NCBI RefSeq assembly: GCF_000739775.1 | Contig: NZ_BBJH01000003.1 | Location: 124,001 to 188,000 of the forward strand | Length of the DNA: 64,000 bases | Reading direction: 5' to 3' | Origin: Paraburkholderia heleia NBRC 101817 | GTDB taxonomy: Bacteria; Pseudomonadota; Gammaproteobacteria; Burkholderiales; Burkholderiaceae | Shown: positions 1-64,000 of the stretch, piece by piece | Numbering within the stretch: position 1 is the first letter of the stretch | Layout: each line of letters begins with the position of its first letter | Program-made: the position numbers and the translations under genes | Notes under the pieces: generated by a model | Database searches by the model: none | Told to the model about the DNA's origin: nothing | Seen by the model: only the letters and a program-made list of their open reading frames with translations

Positions 1-1560
1 CGCGTTTGGCAGCGTGTCGCGTTCCGTTGCCTGCGGGGCGGGCCTCGCGCCGTCTCGTGCGGGGCCGGGAAGCGGCGGCGGGGCGCCGTCGGCGACGAGG
101 CGAAACGCGAACGTCATGTCGTCGGAGAGCGGGCGGTCGTCGCGATAGGTCGGCAGCGTGGCGCGCACGCGGGCATAGAGCGCGTCCGTGTATGGGGCGC
201 GCGCCGCGTCGAGCGGCTGCAGGTCGTAGGCTTGCGCCGCGGCGAGCAGTTCGATGCCGAGGATCCGGTTGCTGTTCTCGATGATCGTGAGCGCCTTGAG
301 CGCGGCGGGCGTCGCATGGCACAGGTGGTCCTCCTGCAGCCCCGAGGTCACGCCGCCGTCGAGACTCGCGGGCGCCGCTTCACGGCGGTTCTGCGCGACG
401 AGCGATGCTGCCGTGTACTGCGCGATCATGAACCCCGAGCGCGTGCCGCCCGCGTGAGCGAGGAAGGCGGGCAGGCCGCTCACAAGCGGGTTCACGAGGC
501 GGTCGAGGCGCCGTTCTGCCATTGCCGCGACCTGCGCAATCGCGGTTGCGAGACTGTCCATCGCCAGTGCGATCGAGGCGCCGACCGCATGCGCCTGCGA
601 GTAGACCTGCGGCGCTTCCGGTGTGCCCGCAACGATCGGATTGTCGGTCACCGAGGCAAGCTCGCGGTTCACGACTTCGGCCGTCGCGGCGAGCGTGTCT
701 CGCGCCGCGCCGTGCACGTGCGGAATCGTGCGCACGCTGAGCGGGTCCTGCGTGTGCCGCCCGAGCGACTTTTCGAGCAGCGAGCTGCCGGCGAGCGCCG
801 CGCGCAGGCGCTCGCCAACGCGGGCGAGGCCCGGCGAGATGCGAAACGCGAGCGAACGCGTGTCGAACGCCGCGATCTGCCCGCCAAGATTCTCGAAACT
901 CATTGCGGCGACGACGTCCGCCCAGTCGAGCAGCCGCTGAGCGCGCTGAAGCGCGAGCGCGGCGAGCCCGGTCACGCACGGCGTGCCATTTACGAGGCTC
1001 AATCCCTCCTTCGCCTCGAGCGACAGGGGCTGCAGGCCGAGCCGCTGCAGGGCTTGCGCGCCGCTCAGGCGCTCGCCGTTCCAGCGCACCTGTCCCGCGC
1101 CCACGCACACGAGCGCGATGTGCGCCATGTGGCTCAGATAGCCGACGGAACCGAACGCGGGCACCTCGGGCAGGCAGTTCGCCTCCAGCAGCGTGGCGAG
1201 CCGCTCGACGACTTCGAGTCGCACACCCGAATGCCCATGTGCGAAGTTGTTGATGGCCGCAGCCATGATTGCGCGCGTTTCCTCTGCGCCGAGCGCCTCG
1301 CCTACGCCCACCGCATGGCTCATCAGGATGTTGTGCGAGAGGTCGTGCTGTTCGTCTTGCGAGACGACTACGTCGCACAGCGCGCCGACGCCCGTGTTCA
1401 CGCCATACGCGCGGATGCTGCGCGCGACGATCTGTTCGACGAGCGCCCGTGCGCCGCGAATGCTTGACTGTGCGTGCGCGCTGAGCATCAGCGGTTCACC
1501 CGCTGCAATGGCTGCGATGTCGCGCCAGTCGAGCGGATCCTGGGTACGTACGATTGTCAT
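1..1560 (-). CDS. Histidine/aromatic ammonia-lyase family protein without MIO tripeptide (partial, runs off left edge)
   Basis: The frame is open on the minus strand from ATG at 1560 to the window edge (520 codons seen). It aligns along its length with HutH/PAL: the catalytic tyrosine loop reads AYGVNTGVGAL, LVNGTP, SVRTIPH, TDNPI and QEDHLCHA are all in the expected order. The segment that should read GSVGASGDLAPLA reads GSVGYLSHMAHIA, so the Ala-Ser-Gly that cyclises into the MIO electrophile is absent and the spacing is shorter by exactly three residues. The C-terminal tail is Pro/Ala-rich and extends beyond the usual HutH end (about 510 aa). It starts 25 bp after the stop of the ABC ATPase gene, so it is probably co-transcribed with the amino-acid importer. 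Fold family is sure; classical lyase activity is doubtful. Confidence 0.85.
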   Translation of the reverse strand, partial: MTIVRTQDPLDWRDIAAIAAGEPLMLSAHAQSSIRGARALVEQIVARSIRAYGVNTGVGALCDVVVSQDEQHDLSHNILMSHAVGVGEALGAEETRAIMAAAINNFAHGHSGVRLEVVERLATLLEANCLPEVPAFGSVGYLSHMAHIALVCVGAGQVRWNGERLSGAQALQRLGLQPLSLEAKEGLSLVNGTPCVTGLAALALQRAQRLLDWADVVAAMSFENLGGQIAAFDTRSLAFRISPGLARVGERLRAALAGSSLLEKSLGRHTQDPLSVRTIPHVHGAARDTLAATAEVVNRELASVTDNPIVAGTPEAPQVYSQAHAVGASIALAMDSLATAIAQVAAMAERRLDRLVNPLVSGLPAFLAHAGGTRSGFMIAQYTAASLVAQNRREAAPASLDGGVTSGLQEDHLCHATPAALKALTIIENSNRILGIELLAAAQAYDLQPLDAARAPYTDALYARVRATLPTYRDDRPLSDDMTFAFRLVADGAPPPLPGPARDGARPAPQATERDTLPNA

Positions 1561-1585
1561 GAGAGTGCTTGTGCGTTGCGCGGGT

Positions 1586-2377
1586 TCAGTGAGCGTTGCG
1601 GTCCTGGTGACTCGAAACGAACTGCCTGAAACGGTCCGACTTCAGTTCGCCGAACACCTCGTCTGGCGTGCCGTCCGAATCCACCTGGCCCTGATGCAGG
1701 AACATCACGCGATTCGAGACGTGGCGCGCGAAGCCCATCTCGTGCGTGACGACGAGCATCGTGCGGCCTTCGGCGGCGAGCGTGCGCATCACGCGCAGCA
1801 CTTCGCCGACCAGCTCGGGATCGAGCGCCGACGTCGGCTCGTCGAACAGCATCACCTTGGGATGCATGGCGAGCGCGCGCGCAATCGCGACGCGCTGCTG
1901 CTGACCGCCCGACAGATGGGCCGGATAGTGGCCGCGCTTGTCCGCGAGACCGACCTTGGCGAGCAGCGCTTCGGCTTCTTCGACCGACTCGGCGCGGCTG
2001 CGCTTGAGCACGCGCATGGGCCCTTCGATCAGGTTCTCCAGCACGGTCATGTGCGACCACAGGTTGAAATTCTGAAACACCATGCCGAGCTGCGAGCGCA
2101 CGCGGTCGACCTGGCGGCGGTCGCCCGGCTGCAGCCTGCCGTCGCGGCAGCGCTTCATCTTGAGCGCCTCGCCTGCGAGCGCGACCGAGCCGTCGTCCGG
2201 CGTCTCGAGCAGGTTCAGGCAGCGCAGGAACGTGCTCTTGCCCGAGCCGCTCGCGCCGAGAATCGAAATGACGTCGCCCTCGTGAGCGTCGAGCGAAATG
2301 CCCTTCAGGACGTGATGGTCGCCGAACGATTTATGGATGTTGCGCACCGACAGCGCAACGGGTGCAGATGGGTTCAT
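1586..2377 (-). CDS. Polar amino-acid ABC transporter ATP-binding protein (HisP/ArtP-like)
   Basis: A 263-residue cytoplasmic ATPase that would energise uptake through the two permeases upstream. Visible motifs: Walker A GASGSGKST, Q-loop in GMVFQNFNLW, signature LSGGQQQRVAIARAL, Walker B VMLFDEPTSALDPE, and the switch His in VVTHEMGF. I chose the ATG at 2377 because GGAG lies just upstream and homology (MNPSAPVALSVRNIHKSF) begins there; the open frame extends 30 codons further but into sequence overlapping the permease gene. Same-strand neighbours on both sides place it fourth in a five-gene operon. HisP-type sequences do not show the substrate; histidine or another polar amino acid fits the lyase-like neighbour. 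Confidence 0.93.
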   Translation of the reverse strand: MNPSAPVALSVRNIHKSFGDHHVLKGISLDAHEGDVISILGASGSGKSTFLRCLNLLETPDDGSVALAGEALKMKRCRDGRLQPGDRRQVDRVRSQLGMVFQNFNLWSHMTVLENLIEGPMRVLKRSRAESVEEAEALLAKVGLADKRGHYPAHLSGGQQQRVAIARALAMHPKVMLFDEPTSALDPELVGEVLRVMRTLAAEGRTMLVVTHEMGFARHVSNRVMFLHQGQVDSDGTPDEVFGELKSDRFRQFVSSHQDRNAH

Positions 2378-2402
2378 CAAACTCTCCAGATGGGGCAGCG
2401 GG

Positions 2403-3149
2403 TCACGATGCGGCGCGGCGCGCTTCGAGCGGCGCGGCGGGCTTGCGTACGGCGGGCGGCGCCGCACGCAGGTGGCGCGACAGCCGGTGCTCGATGAAGC
2501 CGATTACGCGCACGACGACGAAGTTCAGGAACAGGTAGATCAGCGCGGCGCACGTGAACACTTCGGTGGTGCGATAGGTCTGCTGGATGATCTGCTGCGC
2601 GACGCCCGTCACTTCCCAAACGGTGACGAGGCTCGCCAGCGCCGTCGACTTGACGAGCAGCACGGCTTCCGTCGAATACGCGGGCAGGCACTGGCGCAGC
2701 GCGATCGGCCCGATCACGCGGCGCAGCAGGGCGAAACCGGAAAGGCCGATCGAGTATCCGGCTTCGATTTGCCCGACGGGGACCGCCATCAGGCCGCCGC
2801 GGATGATTTCGGCCGTATATCCCGCCGTGCACAGCGCGAGCGACAGGACCGCGCAGACATAGGGTTCGCGCAGCACCGGCCACAGAAAGCTTTCGCGAAT
2901 CACGCCGAACTGACCGAGGCCGTAATAGACGAGGAACATCTGGATGAGCAGCGGGGAGCCGCGAAATACGAGGATGTACGCGCGCGCGAACCGGTTCGGC
3001 AGCCAGTGCGGCGAGACGCGCATCGTGACGATCACGAGCGAGAGCAGACCGCCCAGCACGAGCGAGGCGAAGAAAAGACCGAGCGTAGTCGGCACCGCGC
3101 CGATGAGCTGGCGCAACGTGTCGAGCAGGAACGCGAAATCGATAGTCAT
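2403..3149 (-). CDS. Polar amino-acid ABC transporter permease (HisM/ArtM-like)
   Basis: A 248-residue inner-membrane protein with about five hydrophobic segments. It starts MTIDFAFLLDTLRQLIGAVP and carries the EAA-type cytoplasmic loop of amino-acid permeases (AGYSIGLSGFALLRRVIGPIALRQ), then AYSTEAVLLVKSTALASLV, the typical HisM signature. The start at 3149 has GGAG upstream and follows the preceding permease gene by 17 bp. It should pair with the other permease as a heterodimer. The last 25 residues are Ala/Arg-rich and cytoplasmic. Confidence 0.92.
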   Translation of the reverse strand: MTIDFAFLLDTLRQLIGAVPTTLGLFFASLVLGGLLSLVIVTMRVSPHWLPNRFARAYILVFRGSPLLIQMFLVYYGLGQFGVIRESFLWPVLREPYVCAVLSLALCTAGYTAEIIRGGLMAVPVGQIEAGYSIGLSGFALLRRVIGPIALRQCLPAYSTEAVLLVKSTALASLVTVWEVTGVAQQIIQQTYRTTEVFTCAALIYLFLNFVVVRVIGFIEHRLSRHLRAAPPAVRKPAAPLEARRAAS

Positions 3150-3166
3150 GATGGAGCGCTCTCCGA

Positions 3167-3898
3167 TCAGTTGCGCGCGAAGTTGCGCTTGAATGAGCGG
3201 CCGACGACCGCTTCGGCGCGGGCGAAGACACGGTTCGAAACGCCCGTCATGGCGAGATAGAGCAGGCCGCCAACGACGAAGAAGAGGAAGTACTGATGCG
3301 TCGAGCCGGCCGCGATCTGGCTCGCGCGCAGCAGTTCAGCGAGACCCGTGACCGATATCAGCGCGGAATCCTTGAGGCTCAGTTGCCAGACATTGCCGAT
3401 GCCGGGCAGCGCGTAGCGCAGCACCTGCGGGATCAGGATGCGGCGGAACATCGTCAGCGTCGGCATGCCAATGGCGCGAGCGGCTTCGAGTTCGCCGCGC
3501 GCGACCGCGAGCACGGCTGCGCGATAGACCTCGGCCTGATAGGCGCCCGAAATCATGCCGACCGCGAACGCCCCGACCGCGAAGGGCGGCACGCCGACGA
3601 AACCTTCGGCGCCGAACCACTGGCCGACGGTGGTGACCAGCGAGGAGCCGCCGAAATAGAACAGATAGATGACGAGCAGTTCGGGCACGCCGCGAAAGAC
3701 GGTCGTGTAGAAGTCGCCGAATACGCGCAGCACGCGCCAGCGCGAGAGTTTCGCGGCGGCAATGAGCGCACCGAACACCGCGCCGATAGCCAATGCGGCA
3801 AGCGTGAGCACGACGGTCATCAACGCGCCGAGAAGCAGCACGCTACCCCAGCCGTCCGGCCCGAGGCCGAGTGTGTTGAATAGCGATAACAGAGACAT
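3167..3898 (-). CDS. Polar amino-acid ABC transporter permease (HisQ/ArtQ-like)
   Basis: A 243-residue membrane protein, the second half of the importer channel. Hydrophobic segments begin near residue 18 (WGSVLLLGALMTVVLTLAAL). It has the HisQ-type features GVPELLVIYLFYFG, GAYQAEVYRAAVLAVARGE and the loop EAARAIGMPTLTMFRRILIP, then LKDSALISVTGLAELLRAS. It is separated from the binding-protein gene by 73 bp that hold a strong hairpin, which would let the binding protein be made in excess of the membrane parts. Confidence 0.92.
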   Translation of the reverse strand: MSLLSLFNTLGLGPDGWGSVLLLGALMTVVLTLAALAIGAVFGALIAAAKLSRWRVLRVFGDFYTTVFRGVPELLVIYLFYFGGSSLVTTVGQWFGAEGFVGVPPFAVGAFAVGMISGAYQAEVYRAAVLAVARGELEAARAIGMPTLTMFRRILIPQVLRYALPGIGNVWQLSLKDSALISVTGLAELLRASQIAAGSTHQYFLFFVVGGLLYLAMTGVSNRVFARAEAVVGRSFKRNFARN

Positions 3899-3930
3899 GG
3901 CTTGGATCCACGCGGGTCGGGAAGCAAAGG

Positions 3931-3952
3931 CGCGCGCCGCTTGCGGCGCGCG
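3931..3952 (-). promoter_or_regulatory. Intercistronic hairpin between binding-protein and permease genes
   Basis: A perfect 10-bp GC stem (CGCGCGCCGC at 3931-3940 and its complement at 3943-3952) with a two-base loop lies in the 73-bp gap of the importer operon. No T tract follows, so it is better read as an attenuation or mRNA 3'-end-protecting element than as a full terminator. Confidence 0.6.
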
Positions 3953-3971
3953 TATGGCCAGGATGCAGCGC

Positions 3972-4823
3972 TTATGGCGTCACGTCGGTCTTGAACCACT
4001 TCAGGGCGAGCTTCTTCACGGTGCCGTCGGCAAGCGCCGCCGTGATCGCGGTGTCGAACTTCGCCTTCAGGTCGGCGTCCTGCTTGCGGAACGCGAGGCC
4101 TTCGCCGGGTCCCCAGATCGGGCCCGAGATCATCGTGCCGGCAATCACCACGGGCGACTTGTCGGCGTTGGCGGTGTAGTAGGTCACGTCGTCGAAGGTG
4201 GCGTCGATGCGGCCGTTCGTGAGATCGAGGTCGCGCTCGGGTGCGGTCTTGTACACGCGCACTGACGCCACGTCCTTGAAGTTGGCGTTGATGAAGCCCG
4301 TATAGACGGTGCCCGACTGGATGCCGATCGTCTTGCCCTTCAGTGCCTTGCGCATCGCCTCGATGGCGGGCGCGTTGCTGCGCGCGTCGGCGTCGAGCTT
4401 CAGGGGCGGCGTGTTCGGGCCACCCTTCGGCAGGATCTTCGTATCGGCCACGGCGAACGTGGCTGGCGTGGCCGCATAGGGCTTCGAGAACGCAATGATC
4501 TTCTCGCGCTCGGGTGTGATCGAGATGGCATCCATCAGCACGTCGAACTTGCCGGCCTGCAGACCCGGAATCATGCCGTCCCAGTCCTGGGCAACGAGTT
4601 TGCACTGGATCTGTGCACGCGCACAGAGGTTTTCGACCAGTTCCGGTTCGAAGCCGCCGAGCTTGCCGCCAGGCAGTGTCAGGTTCCAGGGGGCATAGCT
4701 CCCGTCGAGCGCGATCGTCACGCTTTTCCATTCCTTCGCGCCTGCACTGCCGCTTCCAAGCAGCGTGACGCCGAGTGCAGCGCCGATCAGCGCTTTTGCC
4801 AGCCGGGGGTACTTCGCCTGCAT
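3972..4823 (-). CDS. Periplasmic polar amino-acid-binding protein (HisJ/ArgT family)
   Basis: A 283-residue secreted solute-binding protein of family 3 (SBP_bac_3). Residues 1 to about 30 form a Sec signal peptide (Lys/Arg followed by ALIGAALGVTLLGSGSAGA). The mature part begins EWKSVTIALDGSYAPWN and carries GFEPELVENLCARA and the QDWDGMIPGLQAGKFDVLM motif. Two ATG codons sit close together (4829 and 4823); the second is 8 nt from AAAGGAG, the first only about 2 nt, so I start at 4823. It is the first gene of the operon and defines the importer's substrate, which I infer to be a polar or basic amino acid. Confidence 0.9.
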   Translation of the reverse strand: MQAKYPRLAKALIGAALGVTLLGSGSAGAKEWKSVTIALDGSYAPWNLTLPGGKLGGFEPELVENLCARAQIQCKLVAQDWDGMIPGLQAGKFDVLMDAISITPEREKIIAFSKPYAATPATFAVADTKILPKGGPNTPPLKLDADARSNAPAIEAMRKALKGKTIGIQSGTVYTGFINANFKDVASVRVYKTAPERDLDLTNGRIDATFDDVTYYTANADKSPVVIAGTMISGPIWGPGEGLAFRKQDADLKAKFDTAITAALADGTVKKLALKWFKTDVTP

Positions 4824-5236
4824 GACCATGCTCCTTTGTCGGTGGGTACCGTGGACTCGTGGGTACGTTCTTTCGTTTGTGTGACTTGCATAGACAAGCA
4901 TGACGAGAAAAGAATTTGCGTGCAAGAGAATTTCAGAAATCCGGGCTCATGGAAAACCCTGTTAAGCCGCCTGTAATGGCGCTAGATCCGTGCGCTCGCC
5001 GTGAGGCATGATGGTGCCGCGCCGGCGGCGATCTTGCTCAAGGGTGCGGCTCCTTGATTTGTCTAGTCATGTTGGAAGCGGGGCGCAGTATGGCCGCGCG
5101 ATGGCCGTTGCGTTTCGCAGCGATTCCATCCGGTTATCAAGATGAAAATTTGTGACTTCTTTCAAAAGTGAGACCTGCCTGAATATCGATCGGCCGCTTC
5201 CGGTCCCCACCGCCCCACGTCTCGCGGAGATCCGCC
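4824..5236. other. Divergent intergenic region with candidate HutC/GntR-type operator
   Basis: 413 bp between the importer operon (minus) and an MHS transporter gene (plus), so both promoters must be here. I see no coding potential. The clearest element is the interrupted palindrome CTTGCATAGACAAG at 4885-4898, 62 bp before the binding-protein start. Its CTTG-N6-CAAG shape resembles HutC and other GntR-family operators. A related half (TTGTCTAG) occurs near 5058. Confidence 0.5.
4885..4898. promoter_or_regulatory. Candidate GntR/HutC-type operator CTTG-N6-CAAG
   Basis: CTTGCATAGACAAG is a 14-bp interrupted palindrome upstream of the amino-acid importer. HutC-type histidine-utilisation repressors bind palindromes of this general shape. 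No such regulator gene is in the window; it could lie left of position 1. Confidence 0.4.
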
Positions 5237-6532
5237 ATGAATGACGCAACGCTCAGCGCCACCGCCCCGATTGCGCCGCACGCGGCCACTCGCCAGAGCC
5301 AGTTCCGCCTGATCGCCGCCTGTTCGATCGGCAATGCGCTCGAAATGTACGACTTCACGGTCTACAGCTTTTTCGCGCTGCTGATCGGCCGGCTCTTTTT
5401 CCCCTCGGACAGCCCTTACGGCTCGCTGCTGCTGGCCGTGGCGACGTTCGGCATCGGTTTCGTCATGCGGCCGCTGGGAGGGCTCGTGATCGGCAGCTAT
5501 GCCGACCGGCGCGGGCGCAAGGCCGCCATGACGCTGACCATTGCGCTGATGGTGGCGGGCACGCTGTGCATCTCGCTCGCGCCCACCTATGCGCAGGCCG
5601 GCGTGCTGGGTTCGCTCGTGATCCTTGCGGGGCGCCTCTTGCAGGGTTTTTCGCTCGGCGGCGAAATCGGCGCGTCCACGGCCATGCTGATGGAGTCCGG
5701 CGAAGTGGGGCAGCGCGGCTTTCGCGTGAGCTGGCAACTGGGCAGCCAGGGCATCTCGGCGCTCGTCGGAGCGCTCACGGGCGCCGTGCTCTACGCCACG
5801 CTCTCGCCGCAGGCGCTGGAGAGCTGGGGCTGGCGTCTGCCGTTCATGGGCGGTCTGCTGATCGCGCCGGTGGGCCTTTATATCCGCTCCAGGCTTGACG
5901 AAACGCACGAGGCCGAGCCCGATGCGCCCAGCCCGCTCGGCACGCTCATGCGCGAGCATGGGGCGAAAGTGGGCCTCGGCATGCTCTCGATCACGGCGGG
6001 CACCGTGGGCATGTATCTCGTGGTGTTCTTCATGCCGACCTACATGATCCGCGTGCTCAAGATGCCGCCGTCGCTCTCGCTGCTGTCGGGCTGCGCCACC
6101 GGCTTCACGATGCTCGTCGCCTCGCTCGTCTCGGGGCGTCTCGCCGACCGCCTCGCGCGCCGCAAGCGGCTCGTGCTCGGTGCGCTGCTCTTCAACATCG
6201 TCGCCATCGTGCCTGCGTTCTGGCTGATGACGCGCATGCCGAGCGTGCCGCTCGTGCTGGCGCTCTCGGTCATGATCACGGCCGCAGCGAATCTCGGCTC
6301 CACGCCCATGCTGCTGATGCTCATGGAAATGCTTCCCGCCGGCGTGCGCGCGAGCGGTCTTTCGGTTATCTATAGCGTGGGCGTGACGGTGTTCGGCGGA
6401 AGCTCGCAGTTCGTCGTCACATGGCTGCTCGCGAAGACCGGTAATCCGCTTTCGCCTGCGGTCTATCTTGTCGTTTGCGGGCTCATCTCGCTATGCGCCA
6501 TCGGCGCGATTCGCGAGCGTCGCGTCGGCTGA
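5237..6532 (+). CDS. MFS transporter, metabolite:H+ symporter (MHS/ProP-like) family
   Basis: A 431-residue inner-membrane symporter with about 12 hydrophobic segments. The N-terminal signature IGNALEMYDFTVYSFFA is typical of the MHS family (citrate, proline/betaine, alpha-ketoglutarate or shikimate symporters), followed by the loop YADRRGRKAAMTLTI and GRLLQGFSLGGEIGAS. The start has GGAG (in gcggagatccgcc) just upstream. It is followed 58 bp later by an M20 amidohydrolase gene, so it may import the hydrolase's N-acylated substrate or a related carboxylate. The exact solute cannot be read from the sequence. Confidence 0.9.
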   Translation: MNDATLSATAPIAPHAATRQSQFRLIAACSIGNALEMYDFTVYSFFALLIGRLFFPSDSPYGSLLLAVATFGIGFVMRPLGGLVIGSYADRRGRKAAMTLTIALMVAGTLCISLAPTYAQAGVLGSLVILAGRLLQGFSLGGEIGASTAMLMESGEVGQRGFRVSWQLGSQGISALVGALTGAVLYATLSPQALESWGWRLPFMGGLLIAPVGLYIRSRLDETHEAEPDAPSPLGTLMREHGAKVGLGMLSITAGTVGMYLVVFFMPTYMIRVLKMPPSLSLLSGCATGFTMLVASLVSGRLADRLARRKRLVLGALLFNIVAIVPAFWLMTRMPSVPLVLALSVMITAAANLGSTPMLLMLMEMLPAGVRASGLSVIYSVGVTVFGGSSQFVVTWLLAKTGNPLSPAVYLVVCGLISLCAIGAIRERRVG

Positions 6533-6590
6533 CGACGCGTTGCGCAGCGCTTCTCGCCCTTCGATCCTTCACACGAACAACGGAGTCCTC

Positions 6591-7802
6591 ATGAAACGTG
6601 AACCGTCGCTCACGCCGTTCCAGTTGCTGCCTACCTTGCTGCCCGAGATCGAGATCGATGCGCAGACGTTCATCGGCATACGCCGGCAGATTCATTCGCA
6701 GCCCGAACTAGGGTTCGAAGTGGGCGCCACTGCGAAGCTCGTCGCCATGCTGCTGGAGAAGTGGGGCTACGAAGTCCATACGGGCATTGGCAAGAGCGGC
6801 GTGGTGGGGCAGCTCAAGGCGGGCAGCGGCAAGCGGCGCCTGGGCATTCGCGCCGACATGGACGCGCTGCCGATCGTCGAGAACACGGGTCTGCCATACG
6901 CGAGCCAGACGCCCGGCAAGATGCACGCGTGCGGCCACGACGGCCACACGGCGATCCTGCTCGCCGCCGCGAAAACGCTGGCGGAGCGGCGCGATTTCGA
7001 CGGCACGCTCAACCTGATCTTCCAACCCGACGAAGAGAACCTGTGCGGCGCGAAGGCGATGATCGAAGACGGTCTGTTCGAGCGCTTTCCTTGCGACGCG
7101 GTGTACGCGCTGCACAACATGCCGGGCGTGCCGGCCGGGACGTTTCGCGTGCTGCCGGGGGCGGTGAGTCTTTCGTCGGATGTGGCCGACGTGACGCTCA
7201 AGGGCGTGGGTGGCCACGGCGCGATGCCGCACCGCGTGAAGGACCCCATCGTGGCCGCGGCGGCGCTCGTGACGGCGCTGCAAACCATCGTGGCGCGCAA
7301 CGTGGCGCCCGACGAGTCCGCGGTGGTATCCGTCGGCTACATTCGGGGCGGCGCGACCCACAACGTCATCCCGGAGACGGTCGCGCTCGGGCTGAACATC
7401 CGGGCGGCGCGCGCCGAAACGCGTGCGCTCGTGCAAGCACGCGTGCGCGAGATCGTGGCGCTCACCGCCCAGGCTCATGGCGTGGAGGCGCTGATCGACT
7501 ATCGGCAGCTGACGCCGCCGATGGTCAATACGCCGGAAGAAACCACGCTCGCGCAGCAGGTCTGCGCGGAGCTGGTCGGCGAGGACAACGTGGTCATGCA
7601 GGCACCCAAGGGCTTGAACGGCAGCGAAGACTTCGCCTGGATGCTCGATGCGGTGCCCGGTTGCTACCTGCTGCTCGGCAACGGCGAAGGGGAGTTCGGT
7701 GGCTGCATGGTGCACAACCCCGGCTATGACTTCAACGACCAGGTGCTGCCGCTCGGCGCGGCGTGCTGGGTGCGTCTGGCCCAGCGGTTTCTCGTGGCGT
7801 GA
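6591..7802 (+). CDS. M20 family amidohydrolase (hippurate/N-acyl-amino-acid hydrolase type)
   Basis: A 403-residue cytoplasmic metallo-hydrolase that cleaves N-acyl amino acids such as hippurate. The two-domain M20D pattern is visible: first metal-site stretch GIRADMDALPIVE, then HACGHDGHTAILL, the catalytic glutamate segment FQPDEENLCGAKAMIEDG, the lid-domain GGHGAMPH, and GSEDFAWM near the end. The chosen ATG has GGAG 6-7 nt upstream; an upstream in-frame ATG lies inside the transporter gene. Probably one unit with the MHS transporter. With the ABC importer and lyase homologue opposite, the area may form an amino-acid salvage cluster; that grouping is inference. Confidence 0.9.
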   Translation: MKREPSLTPFQLLPTLLPEIEIDAQTFIGIRRQIHSQPELGFEVGATAKLVAMLLEKWGYEVHTGIGKSGVVGQLKAGSGKRRLGIRADMDALPIVENTGLPYASQTPGKMHACGHDGHTAILLAAAKTLAERRDFDGTLNLIFQPDEENLCGAKAMIEDGLFERFPCDAVYALHNMPGVPAGTFRVLPGAVSLSSDVADVTLKGVGGHGAMPHRVKDPIVAAAALVTALQTIVARNVAPDESAVVSVGYIRGGATHNVIPETVALGLNIRAARAETRALVQARVREIVALTAQAHGVEALIDYRQLTPPMVNTPEETTLAQQVCAELVGEDNVVMQAPKGLNGSEDFAWMLDAVPGCYLLLGNGEGEFGGCMVHNPGYDFNDQVLPLGAACWVRLAQRFLVA

Positions 7803-7816
7803 CGAGGCGCAATTAG

Positions 7817-8542
7817 TTAGTCATTCGAATCATCGGTGCGGGTGGCTAGCAGTTCGGGCGTCAGGCCCAGCCGCTCGCGCAGATCGACCCAGCCGCTCGG
7901 CGTGATCTGCACCGCACGCGAGGCACGTGTACGCCGCATCCAGCCGCGTTCGCACAGCAGCGCGAGCAAGGCCACGCCGAGCGGCCCGGCCAGATGATGC
8001 TGGCGCTCGGTCCAGTCGAGGCATTGACGCGCAATGCCGTGACGTCCCGGCTTGAGCGCGGCGACGTCGAGTCCGAGTTCGCCGAACCACGTCTCGCCGG
8101 CGGGCGTCACGGCGAAGCGTTTGTCCGCTTGCGCCGTGATGAGCCCCGCATCCGTGAGGCGCTCCGTAATCGCCACGCCCACCTGGCCCGCGAGATGGTC
8201 ATAGCAGCAGCGCGCGAAGCGCAGGTTCCGCGCCTCGCGGCCGAGCGGCTTGCGGCGCATCGGCGTGCGCGCGCCAACCGTCGCGAGGTTTTCGAGCAAG
8301 GTTGCGACCTGGGCGTCCGCGAGCCGGTAGTAGCGGTGGCGGCCTTCCTTTTCCACGGCGAGCAGGCCGCCGTCCAGCAGCTTCGCCAGATGGCTGCTCG
8401 CGGTCTGCGCGGTCACGCCGGCCGCGTAAGCCAGTTCACCGGCGGGCAGCGCGCGGCCATCGGCGAGCGCCATCAGCATTGCGGCCCGCGCGGGGTCGGC
8501 GATCAGGAAGGCCGTGGCGGACACTCCCGGTTGCATGTTCAT
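7817..8542 (-). CDS. ArsR-family winged-helix transcriptional regulator
   Basis: A 241-residue regulator. Residues about 10-90 form an ArsR-like winged helix (recognition segment AGVTAQTASSHLAKLLDGGLL, wing EKEGRHRYYRLAD). The remaining 150 residues are a C-terminal domain found in the longer members of this family and contain four cysteines but no obvious metal-binding cluster. I start at 8542, 7 nt from GGAG; another ATG follows two codons later. It is divergent from a DHA2 efflux-pump gene, a common arrangement in which the regulator represses the pump. Confidence 0.85.
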   Translation of the reverse strand: MNMQPGVSATAFLIADPARAAMLMALADGRALPAGELAYAAGVTAQTASSHLAKLLDGGLLAVEKEGRHRYYRLADAQVATLLENLATVGARTPMRRKPLGREARNLRFARCCYDHLAGQVGVAITERLTDAGLITAQADKRFAVTPAGETWFGELGLDVAALKPGRHGIARQCLDWTERQHHLAGPLGVALLALLCERGWMRRTRASRAVQITPSGWVDLRERLGLTPELLATRTDDSND

Positions 8543-8685
8543 GTGTTTCTCCACGATATACGCGTAGCGTAGCGCGAGAGCAGGGTCGCATGTTTCGATA
8601 CGCATCGAAGCATCGCCGCTGCCATGCATCCGATACTGGGCTCGTGGCCGGCGCCCCGACGTGCGCCGGCATAGCGGGAGAGCCT

Positions 8686-10119
8686 ATGCAGACGCAAGAG
8701 ACGCAAGAGACGCACAGCCGCGAACAGCAGCGCCGGGTGCTCTGGGCCACGAGCATCAGCTATGTCGTGGTGATCCTCGACACCTCGATCGTCAACGTCG
8801 CGCTCGAGCGCATCGGCGCGAGTCTTGCGGGCGGCGTGGCCGGCCTGCAATGGGTCGTGAACGCCTATACGCTCACGTTCGCGAGTCTGCTGCTTTCGGG
8901 CGGCACGCTCGGCGACCGGCTCGGTGCGCGCCAGGTTTATATGGCCGGGCTCGCGGTCTTCACCGCGGCTTCGGCGTTGTGCGGCGCCGCGCCGAGCCTC
9001 GCGTTGCTCACGCTCGGACGCGTGCTGCAAGGCATGGGCGCGGCACTGCTCGTGCCCGCATCAATGGCGCTCATCAATGGCGCGTGCACTAACGCGCGTG
9101 AGCGCGCCGCCGCTTTTGGCGTGTGGGCCGGGCTCGGCGGCGTCGCGATGGCGGCGGGCCCGTTGCTGGGCGGCGTGCTGATCGGGCTCGTCGGCTGGCG
9201 CAGCATCTTTCTGCTCAACGTGCCGGTGTGCCTGGCGGGCATCGTCATGGCGGCGCGCGTGGCGCCGCAGCCGCTCCCACGCGTGCCGCGCCGGCTCGAC
9301 CTCGCGGGTCAGACAGCGGCCATCGCGGCGCTGGCGCTGCTCAATGCGGCCATCATCGAAGCGCCAGCGCACGGCTTGCGCGCACCGCTCGTAGCGGGCG
9401 GTCTCGTGCTGGCTGTGGTGGCGGCATTCGCCTTTGTCGCGCTCGAAGCGCGCCGCGCACAGCCGATGCTGCCGCTCGGCTTTTTTCGCGAGCCCGTGTT
9501 CAGTGCAGCCGTGCTGGTCTCGATGATTTCGGCGTTCACGTTCTACGGTCTGCTATTCGGACTCAGCCTGTTTTTGCAGCTGGAGCGCGGCTATGCGCCG
9601 TTGCGCGCGGGCCTCGCCTTCCTGCCGCTCACCGTGGTGGTGCCGCCCGGCAGTCTGCTTTCGCGGCGCGCGGTAGCGTGGCTCGGATCGCATGCGCTCG
9701 TCGCGCTCGCTTGCCTGCTCGCGGCAGCGGGCTACCTCGGCGCGGCGGCGTGCGCAACGACCGCGCGCTACGACTTGCTGGCCCTGCCGCTGCCGGCCAT
9801 CGGTTTCGCCGTGAGTCTCATCACGCCCGCGGCCACGGCGGCACTCATGGCGACAGTCGATCAGGGCCGCGCAGGCATCGCCGCCGGCGTGCTCAACGCC
9901 GCCCGGCAAACGGGTGCGGCGCTCGGCGTGGCCGTGGCGGGCGCCACGATCGCGGGGCGCGCATCGATCGGTGCGGGCATGCGCGTAAATCTGCTGATCG
10001 CCGCCGTGCTCTCGGCAGGCGCGGCGTGGGCGTGGTGGCGCGCGTGGTCTCGCCATGCTTCGCACGCCGCCGGGTCGCGTGGCGCGAAGAAGCCGCGTGC
10101 CGGGAAGCCGTGCGCCTGA
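8686..10119 (+). CDS. MFS drug-efflux transporter, DHA2 (EmrB/QacA) family
   Basis: A 477-residue membrane protein with about 14 hydrophobic segments, as in DHA2 exporters. Family motifs are clear: motif D1 LDTSIVNVALERIG at about residues 28-41, GGTLGDRLGARQVY (motif A), GRVLQGMGAALLVPAS (motif B) and GVWAGLGGVAMAAGPLLGGVLIG (motif C). The start at 8686 has GGGAG upstream; the frame opens earlier but overlaps the regulator. Expected to export a toxic organic compound using the proton gradient. The divergent ArsR-type regulator probably controls it. Confidence 0.9.
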   Translation: MQTQETQETHSREQQRRVLWATSISYVVVILDTSIVNVALERIGASLAGGVAGLQWVVNAYTLTFASLLLSGGTLGDRLGARQVYMAGLAVFTAASALCGAAPSLALLTLGRVLQGMGAALLVPASMALINGACTNARERAAAFGVWAGLGGVAMAAGPLLGGVLIGLVGWRSIFLLNVPVCLAGIVMAARVAPQPLPRVPRRLDLAGQTAAIAALALLNAAIIEAPAHGLRAPLVAGGLVLAVVAAFAFVALEARRAQPMLPLGFFREPVFSAAVLVSMISAFTFYGLLFGLSLFLQLERGYAPLRAGLAFLPLTVVVPPGSLLSRRAVAWLGSHALVALACLLAAAGYLGAAACATTARYDLLALPLPAIGFAVSLITPAATAALMATVDQGRAGIAAGVLNAARQTGAALGVAVAGATIAGRASIGAGMRVNLLIAAVLSAGAAWAWWRAWSRHASHAAGSRGAKKPRAGKPCA

Positions 10120-10225
10120 CTTCTCCCCGCGCGCGCGCCGGATCATCCGCCGCGCATTCTGGGATAAAGTGCCGTTGCATGCATCGCGCATTCGCGCGGG
10201 CCGTGTGCCATAGGAGGAGTTTGTC

Positions 10226-10630
10226 ATGGCCGAATACGGGCAACATCCCTCATCCGTGCTGACGCTCAAGAGTGCCCACGACTTCGACACGACGATCGCG
10301 CGCCTGAAGGCGGCGCTCGCCAAGGCGGGCGCGGATATCTTCGCCGACGTCGACCAGCGCGAAGCCGCCGAGACCGCCGGGCTCAGCCTGCGCCGCACGC
10401 GCCTCATCCTGTTCGGCAATCCGAAGGCCGGTACGCCCGTCATGGCAGCCAATCCGCACGCGGCGGTGGAGTTGCCGCTGCGCATGGTGATCTGGGAAGA
10501 CAACGAAGGGCATACGCGGCTCGACTATCGCGACGTCTCGCAAACGCTCGGCCCGCTCTATGGCATCGACGCCGAAGTGCTCGTGCCGCTGCAGCGCGTG
10601 GTGGGGCTGCTGCAGGCTGTCGTGCAATAA
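10226..10630 (+). CDS. DUF302 domain protein
   Basis: A 134-residue soluble protein that is almost entirely a DUF302 domain: SAHDFDTTIARLKAALAKAGADIFADVDQ, then LILFGNPKAGTPVMAANPHAAVELPLRM and the acidic C-terminal half. GGAGG lies 8 nt before the ATG. The function of DUF302 is not established. It stands alone between the efflux gene and a convergent small secreted-protein gene. Confidence 0.88.
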   Translation: MAEYGQHPSSVLTLKSAHDFDTTIARLKAALAKAGADIFADVDQREAAETAGLSLRRTRLILFGNPKAGTPVMAANPHAAVELPLRMVIWEDNEGHTRLDYRDVSQTLGPLYGIDAEVLVPLQRVVGLLQAVVQ

Positions 10631-10718
10631 GCGCAGATGCGCTGCGCACGCATCTGCGGCGGACGCTTAAAATCGACTACCGGGCGCGGGTCAGTGACCA
10701 AACCACAATAACCCCATC

Positions 10719-10976
10719 TCACTGACCAAAAAACACGTCGCAATCGGAACGCGGCCAGCACATCTTGCCCGTGCGATGACCCGAAGCGCTGCGTGCATCG
10801 GGCGTGCCACCATATGACATGTCGGTGCTGGCCTGGGCCGAAGCATCGGCGTCATCGGTCATTGTCTGATGTGCGCGCTGTTGCGAGACGGGGTCGTCCG
10901 CCGCGCGCGCCGTGCCGGGCGCAACGGCTGCCACGGCCGCCACGCATGTGGCGATCAATGCCAGGCGTAATGTCAT
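10719..10976 (-). CDS. Small secreted hypothetical protein
   Basis: An 85-residue protein with a clear Sec signal peptide (MTLRLALIATCVAAVAAVAP, cleavage near ARA-AD), a polar Ser/Thr/Asp-rich middle and the C-terminal motif MCWPRSDCDVFFGQ with two cysteines. A strong AAAGGAGG site precedes the ATG, which argues for a real gene despite its size. I do not recognise a characterised family; small periplasmic proteins ending in a similar Cys/Asp/Phe-Phe-Gly motif are common in Burkholderiaceae. Confidence 0.65.
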   Translation of the reverse strand: MTLRLALIATCVAAVAAVAPGTARAADDPVSQQRAHQTMTDDADASAQASTDMSYGGTPDARSASGHRTGKMCWPRSDCDVFFGQ

Positions 10977-11606
10977 GTCAACCTCCTTTCTCGAGTTCGT
11001 GAGTGCGCCTTCGCGGCAATGACGAAGTCACTGCGGATAACGGCGGATTGACTCCGCGGCGAAGGTGCGCGCGAGCGAGAGGCAACGCCTGAAGCCGCAC
11101 ACTCATCTGGAAAGTCGGGATGCCTGCGCGCAGCGCACGGCTGCCGAACGTCTTAGCTCACTGCTCACGAAAGAAGCGCGCCCACGCATTCGGGGGCGGC
11201 ACAGCGCGGCGCGGCGCAAGAAGAGGGGGCGAGCGGGCGCGCAGAGAACATCCGCACTGTGCTTTCAGTTATAGCTCGCGCCGCACGGAGTGCAATGAGC
11301 GGAACCCCGGCCCCGCGCGCGGCCCGAATCCAGGGCCGAATCCAGACCTCCGCACACACAGTCCTTGGCGCGATTCTTTCGAATCTGAAATTAGACGAAA
11401 GCATTCGGAAATTAAACGTTCGCCGTGTAGTCATCTTGCGATGTTGTAATGCGCTCGCTCCGATGTAAGACACATTCGACTGCAAGTTCGGCGACAAGCC
11501 CGCGATGACGCAAAGCGACAGGACATCATCGCATTCTTCAAGACGCTCAACGACGACCCCGTGCCGTCGAAGCAGCGAGCGGGGCGGCGCAACCGTCTTC
11601 GGAAAG
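10977..11606. other. Gene-poor region, locally lower GC
   Basis: About 630 bp with no convincing intact gene. The stretch near 11,380-11,490 is less GC-rich than its surroundings. Short open frames here have no start signal or recognisable product. The only coding-like trace is the cytochrome C-terminal remnant at about 11,492-11,630. Confidence 0.5.
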
Positions 11607-11630
11607 AAAAATGGGCGTGTCCGGTTTAAG
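11492..11630 (+). pseudogene. Possible remnant of a c-type cytochrome/cytochrome c peroxidase C-terminus
   Basis: In one plus-strand frame the sequence reads AKRQDIIAFFKTLNDDP, then a basic tail and a stop at about 11,628. The QDIIAFFKTLND pattern is the last helix of many class I c-type cytochromes and di-heme peroxidases. No CXXCH or start codon is found upstream, so if the resemblance is real it is a decayed 3' end. The match is short and could be chance. Confidence 0.3.
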
Positions 11631-11649
11631 CCAGGACACGCCCATTTTT
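11607..11649 (-). terminator. Rho-independent terminator of the cupin gene
   Basis: A perfect inverted repeat (arms AATGGGCGTGTCC and GGACACGCCCATT, 10-base loop) with A/T runs on both sides lies 23 bp after the cupin stop. On the minus strand the stem is followed by TTTTTCTTT. It could also work in the plus direction. Confidence 0.85.
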
Positions 11650-11672
11650 TGTAACGGATGCAGCGCCAGCCC

Positions 11673-12011
11673 TTACTTCTCCCCATGCGCAAGATGAATC
11701 GTGACGATCACGGAAGCATCGTCGAGCGCTTCCAGCGCGTGCGTTTCGCCGCCGCCGAGCAGCAGCATGTCGCCTGCGTGCATGGTGCGCGGATCGCCGT
11801 TCACGAAGAAACGGATTACGCCTTCCACGCACTGCACCGTGATCTCGCCGGGCACGCTGTGCTCGGGCAGGCGCTTGCCCGCCGGCAGCACGATGCGCAT
11901 GACTTCGAGTTGCTGCGCGCGGATCAGGGTGGTCGATTTCGCGTTCTTGAGCGCGCCGCCTAGCGGACGCACGTCGAAGACCTCACCCGGCGCGGCATGG
12001 GGGATGGCCAT
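11673..12011 (-). CDS. Cupin domain protein
   Basis: A 112-residue single-domain cupin. It has a recognisable second cupin motif (GDMLLLGGGETHALEALDD) and a first motif in which GKRLPEHSVPGEITVQCVEG retains His and Glu. It starts MAIPHAAPGEVFDV, 9 bp downstream of the osmC stop, so the two are likely one transcript. Small cupins of this type bind a metal or a small ligand; no specific function can be assigned. The neighbour suggests a stress-linked role. Confidence 0.8.
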   Translation of the reverse strand: MAIPHAAPGEVFDVRPLGGALKNAKSTTLIRAQQLEVMRIVLPAGKRLPEHSVPGEITVQCVEGVIRFFVNGDPRTMHAGDMLLLGGGETHALEALDDASVIVTIHLAHGEK

Positions 12012-12020
12012 GACAGCCTC

Positions 12021-12449
12021 TCACACGAGCTTCGCGTTGAGCGTGATCTTCGCGTTGTTGGCGAAGAGCTTCGACACCGGGCAGTTCTCCTTGGCGCCCT
12101 TCGAAAGCTCGTCGAACTTCGCTTGATCGATGCCGGGAATCTTCGCGGTCATGTCGAGCTGGCAGCTCGTGATGGCGAAGCCTTCGCCCACCTTGTCGAG
12201 CGTGACGGTCGATTTCGTTTCGATGCTTTCGGCCGTGAAGCCTGCCTGGGTGAGAAAGAGCGAGAACGCCATCGTGAAGCAGCCCGCGTGCGCCGCGCCG
12301 ATCAGCTCCTCGGGGTTGGTGCCGGGACCGCCTTCGAAGCGCGAGGCGAAGCCATAAGGCGCTTCTTTGAGCACGCCGGTTTGCGTCGAGATCGTGCCCT
12401 GTCCGTCCTTGATGCCGCCGTGCCATTTTGCCGATGCCGTTTTTTGCAT
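12021..12449 (-). CDS. osmC: OsmC family peroxiredoxin-like protein
   Basis: A 142-residue protein of the OsmC branch of OsmC/Ohr thiol peroxidases, which reduce organic hydroperoxides. Diagnostic stretches: KWHGGIKDGQGTISTQTGVL, FEGGPGTNPEELIGAAHAGCFTMA with the peroxidatic Cys, and the resolving Cys in ENCPVSKLF. GGAG lies 7 nt before the ATG at 12449; the open frame extends 25 codons further without a good site. Likely co-transcribed with the cupin gene, ending at the terminator at 11,607-11,649. Confidence 0.92.
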   Translation of the reverse strand: MQKTASAKWHGGIKDGQGTISTQTGVLKEAPYGFASRFEGGPGTNPEELIGAAHAGCFTMAFSLFLTQAGFTAESIETKSTVTLDKVGEGFAITSCQLDMTAKIPGIDQAKFDELSKGAKENCPVSKLFANNAKITLNAKLV

Positions 12450-12553
12450 GATGTCGCTCCGCGAGATTGGGTAACGAGGTTGGGTGAAGGACACGCAGGG
12501 CGCGCAATTTGCGTACCGCCGCAAACCCCGCGTGAATGAATTCGGGGTTGGGT

Positions 12554-13351
12554 TCAGGGTTGCTTCGGCGGCGTTTCGCCCGCGTACCAGGCTGCGGCCG
12601 CGTCGATTTCCTCGGGCGTCATGTTGCGCGCGATGTTGCGCATCTGCCCGGAAATGTCGTTATGGCGCGTACCGTTCGCGAACGCGAGCAACTGCGCCTT
12701 GGTATACGCGGCTGGCAGGCCGTCGAGCCAAGGGCTGCCGATCTTGCTGTCCACGCCGCCATGGCAGGACGCGCACGCGGGAATATTGCGCAGCGGCGCG
12801 CCGTGCGCCACGATGGCGGGCGCGCCGCCACGCAGGTGCGCGATTGGCTGCAGCGATGCGTAGTAGGCCGCGAGGTCGCGCATGTCCTCGTCGGACAGAT
12901 CGCGCGCCATGGGCGACATCACCGCGTTCTGGCGGGCGCCCGTCTGGAAGTCGTGCAGTTCCTTGAAGACCACGATGGCGAACTGGCCCGCCAGATTCGG
13001 CGAATTGGCCATGCTGATGCCGCGCGGGCCATGGCACATCGTGCAGCGCAAGGCGAGCGTCGCGCCGCGCCCGACGGAGAGCGCCGTCGCGCCATCGAGC
13101 ATGTGCGGCGTGAGTTCGACCTGGCTCAGCTTGTAGCCGGGCGGCACCACCGAGCCGACCGGGTGCCACTCGCGCGGCACGCCGGCCGCGCTGCAGATCG
13201 CCGTCCAGATGCCCTGAAAATACGGGTCGCTTTTGGCGGAAGGCAGCCAGATGAAGCCGATCAGCACGGAGACGACGAACACGACGATCGCCGTGCCGAC
13301 CCCCGCGCGGAACCACACGTTGCGAAACGAGAACAGGCGTTCGTCGCTCAT
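12554..13351 (-). CDS. Membrane-anchored di-heme c-type cytochrome of the oxidase operon
   Basis: A 265-residue protein with one N-terminal membrane segment (AGVGTAIVVFVVSVLIGFIWLP, residues about 13-34) that also acts as export signal, and two cytochrome c domains with CTMCH and CASCH. Downstream methionine ligands are plausible in each domain (NMTPEE in the second). Its ATG overlaps the stop of the oxidase subunit I gene by the ATGA arrangement, so translation is coupled. It would carry electrons to the CuA site of subunit II. Confidence 0.9.
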   Translation of the reverse strand: MSDERLFSFRNVWFRAGVGTAIVVFVVSVLIGFIWLPSAKSDPYFQGIWTAICSAAGVPREWHPVGSVVPPGYKLSQVELTPHMLDGATALSVGRGATLALRCTMCHGPRGISMANSPNLAGQFAIVVFKELHDFQTGARQNAVMSPMARDLSDEDMRDLAAYYASLQPIAHLRGGAPAIVAHGAPLRNIPACASCHGGVDSKIGSPWLDGLPAAYTKAQLLAFANGTRHNDISGQMRNIARNMTPEEIDAAAAWYAGETPPKQP

Positions 13352-14973
13352 CGCTGCGCTCCAATCGGGATCGCGGGCACGGCCGTTTCGGGCGTCGCCA
13401 GCAGTTGCGCGATCGGGTAGCCATAGTTGGTGACCGTGAGGGCGATCATCAGCACGACCCACAGCCCGAAGCTGTTGAGCGCCGCCGGCAGCGTGGCCGA
13501 CTCGTGCACCGGCTTGCTGAAGCGATACTCCTCGGGCGCGGCCGCCTCGCTGCGATGCCCCTGCAGCAAGACGATGAAGAACAGCACCGCCGAGATCACG
13601 AGGATCAGCCCGCCAAAGGCCGAGAGCGCCACGAGCGCGCCCTGGCCCGCGAGCGCCGGGTCGCTGTAGTCGTAATAGGCCATGCGGCGCGGCATGCCCA
13701 TGAGGCCGACCAGGTGCCACGGAAAGGTCGTCACGATCATGCCGATGAACCACAGCCACAACTGCCAGCGCATGAGGCGCCAGTTGTGGAGCGCGCGGCC
13801 GGTGATCTGCGGCCACAGGTCGTAGGCGATGGCGAAGTACATGATGACGATCGCGCCGCCATAGATCAGGTGAAAGTGGCCCGTGATCCACTGCGTGTTG
13901 TGCACGGACTGGTCGAGCTGGTAGCTCATGTTGATGAGACCGCCCGCGCCGCCGAAGCCGAGCATGACGAACGAGAACGCCACGGCCAGCATTTGCGGGT
14001 TCTGCCACGGCAGCTTCGCGATCCAGCCAAACGGGCCCTTGCCGCCGCGCAGCCGCCCGGCGATTTCGACCGACGCGCAGATCGTGAACACGGTGAGCAG
14101 CGTGGGCACCGAGACGAGCGCCGTGAACACCGACTGCACGAACTTGAAGCCCGAGCCGACCTGCGGATCGGTGAAGAGGTGGTGCAGGCCGATCGGCATG
14201 GCCACCACGAGAAACAGGATGAACGAGATGCGCGCCATCACGTCGCTGTAGAGCCGGCCGCCGATCGCGCGCGGGATGATTGTGTAGTAGGCGATATAGG
14301 CGGGCACGAGCCAGAAGTAGACGATGGCGTGCAGGGTCCAGGAGAAGAACACGCGCGCGAGCCCCGCGTCGATCGTATTGCGCCAGCCGAAGGCCACGGG
14401 CAGGATCTGGAACAGCACTTCGATGGCGGCGCCCACCGCGGTCCAGCCCCAGAGATACGCGCCCGCCGTGGTCGCGAACATGGCGAGCGGCAGCGGTTTG
14501 CCGCGATTCTCGCGCTTCCATTTCGCGGTGTTCACGCCCATCAGCGCGACCCACACCCACGAGCCCACCACGACGAGCACGACGCCCAGGTAATAGAACA
14601 CGTTGCCGATCATCGGCGGGTAGAACGTGTAGAGCACGGAGGCGAGGCCGAGCGCCACGGGCACCGAGGCCGTGACGGCGCCAAGTGCGAGCAGGATGAA
14701 GCCGAGCCAGGCCCACTTCACGCCCACGAGCGGGCGCTTGAGCGCCAGTTCGCTGACCGCGTAGCCGAAGCCCATGGCAATGAGCGTGGGAAACACATAA
14801 CCCATCACGGTGCCGTGCTCGGTGACCGAGCGGTAGTACAGCTCGGGGTCGTTTAGCCACGGATGCAGCGGGCTGCGCACGAACATCTGCCACGCGCCGA
14901 GCAGCAGCGCCACGCCGAAGACGATGAACGCGAGCCAGAAGTGGGCGAGTACGAGTCGCTTGTTATTTAACAC
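13348..14973 (-). CDS. Cytochrome c oxidase subunit I, class B (ba3-like) heme-copper oxidase
   Basis: A 541-residue membrane protein with about 12-13 hydrophobic segments. Ligands can be followed: heme His in EHGTVMGYVF, the CuB His and cross-linked Tyr pair in TLHAIVYFW, the His-His of GLHHLFTDP, and the two His of TGHFHLIYGG. This spacing and the lack of class A proton-channel motifs point to class B. I prefer the GTG at 14973, 8 nt from GGAG, over an ATG at 15027; it overlaps the subunit II gene by 11 bp. Reaction: oxygen reduction to water with proton pumping in the inner membrane. Confidence 0.88.
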   Translation of the reverse strand: MLNNKRLVLAHFWLAFIVFGVALLLGAWQMFVRSPLHPWLNDPELYYRSVTEHGTVMGYVFPTLIAMGFGYAVSELALKRPLVGVKWAWLGFILLALGAVTASVPVALGLASVLYTFYPPMIGNVFYYLGVVLVVVGSWVWVALMGVNTAKWKRENRGKPLPLAMFATTAGAYLWGWTAVGAAIEVLFQILPVAFGWRNTIDAGLARVFFSWTLHAIVYFWLVPAYIAYYTIIPRAIGGRLYSDVMARISFILFLVVAMPIGLHHLFTDPQVGSGFKFVQSVFTALVSVPTLLTVFTICASVEIAGRLRGGKGPFGWIAKLPWQNPQMLAVAFSFVMLGFGGAGGLINMSYQLDQSVHNTQWITGHFHLIYGGAIVIMYFAIAYDLWPQITGRALHNWRLMRWQLWLWFIGMIVTTFPWHLVGLMGMPRRMAYYDYSDPALAGQGALVALSAFGGLILVISAVLFFIVLLQGHRSEAAAPEEYRFSKPVHESATLPAALNSFGLWVVLMIALTVTNYGYPIAQLLATPETAVPAIPIGAQR

Positions 14974-15538
14974 AGCTGAGTCTCCGCGCTGAATTGCCTG
15001 CCTGGTTCGCCATCTGCATGAAGGCATCCTTGTCGATGACCTTCACGTGGGCCCACATCCCCTGGTGGCCCGTGCCGCAGTATTCGTGGCACGGCATGAG
15101 GTGGTCGGCGGGTTTGTCGAAGGTCGTGCGGAACGTCGAGATGTAGCCCGGCTCGACCATCGAGTTCAGGTTGGTGTCCGTGACGAGAAAGCCGTGCACG
15201 ACATCGGCGCTCGTCGCGCGGAACGTAATGGGCGTATTCGCCGGGACGAGGATGCATTGCGGCGTGAACGAGTATTGCTGCGCGAGAATGCGCACCGTCA
15301 CGGAGCCGTCGGTCTCGACGGCGCTGCCGAGGTTCGACTCGACGAATTCGCCGGATACGTGCAGCGTTTGCGGATTGACGAGTTCCACGCGCGAGGGCGG
15401 CATCATGGCCCAGTGCAGGCCCGTGAACACCACCACGGCCACGAGCAGGGAGACGAACGCCACCATGAGCGCCGCCCAGCGGCGCTCGACGCGCGCGGCG
15501 ACTTCGGCACTGGCATGGTTATCGAGCGGATTCGACAT
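14963..15538 (-). CDS. Cytochrome c oxidase subunit II (CuA protein)
   Basis: A 191-residue protein with a single N-terminal membrane helix (LMVAFVSLLVAVVVFTGLHWAMM) and a periplasmic cupredoxin domain. The complete CuA site is visible: the first His in DVVHGFLV and then CHEYCGTGHQGMW with two Cys, a His and a Met. The short length, with one helix instead of two, matches ba3-type oxidases. It receives electrons from a c-type cytochrome and passes them to subunit I. Confidence 0.92.
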   Translation of the reverse strand: MSNPLDNHASAEVAARVERRWAALMVAFVSLLVAVVVFTGLHWAMMPPSRVELVNPQTLHVSGEFVESNLGSAVETDGSVTVRILAQQYSFTPQCILVPANTPITFRATSADVVHGFLVTDTNLNSMVEPGYISTFRTTFDKPADHLMPCHEYCGTGHQGMWAHVKVIDKDAFMQMANQAGNSARRLSCVK

Positions 15539-15566
15539 GAGGCCGGCCTTTTCTTGTCTGTCTGGT

Positions 15567-15749
15567 CTATTGGATGACGCCGCGCGGCAGGAACACGACG
15601 AAGTAGAAGACGAACCAGATCGCGGCCACGATCGCCGTGGCGATGCCCGCTAGCGCGAGCGCGCCGCCCGGGCCGTCGGCCACGATCTCGTCGACCTGTT
15701 CGTGTTGCGGGCGCTCGCCCGGCTGTTCGGGTACGGGAGTTTCGATCAT
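15567..15749 (-). CDS. Small single-helix oxidase subunit (subunit IIa/CbaD-like)
   Basis: A 60-residue protein with a polar Pro/Glu-rich N-terminus and one membrane helix (LALAGIATAIVAAIWFVFYFVVF). Position just before subunit II, 7 bp after the triheme cytochrome gene and 28 bp from subunit II, and its shape match the small extra helix of ba3-type oxidases. Sequence identity alone is too low to prove this. Confidence 0.7.
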   Translation of the reverse strand: MIETPVPEQPGERPQHEQVDEIVADGPGGALALAGIATAIVAAIWFVFYFVVFLPRGVIQ

Positions 15750-15756
15750 CGCAGCC

Positions 15757-17121
15757 TCAGAAAAGCGGCGCGGAACGCAGTGCGTTCACTTCGTGTTCGG
15801 AAACCGGCGTGCCGTGATTGCCCCACGCCGTGCGGATATACGTGACCACGGCCGCCACTTCTTCATCGGAGAGCGACTGCGCGAAAGGCGGCATGCCATA
15901 GGGCATCGGGTTCTTGCGGGTGCCCGGCGCATAGCCGCCGTTGAGCACCATGCGGATCGGATTCACGGCCGAGTTCATCTGGATCGACTGGTTGTCGGCG
16001 AGCGGCGGAAAGTGTGGCGGCTTGCCCTGGCCTTCGGCTGCGTGGCACACCGCGCACTGCGACTCGTAGATCTTCTTGCCGAGCGGCACGAGGCGGGCGG
16101 CTTCCTCCGTCACGAAGGTGCTCTTGGGCGACTTGTCGACTTCGTTGTTGTGGCCAGGCAGCGACTTCAGATACACGGCCACGGCGCGCACGTCGTCTTC
16201 GGTGAGGTACTGGAAGCTGTCGTAGACCACTTCGGCCATCGGCCCGTACACGGCGCCGCGTTTCGAAACACCTGCGTGCAGCAGATCGACGATGTCCTCG
16301 ATGCTCCAGTCGCCGAGGCCCGCTTCCCTGTTCGAGGTGAGCGAAGGCGCATACCAGTTCTGCACCGGAATCAGCCCGCCCTGGAACTCCTTCGAAGCCG
16401 AGTTGCCGCCGAGCGCGTTGATCGCCGTGTGGCACATCGTGCAGTGGCCGAGTCCTTCCACGAGATACGCGCCGCGATTCCATTCGGCGGACTGCTTCGG
16501 GTCGGGCTTGAACTCGCCCTGGCGGAAGAACAACGTGCGCCAGCCGAGCAGCAGCGCGCGCTTGTTATACGGAAAGCGCAGGTCGTGCGGACGGTTCTCC
16601 TTGCGCACGGGCTGCGTGGAGAGCAGGTACGCGAAAATCGCGTCCGAGTCCGCGCGCGTGACCTTGGTGTACGACGCGAACGGCATGGCCGGATAGAGCA
16701 GCGTGCCCTCGCGCGACTTGCCCTCGTGCAGCATGCGGTAGAACTCGTCGGCTGTCCACGCGCCGATGCCGAACGTCTTGTCCGACGAGATGTTCGGCGT
16801 GTAGAGCGTGCCGAACGGCGTTTCCATCGGACGGCCGCCGCCGAACATCTGCTCGGAAGGCACCGTGTGGCAGGCAATGCAGTCGCCGGCGCGCGCGAGA
16901 TATTCGCCGCGCGCGATCAGTGCGGCGTTGCTCGCCACCGGCTTCGCGTTGGCCGCGGCCGCCGCCGCGGCGGCGCTCGCCGCGTCCGCTGCGTTCGCGC
17001 TGGGCGCGGCCGTTTGCGCGAGCGCGACTGCGGCGCCCATGCAGAGCGCGACGGCCGCGAACGAGAGGCGCGCCGCGAGCGGCCTTGACGATGACGGGAG
17101 AAGGGATCGAAGTCTGCGCAC
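15757..17121 (-). CDS. Triheme c-type cytochrome, alcohol/gluconate dehydrogenase cytochrome-subunit type
   Basis: A 454-residue exported protein with three cytochrome c domains (CIACH, CTMCH, CAVCH). The first domain, LARAGDCIACHTVPS followed by GGRPMETPFGTLYTPNIS, is characteristic of the cytochrome subunit (AdhB-like) that serves membrane dehydrogenases of alcohols and sugars. Signal peptide: RLSFAAVALCMGAAVALAQ, followed by an Ala-rich linker. No ATG is suitably placed; I use GTG at 17121 just after the previous gene, which leaves the start uncertain. No dehydrogenase gene is adjacent, so the protein probably feeds the oxidase directly. Confidence 0.85.
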   Translation of the reverse strand: MRRLRSLLPSSSRPLAARLSFAAVALCMGAAVALAQTAAPSANAADAASAAAAAAAANAKPVASNAALIARGEYLARAGDCIACHTVPSEQMFGGGRPMETPFGTLYTPNISSDKTFGIGAWTADEFYRMLHEGKSREGTLLYPAMPFASYTKVTRADSDAIFAYLLSTQPVRKENRPHDLRFPYNKRALLLGWRTLFFRQGEFKPDPKQSAEWNRGAYLVEGLGHCTMCHTAINALGGNSASKEFQGGLIPVQNWYAPSLTSNREAGLGDWSIEDIVDLLHAGVSKRGAVYGPMAEVVYDSFQYLTEDDVRAVAVYLKSLPGHNNEVDKSPKSTFVTEEAARLVPLGKKIYESQCAVCHAAEGQGKPPHFPPLADNQSIQMNSAVNPIRMVLNGGYAPGTRKNPMPYGMPPFAQSLSDEEVAAVVTYIRTAWGNHGTPVSEHEVNALRSAPLF

Positions 17122-17134
17122 GTCGAGGCCCCGG

Positions 17135-17833
17135 CTAGTGATGGACGCTGCCGCATGCGAGCGGCAGCGGCGAGGCCGCCGCCGGCGTCGTATCGGCGGG
17201 CGCGGGTTGCGACGAGAGCCAGGCCGCGATCGCGGTGATGTCGCGGTCGGCGAGACGGGTGGCGATGTCGTGCATGCAGTCGGGCGCAGCGGCTCGGCGC
17301 GTACCGTAACGGAACGCGCCGAGCTGTGCGCTGAGGTAGTTCGCATGCAGGCCCACGAGGCCTGGAATGGCCGGCTGCATGCCCGTGAGCGCGGCGCCGT
17401 GGCAGAGCGCGCAGGCGGGCACGTTGCGCTTGCTGTCGCCGTTCATGACGAGCGTCTTGCCGAGCGCGAGCGTGGCCGCGTCGACCGTGGGCCTGGCGGG
17501 CGGCGGATAGGGCGGGTGCTGCTGCGAGAAGAATTCGGCGATCTGCTTGAGGTAGGCGTCGGGCAGATACGCCAGCAGATAGTTCATGGGCGGGTAGCTG
17601 CGGCCGCCGTCGCGGAAGGCGACGAGCTGGTTGAACAGATACCCCGCCGGCTTGCCCGCGAGACGCGGGAAGTAGTCGTTGTCGGTGCCTTCGCCGTGTG
17701 CGCCGTGACAGGCCGCGCAACCCATCACGCGGGCCTGCATCGTGTCAGGCGCGGGCTCGGCGGGCGGCGCCGCGAAAAGCGGCGCCCATGGCAGCGCGAG
17801 CGCAAGGATGAGCAGGACGATGCGGGTTCTCAA
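17135..17833 (-). CDS. Di-heme cytochrome c (c4-like)
   Basis: A 232-residue periplasmic protein with a signal peptide (IVLLILALALPWAPLFAA) and two class I cytochrome domains, CAACH near residue 40 and CALCH near residue 142. The segment YFPRLAGKPAGYLFNQLVAFRDGGRSYPPMN is typical of cytochrome c4. An extra Cys lies in the second domain (PDCMHD). It is the first gene of a six-gene operon for the class B oxidase and is a natural electron donor to it. Confidence 0.9.
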   Translation of the reverse strand: MRTRIVLLILALALPWAPLFAAPPAEPAPDTMQARVMGCAACHGAHGEGTDNDYFPRLAGKPAGYLFNQLVAFRDGGRSYPPMNYLLAYLPDAYLKQIAEFFSQQHPPYPPPARPTVDAATLALGKTLVMNGDSKRNVPACALCHGAALTGMQPAIPGLVGLHANYLSAQLGAFRYGTRRAAAPDCMHDIATRLADRDITAIAAWLSSQPAPADTTPAAASPLPLACGSVHH

Positions 17834-18274
17834 TGATTCCCTCGTTGCGGATGGCAGCTACACAAACGCGTTGCGATTCGATATCAGTTGAGGCGTCGTC
17901 CGTGGGGGGATTCTCATTATCTAAAACGGCCGGGCGCGCACCTTTTCGAGGAGATTATCGGAGAACGCCGACTTGTGCAGCCAGGTTGTACAAATAATTT
18001 TGCCCGGATCGCGATTGCGCGATATGTTTGCTAACACAACGACATGCACTTCTCGCCGCCGTTCGAAGCAGCGCGAGTTGCATCGGAATGCGAAATAAAT
18101 TACGGATCGTTCACGGCGCGATTCCGTGTGGTCCCGGAGCCTGAGCCGGTGGCGTCCACCATGCGGTCGTCGGATCTCCTCAATCTCATGCGTGCGCGCT
18201 TTTCCGGAGGTTGTCCGACAACGTATAATGGAACGATAAGACTGACGCACGCATATCGAGCCGAGGAGATCCAC
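17834..18274. other. Divergent control region between oxidase operon and FadR-type regulator
   Basis: 441 bp. The right part holds a TATAAT -10 element at 18224-18229 and the palindrome TTGTCCGACAA at 18211-18221 for the regulator gene. A minus-strand -10-like GATAAT lies near 17,921 for the oxidase operon. The regulator frame stays open upstream to 18044 but has no ribosome site there. I find no clear FNR box. Confidence 0.5.
18211..18221. promoter_or_regulatory. FadR-type operator in the regulator promoter
   Basis: TTGTCCGACAA is a perfect palindrome around one central base, lying just 5' of a TATAAT box, where a bound repressor would block RNA polymerase. Matching sequences occur at 20732-20742 and 20891-20901 in front of the other glucarate genes. 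Confidence 0.65.
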
Positions 18275-19015
18275 ATGGCGGAGTCGCTTGCCACGCCCAT
18301 CGCCGCGCGTAGCCGCAATCTCGCCGGGCAGGTCGTCAACTTCATCAGCGGCCAGATCGCCACGCGCGCACTCAAGCCCGGCGACAAGCTGCCCACCGAA
18401 AGCAGTCTCATGACGCAACTGGGCGTGAGCCGCACGGTGGTGCGCGAGGCCATCTCGCGTCTGCAAGCCATGTCGGTCATCGAAACGCGTCACGGCATTG
18501 GCAGCTTCGTGCTGGAGCCGCGCCGCGAGCCGCTCGATCTCGACGTCGTCCCGGCCGGCACGCTGGACGATGTGCTGGCCGTGCTCGAGCTGTGCATCAG
18601 TCTCGAAACGGAGGCTGCGGGCCTTGCCGCCCAGCGTGCGGGCGAGCGCGACCTGGCGGGCATGCGCGCCGCGCTCGACACACTCGACGTCGTCATTCGC
18701 ACGGGCGGCGACAGCTCGGGCGCCGACCTCGACTTCCACATCTCGGTGGCGCGCGCCACGGGCAACCGCTATTTCGTCGACATCCTCACGCAGATGGGCG
18801 CGGCGTTGATCCCGCGCCGTCGCGTCGACTCGGCTGGCATCGCGCATCGCGATCCGCAGGCTTACGCCGAGCTGGTGAACCGCGAGCACGAGAGCATTTT
18901 CGACGCCATCGCCCGTCACGATCCCGAAGGCGCACGCGCTGCAATGCGCATGCATCTGTCGAGCAGCCGCGAGCGGCTGCGCCGCGCGGCGGCGGAGTCG
19001 GGGGAAAAGGCGTAA
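18275..19015 (+). CDS. GntR/FadR-family regulator of the glucarate genes
   Basis: A 246-residue repressor. Residues about 14-80 are a GntR winged helix (LKPGDKLPTESSLMTQLGVSRTVVREAISRLQ); the rest is an all-helical FCD effector domain with the metal-site style DLDFHISVARATGN and the last His-containing helix MRMHLSSSRERL. The ATG at 18275 follows GAGGAG; the longer open frame has no ribosome site. Sites of one pattern lie in its own promoter and in both promoters of the neighbouring sugar-acid genes, so it probably senses a sugar acid and represses all three. GguR-type regulators fill this role in related bacteria. Confidence 0.88.
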   Translation: MAESLATPIAARSRNLAGQVVNFISGQIATRALKPGDKLPTESSLMTQLGVSRTVVREAISRLQAMSVIETRHGIGSFVLEPRREPLDLDVVPAGTLDDVLAVLELCISLETEAAGLAAQRAGERDLAGMRAALDTLDVVIRTGGDSSGADLDFHISVARATGNRYFVDILTQMGAALIPRRRVDSAGIAHRDPQAYAELVNREHESIFDAIARHDPEGARAAMRMHLSSSRERLRRAAAESGEKA

Positions 19016-19042
19016 GGCGTCCCGGCGCGTAGCGTGGATGGG

Positions 19043-19080
19043 AAAACAGCGGCTGCAGGTTGAACGGCAGCCGCTGTTTT
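19043..19080. terminator. Bidirectional terminator between regulator and aldehyde dehydrogenase genes
   Basis: Arms AAAACAGCGGCTGC and GCAGCCGCTGTTTT (14 bp, perfect) with a 10-base loop sit between two convergent genes. T runs follow the stem on both strands. Confidence 0.85.
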
Positions 19081-19115
19081 CATTGGCGATGCGTGAAATG
19101 CGCAGATGCCGCCAC

Positions 19116-20699
19116 TCAGCCGCGCATCAGCTCGCCGTTCCTGCGCCGCCAGAGGCCGAGCGGATTGGCGTCCGCCAGCGCCTGCGGCAGCAGCTCGGCC
19201 GGGAAGTCCTGATAACACACCGGCCGCAGGAAACGCTCCATCGCGCTCGTGCCCACCGAGGTCGCGCGGCTATCGGACGTGGCCGGGAACGGGCCGCCGT
19301 GCACCATGGCGTGCGTGACTTCCACGCCGGTCGGAAAGCCGTTCACGAGCAGGCGGCCGGCCTTGCGTTCGAGTATCGGCACGAGGCGCATCGCGGCGGG
19401 CAGGTCGGTGCGCTCCATCTGGATCGTCGCGGTGAGCTGGCCTGCGAAGTGCTCGGCCACGGCGAGCAGTTCGGCTTCGTCCTTGCAGCGCACGAGCGTC
19501 GAGGCCGGGCCGAACACTTCGTCTTCGAGGGCGGGCTGCGCGAGGAAGGTTTGCGCGTCGGTCACGAAGAGGGCGGCGAACGCCTGGTTCGGGCCGCTCG
19601 CGGGCTGGCCCTGCGCGAGCGCGCTGACGCCCCGGGTTTCGGCCAGACGCCGCGCGCCTTCTTCATAGGCCGCATGGATACCCGTCGTGAGCATGGTCTG
19701 CGCGGGCTTGACGCCCAGCGCCTGCGCCGCGGCCTGCGCGAACTGGTCGAGCGCCGGACCCTCGATGCCGATCGCCAGACCCGGGTTCGTGCAGAACTGA
19801 CCCGCGCCGAGCACGAGCGAATCGACGAAGCCCTGCGCGATGGCCGCGCCGCGCGCCGCGAGCGCCTCGGGCAGCAGGAACACGGGATTGATGCTGCTCA
19901 TTTCCGCGTAGACGGGAATGGGCTCGGGCCGGCTCGCGGCAATGCGCACGAGCGCCATGCCGCCCGCGCGCGAGCCGGTAAAGCCCACGGCCTTGATGGC
20001 CGGATGCGCCACGAGCGCTTCGCCCACGGTGCGCCCCGCGCCGACGATGAGCGAGAACACGCCCTCGGGCAGCCCCATCTCCTGCACGGCCTGCTGGATC
20101 ACGCGGCCCACCATCTCCGAGGTGCCGAGGTGCGCGCCGTGCGCCTTGACGATGACCGGGCAGCCCGCCGCCAGCGCCGCGGCCGTGTCGCCGCCCGCCA
20201 CCGAGAACGCGAGCGGGAAGTTGCTCGCGCCGAACACGGCCACCGGACCGAGCGCGATTTTCTGCAGACGCAGATCGGCGCGCGGCAGCGGCTTGCGCTC
20301 GGGCAGGGCGGCGTCGAGCGTGGGCGTGAGCCACAGTCCCTGACGCACTTCTTGCGCGAACAGCTTGAGCTGACCGACGGTGCGGCCGCGCTCGCCTTCG
20401 AGGCGCGCCTTGGGCAGGCCGGTTTCCGCGTGGGCGCGTTCGGTGAGCGCGTCGCCGAGCGCGGCGATGCCGTCGGCGATGCGTTCGAGGAACGCCGCAC
20501 GCACGGCGAGCGGCAGTGTGCGGTATGCGTCGAACGCCGCGGCGGCGAGCCGGCAGGCGGCGTCGACGTCGGCGGCCGTGCCGCTGCCGAAGGCCGGTGC
20601 GGGGATGGCTTCGCCCGTGGCGGGGTTGAAAGCCGCGAGCGGCTTTTCCGGGCCGCGTACCGCGCGGCCTCCAATGAGCATGTCGCCAGTGATTTGCAT
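19116..20699 (-). CDS. 2,5-dioxovalerate (alpha-ketoglutarate semialdehyde) dehydrogenase
   Basis: A 527-residue NAD(P)-dependent aldehyde dehydrogenase that would oxidise 2,5-dioxopentanoate to 2-oxoglutarate, the last step of glucarate breakdown. Landmarks: substrate/cofactor segment [25 protein letters not shown], catalytic Glu in YAEMSSINP and catalytic Cys in [10 protein letters not shown]. The [11 protein letters not shown] sequence and the length are those of the longer KGSADH class found with glucarate/galactarate genes. GGAG lies 7 nt before the ATG at 20699. It is divergent from the transporter operon and shares its regulatory region. Confidence 0.9.
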
Positions 20700-20731
20700 A
20701 GTGTCTCCGAGCATCGTTGCAGTGAGTTAAG

Positions 20732-20742
20732 TCATCGTACAA
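20732..20742. promoter_or_regulatory. FadR-type operator before the semialdehyde dehydrogenase
   Basis: On the minus strand this reads TTGTACGATGA, matching the TTGTNYGAYRA pattern of the site in the regulator promoter. It lies between a -10-like TACTAT (20,745-20,750, minus strand) and the ATG at 20699, a position suited to repression. Confidence 0.5.
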
Positions 20743-20890
20743 CTATAGTACGCCAGTTCGTCGCCGCGGCACATCCGTGGCAGGCGTTCAGAGCGGTCTG
20801 TGAGCGCAGAATCTGGCTAAATGGCCGCGATTTCCGTTCCGGAGCAGGGTAAACGCGACGTTGGCTCCCTCGGCGGCCAAGCCTAGAATG

Positions 20891-20901
20891 TCATCAGACA
20901 A
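20891..20901. promoter_or_regulatory. FadR-type operator before the glucarate transporter operon
   Basis: On the minus strand this reads TTGTCTGATGA, the third copy of the TTGTNYGAYRA pattern in the module, 56 bp before the transporter ATG. Confidence 0.5.
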
Positions 20902-20956
20902 CGTACCACGACATATGCAGTCCGCGCACCGCCGGCGCCCAAAGGAGACAACCTCG

Positions 20957-22288
20957 ATGTCCGCCCCCGTCAGCCATTATGAGGACCTGCTGGAGTCCGC
21001 CAGCGCCAAGGTCCTGCGGCACGTGCTGCCGCTCTTCCTCATCATGTTCATCGCGAACTATATCGACCGTGTGAACGTCGGCTTCGCCGGTGCACACATG
21101 AAAGCCGATATCGGTCTTTCGGCGGCGGCGTACGGGTTCGGCGCGGGGCTGTTCTTCGTGGGCTATGCGATCTTCGAGGTGCCGTCCAACATCCTCATGC
21201 AGAAGTATGGCGCACGCGCGTGGCTCACGCGCATCATGGGCACGTGGGGCGTCGTGGCCGCGGCCATGGCGTTCGTGCACAACGATACCTCGTTCTACAT
21301 GCTGCGTTTTCTGCTAGGCGTGGCCGAAGCAGGCTTCTTTCCCGGCGTCATCTATTACTTCGCGCAGTGGCTGCCGCAGAAAGAACGCGGCAAGGCGGCG
21401 GCCGTGTTTCTCGCGGGCTCAGCGTTCGCCTCGGTGCTCTCGGGTCCGGTCACGGGCGCGCTGCTGTCCGTGCGCGGCCTCGGTCTCGCGGGCTGGCAGT
21501 GGATGTTCCTGATAGAAGGCGGCTTCTCGATCGTGCTGTGCGGCGTGAGCTGGGTGTTCCTGAAGTCGCGCATCCGCGACGCGCACTGGCTCACGAGCGA
21601 CGAACAGGGCGCGCTCGAAACGTACCTGGCGCGCGAGCAGGCCGGGCGCGAAGCCGCCACGGGCGCGCACGTGCCGGTGCTGCGTCTCTTGAAGGAACCG
21701 CAGATCGCGCTGTTCTGCTTCCTGTACTTCGCCATCCAGCTCACGATCTATGCGGCCACGTTCTGGCTGCCCACGATCATCCGCAAGATGGGCGGCCTGA
21801 CCGACTTCCAGGTGGGCCTCTACAACGCCATTCCGTGGCTGATCGCCATCGTCGCGATGTACGGCTTCGCGCTGCTTTCGGCGAAGTACCGCTTCCAGCA
21901 GGCGTGGCTCGCCATCGCGCTCGTGATCGCGGCCTGCGGCCTGTTTGCTTCCACGTCGTCGGACCCGGTGTTCTCGTTCGTGGCGATCTGCTTTTCGGCC
22001 ATCGGCTTCAAGGCGGCTTCGTCGCTGTTCTGGCCGATACCGCAAGGCTATCTCGACACCCGCGTGGCCGCCGGCGTGATCGCGCTCGTCAATTCGCTCG
22101 GCAATCTGGGCGGATTCTTCGCGCCTGCCACCTTCGGCTATCTTCAACAGCATACGGGCTCGATTGCGGGCGGTCTCTACGGACTTGGCGTGACCTCGCT
22201 GATTGCCGCCGCCGCCGCGTTTCTCGCCCGCAGCAAGCCGTCGCGCCGCGCCTTCGCCGACGATCCGGTCCGCAGCGGTGCGCACTGA
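20957..22288 (+). CDS. MFS transporter, anion:cation symporter (glucarate/galactarate type)
   Basis: A 443-residue membrane protein with about 12 hydrophobic segments. The N-terminal signature [19 protein letters not shown] and [20 protein letters not shown] are those of the ACS family (GudP, GarP, phthalate and tartrate carriers). AGGAG lies about 10 nt before the ATG at 20957. It opens an operon with a lactonase, GudD and KdgD, so D-glucarate or galactarate import is the natural role. GudP-type relatives include tartrate carriers, hence no symbol. Confidence 0.88.
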
Positions 22289-22327
22289 GCCCGAGCGCAG
22301 CCCTCAATCGAGAAGGAGACCCGCACC

Positions 22328-23416
22328 ATGAGCCAGCCGAACCCCGAACGCTTCTTCGTCTACGTCGCGAATTCAAAAGACGGCGACATTGGCGTGTTTC
22401 ATCTCGATGCGCGCAGTGGCGCGCTCACGCCGCAAGCACGCGTGGCTGCGCAGGACAACGTGATGCCGATGGCGCTCTCGCCCGATCGCCGCCGCCTTTA
22501 CGCCGCCACGCGCGGCGCGGACAAGCGCATCAACGACTACGCCATCGACGCGCCAGGCGGCCGTCTCGCGCCGCGCGTGCAGACGCCGATCGAATCGAGC
22601 CTCGCGTATCTGTGTGCCGAGCCGCAGGGGCGTTTCCTGCTGGGCGCCTCGTACGGCGAGCATCGCGTGAGCCTGTATGGCGCGAAGGATCTCGAGGACG
22701 GGCGTGGCGCGCCACTGCAGGTGATCGGCGGCATCGAGCACGCGCACGCGGTGATCGTTTCCGCCGACGGGCGCTTCGCCTATGCGTCGTCGCTCGACAG
22801 CGACCGCGTGTTCGCTTTCGCGCTGGAAGACGCGGGGCGCCTCGTCGAGATCGGCACGGTCGATCTCGGCGCGGGCTTCGGTCCCCGGCATCTGCGCTTT
22901 TCGCCCAACGGCGACGTGCTGTACGTGCTGAGCGAATTCCGCGCGACGGTGGCGGCTTGCGCGCGCGACGCCGCCACGGGCATGCTCGCGGCGCGGCACG
23001 TCTCGCCGCGCGCTCCGGTGCTCGCGCATCTGAACGACGGCTTTGCGCGCCCGAGCCCCACGGACCCCGTGCAGCCCGACCCGGCGGTGCTCGCGAAGCT
23101 CGTCTGGGCCGCCGATCTCCACGTGTCGCCCGATGGGCGCTTCGTCTACGTGTCCGAGCGCACGACGAGCCAGATTCTCACGCTGCGTGTCTCTCAGGAT
23201 GGCGCGCTCGAATACGTGGGCGCGAGCGCGACGGAAACACAGCCGCGCGGTTTTCGCATCGACCCGACGGGCCGTTTTCTCGTGGCGTGCGGGGAAAAAT
23301 CGCAGCACGTCTCGGTCTACGCGATCGACGCGGCGAGCGGCGCGCTCACACCCCTCTCGCGCGGCGAGGGCGGCAACGGCGCGAACTGGGTGGAGATCGT
23401 CGCCGCCGACGCCTGA
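22328..23416 (+). CDS. Lactonase family beta-propeller protein (6-phosphogluconolactonase YbhE type)
   Basis: A 362-residue seven-bladed propeller of the Lactonase family. Blade repeats are visible: [87 protein letters not shown] lies 8 nt before the ATG. In this operon it most likely opens a glucarolactone or a similar sugar-acid lactone so the acid can enter the GudD step; the exact lactone is inferred from context. Confidence 0.87.
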
Positions 23417-23481
23417 CCGGTTCGACCCAACATTTCGATTGTCAGGGCGCAGCGCGCCGCACTTTTACAGGTACTCTGTTC

Positions 23482-24831
23482 ATGTCTACACAAACCGTTC
23501 AACCGAACGCCACGCCCGTCGTGATCGAGTTGCGCGTCGTGCCCGTGGCGGGCCGCGACAGCATGCTGCTGAACCTCTCCGGCGCGCACGGTCCGTTCTT
23601 CACGCGCAACGTCGTGCTGCTGCGCGACAGCGCGGGCCACACCGGCATCGGCGAAGTGCCGGGCGGCGAGGCGATCCGCAAGACGCTCGAAGACGCGCGT
23701 GCGTTCGTGGTCGGCCAGTCCATCGGCAACATGCAGTCGGTGCTCAACGCCGTGCGCAGGCAGTTTGCCGATCGCGACTCGGGCGGCCGCGGCCTGCAGA
23801 CCTTCGACCTGCGCACCACGATTCACGCGGTCACGGCGCTCGAAGCCGCGCTGCTCGACCTGCTCGGCCAGCATTTGAACGTGCCTGTTGCCGCGCTGCT
23901 CGGCGAAGGCCAGCAGCGCAGCGAAGTGGCGATGCTCGGCTACCTGTTCTTCATCGGCGATCGCAACAAGACCGATCTCGCCTACGCGAGCGGCGCCGCT
24001 GGCCGCGACGACTGGGAGCGCCTGCGCACCGAAGAGGCGATGACGCCGGAAGCGGTCGTGCGCCTCGCCGAAGCCGCGCAGGCGCGCTACGGCTTCAACG
24101 ACTTCAAGCTCAAGGGCGGCGTGCTGGCGGGCGACGCGGAAATGGAAGCGGTCACGGCGCTGGCCGAGCGCTTTCCCGAAGCCCGCGTGACGCTCGACCC
24201 GAACGGCGCGTGGTCGCTCGAGCAAGCCGTCCGCCTGTGCCGCGACAAGCACGATGTGCTCGCTTACGCGGAAGACCCGTGCGGCGCGGAGAACGGCTAT
24301 TCGGGCCGCGAAGTGATGGCGGAATTCCGCCGCGCCACCGGCCTGCCGACGGCCACGAACATGATCGCGACCGACTGGCGCCAGATGGGCCACGCCATTC
24401 AGCTGCAATCGGTGGACATTCCGCTCGCCGACCCGCACTTCTGGACCATGCAGGGCTCGGTGCGCGTGGCGCAGATGTGTCACGACTGGGGCCTCACGTG
24501 GGGCTCGCACTCGAACAACCACTTCGACATTTCGCTCGCCATGTTCACGCATGCGGCCGCCGCAGCGCCCGGCAAGATCACGGCGATCGACACGCACTGG
24601 ATCTGGCAGGACGGCCAGCGCCTCACGCGGGAACCGCTGCAGATCGTGGGCGGCAAGGTGCGGGTGCCCCAAAAGCCGGGCCTCGGCATCGAGATCGACA
24701 TGGACGAGCTGGAAAAGGCCCATGCGCTCTACAAGGAGCACGGCCTCGGCGCGCGCGACGACGCAATCGCCATGCAATACCTCATTCCCGGCTGGAAATT
24801 CGACAACAAGCGTCCGTGCCTCGTGCGCTGA
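23482..24831 (+). CDS. gudD: Glucarate dehydratase
   Basis: A 449-residue enolase-superfamily enzyme that dehydrates D-glucarate to 5-dehydro-4-deoxyglucarate. The catalytic pattern is intact: Lys209-x-Lys211 in FKLKGG, metal ligands in [18 protein letters not shown] and the following NMIATDW, and the general base His343 in SHSNNHFD. Length and positions match the well-known enzyme (Lys207 and His339 in E. coli). The ribosome site is weak (AGG), but the start coincides with the family N-terminus. It lies between the lactonase and KdgD genes in the operon. Confidence 0.93.
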
Positions 24832-24882
24832 ACGCCGTCTTCGACTGAACGCTTTTACTGACTTCGCAACAGGATCGACACC

Positions 24883-25800
24883 ATGACCACGCCGCAAGAA
24901 CTCAAGCAAATCGTCTCCGAAGGCCTGCTTTCGTTCCCCGTGACCGACTTCGACGCGCAAGGCAACTTCCGCGCGAGCACCTACGCCGGGCGCCTCGAAT
25001 GGCTGGCCCCGTACGGCGCGAGCGCGCTGTTCGCAGCGGGCGGCACGGGCGAATTCTTCTCGCTCACGAAGAGCGAATACTCGCAGGTCGTCAAGACGGC
25101 CACCGAAACCTGCAAGGGCAAGGTGCCGATTCTCGCGGGCGCGGGCGGCGCGACGCGCGTGGCCATCGAGTACGCGCAGGAAGCGCAGCGCAACGGCGCG
25201 CAAGGCATTCTGCTGATGCCGCACTACCTCACGGAGGCGTCGCAGGAAGGCATTGCCGCGCACGTGGAGCAGGTCTGCAAGGCCGTGCCGAAGATGGGCG
25301 TGATCGTCTACAACCGCGCCAATTCGAAGCTCAACGCCGACATGCTCGAGCCACTCGCGAACCGCTGCGAGAACCTCATCGGCTTCAAGGACGGCGTGGG
25401 CGATATCGAGGCGATGGTGACGATCCGCCGCCGTCTGGGCGAGCGCTTCGCGTACCTGGGCGGCCTGCCCACGGCCGAAGTCTACGCGGCGGCATACAAG
25501 GCGTTGGGCGTGCCCGTGTATTCGTCGGCGGTGTTCAACTTCATTCCGAAAACCGCCATGCAGTTCTACCGTGCGATCGCCTCGGACGACCACGCGACGG
25601 TGGGCAGGCTGATCGACGAATTCTTCCTGCCATACCTCGCCATTCGCAACCGTCGCGCCGGCTACGCGGTCAGCATCGTGAAGGCGGGCGCGAAGCTCGT
25701 GGGCCGCGACGCTGGCCCGGTGCGCGCGCCGCTTACCGACCTCACGCAAGAGGAAGTGGCGCAGCTCGACGCGCTCATCAAGAAGCTCGGCGCGCAGTGA
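24883..25800 (+). CDS. kdgD: 5-dehydro-4-deoxyglucarate dehydratase
   Basis: A 305-residue TIM-barrel enzyme of the DHDPS/NAL family that decarboxylates and dehydrates 5-dehydro-4-deoxyglucarate to 2,5-dioxopentanoate. Seen: substrate loop [16 protein letters not shown], the proton-relay Tyr in [11 protein letters not shown] and the Schiff-base Lys in [12 protein letters not shown]. With GudD before it and the semialdehyde dehydrogenase on the other side of the module, the full route from glucarate to 2-oxoglutarate is present within 7.5 kb. Confidence 0.93.
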
Positions 25801-25900
25801 CGCTTGCGGAGTTTGCGCCATGCTCGTGCCAGCCGGCGCGGCATGGCTTGCGAGAGGGCCGTCGCGGCCCGGTTTGCCTGTGAAGGGCGCGGGCGGTCGA

Positions 25901-26152
25901 TCAGTTGTTGTCGCCGAACAGGTCCAGATTGGCGCGCTCGCGCTTTTTCCCTTCGTTGCCTTCGGCCTTGCGGGCGCGGCGCGCGGTCTTTTCGCGGCGC
26001 GGCTTGCCGAACACCTCGTCGGGCGTGAAGCCGAATTCGGCGATCGCCGCGCGCACGTTGGCCAGTGCCTCGTGCGCCGCTTCGGCGCGCGCCGCTTCGA
26101 TGCGCTCGTCGAGTTCGCGCTTCTGGGCGAGCAATTCGCGGTAGGTAGCCAT
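25901..26152 (-). CDS. H-NS family N-terminal-only protein
   Basis: An 83-residue protein. The first half (MATYRELLAQKRELDERIEA to FGFTPDEVFGKPRR) is the coiled-coil dimerisation part of Burkholderia-type H-NS proteins. The usual C-terminal DNA-binding domain with its G-R-x-P-x-W core is absent; instead there is a lysine/arginine-rich tail (REKTARRARKAEGNEGKKRE) ending NLDLFGDNN. No hidden H-NS C-terminus is found downstream in any frame, so it is a short form rather than a fresh frameshift. It could modulate full-length H-NS proteins by hetero-oligomer formation. Confidence 0.78.
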   Translation of the reverse strand: MATYRELLAQKRELDERIEAARAEAAHEALANVRAAIAEFGFTPDEVFGKPRREKTARRARKAEGNEGKKRERANLDLFGDNN

Positions 26153-26236
26153 CGATGATTCTTGTCGAGTGAAAAAGAGCCGCTGATTTTACGCGTTGTG
26201 CGGGCTTCGCGTGGGCTTTACCCCGCACAAGCGGCA

Positions 26237-26941
26237 TCAAAGATACGCGGCGAGCAGCGCCACCACGACGCACGACAGCCCCATCAGCAGGGCCGCGAGC
26301 CACAGCGACCCGCGCGCGGGCGCGCGCACCGAAGCGGGCAGTCGCTTTTTTCCGCTCACCATCGGGCCGACCAGATTGTGGCCTTTCACGAGCGCATAGA
26401 CGGCAATCGCACACATGTGCAGCACGACCGCCGCCGCGAGCAGATCCCAGCCCCACGCGTGCAGGCCGGCTATCGCGTTGGCGATCTTTGCGGGCACGAT
26501 TTCGCTGAGCGGGCCTTCGTCGGCGATGTCGTTGTTGTCGTAGAGACCGGTGAGCGTTTCGACCAGCAGCAGCGCGAGCAGCAGCAGAACCATCCAGCCG
26601 CCGGCCGCGTTGTGGCCCACCTGGACGTCGGGCTCGCGCCGCAGCAGATGGCGCAGATGCGCGATCGTCTTGCGCGGCGAAGCGACGAAGCGTGAAAAGC
26701 GCGCGGTCTCGCTGCCGAAGCATCCCCACAGGATGCGAAACAGCACGAGCGCGAGCAGCGTCTCGCCGAGGCGCACGTGCATCTGCATCCAGTTCATGCG
26801 CTGCGTGACGTAAGCGGCCGCCACGAGCACGACGGTCAGCCAGTGAAAGAGACGCGTGGGCAGGTCCCAGACGGGCACGCGGCGCTCGGGGCGCTCAGGA
26901 TGCCCGGGGCGGCGGCGGGTTGCGGAGGTCGTGGAGTTCAT
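26237..26941 (-). CDS. Cytochrome b561 family membrane protein
   Basis: A 234-residue integral membrane protein with four to five hydrophobic segments and the family pattern VWDLPTRLFHWLTV (first heme His), HVRLGETLLALVLFRILWG, a His in VGHNAAGGWMV and LHAWGWDLLAAAVVLHMCAIAVY with two further His. Such proteins pass electrons between the quinone pool and periplasmic c-type cytochromes. No strong ribosome site marks either the ATG at 26941 or the one at 26983, so the N-terminus is uncertain by 14 residues. Confidence 0.85.
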   Translation of the reverse strand: MNSTTSATRRRPGHPERPERRVPVWDLPTRLFHWLTVVLVAAAYVTQRMNWMQMHVRLGETLLALVLFRILWGCFGSETARFSRFVASPRKTIAHLRHLLRREPDVQVGHNAAGGWMVLLLLALLLVETLTGLYDNNDIADEGPLSEIVPAKIANAIAGLHAWGWDLLAAAVVLHMCAIAVYALVKGHNLVGPMVSGKKRLPASVRAPARGSLWLAALLMGLSCVVVALLAAYL

Positions 26942-27113
26942 GATTCGAGGCGGGCGGCCGGGCGGGGCGATCAAGGCCATCATAGGTCAGGAACGCACGC
27001 CATGTGTGGCGCAATCTGCGCAACGGCGATGCCCTGGCGCATACGTGGCGTCGCGCGGCGACTTCGGCCATACTTGCCGCTTGCCTTACATCCCTTGCAG
27101 GCCGATTGCGCAG

Positions 27114-27713
27114 ATGGAAAAAAACCGACTCGAAGCATTCAGCGATGGCGTGCTCGCCATCATCATCACCATCATGGTGCTGGAACTCAAGGTGCCGCAT
27201 GGCGACGATCTCGCTGCGCTCGCGCCGCTCTGGCCGGTTTATCTGAGCTACGTGTTGAGCTTCATCTACGTGGGTATCTACTGGAACAACCACCACCACA
27301 TGCTGCAGGTGGCGCGCCGCGTGAACGGCTCGGTGCTCTGGGCCAACCTGCATCTGCTGTTCTGGCTTTCGCTGCTGCCGTTTACCACGGGCTGGATGGG
27401 CGAGAACGAATTCGGGCGCTGGCCGACCGCGCTCTACGGCGTCAACCTGTTGCTCTGCGCGCTGGCCTATGTCGTGCTGCAATTTACGCTCGTGCGCTAT
27501 CACGGCACGCAAAGCCCGCTTGCCATCGCGCTGGGCAACGACGTGAAGGGCAAGATCTCACCGGTGCTTTATCTGGCGGGATTCGCGCTTGCGGCGCTCG
27601 GCTATCCGCGCATCGGTGCGATGTTCTACTTCATCGTCGCGCTGCTTTGGCTCGTGCCCGATCGGCGGATGGAGCGGCTCGCCCTCGCTGCCGGAGAAAA
27701 GAAGGAAGAGTAG
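27114..27713 (+). CDS. TMEM175-type (DUF1211) potassium channel family protein
   Basis: A 199-residue membrane protein with about six hydrophobic segments. It begins MEKNRLEAFSDGVLAIIITIMVLEL, containing the FSDGVLAI-x3-I signature of prokaryotic TMEM175 proteins, which form leaky K+-selective tetramers. The short form with one six-helix unit is usual in bacteria. No ribosome site is evident, and the frame opens earlier, but the signature sits at the expected distance from this ATG. Confidence 0.85.
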   Translation: MEKNRLEAFSDGVLAIIITIMVLELKVPHGDDLAALAPLWPVYLSYVLSFIYVGIYWNNHHHMLQVARRVNGSVLWANLHLLFWLSLLPFTTGWMGENEFGRWPTALYGVNLLLCALAYVVLQFTLVRYHGTQSPLAIALGNDVKGKISPVLYLAGFALAALGYPRIGAMFYFIVALLWLVPDRRMERLALAAGEKKEE

Positions 27714-27718
27714 ACAGC

Positions 27719-27751
27719 GAAGGGGCCGGCGCGCATGCGGCCGGCCCCTTC
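27719..27751. terminator. Hairpin between convergent TMEM175-like and DUF4142 genes
   Basis: A perfect 12-bp stem (GAAGGGGCCGGC and complement) with a nine-base loop lies between the two convergent stops. There is no T tract, so termination is plausible but not certain. Confidence 0.55.
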
Positions 27752-27767
27752 GCGCATCACATCGTCA

Positions 27768-28346
27768 TCAACCTGCCAGGTGCTTGCGCTTCGCGAGTTC
27801 CTGAGCCTTGGCGTAGTCGGCCTGGATCACAGGCAGGCCTTCCGTGGCGGCCTTCTTGAGGCCCGCGTCGCGGCCCGAGGCGATCTCCGCCTGGAAGGCC
27901 GAGAGCGTTTTCTGCTGGCCGGCCAGCGCGACCTGCTCGATGTACGTCTTGTCGAACTCCGCGCCGCGCAGCGTGTTGATGCTGCTGATGACCGCCGCAT
28001 CCGGGTCGTTGCGCGGCACGTCCACGCCGCGCGGGCTCGCCGCGCGCATCGAGTCGGACAGCTTCGAATAGTCGGCCACCAGTTTTTCCGCGAAGGCCTT
28101 CACTTCACGGTCGGTCGAGCGCGAGTCGGCAATGCGCGCGGCATCGCGCTGCGTGGCGACGGTTTGCGTACCGTCCGCGATGAAGGCCTTGTCGGCTTCG
28201 TGAAGCTTGCCGGGTGCGGCCGGGGTCGAGGCAGAAGCCGCCGCAGTGGCTGCAGGCGCGGGGGTCTGCGCATGGGCGCTCAGCGTAACGGCGCAAAGGC
28301 TGGCGGCGGAAGCCGCGATGAGCGAGGCAAGCGAGAGGCGAGTCAT
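27768..28346 (-). CDS. Secreted DUF4142 protein
   Basis: A 192-residue exported protein. Signal peptide: MTRLSLASLIAASAASLCAVTLSAHA. After an Ala/Pro/Thr linker it has the helical DUF4142 domain (ADKAFIADGTQTVATQRDAARIADSRSTDREVKAFAEKLVADY). AAAGGAG precedes the ATG at 28346. DUF4142 proteins are ferritin-like four-helix proteins of unknown role, often linked to envelope stress. Confidence 0.87.
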   Translation of the reverse strand: MTRLSLASLIAASAASLCAVTLSAHAQTPAPAATAAASASTPAAPGKLHEADKAFIADGTQTVATQRDAARIADSRSTDREVKAFAEKLVADYSKLSDSMRAASPRGVDVPRNDPDAAVISSINTLRGAEFDKTYIEQVALAGQQKTLSAFQAEIASGRDAGLKKAATEGLPVIQADYAKAQELAKRKHLAG

Positions 28347-28564
28347 GTGAACTCCTTTCTGCGTAGTTGGTATCGATTGCGCGCGCTGGGCCGCACGTGA
28401 TGCGGTTTTCCGTGCGGCCCTACGCGCGACCGTCATGGCGTGGCGCCTTGCTGCTCAACGGTCTGACGCATTCTATGGAGTCGCTCGCCGTTCAGGTGAA
28501 ACGATTGCCTCGCTTATGTAACGGTTGGTAAGAGGGTATGCGAATGAAATAACGATCCGCGTAT

Positions 28565-30889
28565 TCACATCGACGTCATGCGTGCCTCGGCGCCTTGTTG
28601 CACCTGGCTACGCAGCGTCTTCGCGGCAGCCACCATGTTGGTCAGTGCGGGAATCACCTCGGCCCACTGGCGCGTCTTCAGACCGCAATCCGGGTTGACC
28701 CACAGGCGTTCGGCAGGAATGCACCCAGCGGCCTTCTGCATCAGGTGCACGATGTGCGCTTCGGTCGGGATGTTCGGCGAGTGAATGTCGTACACGCCAG
28801 GCCCGATTTCGTTCGGATACCTGAAATTGTCGAATGCGTCCAGCAGTGCCATGTCGGAGCGCGAGGTCTCGATCGTGATGACGTCCGCGTCCATATCGGC
28901 GATCGAAGCCATGATGTCGTTGAACTCCGAATAGCACATGTGCGTGTGGATCTGCGTGTCGTCTGCCACGCCGTTCGCCGTGATGCGGAACGATTCCACG
29001 GCCCAGCGCAGATACTCGCCCCACTGCGCGCGGCGCAGCGGCAGACCCTCGCGCAGCGCGGCCTCGTCGATCTGGATCACGCCCACGCCGGCCTTCTCCA
29101 GGTCGAGCACTTCTTCGCGAATGGCGAGCGCGAGCTGGTAGCACGAGACCGAACGCGGCTGGTCGTCACGCGCGAAGGACCAGTTGAGGATCGTCACCGG
29201 GCCCGTGAGCATGCCCTTCATGGGCTTGTCCGTGAGCGACTGCGCGTAGGTGATCCACTCCACCGTCATCGCCTTCGGGCGGCTGATGTCGCCGAACAGA
29301 ATGGGCGGCTTCACGCAACGCGAGCCGTACGACTGCACCCAGCCGAACTGGCTGAACGCGTAGCCGTCGAGCTGCTCGCCGAAGTATTCGACCATGTCGT
29401 TGCGCTCGGCTTCCCCGTGTACGAGCACGTCGAGCCCCAGTTGTTCCTGTTCGCGCACGCTGCGTTCGATTTCGGCGCGCATGGCGGCCCGGTAGCCCGC
29501 GTCGTCGAGCGCGCCGCGCCTGAACTGGCTTCGTGCCTGACGAATTTGCGCCGTCTGCGGGAACGAGCCGATCGTGGTGGTCGGGAAGGCGGGCAGCTTC
29601 AGGCGCGCGGCCTGCTTCGCGGCGCGTTCGGCGTAGGCGTGCTGACGATTGCCGAGCTGCGCGTCGATGCGGGCGATCGCGGCCTTCACGGCGGGGTTGT
29701 TCACGCGCGGCGACTGGCGGCGCGCCTGGACGGCGGCGGCGTTCGCCGCGAGAACGGCCGCGACCTGGCCGCGGCCGGTATTCAGCGCCGTGGCGAGCAC
29801 CTTCATCTCGTCGAGCTTCTGCAGCGCAAACGCGAGCCACGAACGGATTTCAACGTCGAGGTTCACTTCGCTCTCGAGATCCACCGGTACGTGCAGCAGC
29901 GAGCACGACGGCGCGATCCACAGGCGCTCGCCCAGTTGCTTCGCGAGCGGCTCGAGCCAGTCGAGCGTGGCGTTCAGATCCGTCTTCCAGATGTTGCGGC
30001 CGTTGATCGCGCCCACCGAAAGCACGCACTTCTCCGGCAGCTTTTGTGCGGCCAGCGCGACTTCTGCGCGGGCGTTGATCGCGTCGATATGCAGACCGTC
30101 GACGGGCAGCGAGCACGCGAGGTCGAGATTGTCCTGCAACTGGCCGAAGTAGGTGGCCAGCAGCAGCTTGACGCTGCGCAGCTCGAACCCTTCATACGCC
30201 GTCGCAAACGCGGCACGCCAGGCCGGATCGAGTTCGGTTACGAGAATCGGCTCGTCGATCTGCACCCATTCGACGTCCATCACGCGGAAGTAGTCGAGCA
30301 GCGCACGATACACGGGCATGATGCGCGGCAGCAGCGCGAGCTTGTCCGAGCCGTCCCTGGCCTTGCCGAGCCACAGGTACGTGAGCGGCCCGATGATCAC
30401 CGGCTTGGCGTTCACGCCCAGTTCGCGGGCTTCGCGCAGCTGCCCGCAAAGACGCGAGGTGTCGAGGTTGAACTGCGTATCGGCCGTGAATTCCGGGACG
30501 ATGTAGTGATAGTTCGTGTCGAACCACTTCGTCATTTCGCCGGCCGCGACTGCGCCGCAGCAAGCGGCATGATCCCCGGCGCCCACGGCCGAGCGGCCAC
30601 GCGCCACGCGAAAGGCGTTGTCGAGCTTGTCGCCGTGGAAGTCCTGCACGCGCTCGGGCAGGTTGCCGAGCGTGAAGCTCATGTCGAGCACCTGGTCGTA
30701 GAACGCGAAGTCGCCAGCGGGCACGAGGTCGAGACCCTTCTGGTTCTCCCAATGGCGCGCGCGCAATTGCGCGCCAAGCGCCTTCAGCTCGTCGCGCGAG
30801 GATTCGCCCTTCCAGTAGCGCTCCAGACCGAATTTGAGTTCGCGTTTCGCGCCGATGCGCGGAAAGCCGAGATTGTGCGTCGTGACCAT
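28565..30889 (-). CDS. metE: Cobalamin-independent methionine synthase
   Basis: A 774-residue two-barrel enzyme that methylates homocysteine from 5-methyltetrahydropteroyltriglutamate. N-terminus [27 protein letters not shown] and [17 protein letters not shown] belong to the substrate-binding barrel; TTIGSFPQT, the zinc-ligand region [21 protein letters not shown] and [10 protein letters not shown] belong to the C-terminal zinc barrel. The ATG at 30889 lacks a strong ribosome site but is the family start. A short insertion ([20 protein letters not shown]) stands where the loop before EMTKW varies. Divergent from metR, its usual activator. Confidence 0.95.
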
Positions 30890-30965
30890 GTGCGGTGCCG
30901 TCCGAAATGAAAGTGCTGAAAACGATCCAGAGTGGCAGCGATGATAGACGTATCGGTCGATGAAG

Positions 30966-30980
30966 AATAATGGCATTATT
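30966..30980. promoter_or_regulatory. Palindrome in the metE-metR intergenic region, candidate MetR site
   Basis: AATAATGGCATTATT is a perfect palindrome around one base, flanked by TGAAG and TTCA, 36 bp before metR and 77 bp from metE. MetR is a LysR-type protein that binds AT-rich dyads between these genes. A canonical TGAA-N5-TTCA is not present, so this is only a candidate. Confidence 0.4.
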
Positions 30981-31015
30981 TCATTCATCCATTAGTTTCT
31001 TTCATCTGAAACCCG

Positions 31016-31930
31016 ATGCTCGAACGCGTTCATCTCGTCATCGTCCGCGAAGTCGCCCGGCAGGGCTCGTTGACCGCAGCGGCGGAGTCCCTCTTTCTCA
31101 CGCAATCGGCGTTGAGCCATACGGTCAAGAAAATCGAGCAGCAGCTCGGTACGCAAATCTGGGATCGCGAGGGCCGCAGCCTGCGCCTCACGCAGGCGGG
31201 GCAATATCTGCTCTCGCTGGCCGAGCGGCTCTTGCCCCAGTTCGAACTCGCGGAAGAACGCATGAAGCAGTACGCCGCGGGCGAGCGCGGCACCTTGCGC
31301 ATCGGCATGGAATGCGCTCCGTGCTATCAGTGGCTGCTCAAGGTGGTCTCGCCGTATCTGGCGCGCTGGCCCGACGTCGACGTGGACGTGAAGCAGCGTT
31401 TCCAGTTTGGCGGCATCGGCGCGTTGATCGGCTATGACATCGACGTGCTGGTCACGCCCGATCCCCTCAACCGGCCCGGACTGCGCTTCGATCCGGTGTT
31501 CGACTACGAACAGGTGCTGGTGGTCGCGGAAAACCATCCGCTGGCGAACGTGCGCTACGTGAAGCCCGAGCACCTCATCGACGAAACGCTCATCACGTAT
31601 CCCGTGGATACCGACCGGCTCGATATCTACAATCAGTTTCTGCGGCCCGCGAGCATCACGCCGCGCCGTCAAAAGACGATCGAAACGACCGACATCATGC
31701 TGCAGATGGTCGCGAGCCACCGAGGCGTGGCTGCGCTGCCGCGATGGCTCGCGGAGGAATACGCAGACCGCATGCCGCTTGCGATCGTGAAGCTCGGCAA
31801 GCAGGGCATCGCGAAGCAGATCTTTCTCGGCACGCGGGAAGGCGACGCCGTGGTCGACTACCTGAAATCCTTCGTCGAATTCGCGCGCGACCCGGTCTGG
31901 CGCGACCCGGTCTTGCGCGACCCGGTCTGA
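31016..31930 (+). CDS. metR: LysR-family activator of methionine biosynthesis (MetR)
   Basis: A 304-residue LysR-type regulator. Residues 1-60 carry the helix-turn-helix (VAREVARQGSLTAAAESLFLTQSALSHTVKKIE in essence); the co-inducer domain follows with AGERGTLRIGMECAPCYQWLLKV, close to MetR. Homocysteine is the expected co-inducer. It is divergent from metE at 126 bp, as in other proteobacteria. The C-terminus is odd: it ends in three DNA repeat units that encode RDPVW, RDPVL and RDPV, and the stop codon lies inside the third unit. Confidence 0.9.
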   Translation: MLERVHLVIVREVARQGSLTAAAESLFLTQSALSHTVKKIEQQLGTQIWDREGRSLRLTQAGQYLLSLAERLLPQFELAEERMKQYAAGERGTLRIGMECAPCYQWLLKVVSPYLARWPDVDVDVKQRFQFGGIGALIGYDIDVLVTPDPLNRPGLRFDPVFDYEQVLVVAENHPLANVRYVKPEHLIDETLITYPVDTDRLDIYNQFLRPASITPRRQKTIETTDIMLQMVASHRGVAALPRWLAEEYADRMPLAIVKLGKQGIAKQIFLGTREGDAVVDYLKSFVEFARDPVWRDPVLRDPV

Positions 31931-31945
31931 CGCGACCCGGTCTGG
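31886..31945. repeat. Four tandem 15-bp repeats spanning the metR stop codon
   Basis: Units CGCGACCCGGTCTGG, ...TTG, ...TGA and ...TGG follow one another without gaps. The unit length is five codons. The single base change in unit 3 makes the metR stop; the fourth unit is untranslated. Confidence 0.95.
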
Positions 31946-32043
31946 CCACAGCCCCGCGTGCGCGGCTGATGCCGCGCAGTGCACGCGCGCTCGCGGCAAC
32001 GGATGACTTTCCAAAATGAAAGGAACGCGACGCAAGTTCGTAT

Positions 32044-32057
32044 ATTGATCGTTCAAT
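32044..32057. promoter_or_regulatory. BetI-type operator upstream of choX
   Basis: ATTGATCGTTCAAT has the form ATTGA-N3-TTCAAT, nearly the same as ATTGAATGTTCAAT at 38996-39009 in front of betI. BetI repressors bind such palindromes and release them on choline binding. It lies 160 bp before choX. Confidence 0.65.
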
Positions 32058-32098
32058 TAACTTAAAGCCGCTATTCATCGGCGCTCGCTGGAATCGTT

Positions 32099-32125
32099 TG
32101 TCGCTTCTGCGCAATTGCTCGTCGC
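32099..32125 (+). promoter_or_regulatory. 21-bp-spaced direct repeat upstream of choX (candidate GbdR site)
   Basis: Half-sites TGTCGC (32099) and CGTCGC (32120) start exactly 21 bp apart with TGCGCAA between them. The following sequence (GTCGCAATT, then a T tract, then CAACCATGT) also closely resembles the region upstream of the ABC ATPase gene at 63,285-63,351. The arrangement suits an AraC-family dimer. Confidence 0.6.
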
Positions 32126-32216
32126 AATTGCTACGTTGGTCGGCTTTTTGCCGGACAACCATGTGTCATGAGGCTTCATGACCCTGCGACGCAGTTCGAT
32201 TCCTGAGGAGATGACG

Positions 32217-33167
32217 ATGTGCCGATTCCCCCTGCTTAAGACAGGCGCGCTCGCGTGCGCCGCGATGCTCTGCACCGGCGCCTACGCGGCGGATCCCGCC
32301 GCGTGCAAGGACGTGCGCTTCGCCGACGTCGGCTGGACCGATATCGCGGCGACCACGGGCGTGGCGTCGACGATCCTGGGCGCGCTCGGCTATACGCCGA
32401 CCAAGACGATCGCCTCGGTGCCGATCACGTTTGCAGGGCTCAAGAGCAAGCAGATCGATGTGTTCCTCGGCTACTGGTCGCCGACCATGGACCCGATCAT
32501 CGAGCCGTTCACGAAGTCGGGCTCGATCAAGGTGCTCGCGACGCCGAATCTCACGGGCGCGAAATATACGCTTGCTGTCCCCGATTACGTATATCAGGGC
32601 GGCCTCAAATCGTTTCAGGACATCGCGAAATACGCGGACAAGCTGCAAGGGCGCATCTACGGCATCGAACCCGGCAACGACGGCAACGCGCTGATCCAGA
32701 AGATGATCGGCGCGAATCAGTACGGGCTCGGCAAATTCAAGCTCGTCGAATCGAGCGAGGCGGGCATGCTCGTGCAGGTGAACCGTGCCGTGCGCGAGAA
32801 GCAGTGGATCGTGTTCCTCGGCTGGGAGCCGCATCCCATGAACGTGCAGATGAAGATCGACTATCTCTCCGGCGGCGATGCGGTGTTCGGGCCTGACTAT
32901 GGCGCGGCGCGTGTGCTGACCGCGGAACCGCCCGACTACGCCGCGCGCTGCCCGAACGTGGCGAAATTCGTTTCCAACCTGCAGTTCACGACCGCCATCG
33001 AGAACCATTTGATGGTGCCGATCGCCAACAAGGAGGACCCGAACAAGGCCGCCGCCGACTGGCTGCGCAGCAACCCGCAGGTGCTCGACAACTGGCTCGC
33101 CGGCGTGACCACGCTGGATGGCAAGCCGGGCCTGCCTGCCGTGCGCGCCTCGCTGGGTGTGCACTGA
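32217..33167 (+). CDS. choX: Choline-binding periplasmic protein (ChoX-type)
   Basis: A 316-residue exported binding protein of the OpuAC/ChoX family. Signal peptide: MCRFPLLKTGALACAAMLCTGAYAA. The mature protein starts DPAACKDVRFADVGWTDIAATTG and has GYTPTKTIASVPITFAGLKSKQIDVFLGYWSPTMDP, a ChoX hallmark; Trp and Tyr residues for the quaternary-ammonium cage are present. Of three nearby ATGs I choose 32217, six bases after GAGGAG. No permease or ATPase is adjacent, so it probably docks onto the importer whose ATPase starts at 63398. Both BetI- and GbdR-type sites lie upstream. Confidence 0.9.
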   Translation: MCRFPLLKTGALACAAMLCTGAYAADPAACKDVRFADVGWTDIAATTGVASTILGALGYTPTKTIASVPITFAGLKSKQIDVFLGYWSPTMDPIIEPFTKSGSIKVLATPNLTGAKYTLAVPDYVYQGGLKSFQDIAKYADKLQGRIYGIEPGNDGNALIQKMIGANQYGLGKFKLVESSEAGMLVQVNRAVREKQWIVFLGWEPHPMNVQMKIDYLSGGDAVFGPDYGAARVLTAEPPDYAARCPNVAKFVSNLQFTTAIENHLMVPIANKEDPNKAAADWLRSNPQVLDNWLAGVTTLDGKPGLPAVRASLGVH

Positions 33168-33266
33168 CGCGCCCTGGTCCGCGGCGAAGGCCGCGGACAT
33201 CCCTGCGGTACATCCCTATTTGCGCAGCAATATTGGTTGATTAGCGTTCAAAAGAGGAGGAGGCAG

Positions 33267-34913
33267 ATGGAGCAAGCGGGAATCGGTACGCATGGCGCAC
33301 AGGAGAGCGCCGCACGAGGCGGTCATGGCCATGCGCTGCAGCGCGGCCTCACATGGAGAGATGCATTCTGGGTGACGAGCGGCGTGCCCGCGGGCGTGCT
33401 GTTCACGATCGGCGGCGTTTGCGCGACCATCGGCCAGCCGGCCTGGGCCATCTGGATCGCGTCGATTACGATGGGCCTCGTGCAAAGCGCCACCTACGCC
33501 GAGATCTCCGGGCTCTTTCCGCACAAGTCGGGCGGCGCTTCGGTGTACGGAGCAATCGGCTGGGTCCGTTACAGTAAGTTGATCGCGCCGGTTTCCGTAT
33601 GGTGCAACTGGCTCGCGTGGTCGCCCATGCTGGCGCTGGGCTGCGGACTCGCCGCGAACTATGCGCTTGCCACACTGTTTGCGCCCGAAGCGGCGATCCT
33701 GCAGTGGCACTGGACGCTTGCCAACCTGGACTTCATCAAGCCAGGTCTCACGCTGCGCATCAACGCGACGTTCCTGATCGCCGCGGCATTCCTGCTCATC
33801 ACCTTCCGGCTTCAGCACAGCGGCGCGTCGAAGGCCGCGAAAACGCAGAAGATTCTGGGCATTGCGTCGCTCACGCCGCTGTTGATCGTCGGGCTCGTGC
33901 CCTTCGTCACGGGCGATGTGCCCGCAAAGCATCTTTTTCCGCTGCTGCCGCTCGGGCATGACGCGCACGGCAATCTCACCGCTGCGGTGTTCGGCGCCTG
34001 GAACGGGCAGGGCGCGGTCATGGCGCTGGGCGCGATGTTCATGGCGGGATGGGCATCGTACGGCTTCGAAACGGCGGTGTGCTATACGCGCGAGTTTCGC
34101 GACCCACGGCGCGATACGGCGAGGGCGATATTCTGGTCGGGCGCGCTTTGCCTCGTCGTCATGACGCTCGTTCCGCTCGCGTTTCAGGGCTCGCTGGGTA
34201 CGGCGATGATGCTCGATCCGCGTATTGGCGACGGCACGGGTGTGGGCACCGCGATGGCCGCGATGGTGGGCGGCGGCGCCTGGGTGGGCAACGCCGTGGT
34301 GGTGATGCTGATGCTCTCCATCTTGCTGATCGTGATGACGTCGATGATGGGCTCGTCGCGCACGCTCTACCAGGCTTCGGTGGACGGCTGGCTGCCGCGC
34401 TACCTTTCGCGCGTGAACGAGCATGGCGCGCCGACGGCGGCGATGTGGACCGATCTGGGTTTCAATCTCATCCTGCTCGCGATGTCGGACTATATGACGG
34501 TCCTGTCGATCTCGAACGTCTGCTACATGTTGTTCGTTTTCCTGAATTTGCAGTCGGGCTGGATTCATCGTATGGATCGCGGCGCGTGGGCACGGCCGTT
34601 TCGTTGTCCGACGTGGCTGCTCGCGCTGGGTGCGCTGTGCGGGTATGCGAATCTCGTGTTCGTGGGCGCAGGCGCCAATCTGCAAGGCGAGGGGACGCTG
34701 CGCAATGGCCTCATTGCCATGCTGCTGATCGTGCCGGTGTTTGCTTTCCGGCACTACTGGCAGGATCGCGGGCGGTTTCCGGCAGGCAGCGCGCTCGATA
34801 TGGAAGTGAGCGTGCCGGTGCGCAACCGGTGGCTGAATCTTGCGCCTTATGGCGCGCTCATTGCTGCGGCGCTGACGGTTGCGGTTTCGCATTGGCTGGC
34901 CGCTTTGGTCTGA
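33267..34913 (+). CDS. APC-superfamily permease (choline-locus amino acid/amine transporter)
   Basis: A 548-residue membrane protein with about 12 or more hydrophobic segments. APC features: WVTSGVPAGVLFTIGGVCATIGQPAWAIW in the first helix, YAEISGLFPHKSGGASVYGA, and SRTLYQASVDGWLPRYLSRVNEHGAPTAA. GAGGAGG precedes the ATG at 33267. Because it sits between choX and betA it likely moves choline, ethanolamine or another amine; the sequence does not settle which. It ends at a strong terminator. Confidence 0.85.
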   Translation: MEQAGIGTHGAQESAARGGHGHALQRGLTWRDAFWVTSGVPAGVLFTIGGVCATIGQPAWAIWIASITMGLVQSATYAEISGLFPHKSGGASVYGAIGWVRYSKLIAPVSVWCNWLAWSPMLALGCGLAANYALATLFAPEAAILQWHWTLANLDFIKPGLTLRINATFLIAAAFLLITFRLQHSGASKAAKTQKILGIASLTPLLIVGLVPFVTGDVPAKHLFPLLPLGHDAHGNLTAAVFGAWNGQGAVMALGAMFMAGWASYGFETAVCYTREFRDPRRDTARAIFWSGALCLVVMTLVPLAFQGSLGTAMMLDPRIGDGTGVGTAMAAMVGGGAWVGNAVVVMLMLSILLIVMTSMMGSSRTLYQASVDGWLPRYLSRVNEHGAPTAAMWTDLGFNLILLAMSDYMTVLSISNVCYMLFVFLNLQSGWIHRMDRGAWARPFRCPTWLLALGALCGYANLVFVGAGANLQGEGTLRNGLIAMLLIVPVFAFRHYWQDRGRFPAGSALDMEVSVPVRNRWLNLAPYGALIAAALTVAVSHWLAALV

Positions 34914-34936
34914 GTTGGCTTCAGTGTTGGTGTTGG

Positions 34937-34980
34937 CGGCATCGTGCGGGCGGGTTGCCCGTGCGGTGCCGCGTTTTTTT
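34937..34980 (+). terminator. Rho-independent terminator after the APC permease
   Basis: A 15-bp stem with a few G-U pairs (arms at 34937-34951 and 34957-34971) is followed by TTTTTTT at 34974-34980. Confidence 0.8.
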
Positions 34981-35040
34981 GTGTGCCTGACGAGGTGCTT
35001 TTTGTCGGACTGATCGCGCGCTGAATGCTCGACGAAACCG

Positions 35041-35087
35041 AAAAAAAGCCGGAGTCGGCCCGCGGATCCTTGCGTGCCGTCTCCGGC
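35041..35087 (-). terminator. Rho-independent terminator of the betIBA operon
   Basis: On the minus strand an 11-bp stem (arms at 35077-35087 and 35048-35058, one mismatch) is followed by TTTTTTT at 35047-35041, 14 bp after the betA stop. Confidence 0.82.
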
Positions 35088-35100
35088 CCATCAGCGTTGC

Positions 35101-36834
35101 TTAAAGCGTCACGCTGTGCGCGCGGATTTTCTCCCTATGCGCCGCGCCATCCGGTGCAGGAAAATCCGCCCCACGCGCCGGTGCCCCGTGCGCCACGAAA
35201 TACGGCGCATTCGAACGCGCCAGCGCCTCACGCCCGCGTATGCGGTCCGCGATCTTCTCCGCGATCATGATGGTCGGCGCATTGAGGTTGCCGGTGATGA
35301 TGCGCGGCATGATCGACGCGTCCACCACGCGCAGGCCGTCGAGTCCGTGCACGCGGCCTTCGCCATCCACCACGGCCATGTCGTCGTAGCCCATCGCACA
35401 GGAACACGACGGGTGATAGGCGGTTTCCGCGCGGTTGCGCACGAAGGCATCGATCTCGGCGTCGGTCTCGAGCGCCGCGCCGGGGCTCAACTCGCGTCCG
35501 CGAAACCGGTCGAGCGCGGGCTGCGCGATGATCTCGCGGGTCATGCGAATCGCGTCGCGGAACTCGCGCCAGTCGAGCGCCTCGGCCATGTAGTTGAAGA
35601 GAATCGACGGATGCTGGCGCGGGTCGCGCGAGCGCAGCTTCACACGCCCGCGGCTCGGCGAGCGCATCGAGCCCACGTGCGCCTGGAAGCCATGCATCTT
35701 GATCGCATTGCTGCCGTTGTAATTGATCGCAACGGGCAAGAAGTGATATTGAAGGTTTGGCCACGGATCGTCGTCGCGCGTGCGAATGAAGCCGCCCGCC
35801 TCGAAATGATTGCTCGCGCCAATGCCGGTTCCGCGCAGCATCCATTCAAGGCCGATAGCCGGCTGATTGCGCATCAGGAGCGCGGGGTAGAGCGACACGG
35901 GCTCCTTGCACGCGTACTGCATGTACATCTCCAGGTGATCCTGAAGATTCTGCCCGACGCCCGGCAGATCGAGCACAACGGGAATGTCGAGCTCGCGCAG
36001 CCACGCGCCGGGGCCGACGCCCGAGCGCTGCAGGATCTGCGGCGAGGCGATCGCGCCCCCGCACAGCAGCACTTCGCGGCGCGCGTAGCGCGTCACGCGC
36101 GCGGGCCCGTCGAGAAAGACGACGCCGCACGCCCGCTTGCCGCTGAACAGAATGCGGTCCGTTACCGCGTGCGTGACGATGTCGATGTTGGGCCGATGCC
36201 TGGCCTGATCCAGATAGCCGCGTGCGGTGCTCGCGCGCCGGCCCCTGGCCGTCACGGTGCGATCCATCGGCCCGAAGCCTTCCTGGCGGTAGCCATTGAG
36301 GTCGTCGGTGCGCGGATAACCCGCCTGCACGCCCGCCTCGATCATCGCCTCGAAGAGCGGGTTCACGCCCGGCTTGCTTGTGCTCACGTGAACCGGACCT
36401 TCGCCGCCGTGATAGTCGTTCGCACCGATGTCGCGCGTTTCGGCCTTGCGGAAATAGGGCAGGCAGTCCAGATAGCTCCAGTTTTCGAGCCCCTTGCGTT
36501 CGGCCCAGCCGTCGTAGTCGAGCGCGTTGCCGCGGATATAGCACATGCCGTTAATGAGCGACGACCCGCCCAGGCCCTTGCCGCGCCCGCATTCCATGCG
36601 CCGGTTGTTCATGTGCGGCTCGGGATCGGTTTCGTAGGCCCAGTTGTAGCGGCGGCCCTGCAACGGGTAGGCGAGCGCCGCGGGCATCTGCGTGCGGAAA
36701 TCGAAACGGTAGTCGGGACCGCCTGCTTCGAGCAGCAGCACCGTCGCGTCGCGATCCTCGGTGAGGCGCGTGGCAAGCACATTGCCCGCCGATCCCGCGC
36801 CGATGATGATGTAGTCGTACTCTTGCGCTGCCAT
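35101..36834 (-). CDS. betA: Choline dehydrogenase
   Basis: A 577-residue FAD enzyme of the GMC family that oxidises choline to betaine aldehyde at the inner membrane. Seen: dinucleotide fold [20 protein letters not shown] at the N-terminus, [20 protein letters not shown], second signature [17 protein letters not shown], active-site His in [11 protein letters not shown] and the closing [16 protein letters not shown]. The start at 36834 is fixed by homology and lies 11 bp after betB. The last 40 residues are a polar, poorly conserved tail. Confidence 0.94.
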
Positions 36835-36845
36835 GCAGGACTCCC

Positions 36846-38315
36846 TCAGAAAACGGGCTGATACGGTCCCAGTTCCACCTGGACGGATTTGAGGCGCGTG
36901 TAGTGCTCGAGCGTGGTGATGCCGTTTTCGCGGCCCACGCCCGACTGCTTGTAGCCGCCCACGGGCATTTCGGCGGGCGACTCGCCCCACGTGTTGATCC
37001 AGCAAATGCCGGCTTCGAGCCGATGAATGACGCGGTGCGCGCGAGCGAGGCTTTCGGTCACGACGCCGGCGGCCAGACCGTACAGCGATTCGTTGGCGCG
37101 TGCGATCACTTCGGCTTCGTTAGCGAAGGCGAGAATGCTCATCACCGGGCCGAAGATCTCCTCCTGCACGATGCGCATGTCGTCGCGGCAACCGGAAAAT
37201 ACGGTGGGCTGCACGTACTGCCCGTGCGCGAAACCGCCCTGCGTGAGGCGCGCGCCGCCCGCGATCAGCCGCGCGCCTTCGCGCTTGCCGCTTTCGATAT
37301 AGCCGAGCACCTTGTCGAGCTGCGCGGCGCTCGCGAGCGGTCCGAAGTTGGTGGCGGGATCGGTGGGGTTGCCTACGCGGATGCGCTTCACGCGTTCGAG
37401 CACCCGCGCCTCGAATGCGGCAATCACCGATTGATGGACGAACACGCGCGTGCCGTTGGTGCACACCTGGCCGGCGCTGAAGAAGTTGGCGGTCACGGCG
37501 ATATCGGCGGCGCGCTCGAGGTCGGCGTCTTCGAAGACGATGAGCGGCGACTTGCCGCCCAGTTCCATTGTGACTTCCTTGAGCGTGGAACCGCCCGCGG
37601 CCGCCATGACCTTCTTGCCCGTTTCGACGCCGCCCGTAAACGAAATCTTCTCGATACCGGGATGCACGCTCAGCATGGCGCCCACGCGGCCGTCGCCATG
37701 GACCACGTTGAACACGCCGGGCGGCACGCCTGCCTCGATATAGATCTCCGCGAGTTTCGTGGCCGAAAGCGGGGTGATCTCGCTCGGCTTGAAGATCATC
37801 GCGTTGCCGGCGGCAAGCGCGGGCGCCGATTTCCAGCAGGCGATCTGCAACGGATAGTTCCATGCGCCGATGCCCGCCGTGACGCCCAGCGGCTCGCGCC
37901 GCGTGTAGACGAACGAGCTCTCGCGCAGCGGGATCTGCTGGCCCTCGAGCGCGGGTGCGAGGCCCGCGTAGTACTCGATCACGTCGGCGCCCGTGGCGAT
38001 GTCCACACTGCGCGTTTCGGCGATGGGCTTGCCCGTGTCGCGGGTTTCGAGCGCCGCGAGTTCGTCGTTGCGCTCGCGCAGCAGCTCGACCGCGCGCCGC
38101 AGCACGCGCGAGCGCTGCATGGCCGTCATGGCGGCCCACACGCGCTGGCCGGCTCGCGCCGATTGAACGGCGCGGTCGATGTCGGCGGCGCTCGCTTGCT
38201 GCACCGTGGCGAGCCTGGCGCAGGTGGCGGGATCGTAGGTGTCGAACGTCTCGCCGCTGGTGGCGTCGCGATAGGCGCCGCCGATGAAGAGGCGTTGCAG
38301 GGGAAAGAGGGACAT
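36846..38315 (-). CDS. betB: Betaine aldehyde dehydrogenase
   Basis: A 489-residue NAD(P)-dependent aldehyde dehydrogenase that turns betaine aldehyde into glycine betaine. Motifs: [30 protein letters not shown]-type [21 protein letters not shown], catalytic Glu in [19 protein letters not shown], catalytic Cys in [14 protein letters not shown] and C-terminal [13 protein letters not shown], all of the BetB kind. It is the middle gene of betI-betB-betA, 19 bp from betI. Confidence 0.95.
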
Positions 38316-38334
38316 CGCTTGGCTCCGGGCCGGG

Positions 38335-38949
38335 TTATTTGGCCGACTTGCCTGAGCGCGGCTTGGCGCGCGCCTCGAGCAGCAGGTCGATGTAGTCGTT
38401 GGCCACGCGCAGCGCGGCCTTCGTGTCGAACGGTTCGCCCGTGAGCGCGCCGCGCAGCCAGAGGCCGTCGATCAGGGCGGCGAGTCCGCTTGCGGCGCGC
38501 CGCGCCGCAGCGCCTGGCAACACCTTCTCGAACTCCGCGCAGAGGTTCGAATGGAGCCGCCGCGTGTTGACGCGCTGCAGCCGCCGCAGCGCGGGCTGAT
38601 GCATGCTCTCGGTCCAGAACGCGAGCCACGTCTTCATGACGGGCGCGTTCACCTGCGAGACGTCGAAATTGGCCGCGACGATGGCGCGCAAGCGCGCGCG
38701 CGGTTCGTCTTTCGCGGCGAGGCGACGCCGCACCGTGGCCTCCCAGAGGTCGTGCAGCACGTGACGCATGGTGGCTTCGAGCAGACCGTCCTTGCCGCCG
38801 AAATAGTGACTGACGATGCCCGTGGAAATCTTCGCGTGTTGCGCGACCGTGGCGAGCGTCGTGCCGGAGAGACCCGACTCGTCGATCGATTGCAGGGTGG
38901 CGTCGATGAGTTGCGCGCGGCGCACGTCGCGCATTCCGATCTTGGGCAT
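38335..38949 (-). CDS. betI: Choline-responsive TetR-family repressor BetI
   Basis: A 204-residue repressor. N-terminus [26 protein letters not shown] and helix-turn-helix [31 protein letters not shown] are diagnostic. The ligand domain contains [22 protein letters not shown] start at 38949, the usual BetI start; an ATG two codons earlier is possible and neither has a strong ribosome site. The BetI-type palindrome at 38996-39009 lies 47 bp upstream, giving autorepression of betIBA until choline is present. Confidence 0.94.
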
Positions 38950-38995
38950 GGTCATTCCGGACGATTCGGGGAGGTTTCCACTCTAGGTATTTTTT

Positions 38996-39009
38996 ATTGA
39001 ATGTTCAAT
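38996..39009. promoter_or_regulatory. BetI operator upstream of betI
   Basis: ATTGAATGTTCAAT is a 14-bp palindrome in an AT-rich stretch just before betI, with a partial extra copy (TCAATCAATAAA) beside it. It matches the site before choX. Confidence 0.75.
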
Positions 39010-39152
39010 CAATAAAAACGTAGAAATGGCGGGATCGACGGATTTTACAAAGTCCGCGTCGGATTATCGATGATGGCGTCTCCGGAACCCCCACGAAGCC
39101 CGGCCAGATAACGGGTTGCGCCTGTTTTACAGGGGTTTTTCTGCCGCTGGCG

Positions 39153-39179
39153 TGTCGCGTTAGCGCCAGCGCGTGTCGT
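39153..39179 (+). promoter_or_regulatory. 21-bp-spaced direct repeat upstream of the porin gene (candidate GbdR site)
   Basis: Half-sites TGTCGC (39153) and TGTCGT (39174) start exactly 21 bp apart with GCGCCA between them at the position where choX has GCGCAA. The distance to the porin ATG is 122 bp from the second half-site. Confidence 0.55.
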
Positions 39180-39295
39180 GTCTGCGCAAGTCGGGCGAGA
39201 TTTGGACTTGTACGTTTTGATCCACCGCGCAAGGCGCCATGCGTTCCCGGCGCGGCCCGACAACCTGTATCGCCAGACCAGAGAGACCCGACACC

Positions 39296-40438
39296 ATGAG
39301 AAAACTGAATGCGGTGGCACTGAGCGGCATTGCGGCGGCATTGAGCGCTGTTTCGACCGCAAGCCACGCCCAAAGCAGCGTCACCCTGTACGGGATCGTC
39401 GACGCGGGCGTGACCTACGTGAGCAATGCGGGCGGCTCGCATCAAGTGAAGTTCGACGATGGCATTGCGCAGGCGAACCGCTGGGGTCTCAAGGGCACCG
39501 AGGACCTCGGCGGCGGCCTGAAAGCCGTGTTCCAGCTGGAAAGCGGCTTTCACCTCGGCAACGGACAGCTCGCCAACGGCGGCTCGCTTTTCGGCCGTCT
39601 GGCTTATGTCGGACTCCAGAACGATTGGGGCACGCTCACGTTCGGCAATCAGGCCGACATGACGCAGGAGTTCGTCTACCTCTACAACGTCACGGCGTGG
39701 GCGAGCGGCTACGCGATCAACCAGGGCGACTTCGACCGCATGAACGGCGACCATCTGCCGAACGCCGTGAAATTCATGTCGAACACGTTCGGCGGATTCC
39801 AGTTCGGCGGCATGTACTCGTTCAGCAACACGCCCGGCGACTTCCACACCGGCAGCGCCTGGAGCGTGGGCGCGCAGTACCAGAACGGCCCGTTCGCGAT
39901 GGGCACCGCCTACACACAGCTGAACAACCCGTCGGGCATTTACGCGTTCGACCCGTACAACATGATCGGCGTGCGCACGTTCTTCGGCAGGCCGACCGTC
40001 AGCGTCGACCCTGCTACGGGCGCGGTGAGCTCGCTCTATTCGGAGACACCGTTCCCCGTGGACAAGCAGGCCACCTTCGGCGCGGGCGCGAGCTACGCCA
40101 TCGGCGACGTCACGCTCATGGGCGCTTTCACGTACACGCAGATCAAGGCGTTCGGCCAGAGCGAGCACATGCAGGTGGGCGAGGGCGGCGCGAACTGGCA
40201 GGTGACGCCCGCGTTCAGCGTGGCGGGCGGCTACCAGTACACCCACTTCGACGGCCATCACTGGAACCAGATTTCGGCGGGGCTGCATTACCTGCTTTCG
40301 AAAACCACGGACGTCTATCTCTCGGGCGACTGGCTCAAGGCCTCGCAGGGTGTGGATGCAGTGATCGGCTACAGCTTCACGCCGTCTTCCACCACGACGC
40401 AGGCCGACGTGCGTATTGGCTTGCGCCACTCGTTCTGA
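39296..40438 (+). CDS. Gram-negative porin (OmpC-like, Burkholderiaceae type)
   Basis: A 380-residue outer-membrane trimeric porin. Signal peptide: [25 protein letters not shown]. The mature start [19 protein letters not shown], the internal [24 protein letters not shown] and the terminal Phe in LRHSF are those of the 16-strand betaproteobacterial porins. Its place between betIBA and sdaA and the candidate GbdR site upstream suggest it admits choline or betaine under the same control; porin selectivity cannot be read directly. Confidence 0.92.
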
Positions 40439-40641
40439 GCGGGCGGAGAGCGTTTCTTCGCCGCAAACACCTCGGGAAAACCCGCGGTAAAGGCCATGCG
40501 TTGCGCCCGCCAGGGTCGGCGCAAGCCCCCGCTGGCGCGGCCGTCCAACGGCGATGGCGTTTTTGTTCTATCGGCTGCCATGGCCTCTTTGGTCTACTTG
40601 TACCCAAGCTCATCCATGCGCTCAGCGCGAAGGGAAGTCAG

Positions 40642-42027
<1,386 letters not shown>

Positions 42028-42065
42028 CGGAAGCTAATGGTAACGCGCAACAAGGGGTCCGCGAG

Positions 42066-43310
42066 ATGAGCCGCTATTCGATATTCAGTCTGTTCCGCAA
42101 CGGGTTGTCGTATCACGAGAACTGGGAGCGACAGTGGAGAAGCCCGGAGCCGAAGAAGGAGTACGACGTGGTGATCGTCGGCGGCGGCGGGCATGGTCTC
42201 GCAACGGCCTACTATCTCGCGAAAGAGCACGGCGTGAAGAACGTCGCGATTCTGGAGAAAGGCTGGATCGGCGGCGGCAACACGGCGCGCAACACGACCA
42301 TCGTGCGCTCGAACTATCTGTGGGACGAGTCGGCGGCGCTCTATGAGAAAGCGATGAAGCTCTGGGAAGGGCTCTCGCAGGACCTCAACTACAACGTGAT
42401 GTTCAGCCAGCGCGGCGTGATGAATCTCGCGCACACGCTGCAGGACGTGCGCGATACCGAGCGCCGCGTGAACGCGAACCGCCTGAACGGCGTGGACGCG
42501 GAATTCCTCACGCCCGAGCAGATCAAGGAAATCGAGCCGACCATCAACCTGAACAGCCGATACCCCGTGCTGGGCGCGTCGATCCAGCGCCGCGCGGGTG
42601 TGGCGCGCCACGACGCGGTGGCGTGGGGCTTCGCGCGCGGCGCGGACCAGCACGGCGTGGACATCATCCAGAACTGCCAGGTGACGGGGATTCGCCGCGA
42701 CGGCGCGCGCGTGACCGGGGTGGATACGTCGAAGGGGTTCATCAAGGCGAAGAAGGTCGCCGTGGTGGCGGCGGGCAACACCACGACGCTCGCGGACATG
42801 GCCGGCGTGCGCCTGCCGCTGGAAAGTCATCCGCTGCAGGCGCTGGTGTCGGAGCCGATCAAGCCGGTTGTGAACACCGTGATCATGTCGAACGCGGTGC
42901 ACGCCTATATCAGCCAGTCCGACAAGGGCGACCTCGTGATCGGCGCGGGCGTGGACCAGTACACCGGTTTTGGCCAGCGCGGCAGCTTCCACATCATCGA
43001 GGGCACGTTGCAGGCCATCGTCGAAATGTTCCCGGTGTTCTCGCGCGTGCGCATGAACCGGCAGTGGGGCGGCATCGTCGACGTTTCGCCGGACGCCTGC
43101 CCGATCATCAGCAAGACCGACGTGAAAGGTCTCTATTTCAACTGCGGCTGGGGTACCGGCGGCTTCAAGGCGACGCCGGGCTCGGGCTGGGTGTTCGCTC
43201 ACACCATTGCGAAGGACGAACCGCATCCGCTCAACGCGCCGTTCTCGCTGGACCGCTTCTATACCGGCCATCTGATCGACGAGCACGGCGCAGCCGCTGT
43301 CGCACACTAG
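42066..43310 (+). CDS. soxB: Heterotetrameric sarcosine oxidase, beta subunit
   Basis: A 414-residue flavoprotein subunit that binds the covalent FMN and noncovalent FAD and oxidises sarcosine to glycine. N-terminus [55 protein letters not shown]; then [23 protein letters not shown], and [21 protein letters not shown] near the end. I start at 42066; the earlier in-frame ATG overlaps sdaA. First of soxB-soxD-soxA-soxG. Confidence 0.95.
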
Positions 43311-43380
43311 GCAACTTCGTTGCATGGGACCAGAGTAAGGCGCCGAAGCGCCAGCTCTGGTCGAGAGAGGAGATCCAGAC

Positions 43381-43683
43381 ATGTTAATCATTGAATGCCC
43401 GTGGTGCGGTCCCCGCGCCGAAATCGAGTTCACCTGCGGCGGCGAAGCCGACATTGCGCGCCCGCTCGAGACCGACAAGCTCACCGACGAGGAATGGGGC
43501 GACTACCTCTTCATGCGTCACAACCCGCGCGGCGTGCACAAGGAGCAGTGGCTGCACGCGCAGGGTTGCCGCCGCTGGTTCAAGGCGACGCGCGACACCG
43601 TCACCTACGAGATTCAGTGTTACGAGACCTTCGGCGCGGCAAACGAAGCGCAGGGCAACAAGCAAGGGAGCACGCAGCGATGA
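43381..43683 (+). CDS. soxD: Sarcosine oxidase, delta subunit
   Basis: A 100-residue zinc-binding subunit. CPWCGPRAEIEFTCGGEA holds three cysteines, and the HAQGCRRWF segment supplies His/Cys; EEWGDYLFMRHNPRGVHKEQWLHAQG is the SoxD consensus. Its stop overlaps the soxA start (ATGA), indicating coupled translation. Confidence 0.94.
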   Translation: MLIIECPWCGPRAEIEFTCGGEADIARPLETDKLTDEEWGDYLFMRHNPRGVHKEQWLHAQGCRRWFKATRDTVTYEIQCYETFGAANEAQGNKQGSTQR

Positions 43684-46600
43684 GCCAGAAGAACCGCCTC
43701 GGCGCCGGTGGGCGCGTGAACCGCGCGATTCCGCTTAACTTTACGTTCAACGGCCGCACGTACCAGGGCTTCCAGGGCGACACGCTCGCCTCGGCGCTGC
43801 TCGCCAACGACGTGCATTTCGTGGCGCGCAGCTTCAAGTACCACCGCCCGCGCGGCATCATGACTGCGGACGTGGCCGAGCCGAACGCTATCGTGCAACT
43901 GGAGCGCGGCGCCTATACGGTGCCCAATGCACGCGCGACCGAGGTCGAGTTGTACCAGGGCCTCATTGCTACGAGCGTGAACGCCGAGCCCAGCCTGGAA
44001 AACGACCGCATGGCGATCAACCAGAAGTTCTCGCGCTTTCTGCCTGCGGGCTTCTATTACAAGACCTTCATGTGGCCGCGCAAATGGTGGCCGAAATACG
44101 AGGAAAAGATTCGCGACGCCGCAGGTCTCGGCAAGGCGCCCGAAGTGCGCGACGCCGACCGCTACGACAAATGCTTCGCGCATTGCGACGTGCTCGTGAT
44201 CGGCGGCGGGCCCGCCGGTCTCGCGGCCGCGCATACGGCCGGCGCAACCGGCGCGCGCGTGATCCTGGTGGACGACCAGCGCGAACTGGGCGGCAGCCTG
44301 CTGTCGTGCAAGGCCGATATCGATGGCCGCCCCGCGCTCCACTGGGTCGAGAAGATCGAGGCCGAACTCAAGCAGATGCCCGATGTGAAGATCCTGTCGC
44401 GCAGCACGGCGTTCGGCTATCAGGATCACAATCTCGTGACGGTGACGCAGCGTTTGACCGAGCATCTGCCGGTTTCCACGCGCCAGGGTACGCGCGAGCT
44501 GTTGTGGAAAATCCGCGCCAAACGCGTGATTCTCGCGACGGGTGCGCACGAGCGTCCCATCGTGTTCGGCAACAACGATCTGCCGGGCATCATGCTGGCA
44601 TCGGCAGTATCGACGTATATCCATCGCTACGGCGTGCTGCCGGGCCGTAATGCGGTCGTGTTCACGAACAACGATGCGGGCTACCGTTGTGCGCTCGACC
44701 TGAAGGCGTGCGGTGCGAGCGTCACGGTCGTCGATGCGCGCACCCAGGGCAACGGCGCATTGCAGGCCGCCGCCCGCCGCCAGGGCGTGAAGGTGATGTA
44801 CAACGCGGCCATCAACTGTGCGCACGGCAAGCAGCGTGTGAGTTCGGTCGATGTAGTCGGCTACACGAACGGGCAAGCCGGCGCGCAGCAGGCTACGCTC
44901 GCTTGCGATCTCGTTGCCGTGTCGGGCGGCTTCAGCCCTGTTCTGCACCTCTTTGCGCAGTCGGGCGGCAAGGCGCACTGGAGCGACGCGAAGGCGTGCT
45001 TCATGCCGGGCAAGCGCATGCAGGAGGAAGTGAGCGTTGGCGCGGCGGTGGGCGAATTCGGCCTGGCCCGCGCGCTCACACAGGGCGTGGACGGCGGCAT
45101 CGACGCGGTGAAGTCGCTCGGCTTCCCGCTCAAGCGGCCCGTCGTGCCGAGGGCCGCCGAGGTCGAGGAAACGCCGCTTCAGGCGCTGTGGCTCGTGGGC
45201 AACCGCAAGGATGCGGTGCGCGGTCCGAAGCAATTCGTCGACTTCCAGAACGACGTTTCGGCCGCGGACATTCTGCTCGCGGCACGCGAAGGCTTCGAGT
45301 CGGTCGAGCACGTGAAGCGCTATACGGCCATGGGCTTCGGCACCGACCAGGGCAAGCTCGGCAATATCAACGGCATGGCGATTCTCGCCGGCGCGCTCGG
45401 CAAGACGATTCCCGAAACAGGCACGACGACGTTCCGCCCGAACTACACGCCCGTCACGTTCGGCACGTTCGCGGGGCGCGAACTGGGTGACATGCTCGAC
45501 CCCATCCGCAAGACCTGCATTCACGAGTGGCACGTGCAGCATGGCGCAGAGTTCGAGGACGTGGGCAACTGGAAGCGCCCGTGGTACTACCCGAAGAGCG
45601 GGGAGAATCTGCATGCGGCCGTGAAGCGCGAGTGTCTTGCCGTGCGCAACAGCGTCGGCATTCTCGATGCATCCACGCTGGGCAAGATCGACATTCAAGG
45701 CCCCGACGCGGCAAAGCTGCTCAACTGGGTCTATACGAACCCGTGGCTCAAGCTCGAAGTGGGCAAGTGCCGTTACGGCCTGATGCTCGACGAAAACGGC
45801 ATGGTGTTCGACGACGGCGTGACGGTGCGCCTCGGTGAGCAGCACTACATGATGACCACCACCACGGGCGGCGCGGCGCGCGTGCTCACGTGGCTCGAAC
45901 GCTGGCTGCAGACCGAGTGGCCCGACATGAAGGTGCGTCTTGCCTCCGTCACCGACCACTGGGCGACTTTCGCCGTGGTCGGCCCGAAGAGCCGCAAGGT
46001 ACTGCAGAAGGTATGCAAGGACATCGACTTCGACAATGCCGCGTTCCCGTTCATGTCGTATCGCAACGGCACGGTCGCGGGCGTGAAGTCGCGCGTCATG
46101 CGTATCAGCTTCTCGGGCGAGCTGGCCTATGAAGTGAACGTGCCGGCCAATGCGGGCCGCGCCGTATGGGAAGCGCTGATGGAAGCCGGCGCCGGGTTCG
46201 ACATCACGCCGTACGGCACGGAAACAATGCACGTGCTGCGCGCGGAGAAGGGCTACATCATCGTGGGCCAGGACACGGACGGCTCGGTCACGCCTTTCGA
46301 TCTTGGCATGGGCGGTCTCGTCTCGCAGACGAAGGACTTCCTCGGCCGCCGCTCGCTCAAGCGCTCGGACACCGCGAAGGAAAACCGCAAGCAGTTCGTC
46401 GGACTGCTAACCGACGACGCGCAGTACGTGCTGCCTGAAGGCGGCCAGATCGTCGCGCCCGATGCGCAAGCGCGCGCCGACGGCACGACGCCGATGATCG
46501 GCCACGTGACGTCGAGCTACTACAGTCCGATTCTCAAGCGCTCCATCGCGCTCGCGGTGGTGAAGGGCGGTTTGAACAAGATGGGTGAGCACGTGGTGAT

Positions 46601-46688
46601 TCCCATGGCCGATGGCCGGCGGGTGAGGGCGCAGATCGCCAGCCCGATTTTCTACGACACGGAAGGAGTGCGTCAGCATGTTGAATGA
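43680..46688 (+). CDS. soxA: Sarcosine oxidase, alpha subunit
   Basis: A 1002-residue subunit. The N-terminal part is a 2Fe-2S-ferredoxin-like fold without cluster cysteines (LNFTFNGRTYQGFQGDTLASALLAN), the middle is an FAD/NAD module (VLVIGGGPAGLAAAHTAGATGARVILVD; VILATGAHERP), and the last 380 residues are a GcvT-like aminomethyltransferase domain that uses tetrahydrofolate to trap the methyl carbon (TPYGTETMHVLRAEKGY). Full length for the family. It overlaps soxD by 4 bp and soxG by 11 bp. Confidence 0.95.
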   Translation: MSQKNRLGAGGRVNRAIPLNFTFNGRTYQGFQGDTLASALLANDVHFVARSFKYHRPRGIMTADVAEPNAIVQLERGAYTVPNARATEVELYQGLIATSVNAEPSLENDRMAINQKFSRFLPAGFYYKTFMWPRKWWPKYEEKIRDAAGLGKAPEVRDADRYDKCFAHCDVLVIGGGPAGLAAAHTAGATGARVILVDDQRELGGSLLSCKADIDGRPALHWVEKIEAELKQMPDVKILSRSTAFGYQDHNLVTVTQRLTEHLPVSTRQGTRELLWKIRAKRVILATGAHERPIVFGNNDLPGIMLASAVSTYIHRYGVLPGRNAVVFTNNDAGYRCALDLKACGASVTVVDARTQGNGALQAAARRQGVKVMYNAAINCAHGKQRVSSVDVVGYTNGQAGAQQATLACDLVAVSGGFSPVLHLFAQSGGKAHWSDAKACFMPGKRMQEEVSVGAAVGEFGLARALTQGVDGGIDAVKSLGFPLKRPVVPRAAEVEETPLQALWLVGNRKDAVRGPKQFVDFQNDVSAADILLAAREGFESVEHVKRYTAMGFGTDQGKLGNINGMAILAGALGKTIPETGTTTFRPNYTPVTFGTFAGRELGDMLDPIRKTCIHEWHVQHGAEFEDVGNWKRPWYYPKSGENLHAAVKRECLAVRNSVGILDASTLGKIDIQGPDAAKLLNWVYTNPWLKLEVGKCRYGLMLDENGMVFDDGVTVRLGEQHYMMTTTTGGAARVLTWLERWLQTEWPDMKVRLASVTDHWATFAVVGPKSRKVLQKVCKDIDFDNAAFPFMSYRNGTVAGVKSRVMRISFSGELAYEVNVPANAGRAVWEALMEAGAGFDITPYGTETMHVLRAEKGYIIVGQDTDGSVTPFDLGMGGLVSQTKDFLGRRSLKRSDTAKENRKQFVGLLTDDAQYVLPEGGQIVAPDAQARADGTTPMIGHVTSSYYSPILKRSIALAVVKGGLNKMGEHVVIPMADGRRVRAQIASPIFYDTEGVRQHVE

Positions 46689-47313
46689 AATGAAAGACCC
46701 CCTGCCGGTCGCAGAGCGCGTCGTCGGCGTGCGCCTGGAATCGCCGCTCGTCGGCGCAACGGATCTGATCAAGGCGCAGGAAGGGCGCGCCTCGAAGGCG
46801 TTCGCCATGCGCGAGCTGCCGTTCCGCGACCTCGTGAACGTGCGCGGCGAATTGAGCGACCCGGCGTTCGTCGCGGCGTTCGCAAGCGTCGTGGGCTGCG
46901 AGCCGCCGCCCGCGCCCAACACCGTCGCGCGCAGCGACCACTACGACGTGCTCTGGCTCGGACCCGACGAATGGCTCGTGCGCTCGCTCGCTGCGGTGCA
47001 AACCGGCATGCTCGAAGCGAAGCTCACCGCCGTGCTCGGCGGCGCATATGCGGCGGCCGTGGATGTGGGCAGCGGCAACACGGTGATCGAGATCGACGGC
47101 ACGCGAGCGCGCGACGTGCTCTCGCGCGGCTGCCCGCTCGATCTGCATCCACGCCTCTTCAAGCCGGGTCAATGCGCGCAGAGCGTGTATTTCAAGGCTT
47201 CGATCGTGCTCATTCCCACGGGCGACGACCGCTTCGAAATGGTCGTGCGCCGCAGCTTCGCCGATTATTTCTGCCGCATCATGGTCGACGCCGCGGCGTC
47301 GGTCGCGCCATGA
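46678..47313 (+). CDS. soxG: Sarcosine oxidase, gamma subunit
   Basis: A 211-residue small subunit with SoxG hallmarks DHYDVLWLGPDEWLV and RDVLSRGCPLDLHPRLFKPGQCAQS, then RRSFADYFCRIMVDAA at the end. GAAGGAG lies inside the 3' end of soxA. Its stop overlaps the folB-like start by the ATGA arrangement. Confidence 0.94.
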   Translation: MLNEMKDPLPVAERVVGVRLESPLVGATDLIKAQEGRASKAFAMRELPFRDLVNVRGELSDPAFVAAFASVVGCEPPPAPNTVARSDHYDVLWLGPDEWLVRSLAAVQTGMLEAKLTAVLGGAYAAAVDVGSGNTVIEIDGTRARDVLSRGCPLDLHPRLFKPGQCAQSVYFKASIVLIPTGDDRFEMVVRRSFADYFCRIMVDAAASVAP

Positions 47314-47807
47314 AGATCGTCGATGCGGCGTTCGAGCCGGCGCTCGGCGCGCTGGGCGCGATCGGTGCGCTCGGTGCTCACGACGAGCCGCGCGGACGCG
47401 GCTGGAGCGTATTCGTCGAAGCGTTGAGTGTGCCGGCGCGCATCGGCATCTACCCGCACGAGCACGGTTCCCCGCAGCCGCTCGTGATCGACGCAGAGCT
47501 GGGTTATCGATGCATGCCGCGCGAAAAGCGTGCGGCGGGCGAAGCCGGCGACTGGATCGACTACGACGGCTACTGCACGCGCCTTGCCGACTTTCTCGGG
47601 CGCAAGCCGCACACGCGGCTGCTCGAAACGCTGGTGGCGGACATGGCTGCGTTTTCGTTTCGCGAATGGCCGGCGCTGGAAACGCTCAGGCTCGCGGTGC
47701 ACAAGCCGAAGATCCGGCCGGGTACTCGGCGCGTGGGCGTGGCGCTCGACTGGACACGCGCCGACTATCGGCAATGGATGCGGGCAGAAGGAGGCGGGCA
47801 GGCGTAG
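47310..47807 (+). CDS. folB: FolB-like dihydroneopterin aldolase of the sarcosine operon
   Basis: A 165-residue protein. Residues about 30-160 are the FolB domain (VFVEALSVPARIGIYPHEHGSPQPLVIDAEL; the Glu equivalent in YPHE and the Lys-rich HKPKIRPG are kept). The first 30 residues are an extra extension containing GALGAIGALGAHDE, from a GC-rich degenerate repeat. Translation is coupled to soxG. A folate-biosynthesis step here makes sense because sarcosine oxidase consumes tetrahydrofolate to form 5,10-methylene-tetrahydrofolate. It is likely a second copy, the housekeeping folB lying elsewhere. Confidence 0.82.
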   Translation: MKIVDAAFEPALGALGAIGALGAHDEPRGRGWSVFVEALSVPARIGIYPHEHGSPQPLVIDAELGYRCMPREKRAAGEAGDWIDYDGYCTRLADFLGRKPHTRLLETLVADMAAFSFREWPALETLRLAVHKPKIRPGTRRVGVALDWTRADYRQWMRAEGGGQA

Positions 47808-47828
47808 CAGACAAGACGCGTAGCCGAA

Positions 47829-47855
47829 TGTCGGCGTAAAGCAAGGGCGCGTCGC
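47829..47855 (+). promoter_or_regulatory. 21-bp-spaced direct repeat upstream of fdhA (candidate GbdR site)
   Basis: Half-sites TGTCGG (47829) and CGTCGC (47850) are 21 bp apart with AGCAA at the place of GCGCAA. It lies 132 bp before the fdhA ATG, just after the folB stop. Confidence 0.5.
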
Positions 47856-47981
47856 TTTTTGCACATCGTCGTATGCGGCGGGCAGGCTACGCTCGAAGCA
47901 TCGTTGTCTTGCGCGGCGTTTGCGCGAGGCAACGCCACTAGCAAGCAGCGTTGCGAGCTGCATCGAACAGGAGACAGCGAG

Positions 47982-49178
47982 ATGAGCGGTAATCGAGGCG
48001 TCGTGTATCAAGGGCCGGGCAAGGTCGAGGTGCAGAAGATCGCGTATCCGAAGATGGTCGATCCGGGCGGGCGCTCGATCGGCCATGGTGTCATTTTGAA
48101 GGTGGTCAGCACGAATATCTGCGGCTCCGACCAGCATATGGTGCGCGGGCGCACGACGGCGCCCGTCGGTCTCGTGCTGGGGCACGAAATCACCGGCGAA
48201 GTGGTGGAGGTGGGCAACGACGTCGAAACGTTGAAGATCGGCGACCTGGTTTCGGTGCCGTTCAACGTGGCGTGCGGGCGCTGTGCGATGTGCCGCGAGC
48301 AGCATACCGGCGTTTGCCTGAACGTGAATCCGTCGCGCGCGGGCGGCGCTTACGGCTATGTGGACATGGGCGGCTGGATTGGCGGCCAGGCCGAATACGT
48401 ACTCGTGCCGTATGCCGATTTCAACCTGCTGAAGTTCCCGGACCGCGACCAGGCCATGTCGAAGATCCGCGATCTCACGTGTCTCTCCGATATTCTACCC
48501 ACGGGCTATCACGGCGCCGTCACGGCGGGCGTAAAGCCGGGATCGACCGTCTATATCGCGGGCGCGGGCCCGGTGGGGATGGCGGCGGCGGCATCGGCGC
48601 GCCTGCTCGGCGCGGCCTGCACGATTGTCGGCGACATCAATGCCGAGCGTCTTGCGCATGCGAAGGCGATGGGCTTCGAAGTGGTCGATCTTTCGAAAGA
48701 TGCGACGCTCGGAGAGCAGATCGAGCAGATTCTCGGCAAACCGGAAATCGATTGCGCCGTGGATTGCGTGGGCTTCGAAGCGCACGGACATGGCGCTTCG
48801 GGCCACTCGGAGGAAGCGCCGGCCACGGTGCTCAATTCGCTGATGGAAATTACGCGGCCCGCGGGCATGATCGGCATTCCGGGGCTGTACGTGACCGACG
48901 ATCCGGGCGCACGCGACGTGGCCGCGCAGCACGGCAGCCTGAGCATCCGCTTCGGCCTTGGCTGGGCCAAGTCGCATACGTTCCATACCGGGCAAACGCC
49001 AGTGCTCAAGTACAACCGCAACCTCATGCAGGCGATTTTGTTCGACCGGCTGCCGATTGCCAAGATCGTTAATGTGTCGGTTATTTCGCTTGATGAGGCG
49101 CCTGAAGGGTATAAGAAGTTCGATGGCGGGGCGCCGCGGAAGTTTGTGATTGATCCGCATGGGTTGCTGGCGGCTTGA
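47982..49178 (+). CDS. fdhA: Glutathione-independent formaldehyde dehydrogenase
   Basis: A 398-residue zinc alcohol-dehydrogenase-family enzyme with tightly bound NAD that removes the formaldehyde released in demethylation. Start MSGNRGVVYQGPGKVEVQ and VVSTNICGSDQHMVRGRTTAPVGLVLGHEITGEV carry the catalytic zinc ligands; structural zinc cysteines are in CGRCAMCREQHTGVC; cofactor fold in YIAGAGPVGMAAAASARLLG. AGGAG precedes the ATG at 47982. P. putida-type FdhA is the same length. Confidence 0.94.
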   Translation: MSGNRGVVYQGPGKVEVQKIAYPKMVDPGGRSIGHGVILKVVSTNICGSDQHMVRGRTTAPVGLVLGHEITGEVVEVGNDVETLKIGDLVSVPFNVACGRCAMCREQHTGVCLNVNPSRAGGAYGYVDMGGWIGGQAEYVLVPYADFNLLKFPDRDQAMSKIRDLTCLSDILPTGYHGAVTAGVKPGSTVYIAGAGPVGMAAAASARLLGAACTIVGDINAERLAHAKAMGFEVVDLSKDATLGEQIEQILGKPEIDCAVDCVGFEAHGHGASGHSEEAPATVLNSLMEITRPAGMIGIPGLYVTDDPGARDVAAQHGSLSIRFGLGWAKSHTFHTGQTPVLKYNRNLMQAILFDRLPIAKIVNVSVISLDEAPEGYKKFDGGAPRKFVIDPHGLLAA

Positions 49179-49218
49179 TTTTTTTGCGGTTCCTCCGCGG
49201 GTTGGTTTGTATCTTGAA

Positions 49219-49251
49219 TTCGCGTCGGGACGCAGGCGTTGCCGACGCGAA
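49219..49251. terminator. Hairpin between convergent fdhA and gbdR
   Basis: A perfect 10-bp stem (TTCGCGTCGG at 49219-49228, complement at 49242-49251) with a 13-base loop lies between the two convergent stops. There is no T tract, so it is a possible bidirectional terminator only. Confidence 0.5.
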
Positions 49252-49259
49252 AACAAGTT

Positions 49260-50294
49260 TCAGACGTGAACAGTCGCAGGCGCAAGAACCGCGGCAGGAG
49301 GCGCATCCAAACCAGAAAGCGGCGCAATCCGCTTCCGCCGTTCCCCGGTAGGCGCACTCCCAAACGCATCCCGATAGCTCTTGCTAAAGTGACAAGCGGA
49401 CTGAAACCCGCAAGCCATCGTAATCTGCATAATCGACATATCGGTCTGCAGCAGCAACTCCCGCGCACGCCGCAAGCGCAGCGTCAAATAATAATGAGTC
49501 GGCGTCATGCCGAGATGCTCATGAAAGAGCCGCTGCAGCTGCCGTTGCGACATATTCGCAAGCCGCGCTAACTCCTCACGCGAAAGCGGCTCCTCGATAT
49601 TGTTCTCCATGAGCGAGATCACTTCGAAGAGCGACTTGTTCGCGGACCCGAGCCGCGCGACGAGCGGCATGCGCTGCTGAGCGGACGTATCGCGCACATG
49701 CTCGACCACGAACTGCTCGGCGATCTGCGTTACGCGCGCCGTCCCCACGCGCGCCGTGATGAGGTGCAGCATCATGTCGAGCGGGGCGACGCCGCCGGTG
49801 CAGGTCACGCGGTCGCGGTCGATGACGAAGAGCTCCTTGAGAAAACGCGTGGACGGAAACTCCTCTTTCAGCGCCGACATGTTCTCCCAGTGAATCGCAC
49901 AAGCATACCCGGCTAGCAGCCCGGACTTCGCAAGCGCATAGGTTCCCGTGCAAAGACTCCCAAGCGCAACCCCCATGCGCGCGAAGCGGCGCAGCGCAGC
50001 GAGATGGGCGGGCGTGGTGGCGCGCTGCACGTCGATACCGCCGCAGACGAACACGATATCGGGCTGCCCCACGCATTCGGCCGGACCGGTGTCGATGGAA
50101 AGCCCATTGCTCGACGCGACCGGGCCGCCCTCCGGGCTAATGATCGACCACCTGTAAAGCGGCTGCCCGCTCAGGTAGTTAGCCATACGAAGAACTTCGA
50201 TGGCGTTCGTGAACGCGATCATCGTGAAGTCGGGCAGCGGCATGAAAGCGAAATGCGCTAACGACGCTGTGCGATCCGGCAGCATGGGGGACAT
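49260..50294 (-). CDS. gbdR: GlxA/AraC-family activator of betaine catabolism (GbdR-like)
   Basis: A 344-residue activator: an N-terminal DJ-1/PfpI-like domain (PDFTMIAFTNAIEVLRMANYLSGQPLYRWSIISPEG; ALGSLCTGTYALAKSGLLAG) and a C-terminal AraC DNA-binding domain (LARLANMSQRQLQRLFHEHLGMTPTHYY; MACGFQSACHFSKSYRDAFG). This matches GbdR, which responds to glycine betaine and dimethylglycine. Two ATGs nine bases apart (50294 and 50285) are possible; the second is better spaced from AAGGA. Divergent from glyA. It probably activates the surrounding operons. Confidence 0.9.
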   Translation of the reverse strand: MSPMLPDRTASLAHFAFMPLPDFTMIAFTNAIEVLRMANYLSGQPLYRWSIISPEGGPVASSNGLSIDTGPAECVGQPDIVFVCGGIDVQRATTPAHLAALRRFARMGVALGSLCTGTYALAKSGLLAGYACAIHWENMSALKEEFPSTRFLKELFVIDRDRVTCTGGVAPLDMMLHLITARVGTARVTQIAEQFVVEHVRDTSAQQRMPLVARLGSANKSLFEVISLMENNIEEPLSREELARLANMSQRQLQRLFHEHLGMTPTHYYLTLRLRRARELLLQTDMSIMQITMACGFQSACHFSKSYRDAFGSAPTGERRKRIAPLSGLDAPPAAVLAPATVHV

Positions 50295-50738
50295 TTCCTT
50301 GAATTCGGTTGCCTGCTGTCCAGTGCAGGCCCGGTGAGGCCGGAAAGCCGGCTACGCTACCGTAATTTTCGAATTTGGCGGGTCCAGTGTGCCATGCGGC
50401 AAAACCCTGAGTCATCTGGACAAAAAAGCCGGACGCGGGAAAAAACGAAGGGCGCGGGATTGGTGCACTGCGATGCACGATAAATAATCCGGATCGGGAA
50501 ACATGGGGCACGGCGCACCGTGAGCGGGCGCGAGGCGCAGCCACTTGTGAAAATTGGACGCGGATGGCGGAAAAGGAAAAGAACGCGTCTGAATTTCGAC
50601 GTTGAGCGCCAATTCGAACGACAAGAATAGAACCGTCGGTCCCCAGCCGGTCAAGCGGGTTCAAAGCCGCTCTCGAGCCAGTCGCGACGGGGCCTCCAGC
50701 ATTGCAGGAAGTCCTTCATTCATCGTCACGGAAGCCCT
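50295..50738. other. Divergent control region between gbdR and glyA
   Basis: 444 bp with no gene. On the minus strand at 50596-50623 there is TGTCGT...GCGCTCAA...CGTCGA, an imperfect, 22-bp-spaced relative of the 21-bp repeats found at other promoters of the island, about 115 bp before glyA. I looked for a glycine riboswitch and did not find convincing elements. Confidence 0.5.
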
Positions 50739-52022
50739 ATGTCGAACACTCAACCTTTCTTTTCGCAAACGCTCGCGCAGCGCGATTCGGCGGTTCGCAG
50801 CAGCATCCTGAAAGAACTCGAACGGCAACAGTCGCAGGTCGAAATGATCGCGTCGGAAAACATCGTGTCGCGCGCCGTTCTCGAGGCTCAGGGCTCGGTG
50901 CTGACCAACAAGTACGCCGAAGGGTATCCGGGCAAGCGCTATTACGGCGGCTGCGAGTTCGCCGACGAGGTGGAAGCGCTTGCCATCAGCCGTATCAAGC
51001 AACTGTTCAATGCCGGCTTCGCCAACGTGCAGCCGCATTCGGGCGCCCAGGCCAACGGCTCGGTCATGCTCGCGCTCGCCAAGCCGGGCGACACGGTGCT
51101 CGGCATGTCGCTCGACGCCGGCGGCCACCTCACGCACGGCGCGAAGCCAGCGCTTTCCGGCAAGTGGTTCAACGCCGTGCAGTACGGCGTGAACCGCGAA
51201 ACCATGCTGATTGACTACGACCAGGTCGAGGAGCTCGCACAGCAGCACAAGCCGAGCCTCATCATCGCGGGCTTTTCTGCGTATCCGCGTGCGCTCGACT
51301 TCGCCCGCTTTCGCGCCATCGCCGATTCGGTCGGCGCGAAGCTGATGGTCGATATGGCGCATATCGCAGGCATCATCGCGGCAGGGCGTCATCAGAACCC
51401 CGTCGAGCACGCGCACGTCGTCACCTCCACCACGCACAAGACGCTGCGCGGCCCGCGCGGCGGCTTCGTGCTGACCAACGACGAGGAAATCGCCAAAAAG
51501 ATCAACTCGGCCGTGTTCCCCGGCCTGCAGGGCGGCCCGCTCATGCACGTCATCGCGGGCAAGGCGGTGGCGTTCGGCGAAGCGCTCGAGCCGGGCTTCA
51601 AGACCTATATCGACAGCGTGCTCGCCAACGCGAAGGCGCTGGGCGAGGTGCTGAAGGCGGGCGGCGTCGACCTCGTGACGGGCGGCACCGACAACCATCT
51701 GCTGCTCGTCGATCTGCGGCCCAAGGGGCTCAAGGGCAATCAGGTCGAGCAGGCGCTGGAGCGCGCCGGCATCACCTGCAACAAGAACGGCATTCCGTTC
51801 GACGCCGAAAAGCCCACGGTCACTTCGGGCATTCGCCTCGGCACGCCCGCGGGCACGACGCGCGGCTTCGGCGTGGACGAATTCCGCGAGATCGGCCGCC
51901 TGATTCTGGAAGTGTTCGACGCGCTGCGCGCGCATCCCGAAGGCGACGCCGCCACCGAGCAGCGCGTGCGCCGCGAGATCTTCGCGCTGTGCGAGCGCTT
52001 CCCGATCTACACGCAAGCCTGA
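50739..52022 (+). CDS. glyA: Serine hydroxymethyltransferase
   Basis: A 427-residue PLP enzyme that converts glycine plus 5,10-methylene-tetrahydrofolate to serine. Seen: [47 protein letters not shown], and the PLP lysine in [16 protein letters not shown]. In the island it joins both products of sarcosine oxidase, glycine and methylene-tetrahydrofolate, to give serine for SdaA. It heads a nine-gene same-strand series ending with gbcB. A housekeeping copy probably exists elsewhere. Confidence 0.95.
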
Positions 52023-52072
52023 TTCTTCACACTACCGCCTTTCAATTTCATTCGCGAGTTTCGGAGCGGCTA

Positions 52073-53044
52073 ATGAGCACTCTGCATGACAACAGCATCA
52101 TCATCGACGGCCTGAACATTTCGAAGTTCGAGCGCTCGGTGTTCGAAGACATGCGCAAGGGCGGCGTCACGGCCGTCAACTGCACGGTTTCCGTCTGGGA
52201 AGACTTTCAGAAGACTGTCGACAACATTGCGCAGATGAAGCAGCAGATTCGCGAATACAGCGAGATCCTCACGCTCGTACGCACGACCGACGACATTCTG
52301 CGCGCGAAGAAAGAGAACAAGACGGGCATTATCTTCGGCTTCCAGAACTCGTATGCGTTCGAGGACAACCTCGGTTATATCGAGGTGTTCAAGGAACTTG
52401 GCGTGAATGTCGTGCAGCTTTGCTACAACACGCAGAACCTTGTCGGCACGGGCTGCTATGAGCCGGACGGCGGGCTCTCCGGCTATGGGCGCGAAGTGAT
52501 CCAGGAAATGAACCGCGTGGGGATCCTCGTCGATCTTTCGCATGTGGGCGGAAAGACTTCGTCGGACGCGATTGCATGCTCGAAGAAGCCGGTGACCTAT
52601 TCGCATTGCTGCCCGGCGGGTCTCAAGGAGCATCCGCGCAACAAGACCGACGAGCAGCTGAAGGAGATTGCCGACGCGAACGGCTTCGTCGGCGTGACGA
52701 TGTTCGCGCCGTTCCTCAAGAAAGGCCCTGATTCGACCGTCGAGGACTATCTCGAAGCGATCGAGTACGTGGTCGATCTGATCGGCGAGGACCGCGTGGG
52801 CATCGGCACGGATTTCACGCAAGGCTACAGCACCGAGTTCTTCGACTGGATCACACACGACAAGGGTCGCTATCGCCGCCTCACGAATTTCGGCAAGGTC
52901 GTGAACCCGGAAGGCATCCGCACGATCGGCGAATTTCCGAATCTGACCGCCGCCATGCAAAAAGCCGGCTGGAGCGAGACACGCATCAAGAAGGTCATGG
53001 GCGAGAACTGGATGCGCGTGTTCGGCGAAGTCTGGGGCGGTTGA
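52073..53044 (+). CDS. Renal dipeptidase-family (M19) protein of the dgc locus
   Basis: A 323-residue zinc-peptidase-fold protein related to the dipeptidase found next to dgcA in Pseudomonas aeruginosa (PA5396). The barrel shows NSYAFEDNLGYIEVF, LVDLSHVGGKTSSDAIACSKKPVTYSHCCP and GIGTDFTQGYSTEFFDWITHD. Its role in betaine use is not established; hydrolysis of an unidentified amide is conceivable. GGAG lies 8 nt before the ATG and glyA ends 50 bp upstream. Confidence 0.88.
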   Translation: MSTLHDNSIIIDGLNISKFERSVFEDMRKGGVTAVNCTVSVWEDFQKTVDNIAQMKQQIREYSEILTLVRTTDDILRAKKENKTGIIFGFQNSYAFEDNLGYIEVFKELGVNVVQLCYNTQNLVGTGCYEPDGGLSGYGREVIQEMNRVGILVDLSHVGGKTSSDAIACSKKPVTYSHCCPAGLKEHPRNKTDEQLKEIADANGFVGVTMFAPFLKKGPDSTVEDYLEAIEYVVDLIGEDRVGIGTDFTQGYSTEFFDWITHDKGRYRRLTNFGKVVNPEGIRTIGEFPNLTAAMQKAGWSETRIKKVMGENWMRVFGEVWGG

Positions 53045-53137
53045 CCGCCAGGCCCGACCGTGCAACACGGAAAGGCCACCTTGAATACCTGGAAACCCTA
53101 ACTAAAAACGCTCACCGAGTCATTGGAGCCCCACGAA

Positions 53138-53671
53138 ATGCAACCGCAATTGCCGATCGATGTCGATCCCGCCACCGGCGTCTGGACCACGGACGCGCTG
53201 CCGATGCTGTACGTGCCGCGTCACTTTTTCACCAACAATCACACTGCCGTGGAAGAGGCGCTTGGCCGCGATGCGTACGCCGAGATTCTCTACAAGGCCG
53301 GCTACAAGTCGGCGTACCACTGGTGCGCAAAGGAAGCCGAAAAGCACGGCATTGCCGGCATGGCCGTGTTCGAACATTACCTGAAGCGTCTTTCGCAGCG
53401 CGGCTGGGGGCTCTTCACGATACGCGAGGCCGATCCGGCAAGCGCGCGCGCGAAGATCGAATTGCGTCATTCGTCGTTCGTGCTCGCGCAGCCCGGCAAG
53501 GAAGGCAAGCTTTGCTACATGTTCGCGGGCTGGTTCGCGGGCGCGATGGACTGGGTGAACGACGCCACGGAAGGCGGAAAGCACGCGCCGCGTTCGCAAT
53601 CGAAAGAAGTGCAGTGCGCTGCCGAAGGCCACGCGCACTGCGTATTCGAAGTCTCGCCGATCGCCGCCTGA
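53138..53671 (+). CDS. DUF5943/V4R-domain protein of the dgc locus
   Basis: A 177-residue protein corresponding to PA5397, which lies between the dipeptidase and dgcA genes in Pseudomonas. The C-terminal half has a 4-vinyl-reductase (V4R) style ending with VQCAAEGHAHCVFEVSP, where the Cys and His residues could bind a metal or small molecule. Function unknown; constant linkage to dgcA suggests a role in dimethylglycine oxidation. I use the ATG at 53138, after TTGGAG. Confidence 0.85.
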   Translation: MQPQLPIDVDPATGVWTTDALPMLYVPRHFFTNNHTAVEEALGRDAYAEILYKAGYKSAYHWCAKEAEKHGIAGMAVFEHYLKRLSQRGWGLFTIREADPASARAKIELRHSSFVLAQPGKEGKLCYMFAGWFAGAMDWVNDATEGGKHAPRSQSKEVQCAAEGHAHCVFEVSPIAA

Positions 53672-53734
53672 ACGACCGCGCGCCTCCGTAACACAGGACA
53701 TACCGAAAGACACGAACGCCAGAGGTCGTCAGCG

Positions 53735-55798
53735 ATGCGCTACCCCAATCTGTTCAAACCCTTGACGCTCAATCAGCTCACGCTGCGCAACCGCATCGTC
53801 AGCACGGCCCACGCCGAGGTCTACGCGGAACCGGGCGGCTTGCCGGGCGACCGCTACATCCGCTATTACGAAGAAAAGGCCAAGGGCGGCGTGGGCCTCG
53901 CCGTATGCGGCGGCTCGAGCCCGGTGTCGATCGACAGCCCGCAGGGCTGGTGGAAGTCGGTGAACCTCGCCACCGACAAGATCATCGATCCGCTCGCGCG
54001 TCTGGCCGAGGCGATGCACCGCCATGGCGCGAAGATCATGATTCAGGCCACGCACATGGGCCGCCGCTCCGCCTTTCATGGCGAGCACTGGCCGCATTTG
54101 ATGTCGCCTTCGGGCGTGCGCGAGCCCGTGCACCGCGGCAACGCGAAGATCATCGAGGTGGAGGAGATCCGCCGCATCATCGGCGACTTTGCGGCGGCGG
54201 CAAAGCGCGTGAAGGACGCCGGCATGGACGGCATCGAAATCTCCGCCGCGCACCAGCATCTGATCGACCAGTTCTGGAGCCCGCGCACGAACTTTCGCAC
54301 CGACGAATGGGGCGGCTCGCTCGAAAATCGTCTGCGCTTCGGCGTGGAAGTGCTCAAGGCCGTGCGCGAAGCGGTGGGCAAGGACTTTTGCGTCGGCTTG
54401 CGCATGTGCGGCGACGAATTCCACGAAGACGGCCTCGATCACGAGCAGCTCAAGGAAATCGCGCAGGCGATGTCGGAAACGGGGCTCATCGATTATCTCG
54501 GCGTGATCGGCTCCGGCGCGGATACGCACAACACGCTCGCGAACTGCATGCCGCCCATGGCGCTGCCGCCGGAGCCGTTCGTGCATCTCGCGGCGGGCAT
54601 CAAGTCGGTGGTCAAGCTGCCGGTCATGCACGCGCAGAGCATTCGCGACGCGGGCCAGGCCGAGCGTCTGCTGGCGAGCGGCATGGTCGATCTCGTGGGC
54701 ATGACGCGCGCGCAGATCGCCGACCCCCACATGGTCATCAAGATTCGCGATGGCCGCGAGGATGAGATCAAGCAGTGCGTGGGCGCGAACTATTGCATCG
54801 ACCGCCAGTACAACGGGCTCGACGTGCTGTGCGTGCAGAACGCGGCAACCTCGCGCGAAGCGACCATGCCGCACGTCATCGAAAAATCGCGCGGGCCGAA
54901 GCGCAAGGTCGTGGTGGTCGGCGCGGGCCCGGCGGGCCTGGAGGCTGCACGCGTGGCGCGGCTGCGCGGCCACGATGTCGTGCTGTTCGAAAAGAGCGAC
55001 GCCGTGGGCGGCCAGATTCTGCTGGCTGCGAAAGCGCCGCAGCGCGAGCAGATGGCGGGCATCGTGCGCTGGTTCGACATGGAGACGAAACGCCTTGGCG
55101 TGGATCGCCGCCTTGGCGTGACGGCCGACGAGAAAACCATTCTTGCGGAGAAGCCCGACGTCGTCGTGCTCGCCACGGGCGGGTCGAGCTTCACGCAGCA
55201 GGTTCCGGCCTGGGGCGTGGAAGCGGGGCTCGCCGTGAGCGCATGGGACATCCTGAGCGGAAAGGTCGAGCCGAAGCAGAACGTGCTTGTCTACGACGGC
55301 GTGAGCACGCATGCGGGCGCCGGCGTTGCCGATTTCATTTCGAGCCGTGGCTCGAAGGTCGAGATCGTGACACCCGACGTGAAGGTTGCCGACGACGTGG
55401 GCGGCACCACGTTCCCGATCTTCTATCGCCGGCTCTATGCGCAGGGCGTGATTCACACGCCGAATTACTGGCTCGACCGTGTGTATGAAGAAGACGGCAA
55501 GAAGATCGCCGTGCTGCGCAACGAGTACACGGAGGAACAGGAAGAGCGCGCCGTCGATCAGGTGGTGATCGAAAATGGCAGCACGCCCAACGACGCCCTG
55601 TACTGGACGCTCAAGCCCGAATCGGTCAACCGCGGGCAGGTGGACGTGCACAAGCTCTTCGCGGCCGAGGCGCAGCCGTGCCTTGCCGAAGAACTCGGCA
55701 ACGGCCGCTTCCTGCTCTTCCGCGTGGGCGACTGTATTTCCTTGCATAACATTCACGGCGCGATTTACGACGCGCTGCGGCTCGCCAAGGACTTCTGA
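53735..55798 (+). CDS. dgcA: Dimethylglycine catabolism flavoenzyme DgcA
   Basis: A 687-residue enzyme of the trimethylamine dehydrogenase/2,4-dienoyl-CoA reductase type that demethylates dimethylglycine to sarcosine. Residues 1-340 are the FMN barrel (FKPLTLNQLTLRNRIVSTAHAE; EISAAHQHLIDQFWSPRTNFRTDEWGGSLENR); the C-terminal half is an FAD/NAD-like module (VVVVGAGPAGLEAARVARLRGHDVVLFEK). The cluster region reads CVGANYC...LC, so the second of the four usual [4Fe-4S] cysteines is Ala. DgcB and the ETF follow and take the electrons. Confidence 0.93.
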   Translation: MRYPNLFKPLTLNQLTLRNRIVSTAHAEVYAEPGGLPGDRYIRYYEEKAKGGVGLAVCGGSSPVSIDSPQGWWKSVNLATDKIIDPLARLAEAMHRHGAKIMIQATHMGRRSAFHGEHWPHLMSPSGVREPVHRGNAKIIEVEEIRRIIGDFAAAAKRVKDAGMDGIEISAAHQHLIDQFWSPRTNFRTDEWGGSLENRLRFGVEVLKAVREAVGKDFCVGLRMCGDEFHEDGLDHEQLKEIAQAMSETGLIDYLGVIGSGADTHNTLANCMPPMALPPEPFVHLAAGIKSVVKLPVMHAQSIRDAGQAERLLASGMVDLVGMTRAQIADPHMVIKIRDGREDEIKQCVGANYCIDRQYNGLDVLCVQNAATSREATMPHVIEKSRGPKRKVVVVGAGPAGLEAARVARLRGHDVVLFEKSDAVGGQILLAAKAPQREQMAGIVRWFDMETKRLGVDRRLGVTADEKTILAEKPDVVVLATGGSSFTQQVPAWGVEAGLAVSAWDILSGKVEPKQNVLVYDGVSTHAGAGVADFISSRGSKVEIVTPDVKVADDVGGTTFPIFYRRLYAQGVIHTPNYWLDRVYEEDGKKIAVLRNEYTEEQEERAVDQVVIENGSTPNDALYWTLKPESVNRGQVDVHKLFAAEAQPCLAEELGNGRFLLFRVGDCISLHNIHGAIYDALRLAKDF

Positions 55799-55801
55799 AC
55801 C

Positions 55802-57730
55802 ATGAACCCGACCTGGCTCATTACCGCGCTGCTGTGGGTGTCGATGGCGGGGCTCGCGTTCGCACTCGCGAAGCGTGCCGCTTTCTGGCGGGTGGGGCGC
55901 GCGGCTGCGCCCGGCTCCGTCGGCGTCGGCAAGCTGTTCAGTATCCCGAAGCGTTATTTCGTCGATCTGCACCACGTGGTGGCGCGCGACCCGTACATCG
56001 CCAAAACGCACGTCGCCACCGCGGGTGGCGCCATCGCGGCGCTCGCACTCGTGTTCATCAACTACGGGTTCGCGATCTACTCGCCGTGGCTCGACAAGCT
56101 GATCTTTCTCGCGGCGCTCGCCATGCTGACCGGCGTGGTGTTCGTGTGGCGGCGCCGCCACGCGAAAGCGGTGCCGGCGCGTCTCTCGCGCGGGCCCTGG
56201 AATACGTTGCCCTGGCTGCTCGGTTCGTTCGCGCTGGGCGTGGCGCTCTTCACGGTCGTGCCGGCAGGCGCCATGTCGGGCGGCTTCGCGGTACTTTGCG
56301 CGGGGCTGATCGCAGTGGGCGCGTTCGCGATGACGTTCGGCGCAGCGCGCGGCGGCCCGATGAAGCATGCCGTGGCGGGCCTGTTGCACCTCGCGTTCCA
56401 TCCGCGCCAGGAGCGCTTTGCGGCCACGCGCGAGAGTTGGACCGGCAACGGCACGGCTACGCCGCCCACGGCGCTGAAGCTCCCCGACATCGAAGAGAAG
56501 CAGGAATACGGCGTGGCGAAACCCGTCGAGTTTCGCTGGAACCAGCTGCTGAGCTTCGACGCCTGCGTGCAGTGCGGCAAATGCGAGGCCGCGTGCCCGG
56601 CGTTCGCCTCCGGCCAGCCGCTCAACCCCAAGAAGCTGATTCAGGATCTCGTGGTCGGCATGGCGGGCGGCACCGATGCGGCCTATGCGGGCAGCCCCAC
56701 GCCCGGCATCAAGGTCGGTCAACATGGCGGCGCGCCGCATGGGCCGATCGTTTCGGGCCTGATCGAAGCGCAAACGCTGTGGTCCTGCACCACCTGCCGC
56801 GCCTGCGTGCAGGAGTGCCCGATGCTGATCGAGCACGTGGATGCCATCGTCGATATGCGCCGCAACCAGACGCTGGTGCACGGCGAAGTGCCGGGCAAAG
56901 GCCCCGAGGTGCTTGCGAATCTGCGCGAGACGGGTACCGCGGGCGGCTACGACAAGGCGGCGCGCTACGACTGGTCGGTCGATCTCAACGCGCCTGTGGC
57001 GCAGCCGGGCAAGCGCGTGGACATACTCGTGGTGGCGGGCGAGGGTGCGTTCGACATGCGCTATCAGCGCACGCTGCGCGCGCTCGTGAAGGTGCTCAAC
57101 AAGGCGGGCGTGAACTACGCGGTGCTGGGCGCGCGGGAAACCGACACGGGCGACGTGGCGCGCCGCCTCGGCGACGAAGCCACTTTCCAGCAGATGGCCA
57201 GGGAGATGATGGCGACGCTCGCCACGCTGGACTTCGCGCGTATCGTGACTGCCGATCCGCACGTCATGCACAGCCTGCGCAACGAGTACCGCGCGCTTGG
57301 CGGGCGTTACGAAGTGCTGCATCACACCACTTACCTCGCGGAACTCGCCGCGACCGGGCGCATCGCACCCAAGGCCGTGCAGGCGCTCACGGAAAAGCGC
57401 ACGACGTATCACGATCCCTGCTACCTGGGCCGCTATAACGGCGAGACCGAAGCGCCGCGCAAGCTGCTCAAGACCATTGGCATCAAGGTCGTGGAGATGG
57501 ACCGCAACGGCATGCGCGCACGCTGCTGCGGCGGTGGCGGCGGTGCGCCGCTCACCGATATCCCGGGCAAGCAGCGCATTCCCGACATCCGCATCGCCGA
57601 CGCGCGCGCAGTCAATGCGGAGGTGGTCGCCGTGGCCTGCCCGCAGTGCACGGCGATGCTCGAAGGCGTGGTCGGCCCGCGGCCCGAAGTGCTCGACGTG
57701 GCCGAACTCGTGGCCGCCTCGCTGGAGTGA
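55802..57730 (+). CDS. dgcB: Dimethylglycine catabolism iron-sulfur protein DgcB
   Basis: A 642-residue membrane protein. The N-terminal 200 residues hold several hydrophobic segments; two [4Fe-4S] ferredoxin motifs follow (CVQCGKCEAACP, CTTCRACVQECP), then two heterodisulfide-reductase-like CCG regions (THDPCYLGRYNG...RCCGGGGGAP; ACPQCTAML). It would move electrons from DgcA/ETF to the quinone pool. The gene starts 3 bp after dgcA. Confidence 0.93.
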   Translation: MNPTWLITALLWVSMAGLAFALAKRAAFWRVGRAAAPGSVGVGKLFSIPKRYFVDLHHVVARDPYIAKTHVATAGGAIAALALVFINYGFAIYSPWLDKLIFLAALAMLTGVVFVWRRRHAKAVPARLSRGPWNTLPWLLGSFALGVALFTVVPAGAMSGGFAVLCAGLIAVGAFAMTFGAARGGPMKHAVAGLLHLAFHPRQERFAATRESWTGNGTATPPTALKLPDIEEKQEYGVAKPVEFRWNQLLSFDACVQCGKCEAACPAFASGQPLNPKKLIQDLVVGMAGGTDAAYAGSPTPGIKVGQHGGAPHGPIVSGLIEAQTLWSCTTCRACVQECPMLIEHVDAIVDMRRNQTLVHGEVPGKGPEVLANLRETGTAGGYDKAARYDWSVDLNAPVAQPGKRVDILVVAGEGAFDMRYQRTLRALVKVLNKAGVNYAVLGARETDTGDVARRLGDEATFQQMAREMMATLATLDFARIVTADPHVMHSLRNEYRALGGRYEVLHHTTYLAELAATGRIAPKAVQALTEKRTTYHDPCYLGRYNGETEAPRKLLKTIGIKVVEMDRNGMRARCCGGGGGAPLTDIPGKQRIPDIRIADARAVNAEVVAVACPQCTAMLEGVVGPRPEVLDVAELVAASLE

Positions 57731-57734
57731 ATCG

Positions 57735-58904
57735 ATGAATACCCTTAAACGAATCGATCCGCGCCGCCCCTTCGTCGTCACGGCGGCGGGCCTCAAGCGC
57801 ATCACGCTGGGGGCGGAGGGCAGCGCGGACGCGAGCGCCGCGCAATGGCTCGCGCAGCACGCGCACGCAAGCGCAGCGAAGCCACGCCGCGTGATGAGCC
57901 ATCCAGATCATGTTCTGCTCGTGGTCGCGCACGCCGAACGCGGCGCGCTCGACGATCACGCGTGCCAGGCCGTTGCCGCCGCCGCACTGCTCGCCGATGC
58001 GCAAACCGAAGTGGCGTTGCTGGTGTTCGGTGAGCTGAAGGACGATGCCGGGGCGCTCGGCGTGGACAAGCTGATCGAACTGCCCGGGTTCGAGCGCCGC
58101 ACGTTCGCGCCTGAAAGCGCGTTGCGCGCGCTGCAGGCCTGCGCGGCGGCGCTTGCGCCGAAGCACGTATTCCTGCCCGACAACGCCAGCGGCGACGGCG
58201 ACCTCGGACGCCGCTATGCGGCCGCCGCCGGTGCGAGCGTGGCGACCCATGTGGTCGAGATCGATCCGAAGCATGTGGGCGTGTATGAACAGGCGAAGCG
58301 CGCATGGGCCGTGCGCTCGCTGCCCGATGTGATCCTCCTTGCGCCGAACGCGGTCGAGGCGAAGCTACCCTTCGTCGGCGCGGGCGAACGCCTCGCGGGC
58401 GATTTCATCCGGCCGGCTACCGACCTCGCATCGCCATACCAGGACCTGGGCCTCGAATCCATCGATGCTGCACAGGTTGCGCTCGAAGAAGCCGATTTCA
58501 TCGTCTCCGCAGGCAACGGCGTAACCGACATTGCGGCGTTCGGGCGGCTCGCGGGCGCATTCGGCGCTGCCATCGGCGCGAGCCGCGTGGCGGTGGACAA
58601 CGGCCACTTCACGCGCGACAAGCAGGTGGGCGCAACAGGCAAGACGGTCGAGGCGAGTGTGTATATCGCGTTCGGCATTTCGGGCGCCGTGCAGCACTTG
58701 CAGGGCATCAAGGACTGCCGCCATGTGATCGCCGTGAATCTCGACGGCAGTGCGCCGATTGCGAAGCGCGCGAACCTGACCGTGGTCGGCGACGCGCAAG
58801 GCACGATCGCCGCGCTGATCGAGCAGGTGCAAGCCGCACGCGCAAAGCCTGGCGGGGCGAGCGCCGTACGTGACGAAACGCATTCCGCAGGAGTCGCCGC
58901 ATGA
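57735..58904 (+). CDS. etfA: Electron-transfer flavoprotein alpha subunit, dgc-associated
   Basis: A 389-residue ETF alpha subunit. The FAD-binding end is clear: IVSAGNGVTDIAAFGRLAGAFGAAIGASR, GATGKTVEASVYIAFGISGAVQHLQGIKD and VAVNLDGSAPIAKRANLTVVGD. The N-terminal region is longer than in the housekeeping EtfA. It follows dgcB by 4 bp and overlaps etfB by ATGA, so it is dedicated to dimethylglycine oxidation. Confidence 0.92.
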   Translation: MNTLKRIDPRRPFVVTAAGLKRITLGAEGSADASAAQWLAQHAHASAAKPRRVMSHPDHVLLVVAHAERGALDDHACQAVAAAALLADAQTEVALLVFGELKDDAGALGVDKLIELPGFERRTFAPESALRALQACAAALAPKHVFLPDNASGDGDLGRRYAAAAGASVATHVVEIDPKHVGVYEQAKRAWAVRSLPDVILLAPNAVEAKLPFVGAGERLAGDFIRPATDLASPYQDLGLESIDAAQVALEEADFIVSAGNGVTDIAAFGRLAGAFGAAIGASRVAVDNGHFTRDKQVGATGKTVEASVYIAFGISGAVQHLQGIKDCRHVIAVNLDGSAPIAKRANLTVVGDAQGTIAALIEQVQAARAKPGGASAVRDETHSAGVAA

Positions 58905-59713
58905 ACGCACGCCATGATCCTCAACGCGGCATCGAGCGCATTGCCGTGCTCGTTTCGGCGGGGCGTCACCCCGTGAGCGGCACGCCGCGCTACAGCCGCA
59001 ACGATGCGCTCGCGCTCGAGCTCGCGCGAACGCTGGCCGAACGGCATCACGCGCGTCTCGACGTGCTGCACGCAGGCGACGCCGCCGACCCCGCGCTCGC
59101 CGAATACCTCGCGCTAGGCGCGCACGAAGTGGAGGTGCTGGCCTGCGCGCTGTCCGGCGACGCGGCGCGCATGCTCGCCGAGCGCGTGCGCGGCTACGAC
59201 CTCGTGCTGACCGGCACGCGCGCCGAGGGCGCGCACGACAGCGGCATGCTGCCGTACCGTGTGGCGGCCGCGCTGGGCGCGCCGATCGTGGGCGGCGCAG
59301 TCGACATCGACGTGGACGTCGCGACGCGCGCCGCCGTGGTGCGGCAGTTCCTGCCCAAAGGCCTGCGCCGTCGCGTGCAGACCACGCTGCCCGCAGTGAT
59401 CGCCGTTCATCCGCTCGCGAACGCCCAGCCCCGTTACGCCTGTGCACGGCTGCGCGCGGGCGCGGTGCGGCCCGCAAGCGCAACACGCGCGAGCGGCGCC
59501 GAATCGACCGAAGCCTGCGCATGGACGGTCGGCCCGATCGAGCGTAAACCCGTGCGGCTGGCCGCGGCGGAGAAGCGCTCGGGCCACGCGCGCATGCTTT
59601 CGGCGACCACGACCGAAAGCCGGGGCGGCAACGTCGTAATTGAAGGGAGTTCGGTCGAAAAAGCACAAGTGATCCTCGCGTATTTGCGCGAGCATCAACT
59701 CATCGATTACTGA
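58901..59713 (+). CDS. etfB: Electron-transfer flavoprotein beta subunit, dgc-associated
   Basis: A 270-residue ETF beta-type subunit: RIAVLVSAGRHPVSGTPRYSRNDALALELARTLAE near the N-terminus, then YDLVLTGTRAEGAHDSGMLPYRVAAALGAPIVGG and FLPKGLRRRVQTTLPAVIAVHP. It is more divergent than housekeeping EtfB, as seen in dgc clusters. The 3' end may carry a weak GbdR-like site for gbcA. Confidence 0.88.
   Translation: MNARHDPQRGIERIAVLVSAGRHPVSGTPRYSRNDALALELARTLAERHHARLDVLHAGDAADPALAEYLALGAHEVEVLACALSGDAARMLAERVRGYDLVLTGTRAEGAHDSGMLPYRVAAALGAPIVGGAVDIDVDVATRAAVVRQFLPKGLRRRVQTTLPAVIAVHPLANAQPRYACARLRAGAVRPASATRASGAESTEACAWTVGPIERKPVRLAAAEKRSGHARMLSATTTESRGGNVVIEGSSVEKAQVILAYLREHQLIDY
59632..59658 (+). 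promoter_or_regulatory. Weak 21-bp-spaced repeat before gbcA, inside etfB
   Basis: CGTCGT (59632) and GGTCGA (59653) share GTCG at 21-bp distance but lack the central GCGCAA. It is 110 bp before gbcA, within the 85-132 bp range of the stronger sites. Confidence 0.3.
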
Positions 59714-59762
59714 TTTTGCTGGCCTGTCGGCAACGAACTGGGATGAAAAATCCGGAGCACAC

Positions 59763-61004
59763 ATGAAAGTAACGGCAGAGATTCGCGCGCTGATCGAGCG
59801 CCGCCAAGCGGGTTACAGCCTGGAGGCGCCTTTCTACCTGAGCGAGGAGATTTTCGCGCTCGATATGGAGACGATTTTCCGGCAACACTGGATCGAGGTC
59901 GCCACGGAAGCGGAAATTCCCGAACCGGGCGACTACGTGACCGTCGATCTGGCGGGCGACTCGATCCTGATCGTGCGCGACGACGACATGCAGGTGCGCG
60001 CGTTCCACAACGTCTGCCGGCACCGCGGCGCGCGCCTGTGCAACGAAGAGAAGGGGTCGGTGGGCAATATCGTTTGCCCGTATCACAGCTGGACCTACAA
60101 CCTCACCGGCGCGCTGATGTTCGCCGAGCACATGGGCGAGCAGTTCGACCGCTGCAAGCACAGTCTCAAGCGCGTGCACGTGGAAAATCTCGCGGGCCTG
60201 ATCTTCGTGTGTCTCGCCGAAGAACCGCCCGCCGACTTCGCGCTCATGCGCGCCGAGATGGAGCCGTACTTGCTGCCGCACGATCTGGCGGGCTGCAAGG
60301 TCGCCGCGCAGGTCGACATCGTCGAGAAAGGCAACTGGAAGCTCGTGATGGAAAACAATCGCGAGTGCTATCACTGCGTGGCGAATCATCCCGAGCTGAC
60401 GATTTCGCTCTACGAGTACGGCTTCGGCTACGCGCGCACGGAAGCCAACGCCGAAGGCATGGACGCGTTCGAGCGCACCTGCAACGAGCGCGCGAAGCAG
60501 TGGGAAGCGATGGACCTGCCATCGGTCGAGATCGAAAAGCTTCTGGACGTCACGGGTTTTCGCACGCAGCGCCTGCCGCTCGACCGTTGTGGCGAGTCGC
60601 AAACGCTGGACGCGAAGGTCGCCTCGAAGAAGCTGCTCGGCGAGTTTCGCACCGCCGATCTCGGCGGCCTCTCGTTCTGGACGCAGCCGAACTCGTGGCA
60701 TCACTTCATGAGCGATCACATCGTGTCGTTTTCCGTAATTCCGCTTTCCGCCGGTGAAACGCTCGTGCGCACGCGCTGGCTCGTTCACAAGGACGCGCGC
60801 GAAGGCATCGATTACGACGTGGAGAACCTCACCGCCGTGTGGAACGCGACCAACAACCAGGACCGCACGCTCGTGGAGTATTCGCAACGCGGCGCGGCGA
60901 GCAGCGCGTATGAACCGGGTCCGTATTCGCCGTACACGGAAGGGCTCGTCGAAAAGTTCTCGGCCTGGTATATCGGCCGCCTCGCCAGGCAGATTGGCGC
61001 ATAA
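59763..61004 (+). CDS. gbcA: Glycine betaine demethylase, Rieske oxygenase subunit
   Basis: A 413-residue Rieske non-heme iron oxygenase that removes one methyl group from glycine betaine as formaldehyde, giving dimethylglycine. The Rieske cluster ligands are in CRHRGARLC and VCPYHSW; the mononuclear iron site starts with NWKLVMENNRECYHCVANHPEL, with Asp in a later helix. GGAG lies 7 nt before the ATG. gbcB follows by 47 bp on the same strand and supplies electrons. Confidence 0.94.
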   Translation: MKVTAEIRALIERRQAGYSLEAPFYLSEEIFALDMETIFRQHWIEVATEAEIPEPGDYVTVDLAGDSILIVRDDDMQVRAFHNVCRHRGARLCNEEKGSVGNIVCPYHSWTYNLTGALMFAEHMGEQFDRCKHSLKRVHVENLAGLIFVCLAEEPPADFALMRAEMEPYLLPHDLAGCKVAAQVDIVEKGNWKLVMENNRECYHCVANHPELTISLYEYGFGYARTEANAEGMDAFERTCNERAKQWEAMDLPSVEIEKLLDVTGFRTQRLPLDRCGESQTLDAKVASKKLLGEFRTADLGGLSFWTQPNSWHHFMSDHIVSFSVIPLSAGETLVRTRWLVHKDAREGIDYDVENLTAVWNATNNQDRTLVEYSQRGAASSAYEPGPYSPYTEGLVEKFSAWYIGRLARQIGA

Positions 61005-61051
61005 CGCACACGCAAAGCGAAAAAAATGCGGCAAAGAGAGCGGAGTTTGAC

Positions 61052-62197
61052 ATGATGCGAGACGCGGCCCAATTCAATCCACTCGATCCCGGTGACAGCC
61101 GGGTGACGCGCCCGGCGTTCTGGGGCGCGCTGCCCGAGCGGTGGACGAGCGAGGTCGAGGAGACCCTCGTGTGCTGCCACGTATGGCAGGAAACGCACGA
61201 CGTGAAGAGCTTTTTCCTGCGCTCGCCGCAGGGCCGCACATTCTCGTTCGAGCCGGGGCAGTTCCTTACGCTCGAACTCGAGATCGACGGCGAGGCCATC
61301 AACCGGTGCTATACGATTTCGTCGTCGCCCGCACGGCCTCATACCATTTCCATTACGGTCAAGCGCGTGCCGGGCGGCAAGGTGTCGAACTGGCTGCACG
61401 ACAACCTGCGCCCGGGCGTTTCACTGCGTGTGCTCGGGCCGGCCGGCGAATTCACGTGTGCACGTCACGCCGCACCGAAGTATCTGTTTCTTTCCGCGGG
61501 GTCCGGCGTCACGCCGCTGATGTCGATGAGCCGCGCGCATCACGATCTCGCGGAGGACCGCGATATCGTTTTCGTGCACAGCGCCCGCACCCCCGACGAC
61601 ATCATCTTCGCGCGCGAACTGGAACTGATCGCTTCGAGCCGCGCGAATTTCCGCACGTCGTTCGTCTGTGAAAGAGTGGGCGCGCGCACCGACTGGTCGG
61701 GCGTGACGGGCTTTCTCTCCCTGCCGCTGCTGAAGCTGATTGCCCCGGACTTCATGGAGCGCGAGATCTTCACCTGTGGGCCCGCGCCCTACATGAAAGC
61801 CGTGCGCGATCTGCTCGACGAAGCCGGCTTCGCGCGCGAACGCTACCACGAAGAGAGTTTTTCGTTCGAAACGCTTACGACGCAAGCCGAGGCGCCGGTG
61901 GAGCAGCCGCCGGCGGAATCGTCCGCCGAAACGGCCAGCTTCAAGATCACCTTCGCGAAGAGCCGCCGCGAGATTCAATGCGGCACACACCAGACCGTGC
62001 TCGATGCCGCGCGCCAGGCTGGCGTGCGCCTGGCTTCCTCGTGCAGCCAGGGCATGTGCGGAACCTGCAAGGTCAAGCTCGTTTCGGGGCAGGTGGATAT
62101 GAAGCATAGCGGCGGCATACGCCAGCGCGAAATCGATCAGGGCATGGCGCTGCTGTGCTGCTCGAAACCGCTGTCCGACCTCGTCGTCGACAAATAG
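61052..62197 (+). CDS. gbcB: Glycine betaine demethylase, reductase subunit
   Basis: A 381-residue ferredoxin-NAD reductase. Order of domains: FAD-binding barrel (RCYTISSSPARPHTISITVKR), NAD-binding fold (YLFLSAGSGVTPLMSM; FTCGPAPYMKAVRDLL), then a C-terminal plant-type [2Fe-2S] domain (SSCSQGMCGTCKVKL...LLCCSKPLSD). It passes electrons from NADH to GbcA. Confidence 0.93.
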   Translation: MMRDAAQFNPLDPGDSRVTRPAFWGALPERWTSEVEETLVCCHVWQETHDVKSFFLRSPQGRTFSFEPGQFLTLELEIDGEAINRCYTISSSPARPHTISITVKRVPGGKVSNWLHDNLRPGVSLRVLGPAGEFTCARHAAPKYLFLSAGSGVTPLMSMSRAHHDLAEDRDIVFVHSARTPDDIIFARELELIASSRANFRTSFVCERVGARTDWSGVTGFLSLPLLKLIAPDFMEREIFTCGPAPYMKAVRDLLDEAGFARERYHEESFSFETLTTQAEAPVEQPPAESSAETASFKITFAKSRREIQCGTHQTVLDAARQAGVRLASSCSQGMCGTCKVKLVSGQVDMKHSGGIRQREIDQGMALLCCSKPLSDLVVDK

Positions 62198-62203
62198 CGC
62201 GCG

Positions 62204-62230
62204 CGTCGCGCAACGACAAGAACACGTCGT
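62204..62230 (+). promoter_or_regulatory. 21-bp-spaced direct repeat upstream of the betaine-binding protein gene (candidate GbdR site)
   Basis: Half-sites CGTCGC (62204) and CGTCGT (62225) are 21 bp apart with GACAA in the centre. It begins 7 bp after the gbcB stop and its second half lies 85 bp before the next ATG. Confidence 0.5.
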
Positions 62231-62309
62231 AAATCGACGTTAGCGGCAGATTGTGGCGGGCGAATCTGCATAGGCACGGGGCGCTTGCCCATATCACAGG
62301 AGATCGACC

Positions 62310-63170
62310 ATGAAGCTGACTGCAAAACTTGTTTGGACCGGTGTGTTATCGGCGATGATGTGCTTGAGCGCCCCGGCGTTTGCCGACGGCAAGCCGACCT
62401 TGAAGATCGGTTATGTCGAAGGCTGGGACGACAGCGTCGCGACCTCCAACGTGGCCGCGCGCATCATCGAGAAGCGCTATGGCTATCCGGTGCAGCTCGT
62501 GCCCGTGGCCGCGGGCATCATGTGGCAGGGCGTGGCGCGCGGCGACCTCGACGCGACGCTTTCCGCCTGGCTGCCCGTCACACAGGGCGCGTACTGGGCG
62601 CAATTCAAGGACAAGGTGGTCGACCTCGGCACGAACTTCCCGGGCGCGAAGATCGGCCTCGTGGTGCCCGACTACGTGAGCGCGAAGAGTATCGCCGATC
62701 TCAACGCGGACAAGTCGGCGTTCGGCGGCCGCATCGTCGGCATCGACGCCGGCGCGGGCGTGATGCGCAAGACCGACGAGGCCGTCAAGCAATACGACCT
62801 CAGCTACAGCGTGATGCCGAGTTCGGGCAGCGCGATGACGGCTGAGCTGGCGCGTTCGGTGGGGTCGAAGAAACCGGTGATCGTCACGGGCTGGACGCCG
62901 CACTGGATGTTCGCCAAGTACAAGCTGCGCTTCCTCGACGATCCGAAGAACGTCTACGGCGCCGCGGAGCACGTGGACAACGTGGCCAACCCCGAACTCG
63001 AAAAGAAGGCCCCGCAGGTGGTCGCGTTCCTGAAGAGCTTCCAGTGGAAGCCGGGTGAGATCGACAGCGTGATGCTCGCGATCCAGAACGGCGAGAAGCC
63101 CGATGCCGCGGCCGACACGTGGATCGCCGCGCATGGCGATCGCGTGAATGCCTGGGCAGGCACGCAGTAA
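62310..63170 (+). CDS. Glycine betaine-binding periplasmic protein (OpuAC/ProX-type)
   Basis: A 286-residue exported protein of the OpuAC family. Signal peptide: KLTAKLVWTGVLSAMMCLSAPAFA. Mature start DGKPTLKIGYVEGWDDSVATSNVAARII; ligand-site aromatic residues are in GIMWQGVARGDLDATLSAWLPVTQ, GAYWAQF and VTGWTPHWMFAKYKLRFL. Betaine or carnitine is the likely ligand. CAGGAG lies 7 nt before the ATG. Together with ChoX it could share the ABC importer that starts downstream. Confidence 0.9.
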   Translation: MKLTAKLVWTGVLSAMMCLSAPAFADGKPTLKIGYVEGWDDSVATSNVAARIIEKRYGYPVQLVPVAAGIMWQGVARGDLDATLSAWLPVTQGAYWAQFKDKVVDLGTNFPGAKIGLVVPDYVSAKSIADLNADKSAFGGRIVGIDAGAGVMRKTDEAVKQYDLSYSVMPSSGSAMTAELARSVGSKKPVIVTGWTPHWMFAKYKLRFLDDPKNVYGAAEHVDNVANPELEKKAPQVVAFLKSFQWKPGEIDSVMLAIQNGEKPDAAADTWIAAHGDRVNAWAGTQ

Positions 63171-63284
63171 TCGCAGGCAAACAACGGCAGGGGGCCCGAA
63201 GCGGCCCCGCCAGACCCGTGCCCGCTACGGGCCGCGCGCTGCGATTGTGCTTATGCAGCATGTCATTTTTCTGATGCGGCGCCG

Positions 63285-63311
63285 TGTCGCTTTTGCGCAA
63301 GCGTCTGTCGC
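63285..63311 (+). promoter_or_regulatory. 21-bp-spaced direct repeat upstream of the ABC ATPase gene (candidate GbdR site)
   Basis: Half-sites TGTCGC (63285) and TGTCGC (63306) are identical and 21 bp apart, with GCGCAA in between. This is the best copy in the window. The sequence after it (AATT, T tract, GCAACCATGT) resembles that of choX. Confidence 0.65.
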
Positions 63312-63397
63312 AATTCGCCATCCCGGCAGGGTTTTTTCTGGCAACCATGTAGACGTACCGTGCGGGCCGGCGCCTGCCGTTCGAGGAGACGGAGTCG

Positions 63398-64000
63398 ATG
63401 AAATCCCCCAAGATCGTGGTCGATGGATTATGCAAGGTGTTCGGACCCAACCCGAAGCTTGCACGTGAGCTGCTCGCAAAGGGCGCGACGAAAGACGAGC
63501 TGTTCGCGAGGACCGGCTATGTGCTCGGTGTGAACAATGCCTCGTTCGAGGTGCACGAGGGCGAAATTTTCGTGCTGATGGGGCTGTCCGGCTCGGGCAA
63601 GTCCACGCTGATCCGGCTCATCAACCGGCTCGTGGAGCCGACGGCCGGCAAGGTCATCATCGACGGGCGCGATATCGCGGCCGTGCGGCGTTCGGAACTG
63701 GTCTCGCTGCGCCGCACCGACATGAGCATGGTGTTCCAGTCGTTCGCGCTCATGCCGCAGCGCAGCGTGCTCGCGAATGCCGCGTTCGGACTCGAAGTGG
63801 CGGGCGTGGGCCGCAAGGAGCGCGAGCGGCGCGCGCTGGCCGTGCTGGAACAGGTGGGCCTCGCGGCGTTTGCGCAGAAGCTGCCCGCCGAGCTTTCGGG
63901 CGGCATGCAGCAGCGCGTGGGCCTCGCTCGCGCGCTCGCAGTGAATCCTTCGCTCATGATCATGGACGAAGCGTTCTCCGCGCTCGATCCCCTCAAGCGC
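63398..64000 (+). CDS. Quaternary-amine ABC transporter ATP-binding protein (OpuAA/ProV-like; cut by right edge)
   Basis: The first 201 codons of an ATPase of the glycine betaine/choline/carnitine importers. N-terminus KSPKIVVDGLCKVFGPNPKLARELLAKG is the ProV-type extension; Walker A GLSGSGKSTLIRLINRLVEP, Q-loop MVFQSFALMPQ, signature LSGGMQQRVGLARALA and Walker B LMIMDEAFSALDP are seen. AGGAG precedes the ATG. The permease and the end of this gene should lie beyond 64000. It would power uptake for ChoX and the OpuAC-type protein. Confidence 0.92.
   Translation, partial: MKSPKIVVDGLCKVFGPNPKLARELLAKGATKDELFARTGYVLGVNNASFEVHEGEIFVLMGLSGSGKSTLIRLINRLVEPTAGKVIIDGRDIAAVRRSELVSLRRTDMSMVFQSFALMPQRSVLANAAFGLEVAGVGRKERERRALAVLEQVGLAAFAQKLPAELSGGMQQRVGLARALAVNPSLMIMDEAFSALDPLKR

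Follow-up and report, generated by a model that had tools for sequence, protein, structure and literature searches.

The window analysed here is a stretch of 64,000 nucleotides, positions 124001–188000 of contig C108 in an 8.0-Mb genome, and from 32 kb onwards it carries an island of choline and glycine-betaine genes. In order these are choX, a gene resembling a trimethylamine N-oxide (TMAO) permease, a porin gene, an open reading frame (ORF) at 40554 for which no family match was found, soxB, soxA, soxG, fdhA, gbdR-A, glyA, an M19 dipeptidase gene, dgcA- and dgcB-like genes, etfA, etfB, gbcA and gbcB. The island ends with a second choline-type binding protein gene, referred to below by its start position, 62310, and with choV (63398–64000, plus strand), the first gene of a predicted choV-choW-gbdR-B operon, which is cut by the window end. 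The names dgcA/dgcB and soxD are taken from the Pseudomonas pathway; the matches of the ORFs so named were to a FadH/OYE-like flavoenzyme and an iron-sulphur protein.

Two genes for regulators accompany the island. gbdR-A (49260–50294, minus strand) encodes a GlxA/GATR-type AraC-family protein, which is the best candidate binder within the window, while gbdR-B (G000:C108:189504–190496; L103:4504–5496) lies 1.5 kb past the window end. Three further genes were observed in passing: the ORF behind choX (33237–34913) scored 741 bits as a TMAO permease, against an NCBIfam cut-off of 690; an ORF between soxG and fdhA (46971–47807) carries a FolB (dihydroneopterin aldolase) domain; and purU, for formyltetrahydrofolate deformylase, is found 3′ of the island (L103:9802–10794, minus strand) and fits a one-carbon pathway.

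Tandem boxes upstream of the island genes

A preliminary description had reported five promoters marked by half-sites 21 bp apart, and inspection of the letters bore this out. The form YGTCGY-N15-YGTCGY occurs on the plus strand before choX, for a choline ABC transporter binding protein (32099–32140), before the porin gene located ahead of the 40554 ORF and soxBDAG (39153–39194), before the choline/betaine-type binding protein gene 62310 (62204–62245) and before choV-choW-gbdR-B (63285–63326). The copy before fdhA, for glutathione-independent formaldehyde dehydrogenase (47829–47870), reads TGTCGG...CGTCGC with the same 21-bp period. Distances from the repeat end to the start codon, given as 80–127 bp, were measured at 79–126 bp: about 91 for choX (ATG at 32217), 116 for porin (39296), 126 for fdhA (47982), 79 for 62310 and 86 for choV (63398). 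A GCGCAA or GCGCCA between the half-sites was likewise found in the three copies named for it, at 32099, 63285 and 39153, so that at choX, for example, TGTCGC..GCGCAA.. is repeated after 21 bp.

With first bases aligned, each copy has the form N-G-T-C-G-N, N8, AA, N5, which is then repeated. By this comparison of letters the repeats are one predicted operator type, a tandem box of the GATR/ArgR kind (half-site near TGTCGC, 15-bp spacer, 21-bp period), in which the GCGCAA is the GNAA part of the ARG box. Among distinct 42-mers, AA stands at positions 15–16 of the distal box in 30/30 for glyA (whose operator is described below), 42/43 for fdhA, 24/24 for 62310, 5/5 for choV and 2/2 for choX, with CA or AG in its place in all 18 porin sequences.

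The window also holds pairs absent from the earlier account, at 117 and 20450 (with G in the last place) on the plus strand and at 21576, 44164 and 57150 on the minus strand. Only 44164 among these five has AA at box positions 15–16, and none has the hexamer NANNNT at +58, a feature discussed below. Could the whole set have arisen by chance from a frequent GC-rich hexamer and be conserved by descent alone? The bare exact pattern is indeed not enriched in the 8.0-Mb genome (117 + 112 = 229 occurrences, against 392 in the backwards control), and close relatives will have any sequence in common. At 21-bp spacing, however, the window holds eight YGTCGY pairs on both strands together; 193 other spacings average 0.80 pairs and never exceed five. 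Five of 14 island start codons have a pair 79–127 bp upstream, four of them in the exact form, for which the genome rate predicts 0.01 before those start codons; the 14 were picked by hand and the range was taken from the finding itself, which makes this figure post hoc. Spacing and position before start codons, and not the bare pattern, are the unexpected features. The five direct repeats are real, and we regard an origin by chance and descent as scarcely credible, also in view of the promoter, codon and held-out tests below.

Conservation and a fixed distance to the −10-like hexamer

The repeats had been expected to be kept in related genomes, which holds for the 62310, porin and fdhA sites and for an operator at glyA, and fails for choX. 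The 62310 site was found in 28 of 30 loci, in the same register and at −98 to −145 relative to the match start (misses, L119 and L122); the porin site in 21 of 30, where the nine misses (L232–L240) may be paralogous porins; and the fdhA site in 52 of 62 (51 of 59 by a stricter count). Outside the closest relatives the choX site at 32099 is not kept: it occurs in 3 of 30 loci, its own included. Elsewhere, in other genera, choX follows gbdR-B directly on the same strand, which plausibly explains why the site is rarely kept; in the window lineage choX seems to have acquired an operator copy of its own. Over a 70-bp promoter stretch, choX and choV match at 43 positions, compared with 18 to 37 for other pairs.

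The sixth intergenic operator, at glyA (50565–50606, plus strand; TGGCGG..AA..CGTCTG), had been missed in the preliminary description. Alignment of the gbdR-A/glyA intergenic region revealed a single strongly conserved block, near glyA, reading TGGCGG-N8-AA-N5-CGTCT with AAGAAT at +58. It was present in 68 of 68 loci by a search pattern composed after the alignment had been seen, with TGTCGG or TGTCGC in place of TGGCGG in 12. Paraburkholderia xenovorans LB400 (L099) carries both this operator and that of fdhA. The inverted pair at 50596, 22 bp apart and previously listed as a weaker form of the site, exists as letters and sits in the spacer of this glyA promoter, but it is not conserved in the alignment and is missing from many relatives; it was rejected as an operator, the conserved element being the plus-strand block at 50565.

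All six promoters have a −10-like NANNNT hexamer at a fixed distance from the operator start: 58 bp at choX (AACCAT, 32157–32162), porin (TACGTT, 39211–39216), glyA (AAGAAT, 50623–50628), 62310 (GAATCT, 62262–62267) and choV (AACCAT, 63343–63348), and 59 bp at fdhA (TACGCT, 47888–47893). Elsewhere between offsets 44 and 79, NANNNT occurred in at most two of these six at any one offset. The hexamer recurs at 58 bp (59 for fdhA) in 147 of 151 distinct orthologous sequences, comprising glyA 50/50, 62310 25/25, choV 6/6, choX 3/3, porin 20/20 and fdhA 43/47, in a test that was run only after offset 58 had been noticed. One offset across promoters without common descent argues against the chance reading. 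If the hexamer is the −10 element, we infer that the operator would start near −70 and that its proximal box, at about −49 to −34, would replace the −35 element, which suggests promoters of an activator-dependent type.

The weaker pair before gbcA (59632–59673, plus strand), also present as letters, falls within the final 30 codons of etfB, has GG in its distal and AA in its proximal box, and is likewise followed at 58 bp by a hexamer, GAGCAT (59690–59695). Among 75 etfB sequences, the 13-codon window with the highest synonymous conservation was codons 245–257 (59633–59671), where the commonest codon has a mean share of 0.966, against 0.72 in the median window. Nearly all of the codons there (GTC GTA ... 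GGG ... GTC GAA AAA GCA CAA GTG) are invariant, and the codon for His-265 is CAT in every case, providing the T of the hexamer; the frozen letters are both half-sites and the hexamer (59628–59695). The earlier suggestion of a weak site before gbcA thus gains support from synonymous codons frozen exactly at this place, so that we refer to it as a putative gbcA operator. The reading of 59632 as mere coding sequence was dropped after this test, and the same frozen codons are hard to square with chance repeats.

Genome and family scans

For scanning we used a profile, R1, of 66 columns built without structure from 31 training sequences. These include the window's own sites and sites from several of the scanned genomes, so most genomes in the scans count as out of sample and the promoter classes as in sample. 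In its own 8-Mb genome, where 150 of 2102 first-look candidates were scored (stricter filters were used for the family scan), R1 placed the six intergenic promoters at ranks 1–6 with E values from 8.3e-7 to 0.008, while the seventh match (E 1.0) and all worse ones were partial; the gbcA site was missed. A matrix built from the copies had been proposed as a check, and the profile does separate the six intergenic promoters from the rest of the genome, which the bare pattern alone does not.

When each promoter was in turn left out of a 42-nt matrix, no non-training window position scored above the held-out 62310, choV, choX or porin site, and one and three window positions did so for glyA and fdhA, respectively. 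With 66-nt matrices the count was zero throughout except for fdhA, which was beaten by 130 non-training positions because its −10-like hexamer is 1 bp further away. Recovery of held-out sites is again not what chance repeats would give.

We also applied R1 to 120 Burkholderiaceae genomes, of which 45 encode GbdR-A and GbdR-B, the two being sorted by identity to B (52–56% versus 69–100%). At E ≤ 0.05 the profile matched 60 genomes, namely all 45 with gbdR and 15 of the 75 without it. The best E value was ≤ 6.2e-5 in 45/45 gbdR genomes and about 0.0045 among those lacking gbdR. Where gbdR is absent, the target genes may be missing as well, so what co-occurs is the whole system. By position, 134 of 137 matches to E 0.001 fall at the same promoters. 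Of these, 42 are divergent to gbdR-A and 9 lie on its fdhA side; 31 precede the 62310 orthologue, 18 the porin gene and 3 choX; another 31, from 27 genomes, stand 1.9–3.6 kb ahead of gbdR-B in its own orientation. The other 3 matches are left without assignment. The gene after the operator was a betaine gene in 29/29 relatives' loci retained from the family scan (62310 orthologue 16, glyA 7, choV 4, gbcA 1 in L268 and dipeptidase 1 in L283). The operator keeps to the head of the betaine operon even when the head gene changes.

Outside the family, R1 produced no convincing match when run on 13 gammaproteobacterial genomes that encode GbdR relatives, the best E value being 0.033. Either the operator has changed in its letters along with the protein or its geometry is different there, so the operator can be equated with that of Pseudomonas in type alone.

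Candidate regulators and known counterparts

Overall, we consider it very likely, from the sequence comparisons above, that the repeats are operators in a regulon for choline and glycine betaine whose activators are AraC proteins of the GATR type, from the GbdR group. GbdR is the probable regulator, and its two co-orthologous copies are both candidates. GbdR-A and GbdR-B are 55% identical, and at the cut-off applied every one of the 45 genomes with either protein has both; in the tree they are sisters (100/97), and the forks to other GbdR-like groups have no firm order. Against the NCBIfam GbdR equivalog NF052371 they score 380 bits (A) and 373–375 bits (B), both below its cut-off of 480. Two gammaproteobacterial GbdRs above that cut-off (L166 and L167) are 51–52% identical to A and 48% to B, compared with 38–39% to the next paralogue. 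GbdR-A itself is 99% identical to its counterpart in Paraburkholderia silvatlantica and 97% to that of P. nodosa. The preliminary reading of the repeat as the GbdR operator of this lineage is supported in that one predicted AraC-type (GATR) operator is common to the island promoters, is conserved and tracks gbdR; it needs amending in that GbdR is two proteins and that this kind of operator is not peculiar to the lineage, the Pseudomonas sites being alike.

A different GATR protein might be the main binder, for example the ArgR-like third paralogue (280 bits) at G000:C50:37695–38660 (L104). It adjoins genes for arginine/ornithine succinyltransferase and a HisP-type transporter, with a single TGCGCAA-type box (L104:4591, minus strand) between its ORF and those genes. 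The Pseudomonas ARG box has the same geometry: tandem TGTCGCN6GNAA copies 5 bp apart, with a 21-bp period and the same AA positions (PMC10963909). It belongs to arginine genes, and its tandem spacing is described as variable in P. alloputida, unlike the fixed spacing here. We think such a binder improbable, given that every operator lies at betaine or choline genes, R1 matched nothing in the C50 region and the operators occur in the same 45 genomes as GbdR-A and GbdR-B.

The work could instead be split by site, with one protein reading TGTCGC..GCGCAA (choX, choV and porin) and the other TGTCGG/TGGCGG..AA (fdhA and glyA). These two letter types track the promoter groups in all orthologues seen, and the two proteins have been retained together in 45/45 genomes. 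Nonetheless, the recognition helices are nearly identical (SQRQLQR in A and SQRHLQR in B; SACHFSK and SPCHFSK), and the 62310 sites mix both letter types, leaving this division rather unlikely. Compared with their gammaproteobacterial GbdR relatives, A and B have changes in common, SQR/LQR for SRR/LER and a C before HFSK.

Under the preferred reading, a shared GbdR-type operator, two direct ARG-box-like half-sites 21 bp apart would lie on one helix face, each taken by one subunit of a dimer. The −35 place would fall where the proximal half-site ends, with the −10 hexamer at a fixed 58 bp from the operator start, and the ligand-bound regulator would hold RNA polymerase at promoters lacking a −35 element, in class II-like activation. 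By analogy with Pseudomonas, the ligand would be glycine betaine or dimethylglycine. Seven promoters would be served: choX, porin (sox side), fdhA, glyA (dgc-etf side), gbcA (inside etfB), 62310 and choV-choW-gbdR-B, with transcription presumably starting downstream of each hexamer. gbdR-B is the third gene behind the operator at 63285, an arrangement (choV, choW, gbdR-B) that recurs in other genera; lying in an operator-headed operon, it would boost its own synthesis, and positive feedback is predicted. Directly upstream of gbdR-B in other genera we found no forward-strand match with the expected AA, and an operator at that place was dropped in favour of one located upstream of choV.

More tentatively, the duplicated GbdR may form a two-step amplifier, a possibility we would not put at even odds. 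GbdR-A, which has no operator ahead of it and has a sigma-54-like promoter in most relatives, would act first and open choV-choW-gbdR-B; GbdR-B would then amplify uptake, catabolism and itself, all targets having the 58-bp geometry and one operator being written into etfB codons. The sigma-54-like pattern, TGGCA-N6-TTGC, precedes gbdR-A in 60 of 80 loci by pattern count. In the stretch upstream of gbdR-A (50295–50420), compared with relatives L023–L102, the window clade keeps TGGCAC and has lost TTGC (TGGCACACTGGACCC).

The Pseudomonas GbdR regulon has reportedly been studied by Hampel et al. For P. aeruginosa, a sigma-54-like promoter before gbdR and a cascade from NtrC/CbrB to GbdR have been proposed in the relevant part of PMC3170909. 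As far as the pertinent sections of PMC5806209, PMC3170909 and PMC12323605 describe that regulon, it resembles ours in pathway genes, related regulator and operator class; ours differs in having two co-orthologous regulators and a putative gbcA operator inside etfB. Also in P. aeruginosa, the passages of PMC5806209 on CdhR describe direct repeats with a GGTCGC half-site and a 15-bp spacer under an AraC/GATR regulator, and call the sites of GbdR, SouR, CdhR and ArgR very similar. The CdhR operator serves carnitine rather than betaine genes and, being class I according to its authors, lies at −216 to −112 of caiX, whereas the operators here abut the −10 region. The main text of a P. aeruginosa binding atlas (PMC8041468) does not mention GbdR, ArgR or CdhR, and among open PMC papers we found no dedicated study of choline/betaine use in Paraburkholderia, Burkholderia or Caballeronia.

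Judged by sequence likeness, the system is the form that a known Pseudomonas switch takes in the Burkholderia family; the present analysis adds the fixed 58-bp distance between operator and −10-like hexamer, the glyA operator and codon-freeze support for the gbcA site. It supplies a testable choline/betaine regulon for Paraburkholderia, Burkholderia and Caballeronia, with an activator promoter defined by a fixed distance from operator to −10. The putative gbcA site would be a natural example of an operator overlapping coding sequence, and the duplicated regulator pair with a common site type would offer a clean case for how paralogous activators share work.
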